A stretch of DNA of 64,000 bases from Watersipora subatra (taxonomy: Eukaryota; Bryozoa; Gymnolaemata; Cheilostomatida; Watersiporidae). Shown here in pieces: positions 1 through 64,000 of this stretch (the stretch's first letter is position 1; each line of letters begins with the position of its first letter). The position numbers were made by a program, and so were the translations under genes. The stretch is taken from the NCBI RefSeq assembly GCF_963576615.1, contig NC_088711.1, positions 38,684,621 to 38,748,620 on the forward strand, in the 5' to 3' direction. A model generated the notes under the pieces. That model worked only from the letters and a program-made list of their open reading frames with translations. It was not told the DNA's origin and did no database searches.

Positions 1-1320
1 TGCACTGTTTTTCCACGCCCCACTATGGCTTTGGACAGATGGACATCAACATGACTTTGGACAGACAAACAAGCACGGCTCTCCTTATAATGAAGATTAC
101 CACACACAAAAATTATTTGTATTTTCACTAGTCTGATATATGTTATAGAATATTAACATTGTATCAGTTGTACCAAATAGTAGTATTTATTTATATACCT
201 GTGTATGCGTATACAACAAGTTGGATATATTAAATCTTAAAATTTTTTTAATTTTTTGTTGCAGAACATAAAATTAGTAGCAGATGTGACAAAAAATTAT
301 ACAAGCATTATCAATGTTGTTCTCACATGAAACAACACTTTTTATTGTTTAAACGGATATCGCTCAATTTTGTAAAAATTCATTTACAAATCCTGTTCAA
401 AACAAATTTATATGTTTTGCCAACAGGGTTTGTTAATACATTAACTTTTGCGCTGCCAAGCTAATATTTTTATTTAAACCAGTAATTGTTGAAGCCTAAT
501 ATTTTAAAAACATGCATATGAATTGTCAAAACCTTTGAACCACAGAGCCTACAAAAAAATATTTTGAAGCCAAAACAACCAGCATAGACGTTCACATCAA
601 CTAATACCATAAAAACTGCAGATGTGTTGCAAGATGCACCCACACACTTCTTCATATTTTTTCGCTACTACTGTGAGCAAGTTTTGAGTTGAACAAGTTA
701 TCAATATGATGAAAGCTTACAAAATTATTATTACTGTCAAAAATAACAGAATCCCTATTAGCAGTAATATAGTTCAAGAGATAATCATTAGAAGTTCAAT
801 GATTGACAATTAGTGAAACACTTGCAGCTGTAATGCAGCTGAAGCTTGCAAAGAAGAAATCACAACAAAAGATACAGTTTTGGCAATGCGAAACTGGTAT
901 CAGGGTTGACCGTAAACATATTTGTTATTGACTCAACACAGACAGTTAACTGTTTCTTCTTTATTAAGTACAGATATGATAGGCTAATTCATCAACTAAT
1001 AATTAATCAGAAGCGTTTTATAAAAACCTATTAAATCTGCACCACGTGATTCTTGGCTATAAGCAAATGCTGTGCCAGGCCGCATTACGCACCTTGTGGT
1101 ACGCAAAGAGTTAATACACCGCCCTACTATTTGGACTACGTTCAAACACAACACTAGTGTTTATAATTAAATTTTTAATGTCATCTTTCATTAGATTGCT
1201 TCATCAAATCCAATTCAGATCTGTCTGATTTATTAGAGATACAGGATATTCCCTGCTACACCAGATTAGTTACAAAGAATTTTAGTGTATATATATATAG
1301 AAATATAATAATTATTTAAT
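1..1320. other. AT-rich DNA without a recognised gene
   Basis: Both strands carry only short open frames without a coding look, splice context or family motif. I see no RNA gene, tandem repeat or mobile element in this stretch. Confidence 0.5.
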
Positions 1321-1520
1321 AAGCTCTTATAGGAAAAATGATGATTCAGACATGCCAGAATCACCTAATCGATCATAGATTAATTATGTTAATCCTCAGA
1401 ACGTGCCAGAATTTGTGAAATGACACTCTAGATTCACTTGACTTTGGACGATGATGCGGCAGATTCCAAGTACATCTGGAGTGCATCTCAAGGAAACGCA
1501 GACTTGTTGACGTTAATTTT
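1321..1520 (+). repeat. Dispersed repeat, copy 1 (partial)
   Basis: Shares its layout and many words with 14,390-14,600: a GATTCAGACA(T/C)GCCAGA start, an ATTAATxATxTTAATC word, CGTGCCAGAA(T/C)TTGTGAAATG, then GATTCCAAGTAC(A/C)TCTGGAGTG, TCTCAAGGA and a TTGTTG end. Looser relatives occur in every array unit (24.0, 26.7, 37.2, 38.5, 48.9, 50.2, 56.1 and 57.6 kb). It has no coding potential and no clear terminal repeats that I can see, so the class is open. Confidence 0.6.
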
Positions 1521-3780
1521 TTATTTCTGCCATCTGCTGCATACCAAGTATATCTCTAATGCCACAGGATAAGGAAATTTGACTTGTTGGGTTTGTTATA
1601 AAAATAGTCACCATTGAACTTTACTTTTAAAGGTCTAAAAATTTGCCTAGGGAAATCACATCAGAGAAGTTCAGTTGTTAGTCAGATTTTTTTACATTAG
1701 CTGAGAACTACATCTCCCAAAATAACTTACTATTCTACTTTGAGCAACTTTGGTGACAGACCAGATACACTATTTGTTAGCTTTTATCTACTAAAAGAGA
1801 TATCAGTTAACTGAGGCGAGATTAACAAAGGTAACTGTGCTGGTTGATCAGGTCTTAGGAGTTGAATGCTTATAATGCCTAAAGTAATCGTAGGAGTCCA
1901 GGTTGTCTTTTGCTACCGCAAGAGTAGCGCATTCAGCAAACTTAACATATTTTTTTACAACAAAATCAGATATAGTTTCAAAAACCTGTCATGTTTAGAA
2001 AAATGGGACCTGTTGTTGCCAACCATCTGTTTTTTACGAAAGCGTTCATAAAGAGCCAGCCAGTAAGAAAAGTTAAAATTGCCTTATGCTTTTTACAGTT
2101 GCAAAACAAGCAACAAAAGAACAACAAAGACTTTGTAAGTTTCTTACAAATATCTCTGCACCAATTATTTGTCTACAAGGAGACAGCATCATACAACAAT
2201 GAAATCATTTAGGCCTGCTGAAGGATAAGTTTTTAATGCATTAGAATTCATTATGATGATATACTAGCCACAAAGTCAGCATTTTTTGAGATTTCTTCAA
2301 TTACCTCGCCTCTTATTTCTTCAGTGTTATGCTATCAAAATTACCAGACAATCAGAGTTTTATAAATATGTGTATAAATATATGTCATATAGATCGTTTA
2401 TTAGGACATGCGCAAGTTGTACAAAATAACTTATTTCGGCTGTTGATGCCTGTATGCTACCATGATTGAGTATGTTGCTTATCATTGTTTAAAGAACCGC
2501 ATCTGTTTTTGATGCTTCAGAAGGCTTCCTACAAGCTGCGAGTCTCTACTTCTGCTATATGCATGTACATGAACTACTAGTCAAATGCCCAACGGGGCAC
2601 GAGCAACATAATAATTACCTAAGGAATTTGAGTAACTTACCTGAACAACTAGGATTTTACTAAATTATTTACTAAAGCAATTAGATCGACGTTTTGGGTC
2701 AGCTTACTAGTCATTACAAATAATGGTCAACAGTGCTAGCGCTTAGAGCGCTAGCCCACATGAGTATTTTAACAAATGTTGTGACTATTTGCCCAGAAAA
2801 TTAATTTTATTCTGTACAGCTTAATGGTTAAGTTAGCCATCCTTAGATCAAGAGGTCCTGAGAATGAATCTAATGACATGCAAACTTTTCATAGCTAGGT
2901 TTTTATTGATATGACTGGGTGCAGGGTTTTACAAAAAGAAAGGTAAGACAAACACTGAAATTCATATATACATTATTGCGCCAAAGATTGCTAAGTTGAT
3001 GGCTGCAGGGTGAACAAATTATTAGGTATAGACCTCCCCAAACGAGTGCATAATTCTTATATGGTAAAAAAGTGCAATCTTAGACAAGCATATTAAAAAA
3101 ATAGAAAACTAGTTACCTCAGCAAGTAAGATTCCTGCAGAAAAACCTCGATAAAAACTAGAAAAAAGTTTACCCTTCTAAAAGGTAACTACAAAAACTAG
3201 GTAGACAGTAAGTGTGAGATCCAAATGATGAAGACCCATTTAACAGTGCCAGAACTGCATGAAAAACAATATACATGTAATTGCACATGACACTGTATGT
3301 TGTAACAGTTGAAGATGTGTTCTCAAGCTCTCAAGTGCTTGGCGAAGTTTACAAGAGATATTCAAAATTTGAGATTTTGGTCGAGTTTTAGTTAATATAC
3401 GTTTGCAAAGTGGGAAATAGTCAAATACAATAACGAACATTAAGCAAGTGATTTATTATCTAAAGGCGTTGATGCAGCAATGACATGGCAAAAACCAAGG
3501 TGGTTTCTATTTCCTGTTATCCCATACACTCTACGATTACACATTTTTATAAGCTAAGAGTTAATCATATTACCCCATCTGCTGCGGATTGCCACATTTC
3601 TAATATAGGATAATTGAAGGTTGTCTAGCTTATAAATCCTTAGTTCCTAAATATGCTTTTACATCAGCATAAATATATGCATTTGACTAAATTCAAGCAA
3701 ACATCTAAAAGTCTCACATAACAACCTGAGATTATATTATTCTCGGCTGAAACAGCTTATGATCCAGTAGTAGATAAAAG
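1521..3780. other. AT-rich DNA without a recognised gene
   Basis: Nothing gene-like on either strand apart from a small perfect hairpin at 2,731-2,751 (GCTAGCGCT, 3-base loop, AGCGCTAGC) and the tRNA-like SINE head listed separately. Open frames here are short and show no family signature. Confidence 0.45.
2806..2880 (+). repeat. Probable decayed tRNA-derived SINE head
   Basis: An A-box-like AGCTTAATGGTTAAGTTAGC (about 2,817-2,836) is followed some 25 bases later by AGGTCCTGAGAATGAATC, which sits where a tRNA T-arm and B box (GGTTCGAATC) would be. Spacing and order fit a tRNA-derived SINE head with a mutated B box. It is not a functional tRNA: the acceptor stem does not pair. The tail and end of the element are not recognisable. 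Confidence 0.4.
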
Positions 3781-3809
3781 TAGTGCCTTATAAGAACTCA
3801 TTAGGTTAT

Positions 3810-5062
3810 TGGTTAGCCCTCTCTCCCTCCCTCTCTCTCTCTCTCTCTCTCCTCCCTCTCTCTCTCCCTTTATCCCTCTCTCCCTCATTACCTCTCTCCC
3901 TCTCTCACTCTTTCCCTCTCTTCTTCTCTCACTCTCTCCCTGTCTCCCTCTCTCCCTCTCTCACTCTTTCTCTCTCTTCCTCTCTCACTCTCTCCCTCTC
4001 TTCCTCTCTTCCTCTCTTCCTCTCTCTCTCCCTCTCTCCCTCTCTCCCTCTCTCCTTCTCTTCCTCTCTCACTCTCTCCCTCTCTTCCTCTCTTCCTCTC
4101 TCCTTCTCTCCTTTTCTCCCTCTCTCCCTCTCTCCCTCTCTCCCTCTCTCCCTCTTTCCCTCTCTCCCTCTCTCACTCTTTCCCTCTCTTCTTCTCTCAC
4201 TCTCTCCCTGTCTCCCTCTCTCCCTCTCTCACTCTTTCTCTCTCTTCCTCTCTCACTCTCTCCCTCTCTTCCTCTCTTCCTCTCTCTCTCCCTCTCCCTC
4301 TCTCCCTCTCTCCTTCTCTCCCTCTCTCCCTCTCTCCCTCTCTCCCTCTCTCCCTCTCTCCCTCTCTCCCTCTCTCCCTCTCTCCCTCTCTCCCTCTCTC
4401 CCTCTCTCCCTCTCTCCCTCTCTCCCTCTCTCCCTCTCTCCCTCTCTCCCTCTCTCCCTCTCTCCCTCTCTCCCTCTCTCCCTCTCTCCCTCTCTCCCTC
4501 TCTCCCTCTCTCCCTCTCTCCCTCTCTCCCTCTCTCCCTCTCTCCCTCTCTCCCTCTCTCCCTCTCTCCCTCTCTCCCTCTCTCCCTCTCTCCCTCTCTC
4601 CCTCTCTCCCTCTCTCCTTCTCTCCTTGTCTCCCTCTCTCCCTCTCTCCCTCTCTTCCTTTTCCCCCCTCTCCTTCCCTCCCTCTCTCCCTCTCACCCTC
4701 TCACTCTCTCTCCCTATTTCCTTCTTTCCCTCTCTCCCTCTATACCTCTCACTCTTTCTCTCTATCCTTCTATATCTGTCTCCCTCTCTCCGCCTTTCCC
4801 ATTCTCCCCTCTCTTCTCCCTCTCCCCCTCTCCCCTCTCTCCCTCCCTTCCTCTCTCTTTCCTTCTCTCTTTACTTTTCTCTCTCGCTCTATCCCTACCT
4901 CTCTCTCTCTCTCTCTCTTTCTTCCTCTATTTTCCTTTTACTCCTCTCCTTCTATATCTTTTTCTCTTTCTCCTTTTTTTTTTTCTTTTTACCTCCCTCC
5001 TCCTTTTTTTCTTTTTTTCCCCATCTCTTTCTTTCCTTCTCTCTCTCCCTCTATCTCTCTCC
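3810..5062 (+). repeat. Polypyrimidine octamer array (CTCTCCCT type)
   Basis: About 1.25 kb in which the plus strand is almost pure C/T. The core (about 4,300-4,640) is a near-perfect 8-base repeat of TCTCCCTC; flanks carry variants such as CACTCTTT and CTTCCTCT that form a higher-order pattern (a block at about 3,895-4,030 recurs at about 4,160-4,290). The long Ser/Leu/Pro frames on plus and Arg/Glu/Gly frames on minus are by-products of an 8-base repeat without stops, not genes. Long mirror-symmetric polypurine/polypyrimidine DNA can form triplex (H-DNA). Similar tracts lie upstream of genes B, C and D. Confidence 0.9.
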
Positions 5063-5064
5063 CT

Positions 5065-5690
5065 CTTTCTTTTTTCTCAGCCAGCCACATTGAAAATGAT
5101 GGCCTTTTAGTTAAGACCTTATCGCTATTTTCTGTGCAGCTCTGTTTTCTGCCTTATTTTGCTTTCTGTTGGTGTCTAGTTCTCTTAACCTCATGTTACG
5201 CTCAGCAACATATTTGTTTCTTAGTATTTATCTGACTTACACTGTAAGTTATGGTTATACATCTATGAGTACTTTAAAATTTGTAAAAATAGTGTATTTA
5301 TAGGGCATAGACTATCACAGAGACCAACGCAAATTATGTAATCCAATTATTGTGCAATGATTTCATTTGCTCATTGCTCACGGATCATTGCAAAATAAAT
5401 GAATTACATTATTTGCGTTGGCCTCTGTGGTAGTCTATGCGCTATTAATACACTATTTTTTCAAATTTTAATGTACTCATTGATGTATAACCATAACTTA
5501 CAGTGTAAGTCAGATACAGACTGAGATAAAAATATGTTGCTGAGCGTAACATGAGGTTAAGGGAACTCGACATAAACAGAAAGCAAAAGAAGGCAGAAAA
5601 CAGAGCTGCATGTAAAGCAGAGATAAAGTCTGAACTAAAAGCCGATCATTGTGAAAGTGGCTGGTTGAGAAAGAGAAAGAACATTTTTAC
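5065..5690. mobile_element. Long palindromic (foldback/MITE-like) element, about 620 bp
   Basis: Two arms of about 290 bp are inverted copies around a centre near 5,372. Matching pieces include TCTCAGCCAGCCAC at about 5,075 against GTGGCTGGTTGAGA at about 5,670, CATGTTACGCTCAGCAACAT against ATGTTGCTGAGCGTAACATG, and ACTTACACTGTAAGTTATGG against its inverse near 5,500. Arms differ by scattered substitutions. There is no transposase frame; a 68-residue frame at 5,551-5,757 lies inside the right arm and is not a gene. The left end abuts the polypyrimidine tract, so a clean target duplication cannot be seen. Confidence 0.75.
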
Positions 5691-7100
5691 CAATCAAGTT
5701 CTTTTTGTTAAATCTTTTTGCTCTGCGGTCTTAATATATTACACATCTCACTTTTAGTTTTTTATTATTAACTAGTGCTGAGCAGCTAATTTAACTGATA
5801 TTTTTATTGCAACAAAAATGATATATTCTAAATCAAACTTTTTGATTACTGATATTCTGTCTTTTGTCACTGAGTGTTCAAATTTTACCATTTGCAAGAC
5901 TCATTAACTTATACATTAAGCTTTCTTCTAAAGTTTATTTCAAACTCAGATATCAGCTTTAAATTGATACAGGCACTAAGCTGCTTAAAAACACCAACCA
6001 TAACCTAACAATAGTCTAAACATGGGTTCGAAGTAACTTTGTTATACTAGTTGTAGGGGAACTAGTGTATTGCAAATACTTTTGAAGATTAGCACACTTA
6101 TCAAGAAAATTTAGTATTTCTGTATTTTTTCTGAAGTGATCCTTTTCAAAATAGGCTTTTTATTTGCCCTGGCTGTACTTGAAACTTAGAGTTTATGGCA
6201 GAAAAAGGTTTTATGGAGAGCTAGAAACTGCAGAGCGCAACTACAACATTGAAGGCTACAATTTGACTTTGTATAGTTGATCAGAGAGTTATTTCTTTGC
6301 AAAATAGGTTTTAGCTTAATCATAGTCCACAACTTTTTTTTCAAAATTGTTGGTTTACAGAGACTAAACTTATTTTACAAGACAAATTTATTTGGTTTTT
6401 AAAGTAGCTTAACACATTCTACTTTGTTTTCTGTCGGATATATATATATACTTGTGTTATATACATAGAATAGAGATTTGTTTATATCGATTTAATTGAG
6501 GTCGAAATTCAGAAACATTTATTTTTTTTGTTAAATTTATTGAAGAATATTGATATAGAATGTTTTTATGATATAAACAATACGTTTTTTTGCTTTACAT
6601 TTAAATATCATATTTTTACTATTTGCAGATCTAAAATAATTTATAAAAATATTATTTGTTAAATTTAAAAAGAAATAATATAGGGGACATGGGCTAACTA
6701 AGCAGTTTTTGTGGTCATCAAAAAATAAGATGCACGTAATAAATATTGAGCAAAAAATCCAATTTTCATGCTGGAAAACTGTTACCTTTTGTTAAAATTT
6801 TCTATTTTATGTTTCATGTCACTTCTTGGAAAATGTCAACTTTTCTGCAAATATTTAAACTGCAAACAAAACAGAAAACAAGAACAAGTTTTTATTTGGA
6901 AGAAATTATATTTGTAATAACATTTAAAAAACACGATAATGTTAAACACAACAATTTGAAAAAATATAAATTATTATCTTCCCTTTGACAGAGAACAGTA
7001 AAACCTAATATGAACATAAGGCAACTACTTCAAAACAATACAGTCCATGTTTATGGCATATATATGTACTTGATTAACTTGACAGCATAAGAAGTGAGAA
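5691..7100. other. AT-rich DNA 3' of gene A, no gene seen
   Basis: Very AT-rich sequence with T-runs and short TA tracts. A lysine-rich 80-codon frame at 6,746-6,988 is what such AT-rich DNA gives by chance and has no recognisable motif. No relative of this stretch is obvious in the other array units. Confidence 0.4.
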
Positions 7101-7137
7101 AATAGATCCTTGGGGAGATGGTTTATTGTCCCAGAGT

Positions 7138-7875
7138 CTAATCTGCAACAGAAAAAATGTAGATATAGTTACAACTGTGTTAAAACACCTTGAGCTTTTC
7201 TAAATCTTAGTCGCAACAAAATTAAAATCGAAATAGTAAAACAATGACTGATTTGATTTTATATGCAAGGCTGGTTTGATGAGGCAGGTTTGCCAAATTT
7301 TTTTTACCATCAACAGATTTTATTTGTTTCCTGGTGGATACACATGGAAAACTAATGTTTGTACTTCATATATATCTAGCTACTGTTGTAATTGGTATGC
7401 ACTCTAGTAACTGCTAATTATGTAAATCTATAAATAATCAACTCATAACTGTATAACAGAGTTTAATCCTTACTCTTATGCAATATGCCCTATAACTATA
7501 CTTACATCCTCCAAAGCCTCTGCCAAATCCACCTCCGAATCCACCACCGAATCCCCTACCAAAACCTCCTCCAAATCCTCTACCAAACCCGCCTCCATAA
7601 CCTCTTCCAAATCCGCCACCAAAGCCTCGTCCGAATCTACCGCCAAAGCCTCCTCCAAATCCTCCTATTCCTCTACCAAAGCCACCTCTAAAACATATTT
7701 CCAAAAATATTATCTTACTCATATAAATATCATTCAGATCTAAGCCACAAATTAAAAGTTTAACGGCTTAAAAATAAAAGGGGCACAATACGCCAACTTA
7801 CCCAAAACCACCATAACTGGCTACAGTCTGGTGGAGAGTAAGGCAGAGAGCCACAAGGATTACCAAGAACTTCAT
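7138..7875 (-). CDS. Secreted glycine-rich protein, copy A
   Basis: Spliced gene, 86 aa. Coding exons on minus: 7,875-7,802 (start ATG to phase 2), 7,687-7,506 and 7,142-7,138. Exon 2 gives a signal peptide MKFLVILVALCLTLHQTVAS, then YGGFG; exon 3 codes 60 residues of Gly with Phe and Arg (blocks of GFGRGFGG), with one Gly to Arg and one Phe to Tyr change against the other copies (exon residues 17 and 30). Exon 3 ends GGA GGA T before GTAAGT; exon 4 starts AT TAG, completing Tyr and stopping. Introns: 423 bp (5' UTR), 114 and 363 bp. An AATAAA lies only 11 bases after the stop (7,127-7,122). The predicted mature chain has no Cys and its only charges are Arg. It is the most divergent copy (extra YG after the signal, different UTRs). 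Function unknown; structural, adhesive or antimicrobial roles are all possible. No expression evidence. Confidence 0.85.
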
Positions 7876-7914
7876 ATTGGCAGATTTCTGATTAGCTAGT
7901 TTGACAAGGTTATT
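7802..7914 (-). other. Gene A exon 2 (5' UTR end plus signal peptide)
   Basis: The acceptor (CATTGCAG, exon from 7,914) precedes a 39-base leader and ATG at 7,875-7,873. The donor at 7,801 reads GTAAGT. The start is chosen because the same ATG opens the same signal peptide in all six copies. Confidence 0.8.
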
Positions 7915-8337
7915 CTGCAATGAGATACCATTAAGTTATAAAATACTGTTTAACATGTATCAATAAATGCATAATTTAAAACAATTACTTTACTTTCAAT
8001 AAATGTTTCTGTGATAAAATTCTACCTATAACTTTACCAAAAGTGTTTTGAATTTTTTCTTACAGGTTTTTTGACGGTCCATGTTTGAGACAGGCAAAAT
8101 AAAAAGTGCTAACAAAGGCAGTAGACTGCTTGAGATCTGCAGTATTAGCTGTAAGTTTTTTTAGCAAAGACAATAAAATTGACATTTTGAGCTACCTTCT
8201 CTGCAAAAGTCTAAATACAAGGCCAGTCCTGAACAGAACTAATGATGACAATATACTTATGGTTTAACTGTAACCCTTTTTATCTGTAAGCACATGAGTC
8301 TACTGATTACCAGTTTAGTATTAAATTATATACTTAC

Positions 8338-8420
8338 TACATATAATTTGGCTGATGAAGGTGAACTAAAGTCTGAAACTGCTGACCAGCTATTTATATA
8401 AATTAACTCTCATTAATCAT
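8338..8420 (-). promoter_or_regulatory. Gene A core promoter and non-coding exon 1
   Basis: On minus, GATTAATGAGAGTTAATTTA leads into TATATAAATAG (about 8,404-8,391), a clear TATA box. About 25-30 bases on, a short leader runs to a GTAAGT donor at 8,337, so exon 1 is about 8,370-8,338. The same GATTAATGAGAGTTTATTT-TATAAATAG order occurs before copies B, E and F (mutated in C), which marks it as the shared promoter although copy A has otherwise diverged. Confidence 0.75.
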
Positions 8421-9425
8421 AAGCAAAAAAGAAATCGTGATCAAAGTCTTTCAAGGTCTTTTAAGGAAACCAATAAAAGAAGATGAAAAATGATTGTATC
8501 TTGTACGCTCTAATCAGAGAATCCAATTGGGAAATCATCAATCTAAAATAAACTTGACAACATTTCTAACTGGGCGTACAAAAATATGCAAAAATGATTT
8601 ATTAAGTTTTGGTAATTTTTGCAGTGATATGGCTACACTAAAATAGGTCAAGCATTGAAAAAGAACAACAAAGCAAAGCAGATCAAAGAATGTGATTCTA
8701 ACTTAAGTGCTGCACCACTCAAGCGGGTGTTGACTGTAACCTTGAATGGTCATATATTTAATCTAGCATTAGATCAGTGTCAGAAGCTTTAAAACTTCCT
8801 TTACTGTATGAGCACTGTAAATTGCATTATTGTACATGTATTTATAATATATGGAAACTTCGTCAAAACTTCCTCCATAGCATTAGTTCATTTCTGTAAC
8901 GAGGTGAATGGGATTTTTGAAGCGACATAGAAAAAAACTCCTTCCTATTTCTCTTATCAATAACTAAGTCTTATGAAATTTAAAAAACTACTAACAAGCA
9001 ATTGAAAATAAATCTGAAAAGTCAAATGAAACCATTACAAAACAGTTTATACTTTTTGCAAACAAATGGGGTGTGTGGGACCATGAATGCGCGGAAAGTT
9101 TCACAAATTATCAAGTAATTATTTACCTTTCCACACGTATGACAAACATAGTTTTCTTTTTGGTGACACCAACATACATACTACATTCACCAACATGTGT
9201 TTTAGTTTAGGAGCTTTTTGTTACTACAACCTAAAATTCGCTATCCTGACTCCTTCTCAGTACTATTAAACTACCAAGTTTTAAAACACGCTTTTCAACT
9301 CACTCAATAATTCATAATTTCTGTATTTTAATTTTTTTCCTTCCTATCCAAATGTAACTAAAACAGGATTTTTGATGATTACATGTACCTAAAAAAAGTT
9401 ACACAATTAAGAGGAAACTCACAAT
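8421..9425. other. Upstream region of gene A
   Basis: The first 180 bases keep a weak match to the upstream block of the other copies (a GGAAATCATCAATCTAAA word near 8,531 and CTTGACAACATTT near 8,552). Beyond about 8,600 I see no gene and no repeat. Confidence 0.45.
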
Positions 9426-9429
9426 AGAA

Positions 9430-11995
9430 GCCCTAACCTGCAATGCATTCAGTACATTTTCATCCAATCATATTATGTTGGAGATATTAACATAAATACT
9501 CTTGAAGAGAGTCATACCTCTACTGAATATTTTAATGTTCTTTCTAACTATGCGTTTGTAAACGTGATAAATATTCCTACAATAATAAAAACGTGTCTGG
9601 ACCATATAAGCATTAATTTTCATAATCACATTATTGTGTCAGGCACTCTGTACACACCATTAAGTAATCATCTACCAACTTTCATTAGCATTGATAGCCC
9701 TTCACGGTTTTTGAATATTTTTCACAGCGCAAGCTTTTCCTTCCGGGATTACCAAAACTTTAATCAGAACTCGTTTTTGAGAGATTTGGCAGACCTTGAC
9801 TGGAACCATTTGTTAAACAACCAATTCACACTAGATGAAAAATATGATACCTTCTTACAAAATTTGTTAGATGTTTGTAATACTCATGCACCCACTAAAT
9901 CTTTTAACTCGCAGTTACAGGCGAAACACCAGTAGAGAAAAGCTTGGATTATAACAGAGTTTTTAGACTTGATAAAGAGAAAAGATTATCTATATCACAG
10001 AACATCAAATTCTCTGTTAAACATGAGATTAATAAATAAATACAGAACAATTAGGAACAAACTAACAACAGCTCTACGGCTTTCTAAATCAAAATATTTT
10101 GAAAAGAAGCTAAAGGCTGCCTCTAATGCTAAACAGTTATGGAATATTGATAATCAGGAATTAGGAAAAAGCACTGTAACATCACCGGTGCCTAAATTAT
10201 TTATTGACAATCGAAACCAGGTTTTAAAAGATGAAAAAGGTTTTGCTGACCATTTCAACAGTTATTTTGTAAATATTGGACCCAACTTGTTGGAACAGCT
10301 AAAGCGTTTTGTAATACTTTTCAAGAAGAAAAAATGCTATTGCGAAGTAATCTGTCAAAACCAGAGTTTCAATTTAAAAAAGTTGATAGCACCGAGGTGA
10401 AAGCATATTTGCAAGATTTAAATATAAAAAAAAACACTTGCTTGTTCCTCTATTTGCAATCCCATGACAAAATTAATTAATGAATCTTTAGAAATTGGCC
10501 AAATCCCGAAATCTCTTAAAATAGCTAAAGTAAAACCTTTATTTAAAAAAGGCTCAGTGAAGCCTTGTTCAAATTATCGGCTTAATTCGATACTGCCCGT
10601 CATAAGCAAAATACTGGAAAAGATCATGAACACACAAATAATGCAATATTTATAAATTAATAATTATTTGATTCATGAAAACTAGTTTAGATTTTGGAAA
10701 AATAAAAACACTACACTAGCTCTTACTCAATTCACAAATCAAATTATAAAAGCGTTTAATGATGGGAAAGCCGTACTTGGAGTCTATCTTGATTTTAGTA
10801 AAGCCTTTGATACCCTTGATCACCAAACTCTTTTATATAAACTGAAACAGCTAAAGTTTAGTTCAAATTCTATCAAATGGGTGGAAAACTTTCTTTCTCA
10901 ACGAAAGCAAGTCACCATTATTGGACAATCTGTTTCTGATGAACTAAGCATTACATGTGGTGTTTCCCAGAGATCCATATTTGGCCCTACACTTTTTTAA
11001 GTTTATATTATCGATTTACCAAACATTTTAACAGTTGTTACTCCCATCTTGTTTGCCGATGATACAAACTAGTTTTTACAATCCAAAGAATTACATAGAT
11101 GAGCAAATTTCTGCAGTAAATAATGAACTGAATGAAATCCAAAAATGATGTACTATGAATAAACTAACATTAAATGTAGACAAAACAAACTTTATGATAT
11201 TAAAAAACCATAAAAAATACAGATTCCCTAGGACCGCTTTAACTTTGCATGGTAAAATTTTAAACCAATTCGAAAGTGTAAAATTTTTTGGTGTTCATAT
11301 TGATACAAATTTATCATGGAAGGATCACATAGACAAACTTTTTAATAGTGTTAGACCTTTGTTAGGACTCATATATAAATGCTCAAGTTATTTACCCGAC
11401 AAAGTTTTGGTTCTAATTTACAATGCCATTAATCATTTTAGATTCAGTTACTGTATTGAGGCTTGGAGTAACGCCCCAGGTAAATACTTGAACAAACTCC
11501 AACTTCTGCAAAAACGAGTTCTCAGGATTTTACATAAAAAACCTAAATTAGAACACACCGGCCCACTTTTTCAACAATCTTCAATTTTGACTGTGAATAA
11601 ACTCTATAAATTTCGAACTCTCATCGCGTCTCATCAATTATTCTTCAGCCTTAAGTCACATCGCATTCATCAATATCCCACTCGCTGCTCTTTCTGAAAT
11701 CTAAAGCTACCTCTCTCTCAATCTGCTTCAGGTCATCGCAGAATGTCTTATCAGCAGTCAGCACAATGAAATACTCTGCCTGATGAACTGCGTAGGGTTG
11801 TCAGTGGGCCCACTTTTAGGCGTGCCCTCAAGCTGTACCTGTTGAGCGATGACTAGATAGTTTCTGGCTGCTCGCTGTTAACTTGTGGCCCAGCGCCTTG
11901 ACTAGCAATGCTACTGCGCAGTTTGAGCCTCATCATTATTTTATTTTGTTGTTTTTCTGTTTTCAAATATTTTGATGAAATAAAACCAAACAAAA
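9430..11995 (+). mobile_element. Broken non-LTR retrotransposon (LINE, CR1/Jockey-like), 5' truncated
   Basis: Translated pieces in order: end of the AP endonuclease (YYVGDINI near 9,475-9,500, then TCLDHI near 9,590), a linker with FADHFNSYFVNIG (about 10,230-10,280), reverse transcriptase with FKKGSVKPCSNYRLNSILPVISKILEK (split here only by my reading, 10,540-10,625), YLDFSKAFDTLDH (about 10,785-10,825), a GVSQRSIFGP box (usual GVPQGSILGP) near 10,965, FADDT near 11,053, and the C-terminal thumb region from 11,155 to 11,697 with the usual KFFGVHIDTNLSWKDHI. The frame is interrupted by several stops (for example TAG after residue QAKHQ near 9,933, TAA at about 10,652) and by frameshifts near 10,300 and 11,100. 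The 3' end is probably the AATAAAACCAAACAAAACA tail near 11,990. The start of the protein is missing, so it is a dead 5'-truncated copy. Confidence 0.85.
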
Positions 11996-14284
11996 CATAA
12001 CATGCGTTGCATCTGCAAAATGTTAATGCTACGCCACTGTGTCCTAATCCTGTTTGTACTTTTTCAACAACCCATTGAAATGTTTGTGTACTTAAGAATT
12101 AGCACCTCAAATCTGACACTAGTAAAATATATTACTTAACAGCAAGTATGACTTTAATAAAATACAAAAAAGATTTTAGATCTGTTTAGTAAAAGGTCCG
12201 AAACTTTCAAGTCATGTTGTTTACAATTGTGAATATTTGAGGAAAAGATGGCAGAAAGTTGGCTATTACTGCGGTTTGTGGTCTGTGCTAGGTCTAGCTA
12301 GATTAAAATACTATTAAAGGTTTCATAGGGTATAAGACAGATCATGCGTGTCATTTGATAAGTCATGCCAGCCTCCAAGTGATTAGAACATTCCAGAAGT
12401 TGTGATTGACACATTCATAAGTTCTTAATACTCAGCGAATCATTTTAATCTTTACAAATTATAGCTAATCGTGACAAATTGTTTCAGCTGTCCAAAAACC
12501 ATATCAATTTGTTGTATGCCAGCTGAATTACTATTTGGCATTTTATACTCATCAAGCGCGCCGTAAAATTTGAGCTATCATAGTTGGCTGATTTATGAAC
12601 TAGTTGTATTCATCGTCTGTTGAAGATGGATAAGAACTCCGCCCTTTTAAGACATGGCAGAATTTTGAAAGTTTTTAAATATTTTAGATACGATGAATGA
12701 ATTGGTAGTGCAAACAATAAATTCAGTAGCGGTTTTTAAGTTAAACACACAAAATAACTAGTTTTGCAAAAAATCAAAACATTGGAAATTTCTAAAAAGC
12801 TTGACTATAATAGTAGCAACTGTCTGGGCAAGCTATGTGAAACAGCTTTTACATTGAAAATTTGTAAAACTACATGTATCTAAGTTTGCCAGATTCGAGA
12901 ATTAAGAAACCACGCTCTATATCAACACTTTAAAACCAATTAATTCTGGACTTGATCAACTTTTTTTAAACTGCAAGTCTACAAAGGTTACTGTCAAAAC
13001 AATTAGCAACTAAAAACGGATGCCTCAATAAAGAAAATTATAAAGGTTTCACAGTACCATAGGACATGATGGTGTTTTTAGCAAAAGTTCTGCAATCATT
13101 AGCAACTGGACAATAATTTAAACATAATTATTTCACGGCTTGAAAACATCGGTGCCATTATAAAATCAACTTAATGTGTATTTGACATTCATGATACATG
13201 TGCAATACTAGCTCATCTTACCGAGCAGACAAATCCCCTTAGATAATGGCATGTTTTGTAGCCAATGCACATGTATGATTTGGCTATTTCACTACTCAAC
13301 TCAAATAAGAATGGTGATAATTTTCAACTAATAAAAATAGATAATGTATTTTAGCTTGTTTGACCAATGTTATGAAATAGCGATAGTGTCTCATTTGTGC
13401 CACAAAGCTTATACATTTGTTGCCAATTAATCATTCTAACTTATTGAACACTAGAGGTTAGGCCTTGTTTTTATTTTTCATGTTTTACAAACTATGAAAT
13501 CAATATTAGATTTACAATCAAAATCTTTAAAACTGCTAGCGCTATTGTTATTCGCAAAAACAACCATTTTGAACTATGTCTGGTAATTGTCAGGCATTCA
13601 CAAGGAAGGTTTTAGTCTATACAACCTCAGTCATGTCTGGCTAAAATAGTGGTATATACAGATTAATTTACAAATTTTTAGTAGATTGTCCCAGAAATTA
13701 TCAACATTTTTCTATTATTTGCGATTGTTTTTAAATTTTGAGGTGGTCTGACTTTCAGGATGTTTCACGATTAAGATTGACAAAATTTGATCATCACTAA
13801 AAATGCTCAGATTTCTGTGAAACTGCAATTATGACATCTATATTTGCAATTTGGCAAAAAGACCAGCATAAAACAGACTCGTAATGCTGCAACTTGAATG
13901 AAATAACCGATAACGAGAGACCAACAGCTGATGTCATTTTTTGTTGTCATTTTGGTGCGTATTTTTCTTCTGAACATTTTAACTGCAATCGTGTTTCATT
14001 TATTTTAATTTTGAAACATTCTGTCAGTCAGATAATCTCAAAACATAAAAAACAATTGCAAATGATTTGAAAAATACTGATACTTTTTGATAAAATCTTT
14101 TAAAAGTTTTGGTGTAAGCTTATCTTTTATATATTAATTATTCTAGAGCCAACATAACTAATACTGACAGTACTTATAGGATTACAATCAAATGCAGCAA
14201 CAATGACTTACAGCATAATCTCAGGTGTCATTTTCATCAAACACAAGTCTGATGCAATGAGTAATTAATAAAGAACGAAATATG
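11996..14284. other. AT-rich DNA without a recognised gene
   Basis: No coding region on either strand. Around 12,350-12,490 a stretch with GATTAGAACATTCCAGAAG and AATCATTTTAATC resembles sequence at 21,600-21,740, 33,560-33,660 and 44,290-44,380 in the array units, suggesting that copy A once sat in the same kind of unit. Confidence 0.4.
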
Positions 14285-14640
14285 CCGGCTGTTGCACAAG
14301 ACTTCCGTGTTGGTACTTACGCAAAAGTCTTCAAGTGGCTTTTAAGATACATGCGTAAATGTTCAAATAATCAAAGACTAGTTGATAATTTTTCTCAGTA
14401 GGTCTCACGATTCAGACACGCCAGATATGTCTAATCAATCTGATCAATCGTCAATTAATCATTTTAATCTCTGGAGCGTGCCAGAACTTGTGAAATGGCA
14501 GTCTAACTTTAATCGATTTTGGACAATAGCATGGGAGATTCCAAGTACCTCTGGAGTGTGTCTCAAGGATACTCAAATTTGTTGGCACTAACTTTTTTTA
14601 TGTTCCTTTTTGGCTTCATTGTGATTCAGAGATGCCAAAA
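14285..14640 (+). repeat. Dispersed repeat, copy 2 (longest clear copy)
   Basis: Starts with a GTTGCACAAGACTTCCGTGT word, found in related form as TGCAAGACTTCCATGTAGGT at many other sites, and continues through GATTCAGACACGCCAGA and GATTCCAAGTACCTCTGGAG to TTTGTTGGCACTAAC. This joins the two halves seen separately in other copies and suggests a unit of about 350 bp. A 69-codon frame inside is not a gene. Confidence 0.6.
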
Positions 14641-15685
14641 GAAAGTTAACGCCAACTTTGTACCTTGAGATAATGCTTATCATACATAGTTGAATGCAGT
14701 TTCTAGCTTTCTATAAATTTAATACAAACTTATCGACTGCAAAGTCCTTTTTTGGTTACTCCCAGTTGAAGGTAAACACGTTTATGAGTTCAAACTGTTT
14801 TAGAATCTTACTAAATTAAAGCCCTAAAAAACCTGCAGTCAGTGACACAGGCAATAAACCTGACACTAGCTCCTGTCTGTGAGTTTAAAATGTTGGCAAG
14901 CCAAAAGAGACATAGCTCCGCTAGCAGGTAGAACAGCTCAAATTTGTTTTAGATAACCATTTAGAGTAAAACATTATGGGTTGTCTTCGTTTGCCCTTTA
15001 TTCATAATGCCACCAACAGAGGTGTATATATTGTTTCAAAGCAAAAGAAAGAGTGCAGCTCCTCCAACTATATAAAATCAAATCACCATGTACGAAAAAG
15101 CATTATAAGACCTGATCTCTATATAATATATTACATTGGTGCCATGTCATTTAAAATCTTGTAGAAAATCAAAATTGTCTAAATCATCGATTTGGTTTGT
15201 GTGTTTATCTTGATACCGTCTGATGGGCTAACCAACGATTTGTTCAATACCGATTTGTTCAAATTCATTTGGTCTAATAGACCAATTCATCTACAGAAAT
15301 AACAGAAATTTGTTCAACATACAATTTGGTTTTGAGACTGTAGGTCTAATCTTGATGTAAAGACAAGATAGAAATACAAATACTTACATGTAAATTGAAG
15401 ACTTGTATTTAGTATGTATAAGTTAAAATTATGGAAATCTCATTAGATTACCTAAATGTAAACTCGGGTAATTTTGTGTAGAAAACCAGCTTCAAAAATA
15501 CAATTCTCTTTTCCACTTTTTGTAATTTAGAAATTAGGTTTTATGTATTCAAACATGTGTAGAGCTCACTAGCATTCCCAACTGAGGATGCCATGCTTTG
15601 AAGTTTTGCTTTAGGCAATAAAATGAGAAATAGAGGTTGCTACAACAAAGAAATTTTGCACAGTAAGTGGACTAATCTTTATATT
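14641..15685. other. AT-rich DNA without a recognised gene
   Basis: No gene seen. Near 15,230-15,330 short words (GATTTGTTCAA, TTTGGTCTAATAGACC) repeat a few times, foreshadowing the tandem repeat that follows. Confidence 0.4.
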
Positions 15686-15689
15686 TAAA

Positions 15690-16135
15690 CCGATCAGCAT
15701 TAGACAGGTAACTATTAGACCAATCAGCATTAGACAAGTTAATATCAGACTATACAGCATTAGACAAGTTAGTATTACACCAGTCAGAATTAGCAAAATT
15801 AGTATTATACCAATCAGCAGTAGACAAGTTAGTATTAGACCAATCAACAGTGAAAAAATTAGTATTAGACTAATCAGCAGTAGAAAAGTTAGTATTAGAC
15901 CAATCAGAATTATACAAGTTAGTATTAGACCAATCAGCATCAGATAATTTAGTATTAGACCAATCAGCATTAGACAAGTTAGTATTAGACCAATCAGCAT
16001 TAGACAAGTTAGTATTAGACTAATGAGCATTAGACAAGTTAGTATGAGACCAATCAGCAGTAGACAAATTAGTATTAGACCAGTCAGCAGTAGACAAGTT
16101 GGTAGACCAATAGGCTTTAGATTAGTTGGTAATAA
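15690..16135. repeat. 30-bp tandem repeat, about 14 copies
   Basis: The unit reads roughly AGACAAGTTAGTATTAGACC followed by AATCAGCATT. Copies differ at scattered positions (CAGCAG, CAACAG, CAGAAT variants) but keep the 30-base step. The period is a multiple of three and stop-free on minus, giving a Leu/Ile repeat frame at 15,611-16,030 that I take as an artefact. Units touch directly with no spacers, so this is not a CRISPR. Confidence 0.9.
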
Positions 16136-18790
16136 AATGATCTTCGTCAGACCAATCGTTTGGAACTAGCTTATATTATACCAAAAATATTTAGCAATAT
16201 ATACTTTCAGAATTTAGTAAGTCAAAATCAGCAAGTAATATAAAACTAGAGGCAAGTTTTATGAGTTTTTGTTTTCGTAATTGTAAGCTATAGGTTATCA
16301 GATAGATGCTCAGTGGCAGGTTGCCAAATATGGAGTTATGCTTCCTCTATTAAATATTTAGGATAATTGTTGACTGTTTATCAGCGTAGCATGTAACCCA
16401 ATATTTGCGCTTAAATTTGATTGAGCAAGCGACTTTGAACAGAAGATATTTTAATAGCTAAATGATGTAGAACAACCAAATAATTGGCTCACCAATTGAC
16501 TGTGTTAGATTTTCTCTTACACTTTTTAACACCTTCTGATTAACCAATTAATAATGTATTTAATAAAGTTGTTTTATTGGTTTAACAATTTCACATTTCC
16601 ATTTTAAATCAAATAAGATTTATCCAATCAGAGTGCCTTAATTAATAGATATATCATGCATAGATGTATCTTCATAGGCTCTGAAGATTCTTGAATAATT
16701 GAAGTTATTTTCTTATTTATGCAATGAGATTCTTGTAAACATAGCAAATTGGTTTTTGTTGTAATATCATTCACTATAACAGTTAGTGCTAATATCACAA
16801 CTAGCATTCATAAAGCTATGCGGCGTATGACAGCTCTATTAAAATTATAACATAGCTCAAGCAAAGCTTTTTACCAACCTAAGCATAAATTGAAATAATT
16901 GAATTAAAAGCTACTTACAATGCCCTACCTTCACTATCTTAAGGGTTATAGAGGTTTGACAATGATTCCAGTACGCAATATTTTCTGATAATCTAGTAAT
17001 GTGGGCCCCGTTAACAGCAGTATTCTCTTGACTGTCTATGAAACAACTAAACTCTGACCCAAAAGTTTTGTTTATGGTGGGTATTTAAACGCTACCGCAA
17101 CCAACCTTTTAAAGTCCGAGAGACAAGTTTTTTGCATGTTGAGAGCGTTTCTTTCAGTCATCATTAGTGATCATTTCAACCGCATATTATTAAAAATGAG
17201 AGGCCGGTTCACTATGCATTAAAATTTGCTGTTTTTTAACCCTCTCAATGGATAGATGCGTAGAAAATTCCAAACCTATAACAACAAATTTCAACTTTTT
17301 AATGGTAGTAATGTATACATTAAACAGAGTAATTAGGTAATATGTGCCAGTTGGTAAAATACAAAAAGTTGGTATGTTTCGCTAAAATTTTTTACTTTAC
17401 AATGCCATAATGTTCTACACATAAACAGTTTTAGCTATTATTCTTGTTTAATGAGCTTGAAAACATGTTTTTGGACAGCAGAGAACAAATATTATAGCTA
17501 TGTTGACTCTCTTTGAAGCTGATATTCTAAAATTGTGATTGTGTGTGGGTATCAGATTTTAGATATTTAGATGTGTGGTTATAAAGCTTTGCTGCCTGTA
17601 CTAGTTCATTTTCTTGACTATTAGTCTTCCACTCTCATTTATTAGCTATATGCATGTGCTGTTGATATTTTCAGTTGTGCAAAAAATCTAGAATAGCATT
17701 TTAGTAACTATTAAAATAATACACTCCGAATGCCCATTGCTTTGTCAAAAATTTAATCACCCATGCTTTGCTATCTTTTGTGATGATTGATAGTGCTTTT
17801 AGTTCTGTTGAAAAATTAAATATAACAGTGAAAAGTTTTTCACAATAAAATTTCTCAGATGGTATGAGGAAAAAACCTTCCATTCGATGCTGTTATTTAA
17901 AACTTCAATTTTGATATACTGGTACTTCATTAATATATTTAGTGTATGAACATTTATCATTGTTATTATGTTCTTTTCTTTATGCTTAGCAATTTTCAGA
18001 CTGAAAAAAGTTTTAAAACGTTATTGACAATGATTGTTTTGCTTAGTTTTTCCTATTATCTAAAATTTCACCATAGATGCCAAAAATAGAAATTTTAAAA
18101 ACGTACATCATAAAACCATCATTTGATAAAGCATTGACAACTCAAATATTGTGGGCATGCCAATTGATTAGATCAACAAGTGTTTTGGAAAGAGTATAAA
18201 ATGGCTTACATTCTTGAAGAATGTTGTCTAGTGAAACTTTTCATTCATTTTGATTAATTTACTGAATAAAATTGTAGTGTTAAAAAGAGTTTAAAAGTTT
18301 TGACAAAAACAGCTTTTTATTTACTGTAAAAAATCCAGAAACTTAAAGTTTCAAATTGACTATTAAACAATATATAAGATACTCTACACCTGAATAAAAG
18401 ATGCAATCACCATGTTGAAGCTGACCTCTTTATTAAACACAACCCATCTGTAAACACTTGATTCAAATTATCTCAAAGAATTATCTTTTAGTGACAAAAA
18501 CTAAGAATTGAAAAGGTAGCTACAATAATGTATTTAATTGTGACATGAACGCATAACAGTGCATGCTACCAGTACTATATTTTCTGATAAACAGACAGCA
18601 GCAAGTTTGTACTCAAGTTACGTCAGCACAAAAATTAGATGTGTAAAGAATTAGCAATTTTCACTGTTCTCACCAAGTAGACCAAAGTGCTCTTTCATAT
18701 ATATTTATTGAAGCACTATTTTGACAATTTACTTGTAAGACTTTATATCAGAACTCTTTGTGCATTTGGCTTGCTTGCTCATAAAACAAA
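16136..18790. other. AT-rich DNA between unit A and the array
   Basis: No gene, RNA gene or clear repeat. The left limit of the array homology lies near 18,795, where the sequence begins to match the 3' flanks of genes C to F. Confidence 0.4.
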
Positions 18791-18794
18791 ACAA

Positions 18795-19034
18795 ATGTGT
18801 TGTGTTACTTGATACAAATTATATTCACATCAGTAACAAAACAACAAAACTTTAAACAAAACAAAAATTTGAAGTATGAACAATATAGTTTTAATTAAAA
18901 AAAAACACAAAACACATGTACATGTAGAAACTGCAGGTTTTTGTAAAACAATGAAAAAAAGGCTATCAGAATCCTTTAGCTGGGTTAGTGTCAGGGGAAG
19001 ATGGAGTCTTTTGAAGAATGTTGGTTGACTGTGT
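18795..19034 (-). other. Gene B 3' UTR region
   Basis: After the stop the minus strand shows words shared with the other copies (CATTCTTCAAAAG, TCTGATAGCC, TGTTTTACAAAAAC). A TTTTTAATTAAAAC stretch at about 18,900-18,887 offers an ATTAAA-type polyadenylation signal. The 81-codon minus frame here crosses the splice acceptor and is not a protein. Confidence 0.5.
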
Positions 19035-19797
19035 CTAATCTGTAAAAATATGATTATAATTGTAGTTGATATCATGTATCATGGGATCAGAAGCAATGCT
19101 CAACTAAAGTTTTAAAAATTATAAAAATAAAGCTATGGGAATATCACCAATAGATGCTTAAAAGATGATTAAATGCTTAAGATTAATGAATTAAACACTT
19201 TTTGACATTAAACAATTTAAGTTTTTAGATTTTTTATAGATGTGAGTAATTTATGAATAACTGGTACTTCCATGCAGTGATATACATTTAAATATTGTTT
19301 TAAATAGCATGTAATTTTGTCATTACAGTTTTTATTAACATTTAAGTAAGCAACTTTTTTGATCATAACAAATTTCATTTCTATTTTATTAAAATACATG
19401 TATGTATTTTGTCTATACTTACATCCTCCAAAGCCTCTGCCGAATCCACCTCCAAATCCACCTCCAAACCCTCTTCCAAATCCACCTCCAAACCCTCTAC
19501 CAAATCCACCTCCAAAGCCTCGTCCAAATCCACCACCAAAACCTCGTCCAAATCCACCTCCGAAGCCTCCTCCAAATCCACCGATTCCTCTACCAAATCC
19601 ACCTCTGAAATAAATTGTAAACCAACCTGATGAAGAAAACATTTATAAGATAATATGATAATCTTTCATTGGCAAATAGTTTATTATTAACCAGTTCTAA
19701 TCTTATGGTATAAGCAGTAAGAAACATACCCAAAGCCAGATGCGATAGTTTGGTGGAGAGCAAGACAGAGAGCCACAAGGATTACCAAAAACTTCAT
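19035..19797 (-). CDS. Secreted glycine-rich protein, copy B
   Basis: Spliced gene, 84 aa. Coding exons on minus: 19,797-19,730, 19,604-19,423 and 19,039-19,035. The signal peptide is MKFLVILVALCLALHQTIAS, followed by GFG and a 60-residue Gly/Phe/Arg block with Arg at exon residues 5, 20, 28, 36, 44 and 56, then GGY and stop. Splice sites: GTATG donor after exon 2, TTTCAG acceptor, GTAAGT donor after GGA GGA T, and TTTTTACAG before ATTAG. Introns are 488 (5' UTR), 125 and 383 bp. Exon 4 carries the TAG and a 3' UTR conserved with copies C to F. The frame is intact and the promoter has a perfect TATA, so this copy looks active. Role is inferred only from the secretion signal and composition. 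Confidence 0.87.
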
Positions 19798-20313
19798 TTT
19801 GATTTTTGGTAGTGTGTGTTTATATCTAAAATGTGAATAAGTGTTAAAACATCCAATGATGTCAAATTTTTTGGTTAACTTGTAAGCTTCTACTACCAAA
19901 AGAGCCATGAATTTTATACTAGCCGATTTAGTTTGGCTTAGTTTACATAAATGGTCAAAAAATGTATACGACTTATAAATTATTATCTAGCATGATAAGA
20001 TTATCAGAAACTAACAAAGGTATAATATTGCAGTTGTCAATTTTTACTATAAGATTATACGGTATGATCATCATCAGTTAGAAGCCTGATTGCTAGTTCG
20101 AGTTTAGCTCAAACAACAGCAAAAATATGGTGCTGTCTAAAATCAACCGTCTATTGGTTACTAAATGCAGAACAGGAAGACCAATAGACTACGCTACTCT
20201 AGGTTTATCTCTGATGGTTAGGAATATTAATAAGTCCATTTGTAATTTGTAATATGTACATCAAAGTACCGTAGTCTAAGAAATACCAGTAGTATATTAA
20301 ATTACATACTTAC

Positions 20314-20395
20314 GGATACTTTTGCTGTTGAAGATGAACTGAACACTGCGACTGATGAGCCTCTATATATACAAATAAACTCTCATTAATCATAC
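20314..20395 (-). promoter_or_regulatory. Gene B core promoter and non-coding exon 1
   Basis: Minus strand: GATTAATGAGAGTTTATTTG, then TATATATAGAGG (TATA at 20,371-20,364). A leader with CTCATCAGTCGCAGTG follows and ends at a GTAAGT donor (exon 1 about 20,340-20,314). Exon 2 starts at 19,825 after CACATTTTAG. Confidence 0.78.
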
Positions 20396-22080
20396 TTAAA
20401 AGCATAAAATTGTGCCAAAACCTTCATTTATGTTAGCCCGTAAGGGAAGTCATCTATCTAAATCATGTTTAAAGACATTTGTGACTGGGCATATAAAGAT
20501 ATGCAAAGAATTGTTGAGCTGTGCTGATTGTACAGCCCAATAAAAGCGACGTAGTAAGTAACTCAAATAAGAATATCTCAACTAAATAGAATCTTGACAA
20601 GTTTTCTATTGTTATGTCGATTATTAATTAAAATTTTCAAATTTTAATCAAGTTTTAAGTGTTGTACAAAGTTTCTCTCCGAGCTCAAAGCCAAGTTTCC
20701 TCTGCGATGTTAAATTAAACTTATGAGCTGCTAAAATAAAATGTAAAATTAATTACTTTTCAGTTTTCGTTGCTAGTTGTAAAACATGATGAAGCAAGAA
20801 AACAACACTTCATGTACTAGTAAGAATGTAGAAGATGTTTCAGAACTTTTGGCTAACTGGTAACACTAATATACACATAAATATTGTTACTATCATTATG
20901 ATGCGGTTGGCCTAAATGTTAAAATCTTTTTTATAATTTGAAAAAAAGTTGAAGTTAAAAATAGCTAGCATAAGTAAACTAAACGCCTATCAAAAGTGTT
21001 TTGAACAGACATAAAAAGGTAAACAAAGATTGTAGCACGTTTTACTACTAAAATCAGATAAAATTCTTAATATTACAAGTTGACTTATTCAGTTAAGTAC
21101 AAGATAGGTCAAGGTAATTAAGATAAGTATGTGTCTTTTGTTTAAATTCTTGAAATATTTAGTATGCTGGTTTTGCGCTGCTAAGCTTAAATATCACTCA
21201 AGTTGTTGTCCTATAATCTAGAACAACATATGAAAATCTTAAGCCAGCTTTTTTTTCAAAGCAAAATTTTTGAAATTTTGGGTAATTTCAGCAGCAATTC
21301 AACTTAGACCACTCTTTTTTTTCTTCTCTTTGCCTTACAGTTTTTTTCTTCTCTTTGCCTTATCTGTATATATGATAAAAAATACACTTTTAGCTGTATC
21401 ATCAGATATAAATAACTCTGGGTTATAATGAGAGTTACTGTCTGGAAAGGTTTGAAAGTTCTAAGAAAATGCCTTTTTAGGAAGTGTCCTGTCATTAGTG
21501 ATGGAGCTCTGGCACCTTGTTTGATAAGTTATTGAAAGATTACAAAAGTATATATGGGCCATCAATGATAGTCATTTAAGAAGTTATACTAACTTTTTTG
21601 TGGTTAGAACATTCCAGATGTTTGCAAGTGACACTTCAAGAGGTTCCTAATCTCTCATGTATTATTATAATCTGTATCTATGACCGGAAATTATGACAAA
21701 ATGGAATAGTTATACCATCATAAGGTTAAATGCGTTAGACCAACTATTTTTATTGTCATATCTTGCTGATCCAACACACACAAAATCCAAACTACCAAGG
21801 TTAAACAATTTGTGAGATACTTGGGCTCTTAACTTGTTACATAATGACGGATAAACACATGACAGTAGCCTCTTTGGCTATGAATCCATATGCGTATTAT
21901 AAAGAATACTTAGACTCTGGTGAATGATTGTAACAAAAAAGCTACCAAAATGTTTTTTTGTACAGATTTGGTAGATTACAGTCTGTACTCTAAGTCATAT
22001 TTCATGATTGACTAGTGAAATCTGCTAAGGTTCTGTTTATAATGAACATTGGTTTATCATGAAAATCAAACTGACAGTTT
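20396..22080. other. Array unit block upstream of gene B
   Basis: No gene. The sequence aligns by eye with 32,350-34,045 (unit C), 43,250-44,755 (D), 54,560-55,580 (E) and 62,230-63,355 (F), for example TATGTGTC...TTTAA near 21,128 and GAACATTCCAGATGTTTGCA near 21,607. The conserved GGGAAGTCATCTATCTAAAT word near 20,445 lies about 80 bases from the TATA box. Confidence 0.6.
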
Positions 22081-22690
22081 ATTTTACTCTACTTCTTCCT
22101 CCATATCCCTCTCCTTCTTCCCTAACACCCATCTCTTTGTCTTCCATGTCTCCATCTTTCTGTCTCTCCTTTTCTCCATGACCCTGTGTCCCCGTGTTCC
22201 CCCCCCGTCTCCCCGTCTTCCTCTGTCCCCGTCTCTTCGTCTTCTCATCACCTCATCACCCCGTCACACCCATCACCCCGTCACACCCATCACCCCGTCA
22301 CCTCTTTGCCCCATCACCCTGTCACCCTGTCATCTCGTCACCCCGTCACCCTGTCTCCCCGTTTCCCCGTCTCCCCGTCTCCCCGTCTTCCTGTCACCAC
22401 ACTTCTCTGTCTCCCCGTATCCACACTTCCCAGTCTTTCCTGCCTTCCCAATTCCCTATTTCTCTGTCTTCCCGCATTCTTGTCTCTTTGTCTCCAGACC
22501 TCTCCCTCTCCACACCTCTCCATCTCCACACCTCTCCGTCTCTACACCTTTCCATCTTCACACCTCTTTTTTTTCACACATCTCTGTCTCCACAGCTCCA
22601 CCCTCCATAAACCTATACTTTAGTTCTCTGCTTTTCTGTTTGATTTTACCTTTCTGTCTATATATAACCTTCTTTTTCTTTCTGTATTCA
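22080..22690 (+). repeat. Polypyrimidine octamer array of unit B (CCCCGTCT type)
   Basis: C/T-rich plus strand with an 8-base step, here dominated by CTCCCCGT and CACCCCGT, later CTCCACAC. It sits about 1.7 kb upstream of the gene B promoter, the same place as the tracts in units C and D but with a different octamer. The open frames inside are by-products. Confidence 0.85.
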
Positions 22691-24775
22691 AAAATTCGCT
22701 TTTAAGATTAGGAAATAATGTGTTTTACAATAAATGCCTCAAAACCTATTATTTATACATTGTATCTACAATCAGTTAGAAATTTGTTTCATTGTGTGCT
22801 CTGCTATTGTAACAAATCATATCTTTCTAATGACAAATTTTTTTTGGAGATTGGCCATGCACTAAATCATGTTTTTATATGCCAAATATTACTCTAGATT
22901 TTTCACATTTTTCTTAACCCACAGTTTTTGTTTATTATTTTAGATCATGCTTACAAAATCAAACGCCCTTTAACTTTGCTTTTACATGTTTACACTAGAA
23001 CACTATAAATATGCCTATTTTCAACAGTCTTGTCAGAAGGACATAGAAAACTTGACTTTTTAAAAAACTTCTGGTTATCACAATAATCTTCTCTTCTTGG
23101 CATTCAAGAGATAATCTTTATATAGAATGATTGATTCACTCTTTTGGACTCGCATCTCTTTGGCCAGCTGACTGCCAGGCAAGCATGAATAAGATGTTAA
23201 ATGGTTCTGCCTAGATACTGTGATCCTGTTGATAGACCAGCTGACTGATACTTGACATTCTTATGATTTACAGTTTTATCCAATCATACTGGGCAGACAA
23301 CTCAGGCTTATTTTACAGCCAACATTGTATATCCCCACTGAAAATACTACTCAGATCATAAAGATTATTAATTTTAATAATATCTAATATCTGCAGGTTT
23401 GCTTGATACATATTTTAGGATAGTAATAGGAAACCAGCTATCAGTACAGCATATCTGTAGTTATATCTAATCACCATGACTCATATGGGGTTATATATAA
23501 TCAACATGAACTGTTCACTGCAAACAGTTGGATAACTGTATTGATTTGCTTTTGTACCTCATACAGATGTCCTTACGTGTACATAATCAACCTGGCTTAG
23601 CTGATTTCGAAAAAATAGTATTTAAGGGCCAGACATATTTCTTTATTTTATTCAAGGACAAGACATAATTCTTTTCAGTATTTTTCTATAAAAATGGAGA
23701 TTAAGTAATGGATTTGATGAGGAAATATGTTGAAGTACTATCAGTGTTTTTCCCATTTCAAACACATTTTCTTCTAGTGTTCTGATTGAATCAAAAATAA
23801 TTTCATTAATATTCATAAACAAGTGCTTGGTGCTACCAGCCAAAAACGGCTAAAAACGGCGCTAATTAAACTAAGAACTCCTTCGGGGTCGCGTGCCAAT
23901 TACAGCTAAATGTGGAAGTGATGATTTATGAGGATATTTATAAGCAGTCTGATGTTTATCTGGTCTTGACACAAATGACTATTTAATAGAAATTACTGCT
24001 CCACAAGATGTCCGTGTAGGTGCTTGAATGGAACAAAAAGTAGTTAAAAGGATTTAATATATCTTTATATATCAATAAAGGTAGACCTGCCATTTTTACT
24101 TAACACTCTTTTATAACAATCTCCATGATCCAAGGCATCTAATATCTATCTATAAATTGATCAATTTATCACTTTAATCCATATAGCATGCCAAAACTCA
24201 TGACATTGTTCCTAACTTGTTTCTGATTTTGAGCTATGCTGTATGCATTCCTTTTAAATGCAAGATGCTTCCCAGGGATACCCAAGCATTAAGTATATCT
24301 TTCAAAGCTTCCTTCAGTTCACCAGATGCCTAAACTCTGCAAAGTGAAAATAATTCAGACTCGTTTAACTGACTCTAACGCTAGTCATCAAGTAGGGATG
24401 ACCTTTTGTGCTTCATTTCCTAATGTACAGCAATGATATTGTCCTTTTAAGTGTATTTTTGGTTTTGAGCTTTTTATAATTATTTCTAGATATAATACTT
24501 TACTACCGAACGGAAACAGTGATCTCCGACGAGCATTGAAATAATATTTACCATAAAAAAATTAAAATTTTTCTTACAACTGTCAAGCAAGTTAATCAAT
24601 TAAAAGATTTGAGTTCAATACAATTATAAAGATATTTGTAAATCGATTGGCAAAGCTAGAAATATCATTTAACATGTAATTTTTTTAGTCCAGTGTGACA
24701 AGAACGAAAAACTTGCTAGCTGAGAACTCTGAGTTTGGAACAAGATTTTAGCAGTTTGCATGGCTGTTAATAGAA
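22691..24775. other. Array unit block (unit B)
   Basis: No gene. Counterparts are 35,590-37,980 (C) and 46,380-49,740 (D): CAATAAATGCCT near 22,730, GGCCAGCTGACTGCCA near 23,162, and TCGCGTGCCAATTACAGC near 23,889. The TCGCGTGCC module is single here and doubled in units C, D and E. The 24,000-24,310 part is a relative of the dispersed repeat. Confidence 0.55.
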
Positions 24776-25010
<235 letters not shown>

Positions 25011-26408
25011 AATTGTTTCCTCACCCCGGATACCCCGTATGGGTGGTAAATTCTGCTCTAACTCGGGTCTCCTACCAGAGACCTGGGTGTTTGAGCACTC
25101 GCCTCAAGATCTTAGCTGTTCCCAATAGCGCACTTTTCTGCAACTCACCTGAGTTGATTGTTGTTGGTATTTGGGCACGCCACATTTTATGCGCCGGTGT
25201 TATTGCGCCCAGTGCCCCAATGACTACTGGGATTACAGTTGTTCTTACATTCCAGCATTTTTCAATTTCTTCTGCAAGAGGGAGCTATTTCTCTACCTTT
25301 TCTTTTTCTTTGCTGGCTATATTGTAGTCATTGGGTACTGCTATATCTATTATAGTAGCCCTCTTGTTCTCCTTGTCTACCACCACTATATCTGGTTAGT
25401 TTGTTAGGACATGCTTGTCAGTTTGGATGTAGAAGTCCCAGAGGATCTTAGCGTGGTCATTTTCATTGACCTTACCAGGAGTTTCCCACCAGTGTTGCGG
25501 TTTATTAAGGCCATACTCACCACATAGACTTCTATACACAACACCTGCGGCATGATTATGTCGCTCAGTGTATGCGTTCCTTGCTAGCTGCTTGCATCCA
25601 CTGATGATGTGTTGGATGGTCTCAGGTGCATCTTTGCACAGTCTGCATCTAGGATCGTCTCTAGTCTGATAGATTTTCATTTGGAGTTGCCTTGTTGGGA
25701 GCACTTGCTCCTGGGCTGCCATGATTAGCGACTCTGTATTGGCCATTAGGTTTCCTTTGTTCAGCCACATAAATGTCTGGTGAAGGTTGCCAACCTTAGA
25801 TATTTGTTGGTGGTAAGCCCCATGAAGAGGTTTCGTGTGCCAGGCAATTTCCTCATCATCAAGGCGTAGGTCTGTTGTAAGAGCAGCTGATTGAAATTCA
25901 GCTAGCAACTTATCTGAGATGGCCATGGAGGCTGCATATGCTTTGATGCTTTGCTCCTCCTCTTTCACTGTCTGCTGTACACTTTTGAGTCCCCTACCGC
26001 CATCTTTCCTATCAAGATACATTCTAGTAGTATCAGATTTTGGGTGGAGTGCTCCATGCATGGTCAGCAGTTTATGAGTTGCTATATCTGTTTCTTTGAT
26101 GGCTTCCTCAGTCCACTTTATTATGCCTGTTGGATATCTTATTACTGGCAGTGCGTAGGTATTTATTGCCATGACTTGGTTCTTGGCATTGAGCTGGCTC
26201 CGTAAGACCTGCTGAAGGCGTTTCTTGTATTCGGTAATGGCTTTGTGACGTACCTCGGCTTCGTGGTTGATGTTCCTTTGCATAATCCCCAAGTCTTTGT
26301 ACCCTTCTTCTATATCTTTGATGGTACCATTTAGCATTCTTAGGCCATCTGTGAGCATAGAATGGCCTTTCTTAAGAATTAGCCTTCCACATTTCTCAAT
26401 ACCGAAGG

Positions 26409-26410
<2 letters not shown>
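25011..26410 (-). mobile_element. 5'-truncated R2-type LINE (restriction-like endonuclease class)
   Basis: The minus strand codes the C-terminal part of a non-LTR retrotransposon protein from about 26,409 down. Recognisable pieces: FGIEKCGRLILKKG, GYKDLGIMQ, a MAINTYALPVIRYPTGII stretch, MHGALHPKSD, GGRGLKSVQQTV, then a CCHC knuckle C-X2-C-X7-H-X4-C (CRLCKDAPETIQHIISGC), and after it the endonuclease with PDIVVVDKENKRATIIDIAV. That RT-thumb, knuckle, PD...D order is the R2-like layout. A TAA at 25,396-25,398 sits just before PDIVVVD and a TAG follows EKVEK near 25,295, so the copy is dead. The 3' UTR ends GAGGAAACAATT against the TA tract. Both sides are TA microsatellite. Exact clade cannot be fixed without the reverse transcriptase core, which is missing. 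Confidence 0.85.
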
Positions 26411-26479
<69 letters not shown>

Positions 26480-26482
26480 ACA
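26411..26482. repeat. (TA)n microsatellite, 5' side of the LINE fragment
   Basis: About 30 TA repeats followed by a GTATATATATAACATG exit. Together with the tract at 24,870-25,010 it brackets the R2-type LINE. Confidence 0.9.
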
Positions 26483-28555
26483 TGTTGCAAAAATATAACT
26501 GTTTCGGTGCAAAAGGTTATTTATAACAAAATGATACTCTTTTTACCATAGTCAATTGGACAACTGGTATTTTTTGCAAACCTTTAGTTGCCACTCTGAC
26601 AAAAGTTTGCAGAGCTGTTGTATGGTGTCACTCCGACCTTGCAGTTTTCTACCTCACACCTAACCCTTACACAACCAATACTAAAATATAGTGAAGAGGG
26701 TTGTCACTGTTTTGCAAGACTACCATGTGGGCACTTCAAAATGATAATAAATAATTGAGGCACTTTTAGAATACATGAAATGTGTTGTTACTGTAATGGT
26801 AGTAATGGCCCAGACATTACAGGGTCATCTAATGTTTATCTATAAAAATATAGTCAATGGGCAAGTGATCAATATATTCTCAATGATATTTTAAAACTCA
26901 TGACATGGTTTGTAAGGTTTACTCAATTTTTGACAGTACAATTTTAGGCTCGTATCATATATAGGCCATTTCTCAAGGGCACACAGACTTGTTATCATTT
27001 CTTTGTTAGCTTTCTTAGGCTAATCAAATGCTTCTGTGCTATTAGGAGAAAACAGCTCTGGCTTGCAGACTAATTGCTAGTCACTTCTTCAGTGTTAATT
27101 TTATTCTTAGCACAAATGAGAAAATGCTTAGCTGATAACTGCAGTGTAGATTTGGCAAAATATTTGTGTTCCAGTTTTTATAGTTTGGAACATGAGTGCA
27201 CTACTCCTTTAGGAACTAAGATTTATTTATCTGCCTGTTTAACTGTGGGAATAATAACTACACTTATGGTGGCAGCATGAGATATGGCACCTTACCTAAC
27301 TCTGAACACCTCCAGATACATTGAATAAGGCTTTTTTTAAGCTAACATGCTGGCGTAACCCAAACTATACATGTGGATGGATAATTTGGAATTTTTTAAC
27401 TAACTGAATAAGTATGTTTTTCATTGTCAGTAGATATGATGATGTTTAAAGACATGTGCATTATAAAAAATCAAGAAACTCCATGATACAGTACATTGAA
27501 AAATGGACTATTTACCCAGTGAGTGAGTACTTAATATAAAAGTGTATTGAACAAGGACAATTGGAGAGTAAACATCCTGTTCAAACTGCTCCTATGTTAT
27601 CTGAACTTTACTCCTATTGAGGGAACTATGGGGAAAAAGATAGGTTTGCAAAATAGATTGTAAATATTTTAGTAGGAGTTCTTTACTCTGAGCTCTTCCA
27701 GAGTTATCAATCTTCTGTTTTCAATAATGCGATGCTTTCTCTTTGTTCATAGTTCTAATAATATTCTCTCTAAAGATAAACCATGATGATCTATGTACTG
27801 GCTAATTGCCTTCTTTAGAAACAGGGACGAGTGTGAGTTAGCTATGATGAAAAACTGGAGAGGTAGTAAAACTTAGGATAAAATTAAATAAATCTTGAAG
27901 TTTAATGTAACACTGAAAAAAGCATGAAATAATTTGTAAGTGGTTTTGAGCAAGGTACGTTTAGAATACATGAAATTTGTTGTTACTGTAATGGTACTTG
28001 GCTCACCATTTTCTCCAAAAGGGTGAAAAATACTTTTGAGCAGTTATGAGGGATGATGATGTTGACCAAATGTGATAAAGTATATCAAAGTGGTACATTG
28101 GTTGTTAACAGCAATTAATTTATAACTTATTCTATATTTTACCAACCACAGCATGCTAGAGTTGAAAATATTTTATGATGGATGTATAATTCTCAGATGA
28201 GTGAAGAACCAAAGAAAATAGTTTTGAAAGAATAAATACTTTTAGAGTAGTAATAGTAACAACTAACTTTATTAATACATATGTGGTAGACACAAAAACA
28301 CTAATAAAGAAGTGTAAAAGATACAGTCAAAAATGGCAGAAGTATAGTCATCATCTACTCTCTCTGTAAACAAAAAAACAACATTTACACATAGATGAGC
28401 TCTTACATTCTTGTATGGGGTATGGATTGGTCACAGATTACCTAATGTGTTCTTCTCATAGAGTAACTAACAAGCTATGATAAACTTTACATAACTAAAA
28501 CTTCACTGTCAACAATTCCAGCGTCAGTAACATGTGATAACTTGGTGTGTTTTAC
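26483..28555. other. Array unit block (unit B), with a dispersed-repeat copy
   Basis: No gene. Matches 38,290-40,025, 50,050-51,890 and 57,360-59,330. A dispersed-repeat relative spans about 26,690-27,010 (GTTTTGCAAGACTACCATGT to ACACAGACTTGTTATC). A 68-codon frame at 27,074-27,280 has no conserved counterpart in the sister units and is rejected as a gene. Confidence 0.5.
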
Positions 28556-28559
28556 TGTA

Positions 28560-28830
28560 CACATGGGTACATGTGTACTTGTACCTGTTTATTAATATGC
28601 ATGTGTCTGTGTGAACATGCAGGTACGCTTGTATGTGTGTGTATGTATGTGCACGTGTTTGTGTGCGTGTGCATGTGCGCATGCACATGCATTCATGTGT
28701 AAGTGTTTGCATGTGTGCTTGTGTACACGAGTGAGGCAATGAGTGAGAGTGAGTACATGTGCATGGGTGTATGTCAATGTGTACATGTGTGTTTGTGTTT
28801 CTAGCATGTGTGAGCAGTAGAGAGTTTATG
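28560..28830. repeat. TG-rich degenerate microsatellite (unit B)
   Basis: Plus strand of TGTGTGTATGTATGTGCACG type, alternating purine/pyrimidine. Positional counterparts are 51,895-51,950 (D) and 59,345-59,580 (E). The His/Thr/Cys-rich frames are by-products. Confidence 0.8.
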
Positions 28831-29930
28831 GTACCTAGCTCAGGTGTCTTATAAGGCATTCAACATAGCATACGAGTTGAATTCTAACAAAACTCTTGGA
28901 ATTAAGAATATTGAAAATAAAAACACATTCCTACTGAGCGAATTGGTTTGACATGTTCACATGCATGTTTGACATGTTCACATACATGTTTGAAGAATAA
29001 ACATTAAACATAGCAGGATACCATGTGGAGGCATTTTGCTTTTTGCCCAGATATATTTATTTTTTCTAAGTAAAGTCAACAGCTGTAAGCATGAATTATT
29101 TTGGCTCAAAAATAGAAAATGAAAAGTTTTGTAAAGAATAATAAAAAGATAACACTCAACAAACTACGTGCAGAATGAATTATGGTATAATATATAACAT
29201 ACTAGACATTTAGCAATTATTCAATCACTACAAATTTGTTGCAAACAGATATAGGTCTGCCGTTAGTTGGTGATATCTTCAGGAAGATAAAATTTAAGAA
29301 GACTACCAGTTAGCACAAGAATTACTCATAAATCACATCTCCTTGGTTAATATGCCATCAGCAGCAACCAATGAGAACTACCTAAGGGGTTCCATCATTT
29401 CTTCAATTTCATGTGCATTGGTCTGGTTTGCAGACATTGATGAGCTTTTCAGAAAGGCAAAGAGTGCATGATTTGCTTGTATTTGAGTAGGCATTACATT
29501 GCTTAGCTCTTTTTCATTCAACAGTGTAAGCTACCTTTTGGTCTTTTACTCTCTAATTCTCCCTGCCAAGTTTAGCCTGGTTTCCTTTACTTGTGTGGTT
29601 GAATGATACCTTTTGGTTGTTGTACCTAGCTTTAAAATCAATATCAAAAAATGCTACATTTGCTTTTTTGTGTTGTTGTCTGTTCTATTCACTATTGTCT
29701 GATACGCTCTGCTCATTGTCCTGTGATCACCATCAAGTGAGCATTAACTTTTTATCTGCAGTTCTTTTGATTGGGGTTTTCTTATTTTTTGACCTTTCAA
29801 AAATGTTTTGGATAGTACTTGAATGTTTGTCTTTATGTTTGGCGTGCAATAATAGTTAGGTTTTCAGGTGTGCTTGTTAAACCTTTTGTGAAGCTTGTGG
29901 TTCTTAAAAGCCAAAAACCACAAGCTTTAC
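28831..29930. other. Array unit block 3' of gene C
   Basis: No gene. Aligns with 51,955-52,960 and 59,585-60,640, including a conserved TAAAATCAATATC / TTGTGTGGTT region near 29,590. The end (29,745-29,930) also matches 41,545-41,735 in unit C. Confidence 0.5.
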
Positions 29931-30070
29931 AAAGCTATATATATACATGTATATAAGAACGAGCTGTTATATATATAAATAAATATATATATATATATAC
30001 TTCAGTGTATATATATGCATGTAAGTATACTTACACATAATATATAAATATTATATATATATATATATAA

Positions 30071-30126
<56 letters not shown>
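29931..30126. repeat. (TA)n-rich microsatellite
   Basis: Interrupted TA tracts with TACATGTATA words. The homologous, shorter tract is at 41,740-41,895. Confidence 0.85.
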
Positions 30127-30131
<5 letters not shown>

Positions 30132-30166
30132 CATAGACATGTATATGCATTGCACAGTTCAGATTA

Positions 30167-30829
30167 GCCTGTCTTGACAAGCTGTTGTTTTTGCGTAGTT
30201 GTCCCCCCGTCGAGCGGCGAGCAACACCAGCTTGTCACAAGACGCACTGCACCTGATGCATCAGCTGCACTTATAAGGAGTTATTCTCTTCCGTCTATGC
30301 GGCTTGGTTGCGATGTTATGTCGGTCGCTCCATTGGTAATCATAACGGATTTCACGCAAAAATTTATGTAGAAAAAATAAGATTATAACGTTTAGCCAGC
30401 GACCAGTCTCTGCGGTAAACTTTAGTAGAACTTGAGAACTTAGGCAACAACAGCGACTAAACATGTCGTTATTTGTGCGCTCAGTCAGTTTAATTTCTAT
30501 TTTTGTATCAGTCAGTTTTATTTGTTCTAATGGATTTTATTTTAAGTTTCTTTTATTCTTAAGTTTTACTAAAGTTTATCACAAAAACTGGTCTTTGGTT
30601 AAACGTTGTAATCTTGTTTTTTTTCTACATAAATTTTTGCGTGAAATCCGTTATGATTACCAATGGAGCGACCGACATAACATCGCGGCCAAGCCGCGTA
30701 GACGGAAGAGAACAACTCCCTATAAGTGCAGCTGATGCATCACGTGCAGTACGTCTTGTGACAAGCTGTTGTTGCTCGCCGCTCGACGGGGGGACAACTA
30801 CGCAAAAACAACAGCTTGTCAAGACAGGC
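30167..30829. mobile_element. 663 bp inverted-repeat element with TA target duplication
   Basis: The ends are exact inverted copies beginning GCCTGTCTTGACAAGCTGTT; about 60 bases are identical and the similarity runs about 280 bases inward with few changes, leaving a spacer of about 110 bases. TA flanks both ends (30,165-30,166 and 30,830-30,831). Unit D keeps the unoccupied site (CAGGATATGCAGATAT at 41,909), with a single TA. No transposase is coded. TA duplication and long terminal repeats fit a non-autonomous Tc1/mariner-type or similar element. It is GC-richer than its surroundings. Confidence 0.88.
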
Positions 30830-31087
30830 TATGTTCAGATATACAAATATTGTGGTTTGTTTGATATAAATTATATTTATACCAATGTTGAGAAAAATGA
30901 GCAAAGTTTTAAACATAACAAAATTTAAAAAGGTAAATAATGTAATTTTGATTAGTTAAGGCACAAAAAGGCATGGGCATTTACATGTTTTTGTAAAACA
31001 CTTGACAGGAGGCTATCAGAGTTCCTGAGTTAAAGTAAGCATCGCAAGAAAGAGGAGACTTTTGAAGAATGTTGGCTGTCCGTGTAT

Positions 31088-31737
31088 CTAATCTGTAAAA
31101 GTATGAGTATAATTATTGTAACCATTTTGTATCGTAGAATTAGAAACAATATCTCTTGATACTGAACAATATAAGTTGGTAGACTTTTGATAAATAGAAT
31201 TAATGTATAAATAACACATACATTCATAGAACAGTGTATTTAATCATTGCTTTGAATATCATCTTATCTTAAAAATCTTATCATTAACCTTTGCATTAAT
31301 ATTTACGCAGGAAGCTGTTAGAGTGTAACAACATTTCTCTTTTATTTTAATAACAAGTTTGTTTATCTATACTTACATCCTCCAAACCCTCTTCCAAATC
31401 CACCTCCAAATCCACCTCCAAATCCTTTTCCAAAGCCACCTCCAAAACCTCGTCCAAATCCACCCCCAAAACCTCTACCAAATCCACCACCAAAACTTCG
31501 GCCAAATCCACCACCAAAACCTCCTCCAAATCCTCCAATTCCTCTACCAAATCCACCTCTGAAACAAATTATAAAAAATCTGATGATAGAAATGGTATTG
31601 TTTCAGCCAAACAAAAGTTTATTTTTAACTCTTTCAACTCATATGATGAAAAGCAGCAATAAAACATACCCAAATCCAGATGCGACAGTTTGGTGGAAAG
31701 CAAGACAGAGAGCCACAAGGATTACCAAGAACTTCAT
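31088..31737 (-). CDS. Secreted glycine-rich protein, copy C
   Basis: Spliced gene, 84 aa. Coding exons on minus: 31,737-31,670, 31,558-31,377 and 31,092-31,088. The signal peptide is MKFLVILVALCLAFHQTVAS (AFHQ shared only with copy D), then GFG and the 60-residue Gly/Phe/Arg block, with Gly to Ser at exon residue 21 and Lys instead of Arg at residue 44. It ends GGY-stop by the same T|AT split codon. Introns are 499 (5' UTR), 111 and 284 bp. The frame is intact. The TATA box is altered (see promoter), so its output may be lower than that of B, E or F; that is inference. Confidence 0.85.
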
Positions 31738-32265
31738 ATTGATTGTTGGTAGTGTTGTGTTTATGTCTAAAATGCAAATTAGTGTTAAACATGTCATAAT
31801 AAGCCAAATTTTTTGGCATAATTGTGAGCTTACACTACTAACAGAACCACACAGTTTATATTACTTATTACGAGATTGGCTTATTTGACAGTAACGATCA
31901 AAAAATATATACAACTTATAAAATATAGTTTTATGTAATCAGGCTATCAAAAACTGTCACCTCATAATTTAGAAAACTCCATAGTTATAATTTTTTACTA
32001 TAAAACTAAGCTGAATGAAGACCATAAGTTTAAAACCTGATAGCTATTAATAGTTTAACTCAGATAACAACAGAAACTTTTGCTGCATGAAACCAACACT
32101 CCATCGGTTGTCTAATACAGAACAGTAAGACTGATACACAATGTTAATTTAAGTTTATATCTAATGTTTAAGAATATTAATAAATTATTGCCATCGTGAA
32201 ATTTTTACTTTTGAGGACATCAGTCTAATGAATACGAGTAGTATATCAAGTTATTATATACTTAC

Positions 32266-32348
32266 AGATACTTCTGCTGTTGAAGATGAACTGAATTCTG
32301 AAACTGATGAGCCTCTATTTACACAAATAAACTCTCATCAATCATACT
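32266..32348 (-). promoter_or_regulatory. Gene C promoter with altered TATA, and exon 1
   Basis: Minus strand keeps GATTGATGAGAGTTTATTTG but continues TGTAAATAGAGG instead of TATAAATAGAGG (about 32,328-32,314). Exon 1 ends at 32,266 before GTAAGT. Exon 2 begins at 31,766. Confidence 0.65.
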
Positions 32349-34046
32349 TGAATGCATAAAATCATGACCGTGTCTTTAAACCTTAATTTCTGATAACCAA
32401 TCAGGGAAGTCATCAATCTAAATCAACTTGAAACATGTATATCTGGGGGTTTGAAATATGTAATGAATTGTTGAGCTGTGCTGATTGTACAGTTTACTCA
32501 ATACAGCAAGGTGAAAAACTCAAAGAAAAATATCTTGACTAAATAGAATTTAGACAATTTTTCTATTGTGGTATCGACTGTTACTTTGAATTTTGAAAGT
32601 TTTAACCAAGTTTTAGGTGTTATCAAAAGCTCCATTCTTAGCTCAAAGCCAAGTTCTATTTAATATAACAAAGAAAGTTTTAAAAAGCACATTTTAATAA
32701 AAAATGAGTTATTCAATTGAAATCTCAAATTTGATTGTTTTGTTTTAAAAGATTTGACAAATTCTAACATAAAATTATAAGTAAGAGTGTGAAAAATGTT
32801 TTAGATTTGTTGAATAATTAGTAATACCATTGATACAGGCCAAAAAAGATAAATAGCATCCTCATGTGGTTAAACAAAGTTTTACAACTTTTTTTGAATA
32901 ATTTTAAAAAGTTGAAAGTAAAACTAGCTAGTATAAGTTAACACCTGAGTGTTAATGTATTGATAGTATTTTGAATGCATATAATAACAATGTTAACCAA
33001 ACAAGATATTAATAAGTCTTAAGAAAATAAAGGCTGAATACTTAGAGTATTTATAATTGTTTTAATATTACAATATGACTTATTACGGTAAGTAGAAATT
33101 AGGTCAAGGTAAACAAAAGAAGTATGTGTCATAGCTTGGGCAGTACTTCAAATCTTTAACACACCAGCTACTGACTGTGTCACTTGAATGTGGCTCACGC
33201 TGACGTCCTGCTCTTCTAGATAAACCTATGAAAATTCTTAGCAGGTCATTTTTACAGCAATGATCATGAACCTGATGAGTATATACAGTCTAGAAAACTG
33301 ACATAGATTTTTTCATAAAGCTTCTGTTAAAACACTGGTTTACAAATGATGAAAACTAAACTTTCAGCTGCATTTTCAGATAAAAATGACTCCTGAATCA
33401 CTGTCTTGAAGACTTTGAAAGTTTTAAAAACGCATTTCAGGAAAATTAATGTCCTGTTACGGCTGCTAAATTTCTCGAATCTCATTTAAATAAGTTATTG
33501 CAAGATTATAAAATATTAATGGGCCAAGCCAGTCATTTAGTGAGTTACACAAACTTCTTTGTGGTTAAAACATTCCAGATGTTTGCAAGTGTCACCAAAA
33601 TAATCCTAATCTCTCATGGATCATTCTAATCCACATAATTGACCAGACACCATGACAAATTGGGGTGGGTATACCATTGCAAGGTCAGATGCTCTAGAGT
33701 CTAGACCAACTATTTCTATTGTTATAATTTGCTGATTCAACGCACAAAAGTTTACGCTAACAGAGTAAAATGATTGGTGAAACATGTGGACCCAAGATCT
33801 ATTGCATTATGGACAATAAACTGAGCCTATCTATTTACATATCTATGTCACAAGTATTACTTACATGTAGACTCTTGCAGATATTTGTAACTCAATTTCT
33901 TCAAAAATAGTTTTGGTGCAGATTTGATAAGTTATAATACGTATTGTAGGTCATAACTAACAATTGACCAACCAACTTTGCTGAATGTGTTTTGATCCGT
34001 AATAAAACCATTTTATCATCAAAATAAAAAGAACCATACATTTTCC
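32349..34046. other. Array unit block upstream of gene C
   Basis: No gene. Carries the conserved block CCAATCAGGGAAGTCATCAA near 32,397 and lines up with unit B 20,396-22,080 and unit D 43,250-44,755. Confidence 0.6.
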
Positions 34047-34400
34047 ATTGCCTCTCTTTTTATTCTCTACCTCCCGTCTCTGTCTCTTTATGTCTCTCGC
34101 TCTCCCTCTCTCTCCCTCTCACCCTCTCTCCTTCTTTCTCTCTCATTCTCTCTCTCTCTATCTACCTCTCTTCTTATTTTCCTCTTTCCCTCTCTCCCTC
34201 TCTCCCTCTCTCCCTCTCTCCCTCTCTCCCTCTCTCCCTCTCTCCCTCTCTCCCTCTCTCCCTCTTTGCCTCTTTCTCTCTCTTTCCTTCTCCCCTCTCT
34301 TACTCTCCCTTTCTCCCTCTCTCCTTCTCTATCTCTCTCCCTCTCTCCCTCTCTCACTCTCCCTTTCTCTCTCTCTTTCCCTGATTCCTCCCACCTTTTT
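34047..34400 (+). repeat. Octamer tract 1 of unit C (CTCTCCCT type)
   Basis: C/T-only plus strand, 8-base step, clean between about 34,185 and 34,265. Confidence 0.88.
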
Positions 34401-34615
34401 TTCTTGTTTCCCCACTACCTCGTTTTCTGCTTTCATCATCTCTTTCTTTTACTCTCGCTCTGTGGAATGTTTTGTAAAGATCTGACAGATCATGGGTAGC
34501 GAGTAATGTAGGTCGTAATTAACAATTGACTAGTAAAATTTAATATATAAATTTATATTGACATCAAATATATTTTTATTACTAAATTTAAATTGAAAGG
34601 TGATTTTTTAACTTT
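34401..34615. other. Spacer repeating the tract leader
   Basis: GTAATGTAGGTCGTAATTAACAATTGACTAG (read in two parts, 34,500-34,535) repeats the sequence that precedes tract 1 (about 33,940-33,975). Leader plus tract has therefore been doubled; unit D shows the same at 45,190-45,360. Confidence 0.6.
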
Positions 34616-35560
34616 CCTCCTTTTCTTATCTCTCTCTTTCTCTCTTTCTCTTGTTTTCTTTTTCTCTCTTTCTCTCGTTCTCTCTTTTTCTCATTTTCTC
34701 GTTCTCTCGTTCTCTCTCTATTTCTTGATCTGTTCCTCTCCCTCTCCTTTTTCTCTCTCTCTCCTTTTTCTTTCCCTCTCCTTTTTCTTTCCCTTTTTTT
34801 CTTTCTTTAGGTATCATCTCTTTTCATCTCTCTATCTCTCTATTTTTTATTTTTTATCTTTCTATCTTTCTATCTCTCTATTTCTCTATCTCTTTATCTT
34901 TTTATCTCTCTATTTCTCTATCTCTTTATCTCTCTATCTCTCTATCTCTCTATCTCTCTATCTCTCTATCTCTCTATCTCTCTATCTCTCTATCTCTCTA
35001 TCTCTCTATCTCTCTATCTCTCTATCTCTCTATCTCTCTATCTGTCTATCTCTCTATCTCTCTATCTCTCTATCTCTCTATCTCTCTATCTCTCTATCTC
35101 TCTATCTCTCTATCTCTCTATTTCTCTATCTCTCTATTTTTCTATCTTTCTATCTTTCTATATCTGTATGTCTGTATTTCTCTATCTTTCTGTTTCTCTA
35201 TCTCTCTATTTCTCTATCTCTCTATCTCTCTATCTCTCTATCTCTCTATCTCTCTATCTCTCTATCTCTCTATCTCTCTATCTCTCTATCTCTCTATCTC
35301 TCTATCTCTCTATCTCTCTATCTCTCTATCCGTCTATCTCTCTATCTCTCTATCTCTCTATCTCTCTATCTCTCTATCTCTCTATCTCTCTATTTCTCTA
35401 TCTCTCTATTTTTCTATCTCTCTATCTCTCTATTTCTCTATCTCTATATTTTTATTGCTTCATCACTCTGTCCTTCAACTTTTCTCCTCCTTCATATTTT
35501 TATCTTTTCATTTCTTCTCATTTCTTTTTACATCTACATTTATTTTTTCTTCTGTCAATT
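34616..35560 (+). repeat. Octamer tract 2 of unit C (TATCTCTC type)
   Basis: About 560 bases of almost pure TCTCTCTA octamers (34,870-35,450) inside a looser T/C-rich region. The Ser/Leu/Tyr/Ile frames are artefacts. Confidence 0.9.
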
Positions 35561-37980
35561 CCATGCACAATTAGGAACTAATGTGTTACAATAAATACCT
35601 TAAACTACTCGATCAACCATCACATTTGAAAACCTTCTAATATTTCTTTCACTATGTGAGCTACCAATGTGGAAAATTGTTTTTTTCTATACATCAATAC
35701 TTTTTAATGATTGCTCATGCACCAAATCATGCTTTCATTTACCCAAATTTTCTAAAGTTTTGCCTTTTCATAACTCCCACTATATGCAGTTTAATTGAGT
35801 GCTATTTTGTAGCATACTTATCGTGCTGAATGTTCTTTAACTTAAGTTCTACATGATTACACTAAAATAATGTATAAAAAAACATGTATTGTGTTCTCAA
35901 CAGTTCTGTCAAATAGACATCACGAATTCAACTTACTTTTAGGTTTTTAGGTTTTATCAATAGTTTTCTCCTCTTGGCACACATGAGAATATTTATATAG
36001 ACTACTCACACTTTTGAAATCAAATCTCTTAGGCCAGCTGAGTGCCATATAAGCATGAATAAATTATTAATGGTTTTGCTTTGCCGTTGTGATACAATTG
36101 ATGGATTAGTTGAATGATACTTGACACTCTTGTTATTTAAAGTCTTAGCACATCAAATCGAGCAGACAACTCATACTCATCTTAGAGTCAACATAGTGTA
36201 TGCCAGCTAAATGCACTAGTCCGACCATAAATATAATTATTCTTAATAATTTATAATAATTATATGCCAGATTATTGGTTGAATATTATAGAATAAGAGT
36301 AAATGATCAGCTGTACATTATACATGTTGTTATGTATAATCACCATGACTCATCTGTAGTTATAATCATCATGACTCACTCACTAGTAACAAACGGTGGG
36401 ATAACTGAGTTGATTTGCTTTTTCACTACATACAGTAAGCCTTTGCATGTGCGTAACCAGTATAACTTAGCTAATCCGGGAAAATAGTAGTTTTAGTTTC
36501 GATATGTATCTCATTTAATTTTTAGTTCATAAAATATAGATCTAGTTTTAGATTTTTCGAGCAAACCTGTCAAAGTATGGTTAATGTCGCTCTTATTTTA
36601 AACAAATTTTCTTCTAGTACTTTGATTTAATGGAGCACATTCTCATGAATATTCATAAACAAGTCCTTGGTACAACCAGTTTAAATAGCCACAAAAACGA
36701 GACTATTTAATATCTGAACTCATTCAGTGTCGCGTGCCAATTACAGCAAAATGCGGCAGTAGTGATCTATAGCAATATTTATTAGTGGTTTGTTTTGAGT
36801 CTAGTCATGACACAAATGACTATTTAATAAATTACGCAGTTCAACAAAACTTCTATGTAGGTGCTTGAATCCAACAGATAGTAGTGAACAGAATTTAGCA
36901 GATATCTATATACAAGATACTTCTATATCTATATATAGCGTAGGTAGACCTGTGATTGTTATTTAAGACACTTTCATAATGTCCCCATGATTCAGACATA
37001 CCAAAATAATTTACTATTTAAAATATTTACTAAAAACGATACTATTTAATAAATGGACTCCTTCAGTGTCGCGTGCCAATTATAGCAAAATGCCGTCATA
37101 ATGATTTATAGCGATATTGGTGAGCAGTTTTTTATATACCCAGTCTTGACAAAAATCACTATTTAATAGAAAACACTATTCCGCGAGACTTCCATGTAGG
37201 TGCTTGATTGGAGTAGAAAGAAGGTGAAAGGATTTAAGATATCTCTATATATCTATATATGTAGACCTTCAACTGTTATTTAAAACACTTTTGTAATGGT
37301 CTCCATGATTGATATACTCCACATTGATTTAAAACGTATGTATAGAAGGAACAATTTATCACTTTAATCCCTATTGCATGCCAAAAATAATGACATGGCA
37401 TTTGCGTTGTTCCTGATTTTAGACTATGTTGTAGTGGATGCCATCTAAATGCTGTATGTTTCCCAAGGATACCCAAGCATTAAGTATCTTTTTCAAAGTT
37501 TTCTTCGGTTCATCAGGTGCCACAATCCTGCAAAGTTAAAATATTTAAACTCGTTAAACTGACTTTAATGCTAGTCATCAAGTAGGGATGACCTTCTGTG
37601 CTTTATTTACTAATGTACACTATTGGCATTGTCCTTATAAACATACTTTTGGTTTTGAGCCTATTTTAGATTCCTCTGCATATAGTATTTTAAGTTTTCA
37701 CAAAACACTGTGACAGTTCAGCAGATGTTACCATCTATGAAGAACCTTAAAGGAGTATTTAATATACACCGATGAATAGTTAATTTGCAGCTGCCAATCA
37801 AGCTATCCAATTAGTATAATTTGAGTTCACTTTTGGTATGTAAAAATTTGTGAAGTAGTTGTCAGAGGTAGAAATAGTATTCAATAAACTGACTCTTTAG
37901 TTCAGTGTTACATGCACTTAAAACCTACCAGCTGAGAATTTGCAGCATTGGACAAGATGTTAGCAGTTTGTAAGAATGTT
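35561..37980. other. Array unit block (unit C) with doubled TCGCGTGCC module
   Basis: No gene. The module holding AGTGTCGCGTGCCAATTA starts near 36,680 and again near 37,020 (step 339 bases). Each carries a CTTCCATGTAGGTGCTTGA word; dispersed-repeat relatives follow at about 36,835-37,020 and 37,185-37,500. Confidence 0.6.
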
Positions 37981-37984
37981 GAGA

Positions 37985-38270
37985 GAACACGTAGACAGAT
38001 ACAAGTACTTATACAGATACATATACAAATATACAGATACAGGTACATATAGAGATAAAGATACATGTGCAGAGACAGATACCGAAAACCACCACATATA
38101 CAGATATATACATGTATACAGTTGCACAGACACAGATACACATACAGACACAGAAACAATTACAGACAGAGAGACAGATACCTTCACAAAAACAGGTACA
38201 TATGCACAAATACAGATGCATATGCCAAGATACAGATACAATAATATCGATAAAAATACATGTATAAACC
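37985..38270. repeat. GATACA minisatellite (unit C)
   Basis: Degenerate 6- and 12-base steps of ACAGATACATAT type on plus. Counterparts at 24,776 (B, shortened), 49,745 (D) and 56,900 (E). Confidence 0.85.
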
Positions 38271-40025
38271 GCTACAATTGACAAAACAGCTATTTTTATC
38301 CTACAGATTAATTATAGCTAAATGATCCCTTTTGACTGTAGTCAAATACAGCGCTGACGATTAGTTGTGAATCTATAGTTGTCACTATAACTTTGCAGTT
38401 TTTTTCATCATATCTAACCCTGACCTAATTAATAATACACCCAACAGGGCTGTCACTGTTATGCAAGACTTCCATGTAGGTGCTTAAAGAGGATAATATA
38501 TAATTGAGGTGCTTTCAGATTATATGAAATGTGTTATTACTGTCATGGCACTAATGACTCAGACATTCCAGGGTCACCTAATATTTAGCTATATAATATA
38601 TATCGATGACAGGACCAATAGATCATTTTATCCCCTATAATACGCTAAAACTTGATTTGGTTTGTAAGGTGTATGCAATGTTAGACAAACCAATTGTAGA
38701 TTTTTACCCTATGTAAGCCATTTCTCGAAAGCATACCGACTTGTTATTATTCATTTCCTTTTTTTGCTCTCCTCAACTGATTTAATGCTCTAGTGCTATT
38801 AGGGGGAAACAACTCCGACTTGCAGGCTAATTGCTAGTCGTGTTGTCAATATTAACGTTTTGCTTAATGTGGAGAAGGAAAAGCTCAGCAGCTAACTGCG
38901 GTGGAGAACTGGTACAATAATTGTGCTCCTTTTTTGTTTGTTTTCAGAGTGGGTGGGCAACTCATTTAACAGCTAAACATTTTTAGCAGCCTGTTTAACT
39001 CCAAGGCTAATAATTACACTTATTCCTTCAGTTTGCTATATGATGCTTCAGGTGACCCTGCAAAACCGGAGTCATGATGAAAGAATTCTCTCTCCAATTC
39101 TGACATGCTTATACAGCCCAACTGCGCACAAGAATAAAGAATTTGAATTTTTTTGACTAGTTGATGGCGTATATTTTGCTGGATATTTGATATGAATATT
39201 ATGATACTGAACCTGCTGATATGACGATGTTATAATGAAACGTTCATTTGAAAATCTAACAAATTTCCTAATACAGTACCTGAGAAAATAAAGTACTGAC
39301 CCGGTGAGTGAGTATTGAACTTGAAAACTTATTAAACAAGCACTACTGTGGAGTAAAACTATGTTCAAACTGCTCCTATGCTTTCTGTACTGTATTGATA
39401 TTGAAGTGACTTTAGCGGAAAAAGAGAGGATAGCAAAATAAGTTGTCAATATTGTGGTAGATGTTGTGCACTCATACCTGGTTTAGAGCTATCATCCCTC
39501 TGCTTTAAAAGATGTGGTACATTTTCTTTGTTCATAGATGTGATCCTATTTTCTTCCAACATAAATTACGATACTCTCTGCACCCTTATAAACAGAGTAT
39601 AAATTTTACTTAGCTATGGTAGAAGTAGGAAGTGAAAATTCTTGAAAACATAAAATAAAACTTATGGTTTAATTGAAGACTTTGAAAGAAACATGAATTA
39701 ATTTTTAAGCGATTTTAAGCAAGAAGACTTGGCTAATCATTTTCTCCTTGAAAATGGAAAATACTTCCGAGCAATCAAGAGAGAAGATGACATAATATCA
39801 AACATAATAATGTATATTAAGGAGATACAATAATTGTTGATACCAATCAGTGACCGTTTCATACTTCAACACAAAACCATGACGAGCTAAAGTTAAAACT
39901 TTTATGATAGATTTATATTTCTCCGAAAAACGAATAAACAAAGAAAATAGTTTGGAACAAATAAGTATACTGGGAATGATAATAATAAAAAAACTATCTT
40001 CACTAAAACCTATGTGGTAGACACA
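38271..40025. other. Array unit block (unit C)
   Basis: No gene. Includes a dispersed-repeat relative at about 38,455-38,770. Aligns with 50,050-51,670 and 57,360-59,125 and ends abruptly after TATGTGGTAGACACAAT. Confidence 0.55.
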
Positions 40026-41545
40026 ATCTACATGTATATATATATATATTTCTCAAAGTATGTGTATTTTATGTCGTATATCTGCATTCTGGCTATGGAG
40101 TTTAAACTCTTGATATTAAAATTTCGTGTACTGATGTATTTGAACTCACTAAAAACCCATTGACTATTTTCTTATCCGAATGCTCAGCCAATAAACTAGA
40201 GCGCCATGATAGTGATCAGATACTGTTTTCATATAACCGATAGACCATGCGCGTGCTAACTATTTCAGCCTTGCGTCCACGAGTTATGATGCTCCTGCTC
40301 AGAAACATTTAGGGATCTAAGTTTATGGAACGCGATGCTTATTTGTCTTTTTTTCCCAAAGGGTAATTTATTCGGCCCCCCGATATTGACCATAATTTAT
40401 TTCAGACTATAAATTTGGAGATTTGTGTACTGATTATATACTGTGAAATTTCGGTTATCGATCAACTCCATTTTCGATTAAAAATTTTGAGATTTGTTCG
40501 TCTCAGAGTACAAACATAAATTCCGGTCTCGACCAAACTAGAGCATGCGCATTAGAATTATAACAGTTTCGGAAAGAGCATGGAAACAATCGTTAACAAA
40601 CGGAGAAGCGATTTACGCGTAAATAAATTCTTTACAAAAGTGAGGAACTATTTGGAACGACGTCTCCTCTACCGAAGAAATTTGCTGGAAAGATAGCCCC
40701 TCCAGTCAAGTTGCTCTAAATTGTTTTGGAAGATAATTCTTCGTTAAAGATGCAAAGTAAACGTGCCAGTGTTGTTTATATTTCCTTTTTTTCTACAATT
40801 TTTGATGTGATTGATCGGTTGCATTTTTTGCTGTTTCATTATCAATTTCTGCAATTTTTAGTATCGTTTCTTAACCTTTAATATTGTTATTAATATTATT
40901 CAATATTTTAAGAGCCAAACATACAAAATGTTTACTTTTGTTTTTTTTTTCTATCATCATAAATAGAAAACCATTTATTAAAATTAAATATGATCTATAA
41001 CTACCTGTTTTTATTCATACCATGCAGTATACATACAGTACAGTATCGTACAGTAAAGTTTAAGGTGCAAAAATGTTGAAAAAATACTTTACCAAAGTTG
41101 TTTTTTGCCTTAAAACGAATTAAAACTTATATTATTTTGTTTTAACGGGAAAAATTGTTTCGGATCTCGAACAAGTCAGTTTTCAAACAACCTTCTAAAT
41201 CAGATTATGATCGAGAACAGAGGTTCCACTATACGTTATTAAAATATATACGTTGCTGAAAGTTATGAAATTTTAAATTTACCGCGGTTGGAAAACCTTC
41301 ACAATTGTTTTATATATTTTTAGTTTACTGTAGTTGTCCAACAAAAATACTTTTTCTCATGATATAAAGTTTGAAAGTTACAGTTGTTTGACAAAATTTG
41401 AAAACCTAATCAGTAACTTTTACTTTCTCTCTTAAATTATATTATTCCCTATTCCTATTATTACTAATTACTATTATTCCCAACTAAACACTTCTCTCAG
41501 GATATGTAGTTTGAAAGTTAGTATGGCAAATGTTGTAGTATGTTA
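40026..41545. other. Unit C replacement segment
   Basis: This 1.5 kb has no match in the sister units, where about 1.4 kb of other sequence (28,300-29,745 in B) stands instead. It holds the pogo-like element plus flanks of unknown origin; a TTTGAAAGTTA word occurs twice (about 41,372 and 41,513). No gene seen. Confidence 0.65.
40441..41231. mobile_element. Non-autonomous pogo/Tigger-like element
   Basis: The left end CTGTGAAATTTCGGTTATCG and the right end (read on minus) TAGTGGAACCTCTGTTCTCG are imperfect inverted copies, followed by ATC on both sides, and both are next to TA. The CAGTGGAACCTC-like start is typical of pogo/Tigger elements of the Tc1/mariner superfamily. About 790 bp and no transposase frame, so it depended on a partner. 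TIR mismatches indicate some age. Confidence 0.65.
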
Positions 41546-42140
41546 ATCAATTTTTATCTGCAGCTCTTTCAATTGCGCAACTCTTATCTTTTGACTTTTT
41601 AAAAATGTTTTTGTTTTGTACTTGAATCTTTGTCTCTATGTTAGGCAATACTAGTTAAGTTTCCAAGTGTGCTTTTTGAATCTTTTGTGGAGATTGTGGT
41701 TCTTGAAAGCCGAAAACCACAAGCTTTACAAAACTATATATACATATTTAAGAACGAGCCTTTATATATAAAGATATGTATAAAGTTTATATATATGCTT
41801 CAGTGTATATATATGTATATATATGTATATATTTGTAAATGCACATATATATAAACTTACACATAATATATGAAATTTATATATACATATAGGTATTGCG
41901 TATTTCAGGATATGCAGATATCGTGGGTTGTTTGATATAAACTATATTTATACCAATGTTGTGAAGAATAACCAACATTTCAAAAGTAAACAGTGTAGTT
42001 TTGATTAAAAAAGGCACAAAAAGGGCATGAGCATCTACAGTTTTTGTAAAACACTTGACAGGAGGTTATCAGAGTTTTTGGAATCAAGCAAGCGTCGCAG
42101 AAAGATGGAAACTTTTGAAGATTGTTGGTTGATCGTGTGT

Positions 42141-42819
42141 CTAATCTGTAAAAGTATGGGTATAATTAATGTAATCATTTTGTATCATAGAATTAGAAAC
42201 AATATATATTGACACTAAACAATATAAACTGATAGACTTTTGATAAATTTAATTAATTTATGATATGGGTGTTGTACCAATTTTGTACTAATTGTACCAA
42301 CGTTCATAGAACGATATATTTAATCACTGCTTCAAATAGCATCTTCTCTTAGAAGTCTTATCATTACTCTTTGCATCAATATTTAAGCAGGAAGCTGTTA
42401 AGAGTGCAACAAATTTTTTTATTTATTTTAGTAACAAGTTTTTATTATCTATACTTACATCCTCCAAACCCTCTTCCAAATCCACCGTCAAATCCACCTC
42501 CGAATCCTTTTCCAAAGCCACCTCCGAAACCTTGTCCAAATCCACCTCCAAAACCTCTACCAAATCCACCACCAAAACCTCAGCCAAATCAACCACCAAA
42601 ACCTCCTCCAAATCCTCCCATTCCTCTACCAAATCCATCTCTGAAGTAAATTATAGAAAACCTGATAATAGAAATAATATTGTTTCTGGGAAATAAAAGT
42701 TTATTTTTAACTCTTTCAACTTGCATGATGAAAAGCAGCAATTAAACATACCCAAAGCCAGATGCGACAGTTTGGTGGAAAGCAAGACAGAGAGCCACAA
42801 GGATTACCAAGAACTTCAT
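42141..42819 (-). pseudogene. Glycine-rich protein copy D, inactivated
   Basis: Exons align with the family: 42,819-42,752 (intact signal MKFLVILVALCLAFHQTVAS plus GFG), 42,640-42,459 and 42,145-42,141. Exon 3 is still 182 nt and all splice sites are kept, but two codons became TGA: exon residue 17 (Gly GGA, 42,591-42,589) and residue 20 (Arg CGA, 42,582-42,580). It also shows Gly to Asp at exon residues 1 and 51 and Arg to Gln at 36. Upstream, the TATA box and exon 1 are missing (junction near 43,185-43,245). Truncated product would be about 39 aa if transcribed at all. The start of exon 2 is at 42,847. Closest to copy C. Confidence 0.88.
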
Positions 42820-43169
42820 ATTGATTGTTGGTAGTGTGTGTTTATGTCTAAAATATAAAGTGTTTAACACATACCAAGATGAGTTAAATATTTTGGCTTA
42901 ATTGTGAGCTTACACTGCTAAGAGAACCACACACTTTACATTAATTATTACAAGATTCGCTTATTTGACAGTCCCGATCCAGAAAGATATACCTCTTTTA
43001 AAATATACTTTAACATAATCAGGCTATTAAAAACTGTCACCTCATAAATTAGAAAACTTTATAGTTATGAATTTTCACTATAAAACTAAGCTGAATGAAC
43101 ATCATCAGTTTAAAACCTGATAGCTTTTTATAGTTTAACTCAGATAACAGCAGAAACCTTTGCTGCGTG

Positions 43170-43250
43170 AAACCATCCCTCCAATGTAGGTAAAGTAGGC
43201 AGAGTACAGCCTACAGCAAAGTAGGCAAAGTAGGCAACCCAAACAAAAAT
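43170..43250. other. Deletion junction that removed the gene D promoter
   Basis: Unit C sequence 32,106-32,520 (about 415 bp, with TATA box, exon 1 and conserved upstream block) is absent here. In its place is about 60 bases of GTAGGCAAAGTAGGC-like short repeats, as if filled in during end joining. Confidence 0.75.
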
Positions 43251-44755
43251 ATATTGACTAAATAGAATTTAAACAATTTTTTGTGGTATCGATTGTTACT
43301 TTGAATGTTAAAAGTTGGTATGAAGTTTTAGGGGTTATCTAAAGCTTCATTTTGAGCTCAAAGCCAAGTTTTATTTAATATCACAAAGAAAGTTTTGAAC
43401 AGCAAAATTTAATAAAAAATGGTTTATTTAATTGAAATCTGAAATTTTTGTGGGTTTTGTTATAAAAAAATAGTACAAATTCAAAAACGAAATTACAAGA
43501 GTGTGAAAAATGTTTTAGAGTTGTTGAATAATTACTGTAGTTACACCATTATTAGAAGTCAAAAAAGATAAATATCATCCTTATGCAGTTAACCACAATT
43601 ATACAACTTTTATGGAATAATTTAAAAAAGTTGAAAGTAAAACTAACTAGTATAAGTTACTACCTGAGGGTTGAATGATCAAAAATGATTTGAGTGTATT
43701 TAATAACAATGTTAACCAAATACAAGATCTTAATAAGTCTTCAGAAAGTAAAGTTTGAATACTTGAGTTCTCTAGAATTGTTTTAACATTACGATATGAC
43801 TTATTATGGTAAGTACAAACTAGGTTAAGGTAAGCCAAAGAAGTATGTGTCATAGCTTGGGCCGTACTTCAAATCTTTAACACAAAAGCTCCTTACTGTG
43901 TCACTTAAATGTAGCTCATGCTGCTGACTTGCTTTTCTAAATAAACCTGTACAGATTTTAACCAGGTTCTCTTTTTACAGCAATGTTCAAGAACCTTTTG
44001 AGTATTTACAATTTACAAAATTGACATCGATTAGTTCATAAAGCTTCTGTTAAAAATCCTGATTTACAAAGGATAAAAACTAGATTTTCATCTGCATTTT
44101 CAGATATAAATGACTGCTGAATTTCTGTCTTAAAGAGTTTGAAAATTGTAAAAATACATTTTAGGGAGTGTCCTGTTACTGCTGATAGATCTCTGGAATC
44201 TCATTTGATAAAGTATTGCAAGATTATAAGAGTAGATATGCGTCGAGCCAGTCATTTTATGGGTTATGCAAACTCCTTTGTGGTTAAAACATTCCAGATG
44301 TTTGCAAGTGCCACCAAAATATTCCTCGTGAATCATTTTAATCCACATAATTGACCAGACACCATGACAAAATGGAAAGGTTATACCATTACAAGGTCAG
44401 ATGGTTCAGACCAGCTATCTCTATTGTTATAGTTTGCTGATTCAACACACATAAAATTTAAGCTAAGAAAGTAAAATGATTGGTGCAATATGTGGACCCA
44501 AGATCTATTGCAGATTGGGCAATAAACCGAGCCTATTTATTTACATATCTATAACACAGGCAATACTCACGCATAGACTCTTGCAGACATTTGTAACTTA
44601 CTTTCTTCAAAAAAAGTTCTGATGTCGGTTTGATAAGTTATAGTACGTATTGTAAGTCATAGCTAACAATTGACCAACAAACTTTGCTGAATGTGTTTCT
44701 ATCTGTAATAGAAATATATTTATCATCAAAATTAAAAGGAGTGTAAATTTTTCTC
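43251..44755. other. Array unit block upstream of gene D
   Basis: No gene. Close match to unit C 32,520-34,045, including GAACATTCCAGATG-type text (AAAACATTCCAGATGTTTGC near 44,286). Confidence 0.6.
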
Positions 44756-45088
44756 TGCCTTTCCCTACATACTCTTCCTCCCGTCTCTGTCTTTTTATGT
44801 CTCCCTCTCTCCCTCTCCCCCTCTCCTCTTCTCTCCCTCTTCCCCTCTAACCTCTCTCTCTCTCCCATCCCCTCTGCACCTTTTGCCCTTTTCCCCTCGC
44901 CCCCTCTATCCCTTGCCCACTCTACCCCTCTTTCCTTTTCTCCTTTTCTCCATCCCTCCCGCTTCCCCTCTTTCCTTTTCTCCCCCTCTCCCTTTTTTTC
45001 CTCTCATCCTTTTTCTCTCTTTCCCTCGCTCATCTTCCCGTCTCGTCTTCTCTCAGTCCCTCCCTCTCTACCTCTCTCTCCCATTCTC

Positions 45089-45134
<46 letters not shown>

Positions 45135-45190
45135 CCTGATTCCTCTCACCGTCTTTCCATCTCTCCCCCACTACCTCTTTCGTGTGCTTT
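44756..45190 (+). repeat. Octamer tract 1 of unit D
   Basis: Irregular C/T-rich stretch (CTCCCTCT, CCCCTCTTTCC, then a plain CT run at about 45,090-45,130). Less regular than its counterpart in unit C. Confidence 0.8.
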
Positions 45191-45362
45191 CTTTCTCTTT
45201 TTCCTTAACTCTCGCTTTCTAGAATGCATTGTAAAAATCTAACAGATTATAGCTAGTGAGTAATGTAGGTCATAATTAAAAATTGACTAGTAAAATTTAA
45301 TGAACAAATTTATATAGAGAACAAAAATATTTTTATTACTAAATTTATACTGAAAGATGATT
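45191..45362. other. Spacer with repeated tract leader (unit D)
   Basis: GTAATGTAGGTCATAATTAA near 45,259 repeats the leader found before tract 1 (about 44,650), as in unit C. Confidence 0.55.
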
Positions 45363-46350
45363 TTTAACTTTCCCCATTTTTTTATTTCTTCTTATTCTCC
45401 CTTTCTCGTTTTCCCTCTTTCTCTCTTTTTCTCTCTTTCTATCCTTTGCTCTTTTTCTTTTTCTTTCTCTCTTTCTTTCTCTCGTTTTCTCTTTTTCTCG
45501 TTCTCTTGTTCTTTTTTCCTCTCTCTATTTTTTATCTGTTTCCCTCTATCTTTTTTTCTTCCTCCAGGTCCCGTATCTTGTCATCTTTCTATCTGTCTAT
45601 CTTTTTATCTCTCTATCTCTCTATCTCTCTGCCTCTCTATCTCTCTATCTCTCTATCTCTCTATCTCTCTATCTCTCTATCTCTCTATCTCTCTATCTCT
45701 CTATTTCTCTATCTCTCTATCTCTCTATCTCTCTATCTCTCTATCTCTCTATCTCTCTATCTCTCTGCCTCTCTATCTCTCTATCTCTCTATCTCTCTAT
45801 CTCTCTATCTCTCCATCTCTCCATCTCTCTATCTCTCCATCTCTCTATCTCTCTATCTCTCCATCTCTCCATCTCTCCATCTCTCCATCTCTCCATCTCT
45901 CCATCTCTCCATCTCTCTATCTCTCTATCTCTCTATCTCTCCATCTCTCCATCTCTCCATCTCTCCATCTCTCCATCTCTCCATCTCTCCATCTCTCCAT
46001 CTCTCCATCTCTCTATCTCTCTATCTCTCTATCTCTCTATCTCTCTATCTTTCCATCTCTCTATCTCTCCATCTCTCTATCTCTCCATCTCTCCATCTCT
46101 CCATCTCTCTATCTCTCTATCTCTCTATCTCTCTATCTCTCTATCTCACTATCTCTCTTCTCTCTATCTCTTCATCTCTCTATTCCTCTATCTCTCTATC
46201 CCTCTATCTTTATATGTCTTTATCTTTCTCTCTCTATTGTTTTTATTACTTCATCATTCTGTCTCTTAACTTTTTCCTCCGTCATATTTTTATCTTTTCA
46301 TCTTTTCTCAAATCTTTCTACATATATTTCTCCTTCTGTGAATTTCATGC
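45363..46350 (+). repeat. Octamer tract 2 of unit D (TCTCTCTA and TCTCTCCA)
   Basis: Core about 45,600-46,165 with an exact 8-base step. Runs of TCTCTCTA alternate with blocks of TCTCTCCA, a variant not seen in unit C, so this tract was homogenised after the units separated. Confidence 0.9.
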
Positions 46351-47034
46351 ACAATTATGAAATAACGTCTTACAATAAATGCCTTAAACTAATCAATCAA
46401 CCATCACACTTTTGCACATTTTAATATTTCTTTCACTATGTGAGCTACCAATGTAACAAATTATTTCTTCGTATACATCTATACTTTTTAATGGTTAGTC
46501 ATGCACCAAACTATGCTTTCATTTACCCAATTGTTTTAGATTTTTGCCTTCTCATAATTTCTTCTACATGTATATGCAGTTATATTCTGTGCTATTTTGT
46601 AGCATACTTATCATGCTGAATGTTCTTTAAATTAAATTCTACATGAATACACTAAAATAATTTATAAATATGCATGTATTGTGTTCTCAACAGTTCTGTC
46701 AAATAGGCATAATGCAATGAACTTACTTTTACGATTTTAGGTTTTATCAATAGTTCTCTTCTTGGCACACATGAAGATCTTTATACAGATTACTCACACT
46801 TTTGGAATCATATCTCTTAGGCCAGCTGACTGCCAGATAGGACTGAATAAATTGTTAATGGTTTTGCTTTGCCGTTGCGATACGATTGATTGGTTAGTTG
46901 AATGACACATGATACTCTCATGATTTATAATCTTAGCTCTTCAAATTGAGCAGACAAACACTCATCTTAGAGTCAACATAGTATATACCAGCTAGATGCA
47001 CTAGTCAGACCATAAAATAACTCTTCTTAGTAAT
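46351..47034. other. Array unit block (unit D)
   Basis: No gene. Matches unit C 35,570-36,240. Confidence 0.55.
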
Positions 47035-48023
47035 CCCATGACCAAACGAGCGGGAGCGAAGTTTGAGAGTTTTTATGATAAGTGCATGTGCACACAACTT
47101 ACGAAAATTATTCATCAACAAAATTGCAAACCCTTGTCTCGAAATCTCATCAACAAATTTAACCATCGTTTTGTAGAGTCGTTAAAGTATAATAACGATA
47201 CAAAACACATATAAGCCTATTTAAATATGTCACCAAGTCTTTGTAAATTGTCAACAGTCTCTTAAAACTTACCCATCTGAATGGATTATACATAAATAGA
47301 CAAATTTATTTGGCCGAAAATTGTTATTAAAACTTGCTAAGCCTTACTTTTATCAAAGTTAAGACTGGAAATTGAAACGCCGAGCGACAGAGAATAGAAC
47401 GCCTAAGTAGTGCGTATTTCACGAAAAAATAACTTGCCCATTTCACCAGTCTATAGCATTGTAAAGTTGCTGAAGGTTTCTGTAATTAACGTAGGAGTAC
47501 ACTTTTGAGTACTTTGGTATTCTAACTGATGTCCAACGCAGTGTAAGTAAAGGAAATGGCGATGATATTTTTCTATCAATTTTTATGAGATTATTACAAT
47601 ATTTAATTTTAAGTTTGGATGACTACAGAACAATGACTACGTAGTACAGAATTTCTAAAAATCTATATAAATATCACAACTTCTTGATATTGCTAACTAT
47701 GACGTTTTGAAATGTAAACAAAATTGTGCATTGGTTTTATATTATTACTATATTAATAATATTGGTTATTCTAATAATATCAGTGCATTTTACTTCTAAT
47801 ATTGGCCAATATTGCATTTTTATTATTGCAGGGAGAGAACTATAAACATATAATCTTTTCCTTTCATTATTGCTATTTGTTGTATATAATATCACCCACA
47901 CCCAGTACATTACAGCTACCATTGCAGTTTTCCTATTGCACTGCAGTGCCATTTGACTGCTAAAAGTGCATTTCTCAACCATCAGTACCCTTTCTTTTTT
48001 TCCAGTATCTCTTTGGTCGTGGG
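47035..48023. mobile_element. 989 bp inverted-repeat insertion unique to unit D
   Basis: Units B and C continue without this segment. The left end CCCATGACCAAACGAG and right end CTTTGGTCGTGGG are inverted copies (CCCATGACCAAA against CCCACGACCAAA). Left inner sequence has a CGGGAGCGAAGTTTGAGAG word. No transposase frame; an 81-codon frame at 47,737-47,982 has no family mark. Target duplication is unclear because about 25 bases right of the end also fail to align. Confidence 0.6.
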
Positions 48024-49740
48024 CAGTATGACAGTGAAATTTCTAGTATATGATATATGCCAAATTATTAGATACATTTTCTAGAATAGGAGTAGGGAAT
48101 CAGCTGTAGATCATATATGTTGTTATTTATAATCACAATGACTCATCTGTAGTTATAATCATCATGACTCACTCACTAAAAACGGTTGGATAACTGAGTT
48201 GAGTTGAGTTTCACTACATACAGTAAACCTTTATATGTGCGTAATTAGTGTAACTTAGCTAATCTGGGAAAATAGTAGTTTTATTTTTTATATATATCAC
48301 ATTTAAGTTTTAGTTCATAAAATATAGATCTAGCTTAGATTTGACGAGCAAGTCTGTCAAAGAATGGTTAATGTTGCTCTTATTTCAAACAAATTTTCTT
48401 CTAGTGTTTTGATTGAATGGAGCACATTCTCATGAATATTCACGAACAACTCCTTGGTACAACCAGTTTAAATAGCCACAAAAACGGTACTGTTTAATAT
48501 TTGAACTCTGTCAGTGTCGCGTGCCAATTACAGCAAAATGCGGCAGTAATGATTTATAGCGATATTTATTAGTGGTTTGTTTTATGTCCAGTCATGACAC
48601 AAATGATTATTTGGTAGAAAAGCAGTTCAACAAGACTTCCATGTAGGTGCTTGAATCCAACAGAGAGTGAACAGAATTTAGGATATATCATATTGAGGTA
48701 GACATTTGATTGTTATTTAAGACACTCTGATAATGTCTCCATGACTCAGACATACCAAAGTCATTTAACATTTAAAAATATTTACTAAAAACGGTACTAT
48801 TTAATAAATGAACTCTTTCAGTGTCGCGTGCCATTTATAGCAAAATGCGGCAGTAATGATTTATAGCGATACTGATTAGCGGTTTGTTCTATATCCAGTC
48901 GCGACACAAATGACTATTTAATAGAAGTTACTATTCCGCAAGACTTCCGTGTATGTAGGCGCTTGATTGGAGCAGAAAGAAATTAAAAGGATTTAGGATA
49001 ACTCTATATATCCATATATGCAGACCTCTAGCTGCTATTAAAAACACTTTTGCAACAGTCTCCATGATTGAGATATTCCAAATTGATATGAAATGTATCT
49101 ATAGAAAGACCAATTTACCACTTTAATCCCTATTGAATGCCAAAACTAATGACATAAAAATTGAGCTGTTCCTGATTTTGGACTTTGTTGTAGTGGATTC
49201 CTTCCAAATGCTGAATGTTTCCCAAGGATACCCCAGCATTAAGTATCTTTTTCAAAGCTTTCTTCAGTCCATCAGGTGCCACATAACTGCAAAGAGAGGA
49301 TAATTCAGTCTCGTTTAACTGACTGTAATGCTAGTCATTAAGTAGGAATGACCTTCTGCATTTTATTTACTAATATACACTAATGATGTTGTCCTTTTAG
49401 ATGTATTTTTGGTTTTGAGCCTATTTTGGATACTTCTGCGAATAATATTTTAGGTTTTCAAACAAAAAACTGTGACAATTCAGCAGTTGTGGCAATCTAT
49501 GAAGAGCATTGGAAGGATATTTAACACAAGCCGATGAATAGTTAATTTACAGCTGCCGATCAAGCTATCCAAATAGTATAAATTAAGTTTGCTTTTGGTG
49601 TGTAAAGATTTGTAAAGCTGTTGCCAGAGGTAGAAATAGTATTCAATATAGCAACTCTTTAGTTCAGTGTTACAAACGCTTAAAACCTACCAGCTTAGAG
49701 CTTGCAGTATGGGACAAGATGTTAGCAGTTTGTAAAAATG
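48024..49740. other. Array unit block (unit D) with doubled TCGCGTGCC module
   Basis: No gene. The AGTGTCGCGTGCCA word lies at 48,513 and 48,820 (step 307). Dispersed-repeat relatives at about 48,625-48,780 and 48,935-49,260. Confidence 0.6.
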
Positions 49741-49744
49741 TTAA

Positions 49745-50040
49745 GAGAACACATAGACTGATACATATACACATACGCATACATATACATATGCATATAC
49801 ATATACATATACATATACACATACGCATACATATACATCTCCAATTTTACAGAGACAGATACAAATAGAAATAAATATACATGTACAGATACAAAACCAG
49901 TACAGATACAGACACATATACAGTTACACAGACGCAAATACAGACATAGAGTCAGATACCGACACAGATACATGTACATATGTACATTGTAGATACAGAT
50001 ACATTTGCACTAATACACATACACCAATATCAACAAAAAT
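49745..50040. repeat. GATACA minisatellite (unit D)
   Basis: Plus strand of ACATATACATATACACATACG steps (shown here as words of the 6-base ACATAT pattern), then ACAGATACA words. Counterpart of 37,985-38,270. Confidence 0.85.
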
Positions 50041-53000
50041 ACATTTATAAACAGCTACAATTGACAAAACAAATATTTCTGTCCCAAAGGTTAATTATAG
50101 CTAAACGATCTTCCTTTGACTGTAGTCAAATACAGCACTGATGACTCGTTGTGAAGTTTTAGTTGCCACTCTGAATTATCAGCTTTCTTCATCATATCTA
50201 ACCCTGACCTAATTAATAATGCCCAACAGAGCTGTAACTGTTATGCAAGAGTTCCATGTAGGTGCTTTAAGAGGATAATATATAATTGAGGTGCTTTCAG
50301 GTTATATGAAATGTTTTATTACTGTAATGGTACTATTGAATCAGACATTTCAGGGTCACCTAATATTTATCTATAGAATATATCAATGACCAGATCAATT
50401 GATCATTTTATCCCCTATGATATGCTGAAACTTGACTTGATTGGTAAGGCGTATGCAAGGTTAGACAAACCAATTGTAGATTTTTACCCTATGTAGGCAA
50501 TTTCTCAAGAGCAGACTGACTTGTTATTATTCACTTCCTTTGTTAGTTCTCCTCAACTGATTGAATGCTTTGGTGCTGTTAGGGGAAAACAACTCCGACA
50601 TGCAAGCTGTACTAGTCTTTTTGTCAATATTAAACGTTTTGCTTAATGTGGACAAGGAAAAGCTTAGCAGCTAACTGCAGTGGAAAACTGGTATAAGAGT
50701 TGTGCTCCTTTTTATTGTTTATGCAGCGTGGGTGAGCAACTCCTTCAACAGCTAAAACTTTTTAGCATCCTGTTTAACTCCAAGGCAAATAACTACACTT
50801 ATCCTTACAACTTAGGATATGATGCTTCAGCTGTCTCTGCCAAACCTGAGATATGATGAAAGAATTATCTCTCCAATTCTAACATAGTTATACAACCCAA
50901 CTGTGTACAAGGATGGAGAATTGGAATTTTTTGGACTTGTTGATTGAGTATGTTTTTATTGGGTATTTCTGTACTCTACTGATATTGAAGTAACTTTAGT
51001 GAAAAAAGAGAGGCTACCAAAATAAACTGTAAATTACCTAGTAGAAGTTGTGCACTCTGCGCTGATTTAGAGCTATCAACCCTTTGCTCTCAATAATGTG
51101 GTACATTTTCTTTGTTCATAGATAATATTCTCCCTAAATAAATTATGGTACTCTCTATATCGGCTAATCTGTATCCTTATAAACAAGGTATGAGTTTTAG
51201 TTAATTATGGTACTCTCTATATTGGCTAATCTGTATCCTTATAAACAAGCTATGAGTTTTAGTTAATTATGACAAAATAAGGAAATTAAAATTTCTGAAA
51301 ATATCAAATAAATCTTATGGTTCAATTTAATACTTTGAAATAAGCGTGGAATAATTTGCAAACAATTTTGAGCAAGAAGGCTCGGCTAACCCTTGTCTCT
51401 TTAAAAGTTGAAAATACTTCCGAGCAACCATGAGTGAAGATGACATAATATCAAACTTAATAAAGTATATTAAGGAGATACTTGGGTTACTATTACTACA
51501 TGTAGTTTGTGACCGTTTCATATTTTTTCAAAAAACCATGACAAGCTATGGCTAGAAGTTTTATAATAGATTTATATTTCTTTGAGAAATGAACAACCGA
51601 AGAAGTTATGTTGAAACCAATAAATATATTGAGAATGATAATAATAATAGCTATCTTTACTAAAAAATATGTAGCAGACGCAGTTACACTAATTAAGAAG
51701 CTGTAAAAAATGCATGCCACAAACATAGCAGAGGTAGTCATCACCAATTCTCTCTGTAGACAGAAAAACAACGATTACTTATAGTAGAGTTTGGAGAGGA
51801 TTAGTCACAAAATGAGGTGTTTTTCTTATAGAGCAATTTAAAAGCTGTGATAAACTATGGTTTCACAATTTTACTCATGTCAGTGTTAGTGATGCTGGTG
51901 CGTGTGCATTAGCGCATGTGTGCGTGTGTGTATGTGCGCGTGTGTGTTGTAAGAAGTTACTGGTGTTTAGCTCAAATGTATAGATGAGCCAATGTAGCTT
52001 GTGAGTTAAAATATAGGCAAAATTTAAGAGCTAGTAATAGCAATAATAGAAACAAACACATGCTGAGTGATATTGTTTTGACATGTTTGTATACACATTT
52101 TAAGGACAAGCATTAAACACCGCAAAATCCCATGCGGAAAAATTTGCTTTCACAGATACGGCGTTATTCTCCCTGTTGAAGATTAAACAGGAGTAAAACT
52201 GCTGGAGTCATCAAATAATCAGCACCAGAACAGAAAATAAATATTATTTTAAAAAAGTAATAGAAAGAAAGCATTAAATATATGTACTAAGTGCAACATG
52301 AGCTATTGTATAGAACATAAAAGCACTTAGCTTTTAGTCATTTGATACAAATTTATTTCAAGCAGATATAGATTTGCTCTAATCAAGTGATAGCTTCAGG
52401 AAGATATAATTCAAGCTGGCCACCACCGAGACTGAGAATAACTCATCGATCATACCTCAGTATTCAATGTGAAATCACCGTCAATCAATGAGAACAACTT
52501 GAGGTGTTCCTTCATTTCTTTTATTAAATGTGCACTAGTCTGGATTTCAGATAAGATATGAACTTTTCACAAAGGCAAAGATTGCAAATTTTGGTTTTTT
52601 GGGAAGGCTGTAAAGCGCTTAGCTTTTTTATTGAACTATGTAGGCTACCTTTTGTTTTTTTAGTTTCCAAATGTGCTTGCTAAGTTTGATCTGGTTGTTT
52701 TTACTTGTGTGGTTCAATGATGCTTTTTGTTGTCGTACCTAATTCTTAAAGCCGGTTTCACAGTGTGCTACATGTTTGTTGTTTTGATGGCTACTTAACT
52801 GTTGCTTGGATACCATTATTCTCTTTGTCTTGCAATTACCATCAAGTAGGTATTCACAATTGAATACCTTGATTGTGGCTGTATTATTTTTTGGCTTTAT
52901 TGAATATGTTTTTATTGTGTACTTTAATTATTGTTGTCATGCATGGCATTCAAAAATAGCTAAGTCCTAAAGTGTGTGTGTTCAATATTATGCAGAGAGT

Positions 53001-53130
53001 GTGCTTCTTGGTAAATCATTGCTTAACTTTGTTGGTGAAATGTGCATATGTGTTTGGACAGAGCAGATATGTTGGGTTATTTGATATAAAATATATTTAT
53101 ACAAATAGTAAGAAAATGAAACAAAACTTT
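50041..53130. other. Array unit block between units D and E
   Basis: No gene. Holds a dispersed-repeat relative (about 50,235-50,540), a local direct duplication (TTATGGTACTCTCTATATCGG near 51,146 and again at 51,206, about 60-base step), a short TG tract (51,895-51,950), and the 3' flank of gene E. Matches unit B 26,483-29,900 and unit E 57,360-60,700. Confidence 0.5.
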
Positions 53131-53309
53131 AAACTTAACAAACCAAAAAAGATGAATATGATAATTTTGGTTTAATTAAGCACAAAAAATACATGCACCA
53201 TTCGCATATTTCTTGTAAAAGTCTTGACGGAAGTTTATCGGAATCCTTCACTAAAGGTTGGCATTGTGGGAAAGTGGCGACTTTTGAAGAATGTCGGTTG
53301 TCTGTGTGT

Positions 53310-53960
53310 CTAATCTGTAACAGTATGAGTATACTCATAATTACTATTTTGTATTGCGGAATCAGAAATCTTATCAATTAATATTAACTAATTCAGGTTT
53401 ACATATTTTTTTACAAGTTTTATTAAGTTATCAAGAAAATTGCACACTTTCATACCATGATATATATTTAATAACCGTTTTATACAACATGTAATCTGAT
53501 CATTACACTTTGCATCAATCTTTACGTAAGCCGTATTTAGCAGTATAACAAAACTTTATTCATATTTTAAGAGGAAATAAATATCATTTATACTTACATC
53601 CTCCAAACCCTCTGCCAAATCCACCTCCAAATCCACCTCCAAATCCTTTTCCAAAGCCACCACCGAAACCTCGTCCAAATCCACCTTTAAATCCTCGTCC
53701 AAATCCACCACCAAAGCCTCTTCCAAATCCACCCCCAAAACCTCCTCCAAATCCACCAATTCCTCTACCAAACCCGCCTCTGAAATAGATTATAAATAAA
53801 TCTTAAAAGAAACAATGGTATTATTTTATTGTTACAAAATTTTAATATTAACTCATTCTTTTTATGTGATGAGAAACAGTAGAAGGACATACCCGAAGCC
53901 AGATGCGACGGTTTGGTGGAGAGCAAGACAGAGAGCCACAAGGATTACCAAGAACTTCAT
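53310..53960 (-). CDS. Secreted glycine-rich protein, copy E
   Basis: Spliced gene, 84 aa. Coding exons on minus: 53,960-53,893, 53,779-53,598 and 53,314-53,310. Signal MKFLVILVALCLALHQTVAS, then GFG, then the 60-residue block with Gly to Lys at exon residue 31 (shared with F) and Lys at residue 44 (shared with C and D). It ends GGY-stop through the split Tyr codon. Introns 494 (5' UTR), 113 and 283 bp; exon 2 begins at 53,988. The frame and splice sites are intact and the TATA box is perfect. Likely active; function as for the family, unknown. Confidence 0.87.
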
Positions 53961-54482
53961 ATTGATTGTTGGTAGTGTGTGTTTATATCTAAAGTGTGAA
54001 TAAGTGTTCAACACATACAATGATGAGTTACATGTTTTGGCTTAATTGTGAGCTACACTACCTACAGAACCACACATTTTTATATTAATAATGTTATGGG
54101 ATCGGCTTATTGAACAGTGACAGTCCAAAAGTATATACAACTTATTAAATATTGTTTAGCAAGTGAATGTTATAAAAACAAACCGTCTAATAATTAGAAA
54201 ATGTCACACATCAATTTTTACTATAAAACTAAGCTGAATGATCAGCTTAAAACTTGATAGCTATTTATAATTTAAATCAGATGATAGCAAAAACCCCTGC
54301 TGCCTAAAAACAACACTTTTATTGTTATAAAATGCAGAACAGTAAAACTGATAGACCATGTTAATATAAGCTTTTCTCTAATGTTTAAGAATATTAATAA
54401 ATTTTTGCCATTGTAAAATCTTTACTGTTGAGGACCTCAGTCTAATGAATAGAAGTAGTATATTAAATTATATAGTACTTAC

Positions 54483-54565
54483 AGATCCTTCTGCTGTTGA
54501 AGATGAACTGAATTCTGGGACTGATGAGCCTCTATTTATACCAATAAACCCTCATTAATTATACA
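54483..54565 (-). promoter_or_regulatory. Gene E core promoter and non-coding exon 1
   Basis: Minus strand: TAATTAATGAGGGTTTATTG then GTATAAATAGAGG (TATAAATA at 54,540-54,533). Exon 1 about 54,507-54,483 ends before GTAAGT. Confidence 0.78.
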
Positions 54566-55580
54566 TAAATGAATGAAATCATGATCCTGTCTTTAAACCG
54601 TTATTTCTGATAACCAATCAGGGAAGTCATCAATTTAAATCAACTTGACAACATTTATATCTGGGGGTTTAAAATATGTAATGAATTGTTAAGTTATGCT
54701 GATTGTACAGCCTACTCAATACAGCACAGTAAGCAACTTAAACAAAAATATCTGAAATAAAAATAATATATGTGAGTTTTTATTGTGGTGTTGAATGTTA
54801 CTTCAACTTTTAAAAGTCTTAATCAAGTTTAAAGTGCTATAAGAAGCTCTTTTCTAAGTTCAAAACCAAGCTATCTATAAAATAATGAAGAAATTTTTAA
54901 ATGCAAATTTTAAGAACATATGAGTTATTCTTTCAAAATATGAAATTTGTTTTTTTTGGTTTAATTATTAGTTCTAGAATTTGATACATTTAAAAACGAA
55001 ACGACAAGTAAGAGTGTGAATTGTGTTTTAGAGTTGTTGAATAATTAGTAACACCATTATTGCAAGCCAAAATAATAAATATCCTTTGGCAGTCGACCAA
55101 AGTCTTTGGAATAATAATTGTAAAAAGTTGAAAGTAAAACTAGCTAGTATAAGTTACCACCTGAGTATTAATGTATCGATAGTATTTTGACTGTATATAA
55201 TTACAATGTTAACCAAATTAAAGATCTTAATAAATCTCAATAAAATAACGATATAATATTTAAGGTCTTTATAAATATCTGAATATTACCAGATGACATA
55301 TTATGGTAAGTACAAGTTAGGTCAAAGTAAATAAGAAAAGTACGTGTCGTAGCTTAGTCCGTACTTTAAATCTTTAACACACCAGCTCTGAGTTGTTTCA
55401 CTTAAATGTAACTTACGCTGCTGTCCTGCCCTTCAAGATAAACCTAGGAAAACTTTAAGGAGGTCATCCTTTTTACACCAATTGTTATGAACCTTTTGAT
55501 AATTTAATACTGAGAAAATTGACATAGACTTCTTCATGAAGCTTCTGTTAAAAACCCTGGTACACAAATTATGACAACTA
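54566..55580. other. Array unit block upstream of gene E
   Basis: No gene. CCAATCAGGGAAGTCATCAA near 54,614 and CTTGACAACATTTATATCTG near 54,644 are shared with C and F. Confidence 0.6.
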
Positions 55581-56895
55581 AGTATTCCTAAACAAGTTTT
55601 TTGTACTGCCAGCTTAAAAAGTTTACTGAAAACGATATTATTTAACATATGAACTCCTTCAGTGTCGCGTGCCAATTACAGCAAAATGCAGCAGTTGTGA
55701 TTTACAGCAATATTTATTAGTGGTTTTGTCTATGTCCAGTCATGACACAAATTACTATTTAATGGAAAATACAGTTCAACAAGGCTTCCATGTAGGTTAT
55801 TGAATAGAACAGACAGTAGTTATGATATCTCTATATATTTATATATGTACTTGTAGACCTGCAATTGTTATTTTAGACACTTTCGTGATTGTTTCCATGA
55901 TTCAAACATGCCAAAATAATCTAATATGTAAATATATTTGCTAAAATGGTACTATTTAATATATATACGCCTTCAGTGTCACCTGGCAATTATAGCAAAA
56001 TGCGGCAGTAGTGATTTATAGTGATATTTGTTAGCACTCTCCTGTATATCCAGTCATGACACAAATGGCTATTTAATAGAAATTACTGTTCCGCAAGACT
56101 TTCGTATAGTTGCTTGATTGGAGCAGAAAGAAGTTAACAGGTTTTAAGATATTTCTATATATCTATATTTGTAGCCCTCTAATTACTGTTTAAAACGCTT
56201 TCGTAATGGTCTCCATGATTCAGCCATTCCAAAGTCCTCTAATACTCATCTATAAAAGGACCAATTTATCACTTTAATCCCTATTGCATGCCAAAACTAA
56301 TGACATGACTTTTGCGTTGTTCCTGATTTTAGACTATGTTGTAGTGGATGCCATCTAAATGCTATATGTTTCCCAAGGATACCCAAACATTAAGTATCTC
56401 TTTCAAAGCTTTCTTCGGTTCATCAGGTGCCACGTATCTGCAAAGAGAGGATAATTCAGACTCGTTAAACTGACTCTAATGTAAGTCATCAAGGTGGGAT
56501 GACCTTCTGTGCTTGTTTACTAATGTACACTTATCATGGTATTGTCCTTTTAAGTGTATTTTGGGTTTTGAGCCTATTTTGAATACCTCTGCAAATAGTA
56601 TTTGAAGTTTTCGCAAAACACTGTGACAATTCAGCAGATGTGACCATCTATGAAGAGTATTAGAAGAATATTTGATATACGCTGTTGAGTAGTTAATTTG
56701 CAGCTGCCAATCAAGCTATCTAATCAGTATTATTTGAGTTCACCTTCGTTATGTAAAATTTTTTGAAGTAGTTGTCCGAGATAGAAATAGTATTCAATAT
56801 AGTTACTCTTCAGCTCAGTGTTACATGCACTTAAAACCTACCAGCTGAGAATTTGCAGCATGGGACAAGATGTTAGCAGTTTGTAAGAATGTTGA
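55581..56895. other. Unit E block right of a 4.3 kb deletion
   Basis: At about 55,583 the sequence jumps from the counterpart of unit D 44,075 to that of about 48,440, so both octamer tracts are missing. The TCGCGTGCC-type module is doubled (words at 55,662 and 55,976, the second mutated to GTGTCACCTGGCA). No gene. Confidence 0.7.
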
Positions 56896-56899
56896 GAAA

Positions 56900-57345
<446 letters not shown>

Positions 57346-59340
57346 ATACATTTCTAAACAGCTAAAATTGACAAAATAACTATTTTCGTCCCAAAGGTTA
57401 ATTATAGCTAAATGATCCTTTTTTGACGGTAGTCAAATACAGCACTGATGATTTTTTGTGAATTTATAGTTGTCACTTTGATTTTGCAGTTTTTTTCATC
57501 AAAATTAGCCTTGACCTAACTAATAATACAACAAACAAGGTTGTCAGTGTTATGCAAGACTTATACATAAGTGCTTTAAGAGGATAATATATAATTGAAG
57601 TCCTGTCAGGTTATATGAAATGTTTTATTACTGTAATGGTATTGTACTAATGACTTAGACATTGCAGGGTCATCTAATATTTATCTATAGAATATATCAA
57701 TGACCAGACCAGTTGATCATTTCATCCCCCATGATATGCTGAAACTTGACTTGATTTGTAAGGTGTATGCATTGATGGGCAAACCAATTGTAGATTTTTA
57801 CCCTATGTAAGCCATTTCTCAAGAGCAGGCTGACTTGTTATTATTCCTTTCCTTTATCAGCTCTCCTCAACTGATTGAATGCTCTATAGTGTTGTTAGGG
57901 GGAAACAACTCCGACTTGGGGCTAAATGCTAGTCGTATTGTCAATATTAACATTTTGCTTATTGTAGACCAAAAAAAGCGTACCAGCTAACTTCAGTAGA
58001 AAACTGATATAGAGTTGTGCTCCTTATTTTTTTTGCAGCTTGGGTGAGCAACTCCCTAAGTAGCGAAAACTTCTTTAGCAGCCTGTTTAACTCCAAGGCT
58101 AATAACTACATTTATGCCTACAACCTGGGTAATGTTGCTTCAGTTGAATCTGCCAAACCTGACATATGATGAAAGAGTTCTCTTTCCGATTCTAACATGC
58201 TTGTACAGCCCAACGGTGTACAAGGTATGGAGAATTTGAACTTTTTTGACTAGTTGATTTGTATTGTTTGTTGGATGTTTGTTTTAAATAATGTAATAAT
58301 GGATTTGTTGATATGACGATGTCATAATGAAGCATTCTTTCAAAAATCTAACAAATTTCTTAATATAGTAGTTTAGAAAATAAAGTATTGACCAAGTGAG
58401 TGGGTATTGAGCTTGAAAATTTATTAAACAAGCACTAGTGGGGAGTAAAACTAAGCTCAACCTGCTCTTATGCTATATGCACTGCACTCCTATTATAATA
58501 AATTTAGTGGAAAAAGATAACTAGCAAAATAAATTGTAAATTACGTTGTAGGAGTTGTGCACTCTGAGCTGCTTTAGACCTACATGTATAATCTTTCTGC
58601 TTTCAATAATGTGGTACATTTTCTTTGTTCATAGATTTAATCATACTTTCTTCCTAGATAAATTATGATAATTTATGTACTGGCTACTCTGCATCTTTAT
58701 AAACATGATATGAGTTTTAGTTAGCTATGGTAACAGTAATAAATCAAATTTTTTAAAAATATACAATAAAACTTATGGGTTAAGTTAATACTTTGAAAAA
58801 AGCATGGAATAATTTGTAAATGATTTTGAGCAAAAAGGCTTGGCTAATAATTTTTTCCTTAAAAATGGAAAGTTCTTCCAAGCAATCAAGAGTGAAATGA
58901 CATAATACCAAACCTAATGAAGTATTTTAAAGAGATACGATGGTCGTTAATACCAATTCGTGACTGTTTCATACTTCACCAAAAAACATGACAAGCTAAA
59001 ATTAAAAATTTAAAGATAAATTTCTATTTCTCTGAAAAAATGAAGAACCAAAGAAAATAGTTTGGAACAAATAATTATATGGAGATTGCTAATAATAATA
59101 ACTAACTTTACTAAAACGTGTAGCAGACACAATAAAACTAATAAAGAAACTGTTAAAAATACATATCATAAACGTGGCAGAAAATGTCATCACCTATTAT
59201 CTCTACACAAAAAAACAACAATAACTCGTAGCAGAGTTTAAACATCCTAGTTTGGGAGATGGATTAGTCGCGAAATGTTTTTCTTTTAGGGTAATTAAAA
59301 AGCTATGATAAACTACGGTTTTAAAATTTTACTCATGCCA
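57346..59340. other. Array unit block (unit E)
   Basis: No gene. Dispersed-repeat relative at about 57,550-57,850. Matches 50,050-51,890. Confidence 0.5.
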
Positions 59341-59582
59341 GTGGTAGTGATGTTCGTGCATGTGTGTGTGTGCGTGCATGCGTGCGTGCGTGTGCATATG
59401 TGCATATTTTCACATGGGTGTATGTGCACATGGGTGTGTGTGTGTGTCTGTGTAAGCACATGTGCATGTGTGAGCGGGAGCACTCACACAAACACGCACA
59501 CACACATGCGCTCACGTGCCCATGCGCGCACACGCATGTAAGCCAGAGTTTGCATGCGCATGTGTGTGCATTTGCATTCTAA
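59341..59582. repeat. TG/CA-rich microsatellite (unit E)
   Basis: GTGTGTGTGCGTGCATGCGT-type text on plus turning into CACACAAACACGCACACACA, so the two halves are roughly inverse. Open frames here are by-products. Confidence 0.85.
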
Positions 59583-60840
59583 GAAGTTACTGGTGTTGAG
59601 CTCAGATGTATAAATGAACCAACAAACCCGTAGCTTGTGAGTTAAAATATAAGCAAAGTTTTAGAGTTAGTAATAGTGGTCATAGAAACAAGCACATAAT
59701 GAGTGAATATATTTTGACATGTTCACATTCCCGTTTTAAGCACCGGTATTAAACACAGCAGGATTCCATGTGAAAAAACATTTACTTTCCCAGATATGGC
59801 GTTATTCTGCCTGTTCTAGGTTAAACAGCTGTAGTCGTCAACTAATTAGCCCCAGAACAGGAAATACAAGTTTTTTTAAAAAGTAATAGAAAGAAAGCAC
59901 TCAATATATGTACTAAGTGCTACATGAATCTAATATATAAAATAATTGTATGGAATACAATGAGCAGTTAGTTTTTAGTCATTTGCCACAAGTGTTTTTT
60001 AAAGCAGATATAGATTTGCTCTCATCGAGTAATAACTTCAGGAAGGCTACCTCAGCTGGCCACCACTGGGGGTGAGATACATATAACTCATCGATCAAAC
60101 TTTATTGGTCAATGTGAAATCACCATCAATCAATGAGAACTACTTGGGGTGTTTCTTCATTTGTTTTATTTAATGTACACTGGTCTGGATTGCAGATATT
60201 CATGAACTTATCACAAAAAGGGAAATATTGCTTGTTTTGCTTGTGTGTTGGAAAAGCTGTAAATTGCTTAACTTTTTTATTGAGCTATGTAGGCTACCCT
60301 TTGGTCTTTTAGTCTCCAAATGCAAATGCTAAGCTCGGTCTTCCTGTTTTTACTTGTGTGGTTCAATAATGCTTTGTTGTTGTTCCTTCCCTTAAAGCCA
60401 ATTTCACAGTGTGTTCAATGTTTCCCTTTTTGTTGTTGTTCTGATCACTAAGTCACTATTGCTTGATATATTATCCTGTTTGTCTTTCAATCACCGTCTA
60501 GTAAGTATTCGTTTTTGAATACCTTAATTGTGGCTGTATCATTTTTTGGCTTTATTGAATATGTTTCTGTTGTGTACTTTAATTATTGCTGTCATGCATG
60601 GCATTCAAAAATAGCTAAGTCCTAAAGTGTGTGTGTTCAATCTTATGCAGAGCTTGTGCTTCTTGGTAAATCATTGTTTAACGTGGTTGCTAAAATGTGC
60701 ATATGTTTTGGACAGAACAGATATGTTGGGTTATTTGATATACCGGTAAATTATATTTACAAAAATATTAAGAAAATGAAACAAAATATTAAACTTAACA
60801 AACTTTAAAAAGGTAAATATGATCATTTCAGTTTAATCAA
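59583..60840. other. Array unit block 3' of gene F
   Basis: No gene. The stretch AAAAATAGCTAAGTCCTAAAG near 60,606 (given as a word within the shared block 60,540-60,740) is nearly identical to 52,890-53,090. Confidence 0.5.
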
Positions 60841-60983
60841 TCACAAAAATACATGCATCATCCGCATGTTTTTGTAAAAGTCTTGACATAAGTTTATCAG
60901 AATCCTTCACTAAAGGTTCGCTCTGTGAGAAGATGGAGACTTGTAAAGAATGAGAATTTGAAGAATTTCATTTGTCTGTGTGT

Positions 60984-61630
60984 CTAATCTGTAAAAGTGT
61001 GAGTATAATCATAATTAATACATGTATTTTGCATTTTGGAATCAGACATTTTATCTATTAAAATTAACTAATTCAAGTTTACATATTTTTAGAGGTGTTA
61101 TTGAGTTATGAAGAACATTGCACATTTTCATACAACGATATATAATTATTCACGGTTTTATACAACATAGAGTCTGAGCATTACACTTTGCATTAACTTT
61201 TATGTAAGCAGCATTTAGAAGTATAACAAAGTTTTATCTATATTTTAAGAGGAATTAAGTATTGTTTATACTTACATCCTCCAAACCCTCTTCCAAATCC
61301 ACCTCCAAATCCACCTCCAAATCCTCTTCCGAAGCCACCACCGAAACCCCGTCCAAATCCACCTTTAAATCCTCGTCCAAATCCACCGCCAAAGCCTCTT
61401 CCAAATCCACCACCAAAACCACCTCCAAATCCACCAATTCCTCTACCAAACCCGCCTCTGAAATAGATTATAAATAAATCTTATAAAAAAAGAGTATTAT
61501 TTTATTGTTACGAAAGCTTGAATCTTTTGTCTTATGTAATGAGAAACAGTAAAAGAACATACCCAAAGCCAGATGCGACGGTTTGGTGGAGAGCAAGACA
61601 GAGAGCCACAAGGATTACCAAAAACTTCAT
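60984..61630 (-). CDS. Secreted glycine-rich protein, copy F
   Basis: Spliced gene, 84 aa. Coding exons on minus: 61,630-61,563, 61,457-61,276 and 60,988-60,984. Signal MKFLVILVALCLALHQTVAS, then GFG and the 60-residue Gly/Phe/Arg block, with Lys at exon residue 31 as in E and Arg at 44. Ends GGY-stop. Introns 494 (5' UTR), 105 and 287 bp; exon 2 begins at 61,659. Intact frame, strong donors and perfect TATA. Nearly a twin of E. Confidence 0.87.
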
Positions 61631-62153
61631 ATTGATTGTTGGTAGTGTTGTGTTTGTATCTAAAATGTGAATAAGTGTTAAACACATACCAGGATGAGTT
61701 AAATGTTTTGGCTTAATTGTGAGCTACACAACTTACAGAACTACACATTTTTATATTAAATGTTATAGGATTGGCCTACTGGATAGTGGCAGTCCAAAAG
61801 TATATGAAACTGATTAAATATTGTTTAGTGAGTGAATGTTATAAAAACAAACAGTCTAATATTTAGAAAATGTCACACTTATCAATTTTTACTATAAAAC
61901 TAAGCTGAATGATCAGTTTAAAACTTAATTGCTATTTTTAGTTTAAATCAGATGATAGCAAAAACCTTGGCTGCCTAAAATCAACACTTTTTTAGTTATA
62001 AAATGCAGAACAGTAAAACTGATAGACCATGTTAATATAAGCTTTTCTCTAATGTTTAAGGATATTAATAAATTTTTGCCATTGAAAATCTTTTACTGTT
62101 GAGGACCTCAGTCTAATGAATAGAAGTAGTATATTAAATTATATAGTACTTAC

Positions 62154-62235
62154 ATATCCTTCTGCTGTTGAAAATGAACTAAATTTTGAGACTGATGAGC
62201 TTCTATTTATACAAATAAACTCTCATTAATCGTAT
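62154..62235 (-). promoter_or_regulatory. Gene F core promoter and non-coding exon 1
   Basis: Minus strand: GATTAATGAGAGTTTATTTG then TATAAATAGAAG (TATAAATA at 62,211-62,204). Exon 1 about 62,178-62,154 ends before GTAAGT. Confidence 0.78.
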
Positions 62236-63355
62236 GTAAATACATGAAATCATGATCCTGTCTTTAAACCGTTATTTCTGACAACCAATCAGGGAATTCA
62301 TCGATCTAAATCAACTTGACAACATTTATATCCAGGCGTTAAAGATAAGTAGTGAATTGTTGAGTTATGATGATTGTACAGCCTACTCAATACTGCACAG
62401 TAAGCAACTTAAACAAAAAAATCTTAAATAAAAATAATATATGTAAGTTTTTATTGTGGTGTTGAATGTTACTTCAACTTATAAACGTCTTAATGAAGTT
62501 TTAGGTGCTATGAAAAGCTCCTTTTTTAGTTCAAAACCAAGTTATCTATGAAATAATAAAGAAATTTTTAAATGCAAATTTTAAGAACAAATGAGTTATT
62601 CAATTGAAATATGAAATCTGTTTCTTTTTTTGTTTAATTATTAGTTCTAAAATTTGATACATTTAAAAATGAAGCATCAAGTAAGAGTGTGAAATGTATT
62701 CAGAGTTGTTGAATAATTAGTAACACCATTATTACAAACCAAAATAATAAATATCCTTTGGCAGTCGACCAAAACTTTACAAAGACTTTGGAATAATAAT
62801 TGTAAAAAGTTGAAAGTAAAACTAGCTAGTATAAGTTAACACTTGAGTATTAATGTATTGATAGTATTTTGAATGTATATAATAACAATGTTAACCAAAT
62901 AACAGATCTTAATAAATCTTAATAAAATAACATTATAATATTTAAGGTCTTTATATATGTCTGAATATTACCAGATGACATATTTTGGTAAGTACAAGTT
63001 AGGTCAAAGTAAATAAGAAAAGTACGTGTTATAGCTTAGGCCGTATTTCAAATCCTTAACACACCAGCTCCGAGTTGTGTCACTTGAATGTAGCTTACGC
63101 TGCTTCCTCCTGCCCTTCTAGATAAACCTATGAATATTTTAGAGAGGTCATCCTTTTTACACCAATGTTCAAGAACCTTTTGAGTATTTAAAACCTAGAA
63201 AATTGACATAGACTTCTTCATAAAGTTTCTGTTAATAACACTGGTATACAAATTATGACAACTAGACTTTCACCAGCATTGTCAGATACGAATGACTCTT
63301 GGGTCACTGTTTTGAAAAGTTTGAAAGTTCTAACAATTCATCTTTAGGAAGTGCC
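62236..63355. other. Array unit block upstream of gene F
   Basis: No gene. Aligns with the E, D, C and B upstream blocks until about 63,355 (AGGAAGTGCCCTCCC), where homology stops. Confidence 0.6.
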
Positions 63356-63359
63356 CTCC

Positions 63360-64000
63360 CAACTAACAACGACATTCCTGGGATGTTCCGTAACGTTACA
63401 CTGAAATAACGTTCCAAAAAAAACATTGTCATAACGTTCTACAAACGTTATTTGATGATCATTGTAGAATTATGTTCCAACAATGTCGCAAGAACGTTGC
63501 ATAGAATGTTGTGCAATAATATTATCATAACGTTCAGCAGAATGTTACAGGAATATACTTTGGAAGCGTTATCATAACGTCGTTAGCGAACATTATTAAT
63601 GAATGTCCCAGGAATGTCCCAGCAACGTTACTCTGGAATGTTTGAGTGAAAACATTCATATAACATTGGCTTGAAATGTAACTGGAATATTATGGGGTGA
63701 CATCATATTCACATTCAAATAATTGTCCCAACAATGTTTCAAGAATGTTACTTTTGAATGTTCGAGAGTTAATGTTCATATAACATTGGCTTGTAATGTA
63801 GTTAGAATATTATGGTGTTACATCATATTTAACTTCAAATGAATGTCTTAGGAATGTCCCAGGAACGTTACTTTGGTATGTTCAATTGAAAACATTCACA
63901 TAACGTTGGCTGGCATTGTAACTAGAATATTATGGTGTGACGGCATATTTAACTTCAAATGAATGTCTTAGGAACGTCCCAGGAATGTTACTCTGGAATG
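63360..64000. repeat. 120-bp satellite rich in AACGTT, cut by the window edge
   Basis: From about 63,600 the text repeats every 120 bases: GAATGTC(C/T)(C/T)AGGAATGTCC, AGGAACGTTACTCTGGAATG, then CATTCATATAACATTGGCTTG and TAGAATATTATGGTGT. Starts at about 63,601, 63,721, 63,841 and 63,961. The first 240 bases are a looser, AACGTT-studded form. No gene. Confidence 0.85.

Follow-up and report, generated by a model that had tools for sequence, protein, structure and literature searches.

The nematode peptides NLP-29 and NLP-31 and the caenacins are repetitive, built of Gly, aromatic residues and Arg, and encoded by clustered, duplicated genes; the nlp-29 cluster is described as six genes whose duplicates have diversified (PMC2453101). 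Shematrins of the pearl oyster and zebra mussel are described as basic proteins with Gly-rich repeats (PMC9210306), and tandem clusters are known, with five pearl oyster shematrin genes lying in tandem (PMC4759782). Silk-like structural proteins (the SilkSlider class) are characterised as secreted, Gly-rich and of low complexity (PMC4944945). The bryozoan gene family analysed here has points of likeness to all of these.

Gene copies in the window

The window is the whole stretch of DNA that was analysed (64,000 nt). Exact matches to GGAGGATGTAAGT were found in it six times, all on the minus strand, with 0.02 expected from shuffles; no seventh site with one mismatch was present in the window. 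The features of the six copies are as follows.

8341..8382, minus strand: copy 1, motif of the putative non-coding exon 1; TATA box just upstream at 8398-8390
7802..7875, minus strand: copy 1, coding part of exon 2 (signal peptide, ends in phase 2)
7506..7687, minus strand: copy 1, exon 3 (Gly-rich repeat, ends in phase 1)
7138..7142, minus strand: copy 1, first five bases of exon 4, AT (end of the Tyr codon) and TAG
20314..20355, minus strand: copy 2, motif of non-coding exon 1
19730..19797, minus strand: copy 2, coding part of exon 2
19423..19604, minus strand: copy 2, exon 3
19035..19039, minus strand: copy 2, exon 4 AT TAG
32266..32307, minus strand: copy 3, motif of non-coding exon 1
31670..31737, minus strand: copy 3, coding part of exon 2
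31377..31558, minus strand: copy 3, exon 3
31088..31092, minus strand: copy 3, exon 4 AT TAG
42752..42819, minus strand: copy 4 (pseudogene), exon 2; upstream promoter and exon 1 deleted
42459..42640, minus strand: copy 4 (pseudogene), exon 3; two in-frame TGA, two Asp
42141..42145, minus strand: copy 4, exon 4 AT TAG, retained
54483..54524, minus strand: copy 5, motif of non-coding exon 1
53893..53960, minus strand: copy 5, coding part of exon 2
53598..53779, minus strand: copy 5, exon 3
53310..53314, minus strand: copy 5, exon 4 AT TAG
62154..62195, minus strand: copy 6, motif of non-coding exon 1; TATA box 62211-62203
61563..61630, minus strand: copy 6, coding part of exon 2
61276..61457, minus strand: copy 6, exon 3
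60984..60988, minus strand: copy 6, exon 4 AT TAG

In all six copies exon 3 ends GGA GGA T|GTAAGT and exon 4 opens with AT TAG after CAG, as the first-pass annotation had described, and splicing at these sites, predicted from comparison of the copies, would add a single Tyr. The phases were likewise constant (phase 2 at the end of exon 2, phase 1 at that of exon 3, 6/6), and the precursor lengths of 84-86 aa were reproduced for the intact copies, with 84 aa in copies 2, 3, 5 and 6 and 86 aa in copy 1. The non-coding first exon had been called constant. We found its motif, which marks a putative first exon rather than a mapped transcription start, in copies 1 (with 12 differences from the motif), 2, 3, 5 and 6, and it is gone from copy 4. 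The extent given earlier, 7138..61737, begins at the final base of the copy 1 stop codon and is too short at the other end, as the exon 1 motif of copy 6 (62195-62154) lies past it. The cluster continues beyond the window on both sides.

Nor are all six copies working genes. Exon 3 of copy 4 carries two in-frame TGA codons, and its promoter and exon 1 are deleted, with a net loss of roughly 0.36 kb relative to copy 3. Copy 4 is a pseudogene. It has two Asp, set against one acidic residue in 1421 for the remaining 23 gene models, and pN is doubled in pairs that include it (0.053).

Selection on the repeat exon

Codon counts were made on seven group A copies of equal exon 3 length (21 non-independent pairs), including L011 from outside the window; L014 and L016, whose exon 3 is of unequal length, were left out, and the selection figures cover group A only. 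For the six intact copies pooled, pS in exon 3 was 0.367 versus a pN of 0.026. Copies 6 and 1, for example, differ by 31 synonymous and 4 amino-acid changes. Over the 21 pairs, identity was 81-96% in exon 3 versus 47-92% in the introns. Exon 3 of group A is thus under strong purifying selection, and the coding exons proposed from the first reading are real.

Family size, sequence types and the terminal Tyr

The six-copy count proved to be an underestimate, with at least 31 loci on one chromosome having both exon 2 and exon 3. At least five sequence types were distinguished (GFGRG, GYGGYGRG, GIGGGLGGG, RFGYNRF and GSRGYGGG), and a signal-peptide exon of one shared kind runs across them. The GYGGYGRG-type repeat follows the signal peptide in type B only and is absent from types A, C, D and F. 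Judged by eye, 19 of the first 26 loci have a TATA promoter and an exon 1 in common; for type D genes, exon 1 of the shared kind was not found within 1.5 kb. Exon 3 is itself a tandem repeat of 12-48 bp, encoding mostly Gly together with Phe, Tyr, Ile/Leu/Val or Arg.

Composition was taken from 24 gene models; L012 and the later loci L063, L064, L066, L067 and L068 are outside this total, as are L025 and L029, which have no model. Acceptors of L012, L013, L020, L022, L027, L030 and L034 were set by hand, and the L068 model was read by eye. With signal peptides judged by eye, Gly makes up 31-69% of the mature part. Arg and Lys outnumber Asp and Glu in every one of the 24 models, and Cys is absent. 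Members are 64-96 aa long apart from L017 (212 aa). The description as a family of secreted Gly-rich peptides holds, with the signal peptide recognised by eye. Type B members vary in length, L067 diverges in its signal peptide and ends in an acidic tail, and L068 contains one Glu.

A split Tyr codon is retained in 23 of the 31 loci (TAT in 18, TAC in 5), followed by TAG, TAA or TGA. Six complete-looking loci (L025, L026, L027, L030, L034 and L067) have no terminal Tyr, and C-termini of the models are GGY, GYY, RYY, GFY, GLY, FRG or FGK. Part of the conservation at the exon 3/exon 4 junction may stem from splice context, as the similarity extends to the bases just past the stop. Six of the eight intact type A copies have no Tyr in the mature part other than the terminal one.

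A protein search gave 29 matches, some of them outside the cluster. Two matches on C10 were rejected: on reading they proved to be a 12-base DNA repeat that is unrelated and has no signal exon. A further match outside the cluster lies at C4:32.13 Mb, with 24% identity. In the family tree, built on 104 columns, 11 of the 23 inner branches are open, and because of this the tree was not used for the order of events.

Pfam and NCBIfam gave no match for the three types scanned, in line with the earlier statement that the family is unrecognised. Rfam and tRNA searches of the window and a PDB search with two of the peptides yielded no useful match. When peptide strings were searched in the literature only GYGGYGRG was found, in one paper, and a limited look found no report of such bryozoan proteins.

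Hox genes of the host

The ancestral lophotrochozoan Hox set includes Antp, Scr, Lox2 and Lox4 (PMC10675955). None of these four was among our homeodomain matches, which place pb, Dfd, Lox5 and Post2 together and a second Dfd elsewhere. Because the four are missing from the matches, a mollusc or cephalopod host, at first suggested by (TCTC)n repeats and GC, was rejected. Hox sets are likewise reduced in flatworms, which are judged a less likely source because the arrangement agrees with that of published cheilostome bryozoans. The host is thus very probably a bryozoan, and the presence of Lox5 and Post2-type homeoboxes bears out the earlier assumption of a lophotrochozoan host. Three other searches do not discriminate between hosts: the mollusc hemocyanin domain PF14830 had no match here or in any control; COX1 (PF00115) had none here but matched in 8 of 14 controls, so mitochondrial DNA seems to be absent from the sequence searched or unreadable by this search; and an APGWamide repeat peptide, run with no positive control, also had none.

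Proposed role and alternatives

We read these genes as a bryozoan family, probably lineage-specific, that has been amplified in tandem and encodes small, secreted, cationic Gly-rich peptides. The peptides are most likely components of the cuticle (ectocyst) and possibly also antimicrobial, and we give this reading about an even chance of being right. The cheilostome cuticle is described as secreted by the epithelium, with mucopolysaccharides, proteins and chitin revealed by staining (PMC11358562). The usual gene would comprise a TATA promoter with a non-coding exon 1, a signal-peptide exon, a variable repeat exon and a final exon that usually supplies Tyr and the stop. The body-wall epithelium is the most likely source, from which the peptides would be secreted into the cuticle; there, aromatic-Arg contacts may bring the flexible Gly-rich chains together, and oxidative coupling may take place at the terminal Tyr. 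With its low pN and near-constant length, group A looks more like a material protein than a peptide in an arms race. Against the cuticle reading stand the members that depart from a uniform recipe (the Tyr-less loci, L067 and L068), the type D genes with no shared exon 1 found nearby, the varying length of type B and its likeness to a nematode antimicrobial peptide, and the possible share of splice context in the conservation of the last junction.

A bolder form of this proposal, which we regard as rather doubtful, is a cuticle system of constant ends and an exchangeable core, in which promoter, signal exon and last-exon Tyr are kept in most of the approximately 30 genes while the repeat exon has been exchanged or has diverged (Phe-, Tyr-, Ile/Leu- or Arg-rich). 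As the terminal Tyr of type A is mostly the only one, it would therefore be a dedicated site of end-to-end coupling (dityrosine or DOPA).

The peptides could instead be epidermal antimicrobials, cationic and Gly-rich, acting on microbes in or on the cuticle as NLP-29 and NLP-31 do in nematodes. Type B (GYGGYGRGYGGYGRGG) resembles the C. elegans NLP-31 sequence in a table of PMC9658076, and clustered duplication, the excess of basic residues and the lack of Cys would all suit such a function. However, the published account of the nlp-29 cluster is one of diversification under natural selection (PMC2453101), as opposed to the purifying selection on group A; Pfam and NCBIfam models gave no match for the three types scanned, and L017 is long for a peptide of this kind. 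We consider the antimicrobial reading possible, if on the unlikely side. A shematrin-like role in the matrix of the calcified skeleton or in attachment cement would accord with the basic, repetitive composition and tandem arrangement, and calcification does occur in cheilostomes (PMC11358562), but the likeness to shematrins is to their published descriptions, and we judge this role improbable. Neuropeptide-like signalling precursors are also small, secreted and repetitive, and the C. elegans genes are named neuropeptide-like protein (PMC2453101). Against this, 16/24 models have no dibasic site (copy 4 counted to its first stop only), RR occurs once or twice in L017, L018, L020, L021, L022, L024, L026 and L031, and nowhere in the 24 models do dibasic sites form regular cleavage units, making a signalling role very improbable. 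That these are not genes at all, merely chance open frames within a simple repeat, might be argued from the short tandem repeat of exon 3 and from the protein query having also matched the DNA repeat on C10. The large excess of synonymous over amino-acid changes and the recurrence of splice sites, signal peptide, promoter and terminal Tyr across types leave that idea with scarcely any credibility.

If the peptides are indeed cuticle components, some 30 genes, most with one shared promoter, would give a direct handle on cuticle-forming cells, and the family would let proteomics test the composition of the animal's covering. A further question that it raises is what preserves one Tyr at the C-terminus when the rest of the protein varies.

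Comparison with known systems

Shematrins have a basic C-terminal tail ending in Tyr, of the RKKKY type. No model here ends in a basic run followed by Tyr. Moreover, shematrins are described from molluscs, and the members here, except L017, are small. The silk-like proteins are grouped by their composition and do not share a common descent as a family. By eye, type B reads almost the same as NLP-31; however, the NLP-31 sequence printed in PMC9658076 ends in GWGK, whereas the usual end here is Tyr. The nematode cluster is described as evolving fast (PMC2453101), in contrast to the slowly evolving group A proteins, and nematodes belong to a different phylum. The resemblance of the bryozoan peptides to the nematode NLP peptides is likely to be convergence.

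Anatomy of the copies and extent of the family

The first-pass annotation had described six gene copies in the window. We found the junction GGAGGATGTAAGT six times in the window, always on the minus strand (0.02 occurrences expected). In all six copies exon 4 opened with ATTAG after CAG, which bears out the claim that the last coding exon contains no coding bases beyond the tail of a Tyr codon and the stop. When exons 2, 3 and 4 were joined by predicted splicing, they gave MKFLVILVALCLALHQTVASGFGGGFGRGIGG...GFGRGFGGY and close relatives of 84 or 86 amino acids. All six junctions stand, but copy 4 is a pseudogene, because its exon 3 contains two in-frame TGA codons and it lacks the promoter/exon 1 segment of copy 3: upstream DNA of the two copies aligned to either side of a gap (~0.36 kb net) located where copy 3 carries its promoter and exon 1. 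The motif of the non-coding exon 1, described earlier as constant, was present in copies 1, 2, 3, 5 and 6 but absent from copy 4. Directly upstream of this motif, copies 1, 2 and 6 had the exact TATA pattern and copy 3 had TGTGTAAATAG in its place. The box of copy 5 was located as follows.

about 54542-54532 (window coordinates): TATA box of copy 5

An AG lies five bases past the exon 4 acceptor in copy 6 (window 60988-60984) and copy 1 (7142-7138). It is a possible second acceptor, whose use would also complete a Tyr codon, in this case TAC, and would lead into another reading frame.

The window corresponds to C4:38684621-38748620 of a 784 Mb assembly. Searching this assembly with exon 2 DNA gave 26 loci, all on C4 at 38.51-40.48 Mb, and searching it with the promoter and exon 1 yielded 24 matches, which all fell on C4 at 38.50-38.81 Mb. 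Eighteen of the latter belonged to 17 of the exon 2 loci; the other six represented five further genes and one exon 1 relic. The family, previously put at six copies, has these six in the window but comprises at least 31 loci that carry both exon 2 and exon 3, locus counts for large families being lower bounds. A protein search also gave a weak match at C4:32.13 Mb and matches at two places on C10 (L070, C10:42291800-42294300). The C10 matches were rejected as family members, being a 12-base DNA repeat with no signal exon, whose frames read FGRSFGRS or DGHLDGHL.

Repeat-sequence types of the family loci on C4
Type A, GFGRGFGG: 10 loci (L009-L016, L019; L026 alike)
Type B, GYGGYGRG: 12 loci (L023, L027, L028, L030-L034, L063, L064, L066, L068)
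Type C, GIGGGLGGG: 1 locus (L017, 212 aa)
Type D, RFGYNRF..FRRGFGG: 6 loci (L018, L020, L021, L022, L024, L029, the last broken)
Type F, GGGSRGYGGGF: 1 locus (L067)

Locus L025 falls outside all types, and the signal peptide of L067 agreed in only 10 of 23 positions.

Shared promoter and terminal tyrosine

By eye, and with differences allowed, 19 of 26 loci were seen to carry a TATA-like box ahead of TCAGTCTCAGAATTCAGTTCATCTTCAACAGCAGAAGTATCT/GTAAG; they cover types A, B and C as well as L025 and L026. The same inspection did not find this arrangement in L012, nor within 1.5 kb of the six type D loci. At L014 (C4:38795586-38795815) promoter and exon 1 stand in two tandem copies ahead of a single gene. 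L065 (C4:38810865-38810956) is a promoter and exon 1 relic; exons 2 and 3 were not found in the next 2.5 kb.

At 23 of the 31 loci exon 3 ended in T and exon 4 opened with AT or AC, then a stop. The Tyr codon was TAT in 18 and TAC in five, followed by TAG (18), TAA (4) or TGA (1). For 22 of these loci the calls came from model building, with exon 4 of L017 taken from L001; the Tyr of L068 was read by eye. The residue was missing from the other eight loci: L012 and L029 are broken, L026, L027, L030 and L034 have an earlier stop inside exon 3, L025 has a stop in exon 3 with ATTTGA as its exon 4 counterpart, and in L067 (L067/L069, C4:38672100-38676700) the split codon is T/AA, so that the stop itself is apparently divided by the last intron. 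The tail of L067 contains Ser and acidic residues. The type B loci L027, L030 and L034 (C4:38.58-38.60 Mb) have in common a TAA upstream of the last intron. In L030 and L034 the frame continues beyond this TAA as far as SGFY and the former stop, which suggests that the TAA was gained.

Six of eight intact type A copies have no Tyr in the mature part other than the terminal one. Selection on the residue would be expected to leave this picture, in which TAT and TAC, and all three stops, replace one another and Tyr is kept, but common descent and splice context also play a part.

Selection on the coding sequence

Exon 3 was compared by codon, for type A only, among six intact copies of equal exon 3 length (five from the window and L011, a copy outside it). 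Over the 15 pairs, pooled synonymous differences were 0.367 per site and non-synonymous ones 0.026. This large excess shows that these are real genes. Copies 6 and 1 alone differed by 31 synonymous and four amino-acid changes. The six pairs with dead copy 4 gave 0.308 and 0.053, respectively. Identity over all 21 pairs was 81-96% in exon 3 and 47-92% in introns.

Acidic residues were nearly absent: one in 1421 mature-part residues (23 models), even though 820 of these are Gly, and a Gly codon needs just one step to become Asp or Glu. Pseudogene copy 4 alone has two Asp in 64 mature residues. Among five members found later, acidic residues were absent from L063, L064 and L066, whereas L068 contains a single Glu and the tail of L067 is acidic.

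Other features of the window

9411-11697 (+): broken retroelement piece, with an RVT_1 match at 10686-11000
25396-26520 (-): broken retroelement piece, with a weak zf-RVT match under the Pfam cut-off
3817-4961, 34826-35449 and 45395-46235: long CCCTCTCT / ATCTCTCT arrays, lying in regions of strong strand skew
63598-64000: 120-base tandem repeat reaching the window end

Hox genes of the host

A homeodomain query of the genome gave 18 matches, whose classes were read by eye. From class signatures we take four of them to be Post2 (L048), Lox5 (L045, with a KLTGP tail), Dfd (L047) and pb (L052), L046 (C4:9624646-9624831) to be a second Dfd, L057 a Cdx-like exon, and the remainder other homeobox classes. 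The first four lie on one strand within ~120 kb (C1:7370857-7491263). None of the 18 matches resembled Antp, Scr, Lox2 or Lox4, although intron-split homeodomains can escape such a search. According to PMC10675955, three cheilostomes have pb, Dfda, Lox5 and Post2 grouped in a single region, with Dfdb in a separate one, and the phylactolaemate Cristatella has two Lox5 genes and a different Hox arrangement. The reduced, split set found here, in which pb, Dfd, Lox5 and Post2 lie together and the second Dfd sits on a different chromosome, matches that of these three cheilostomes. The host is therefore very probably a bryozoan, one whose Hox genes are arranged as in cheilostomes.

Possible role and comparison with known peptides

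The mature peptides (24 models) contain 31-69% Gly, with aromatic and Arg residues, no Cys and a pI of 9.5-12; the signal peptide was judged by eye. Our best reading is that they would serve as cuticle material, with amplified gene dosage, since type A copies are nearly constant in sequence and length and the cheilostome cuticle, according to PMC11358562, is a secreted layer containing protein and chitin. The main rival is an antimicrobial role: type B resembles NLP-31 (sequence from PMC9658076), and NLP-29, too, is released into a cuticle. The cuticle and antimicrobial roles may coexist.

The first-pass annotation had not recognised the family. Three representatives gave no Pfam or NCBIfam match, and a PDB search with two gave only matches at chance level (E 0.93 and 0.71). 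The look-alikes among known peptides, shematrins and nematode NLP peptides, are probably of separate origin. We regard the Gly-rich peptides as a family new in itself though of a familiar kind, in which an unusually constant gene frame encloses a core that varies.
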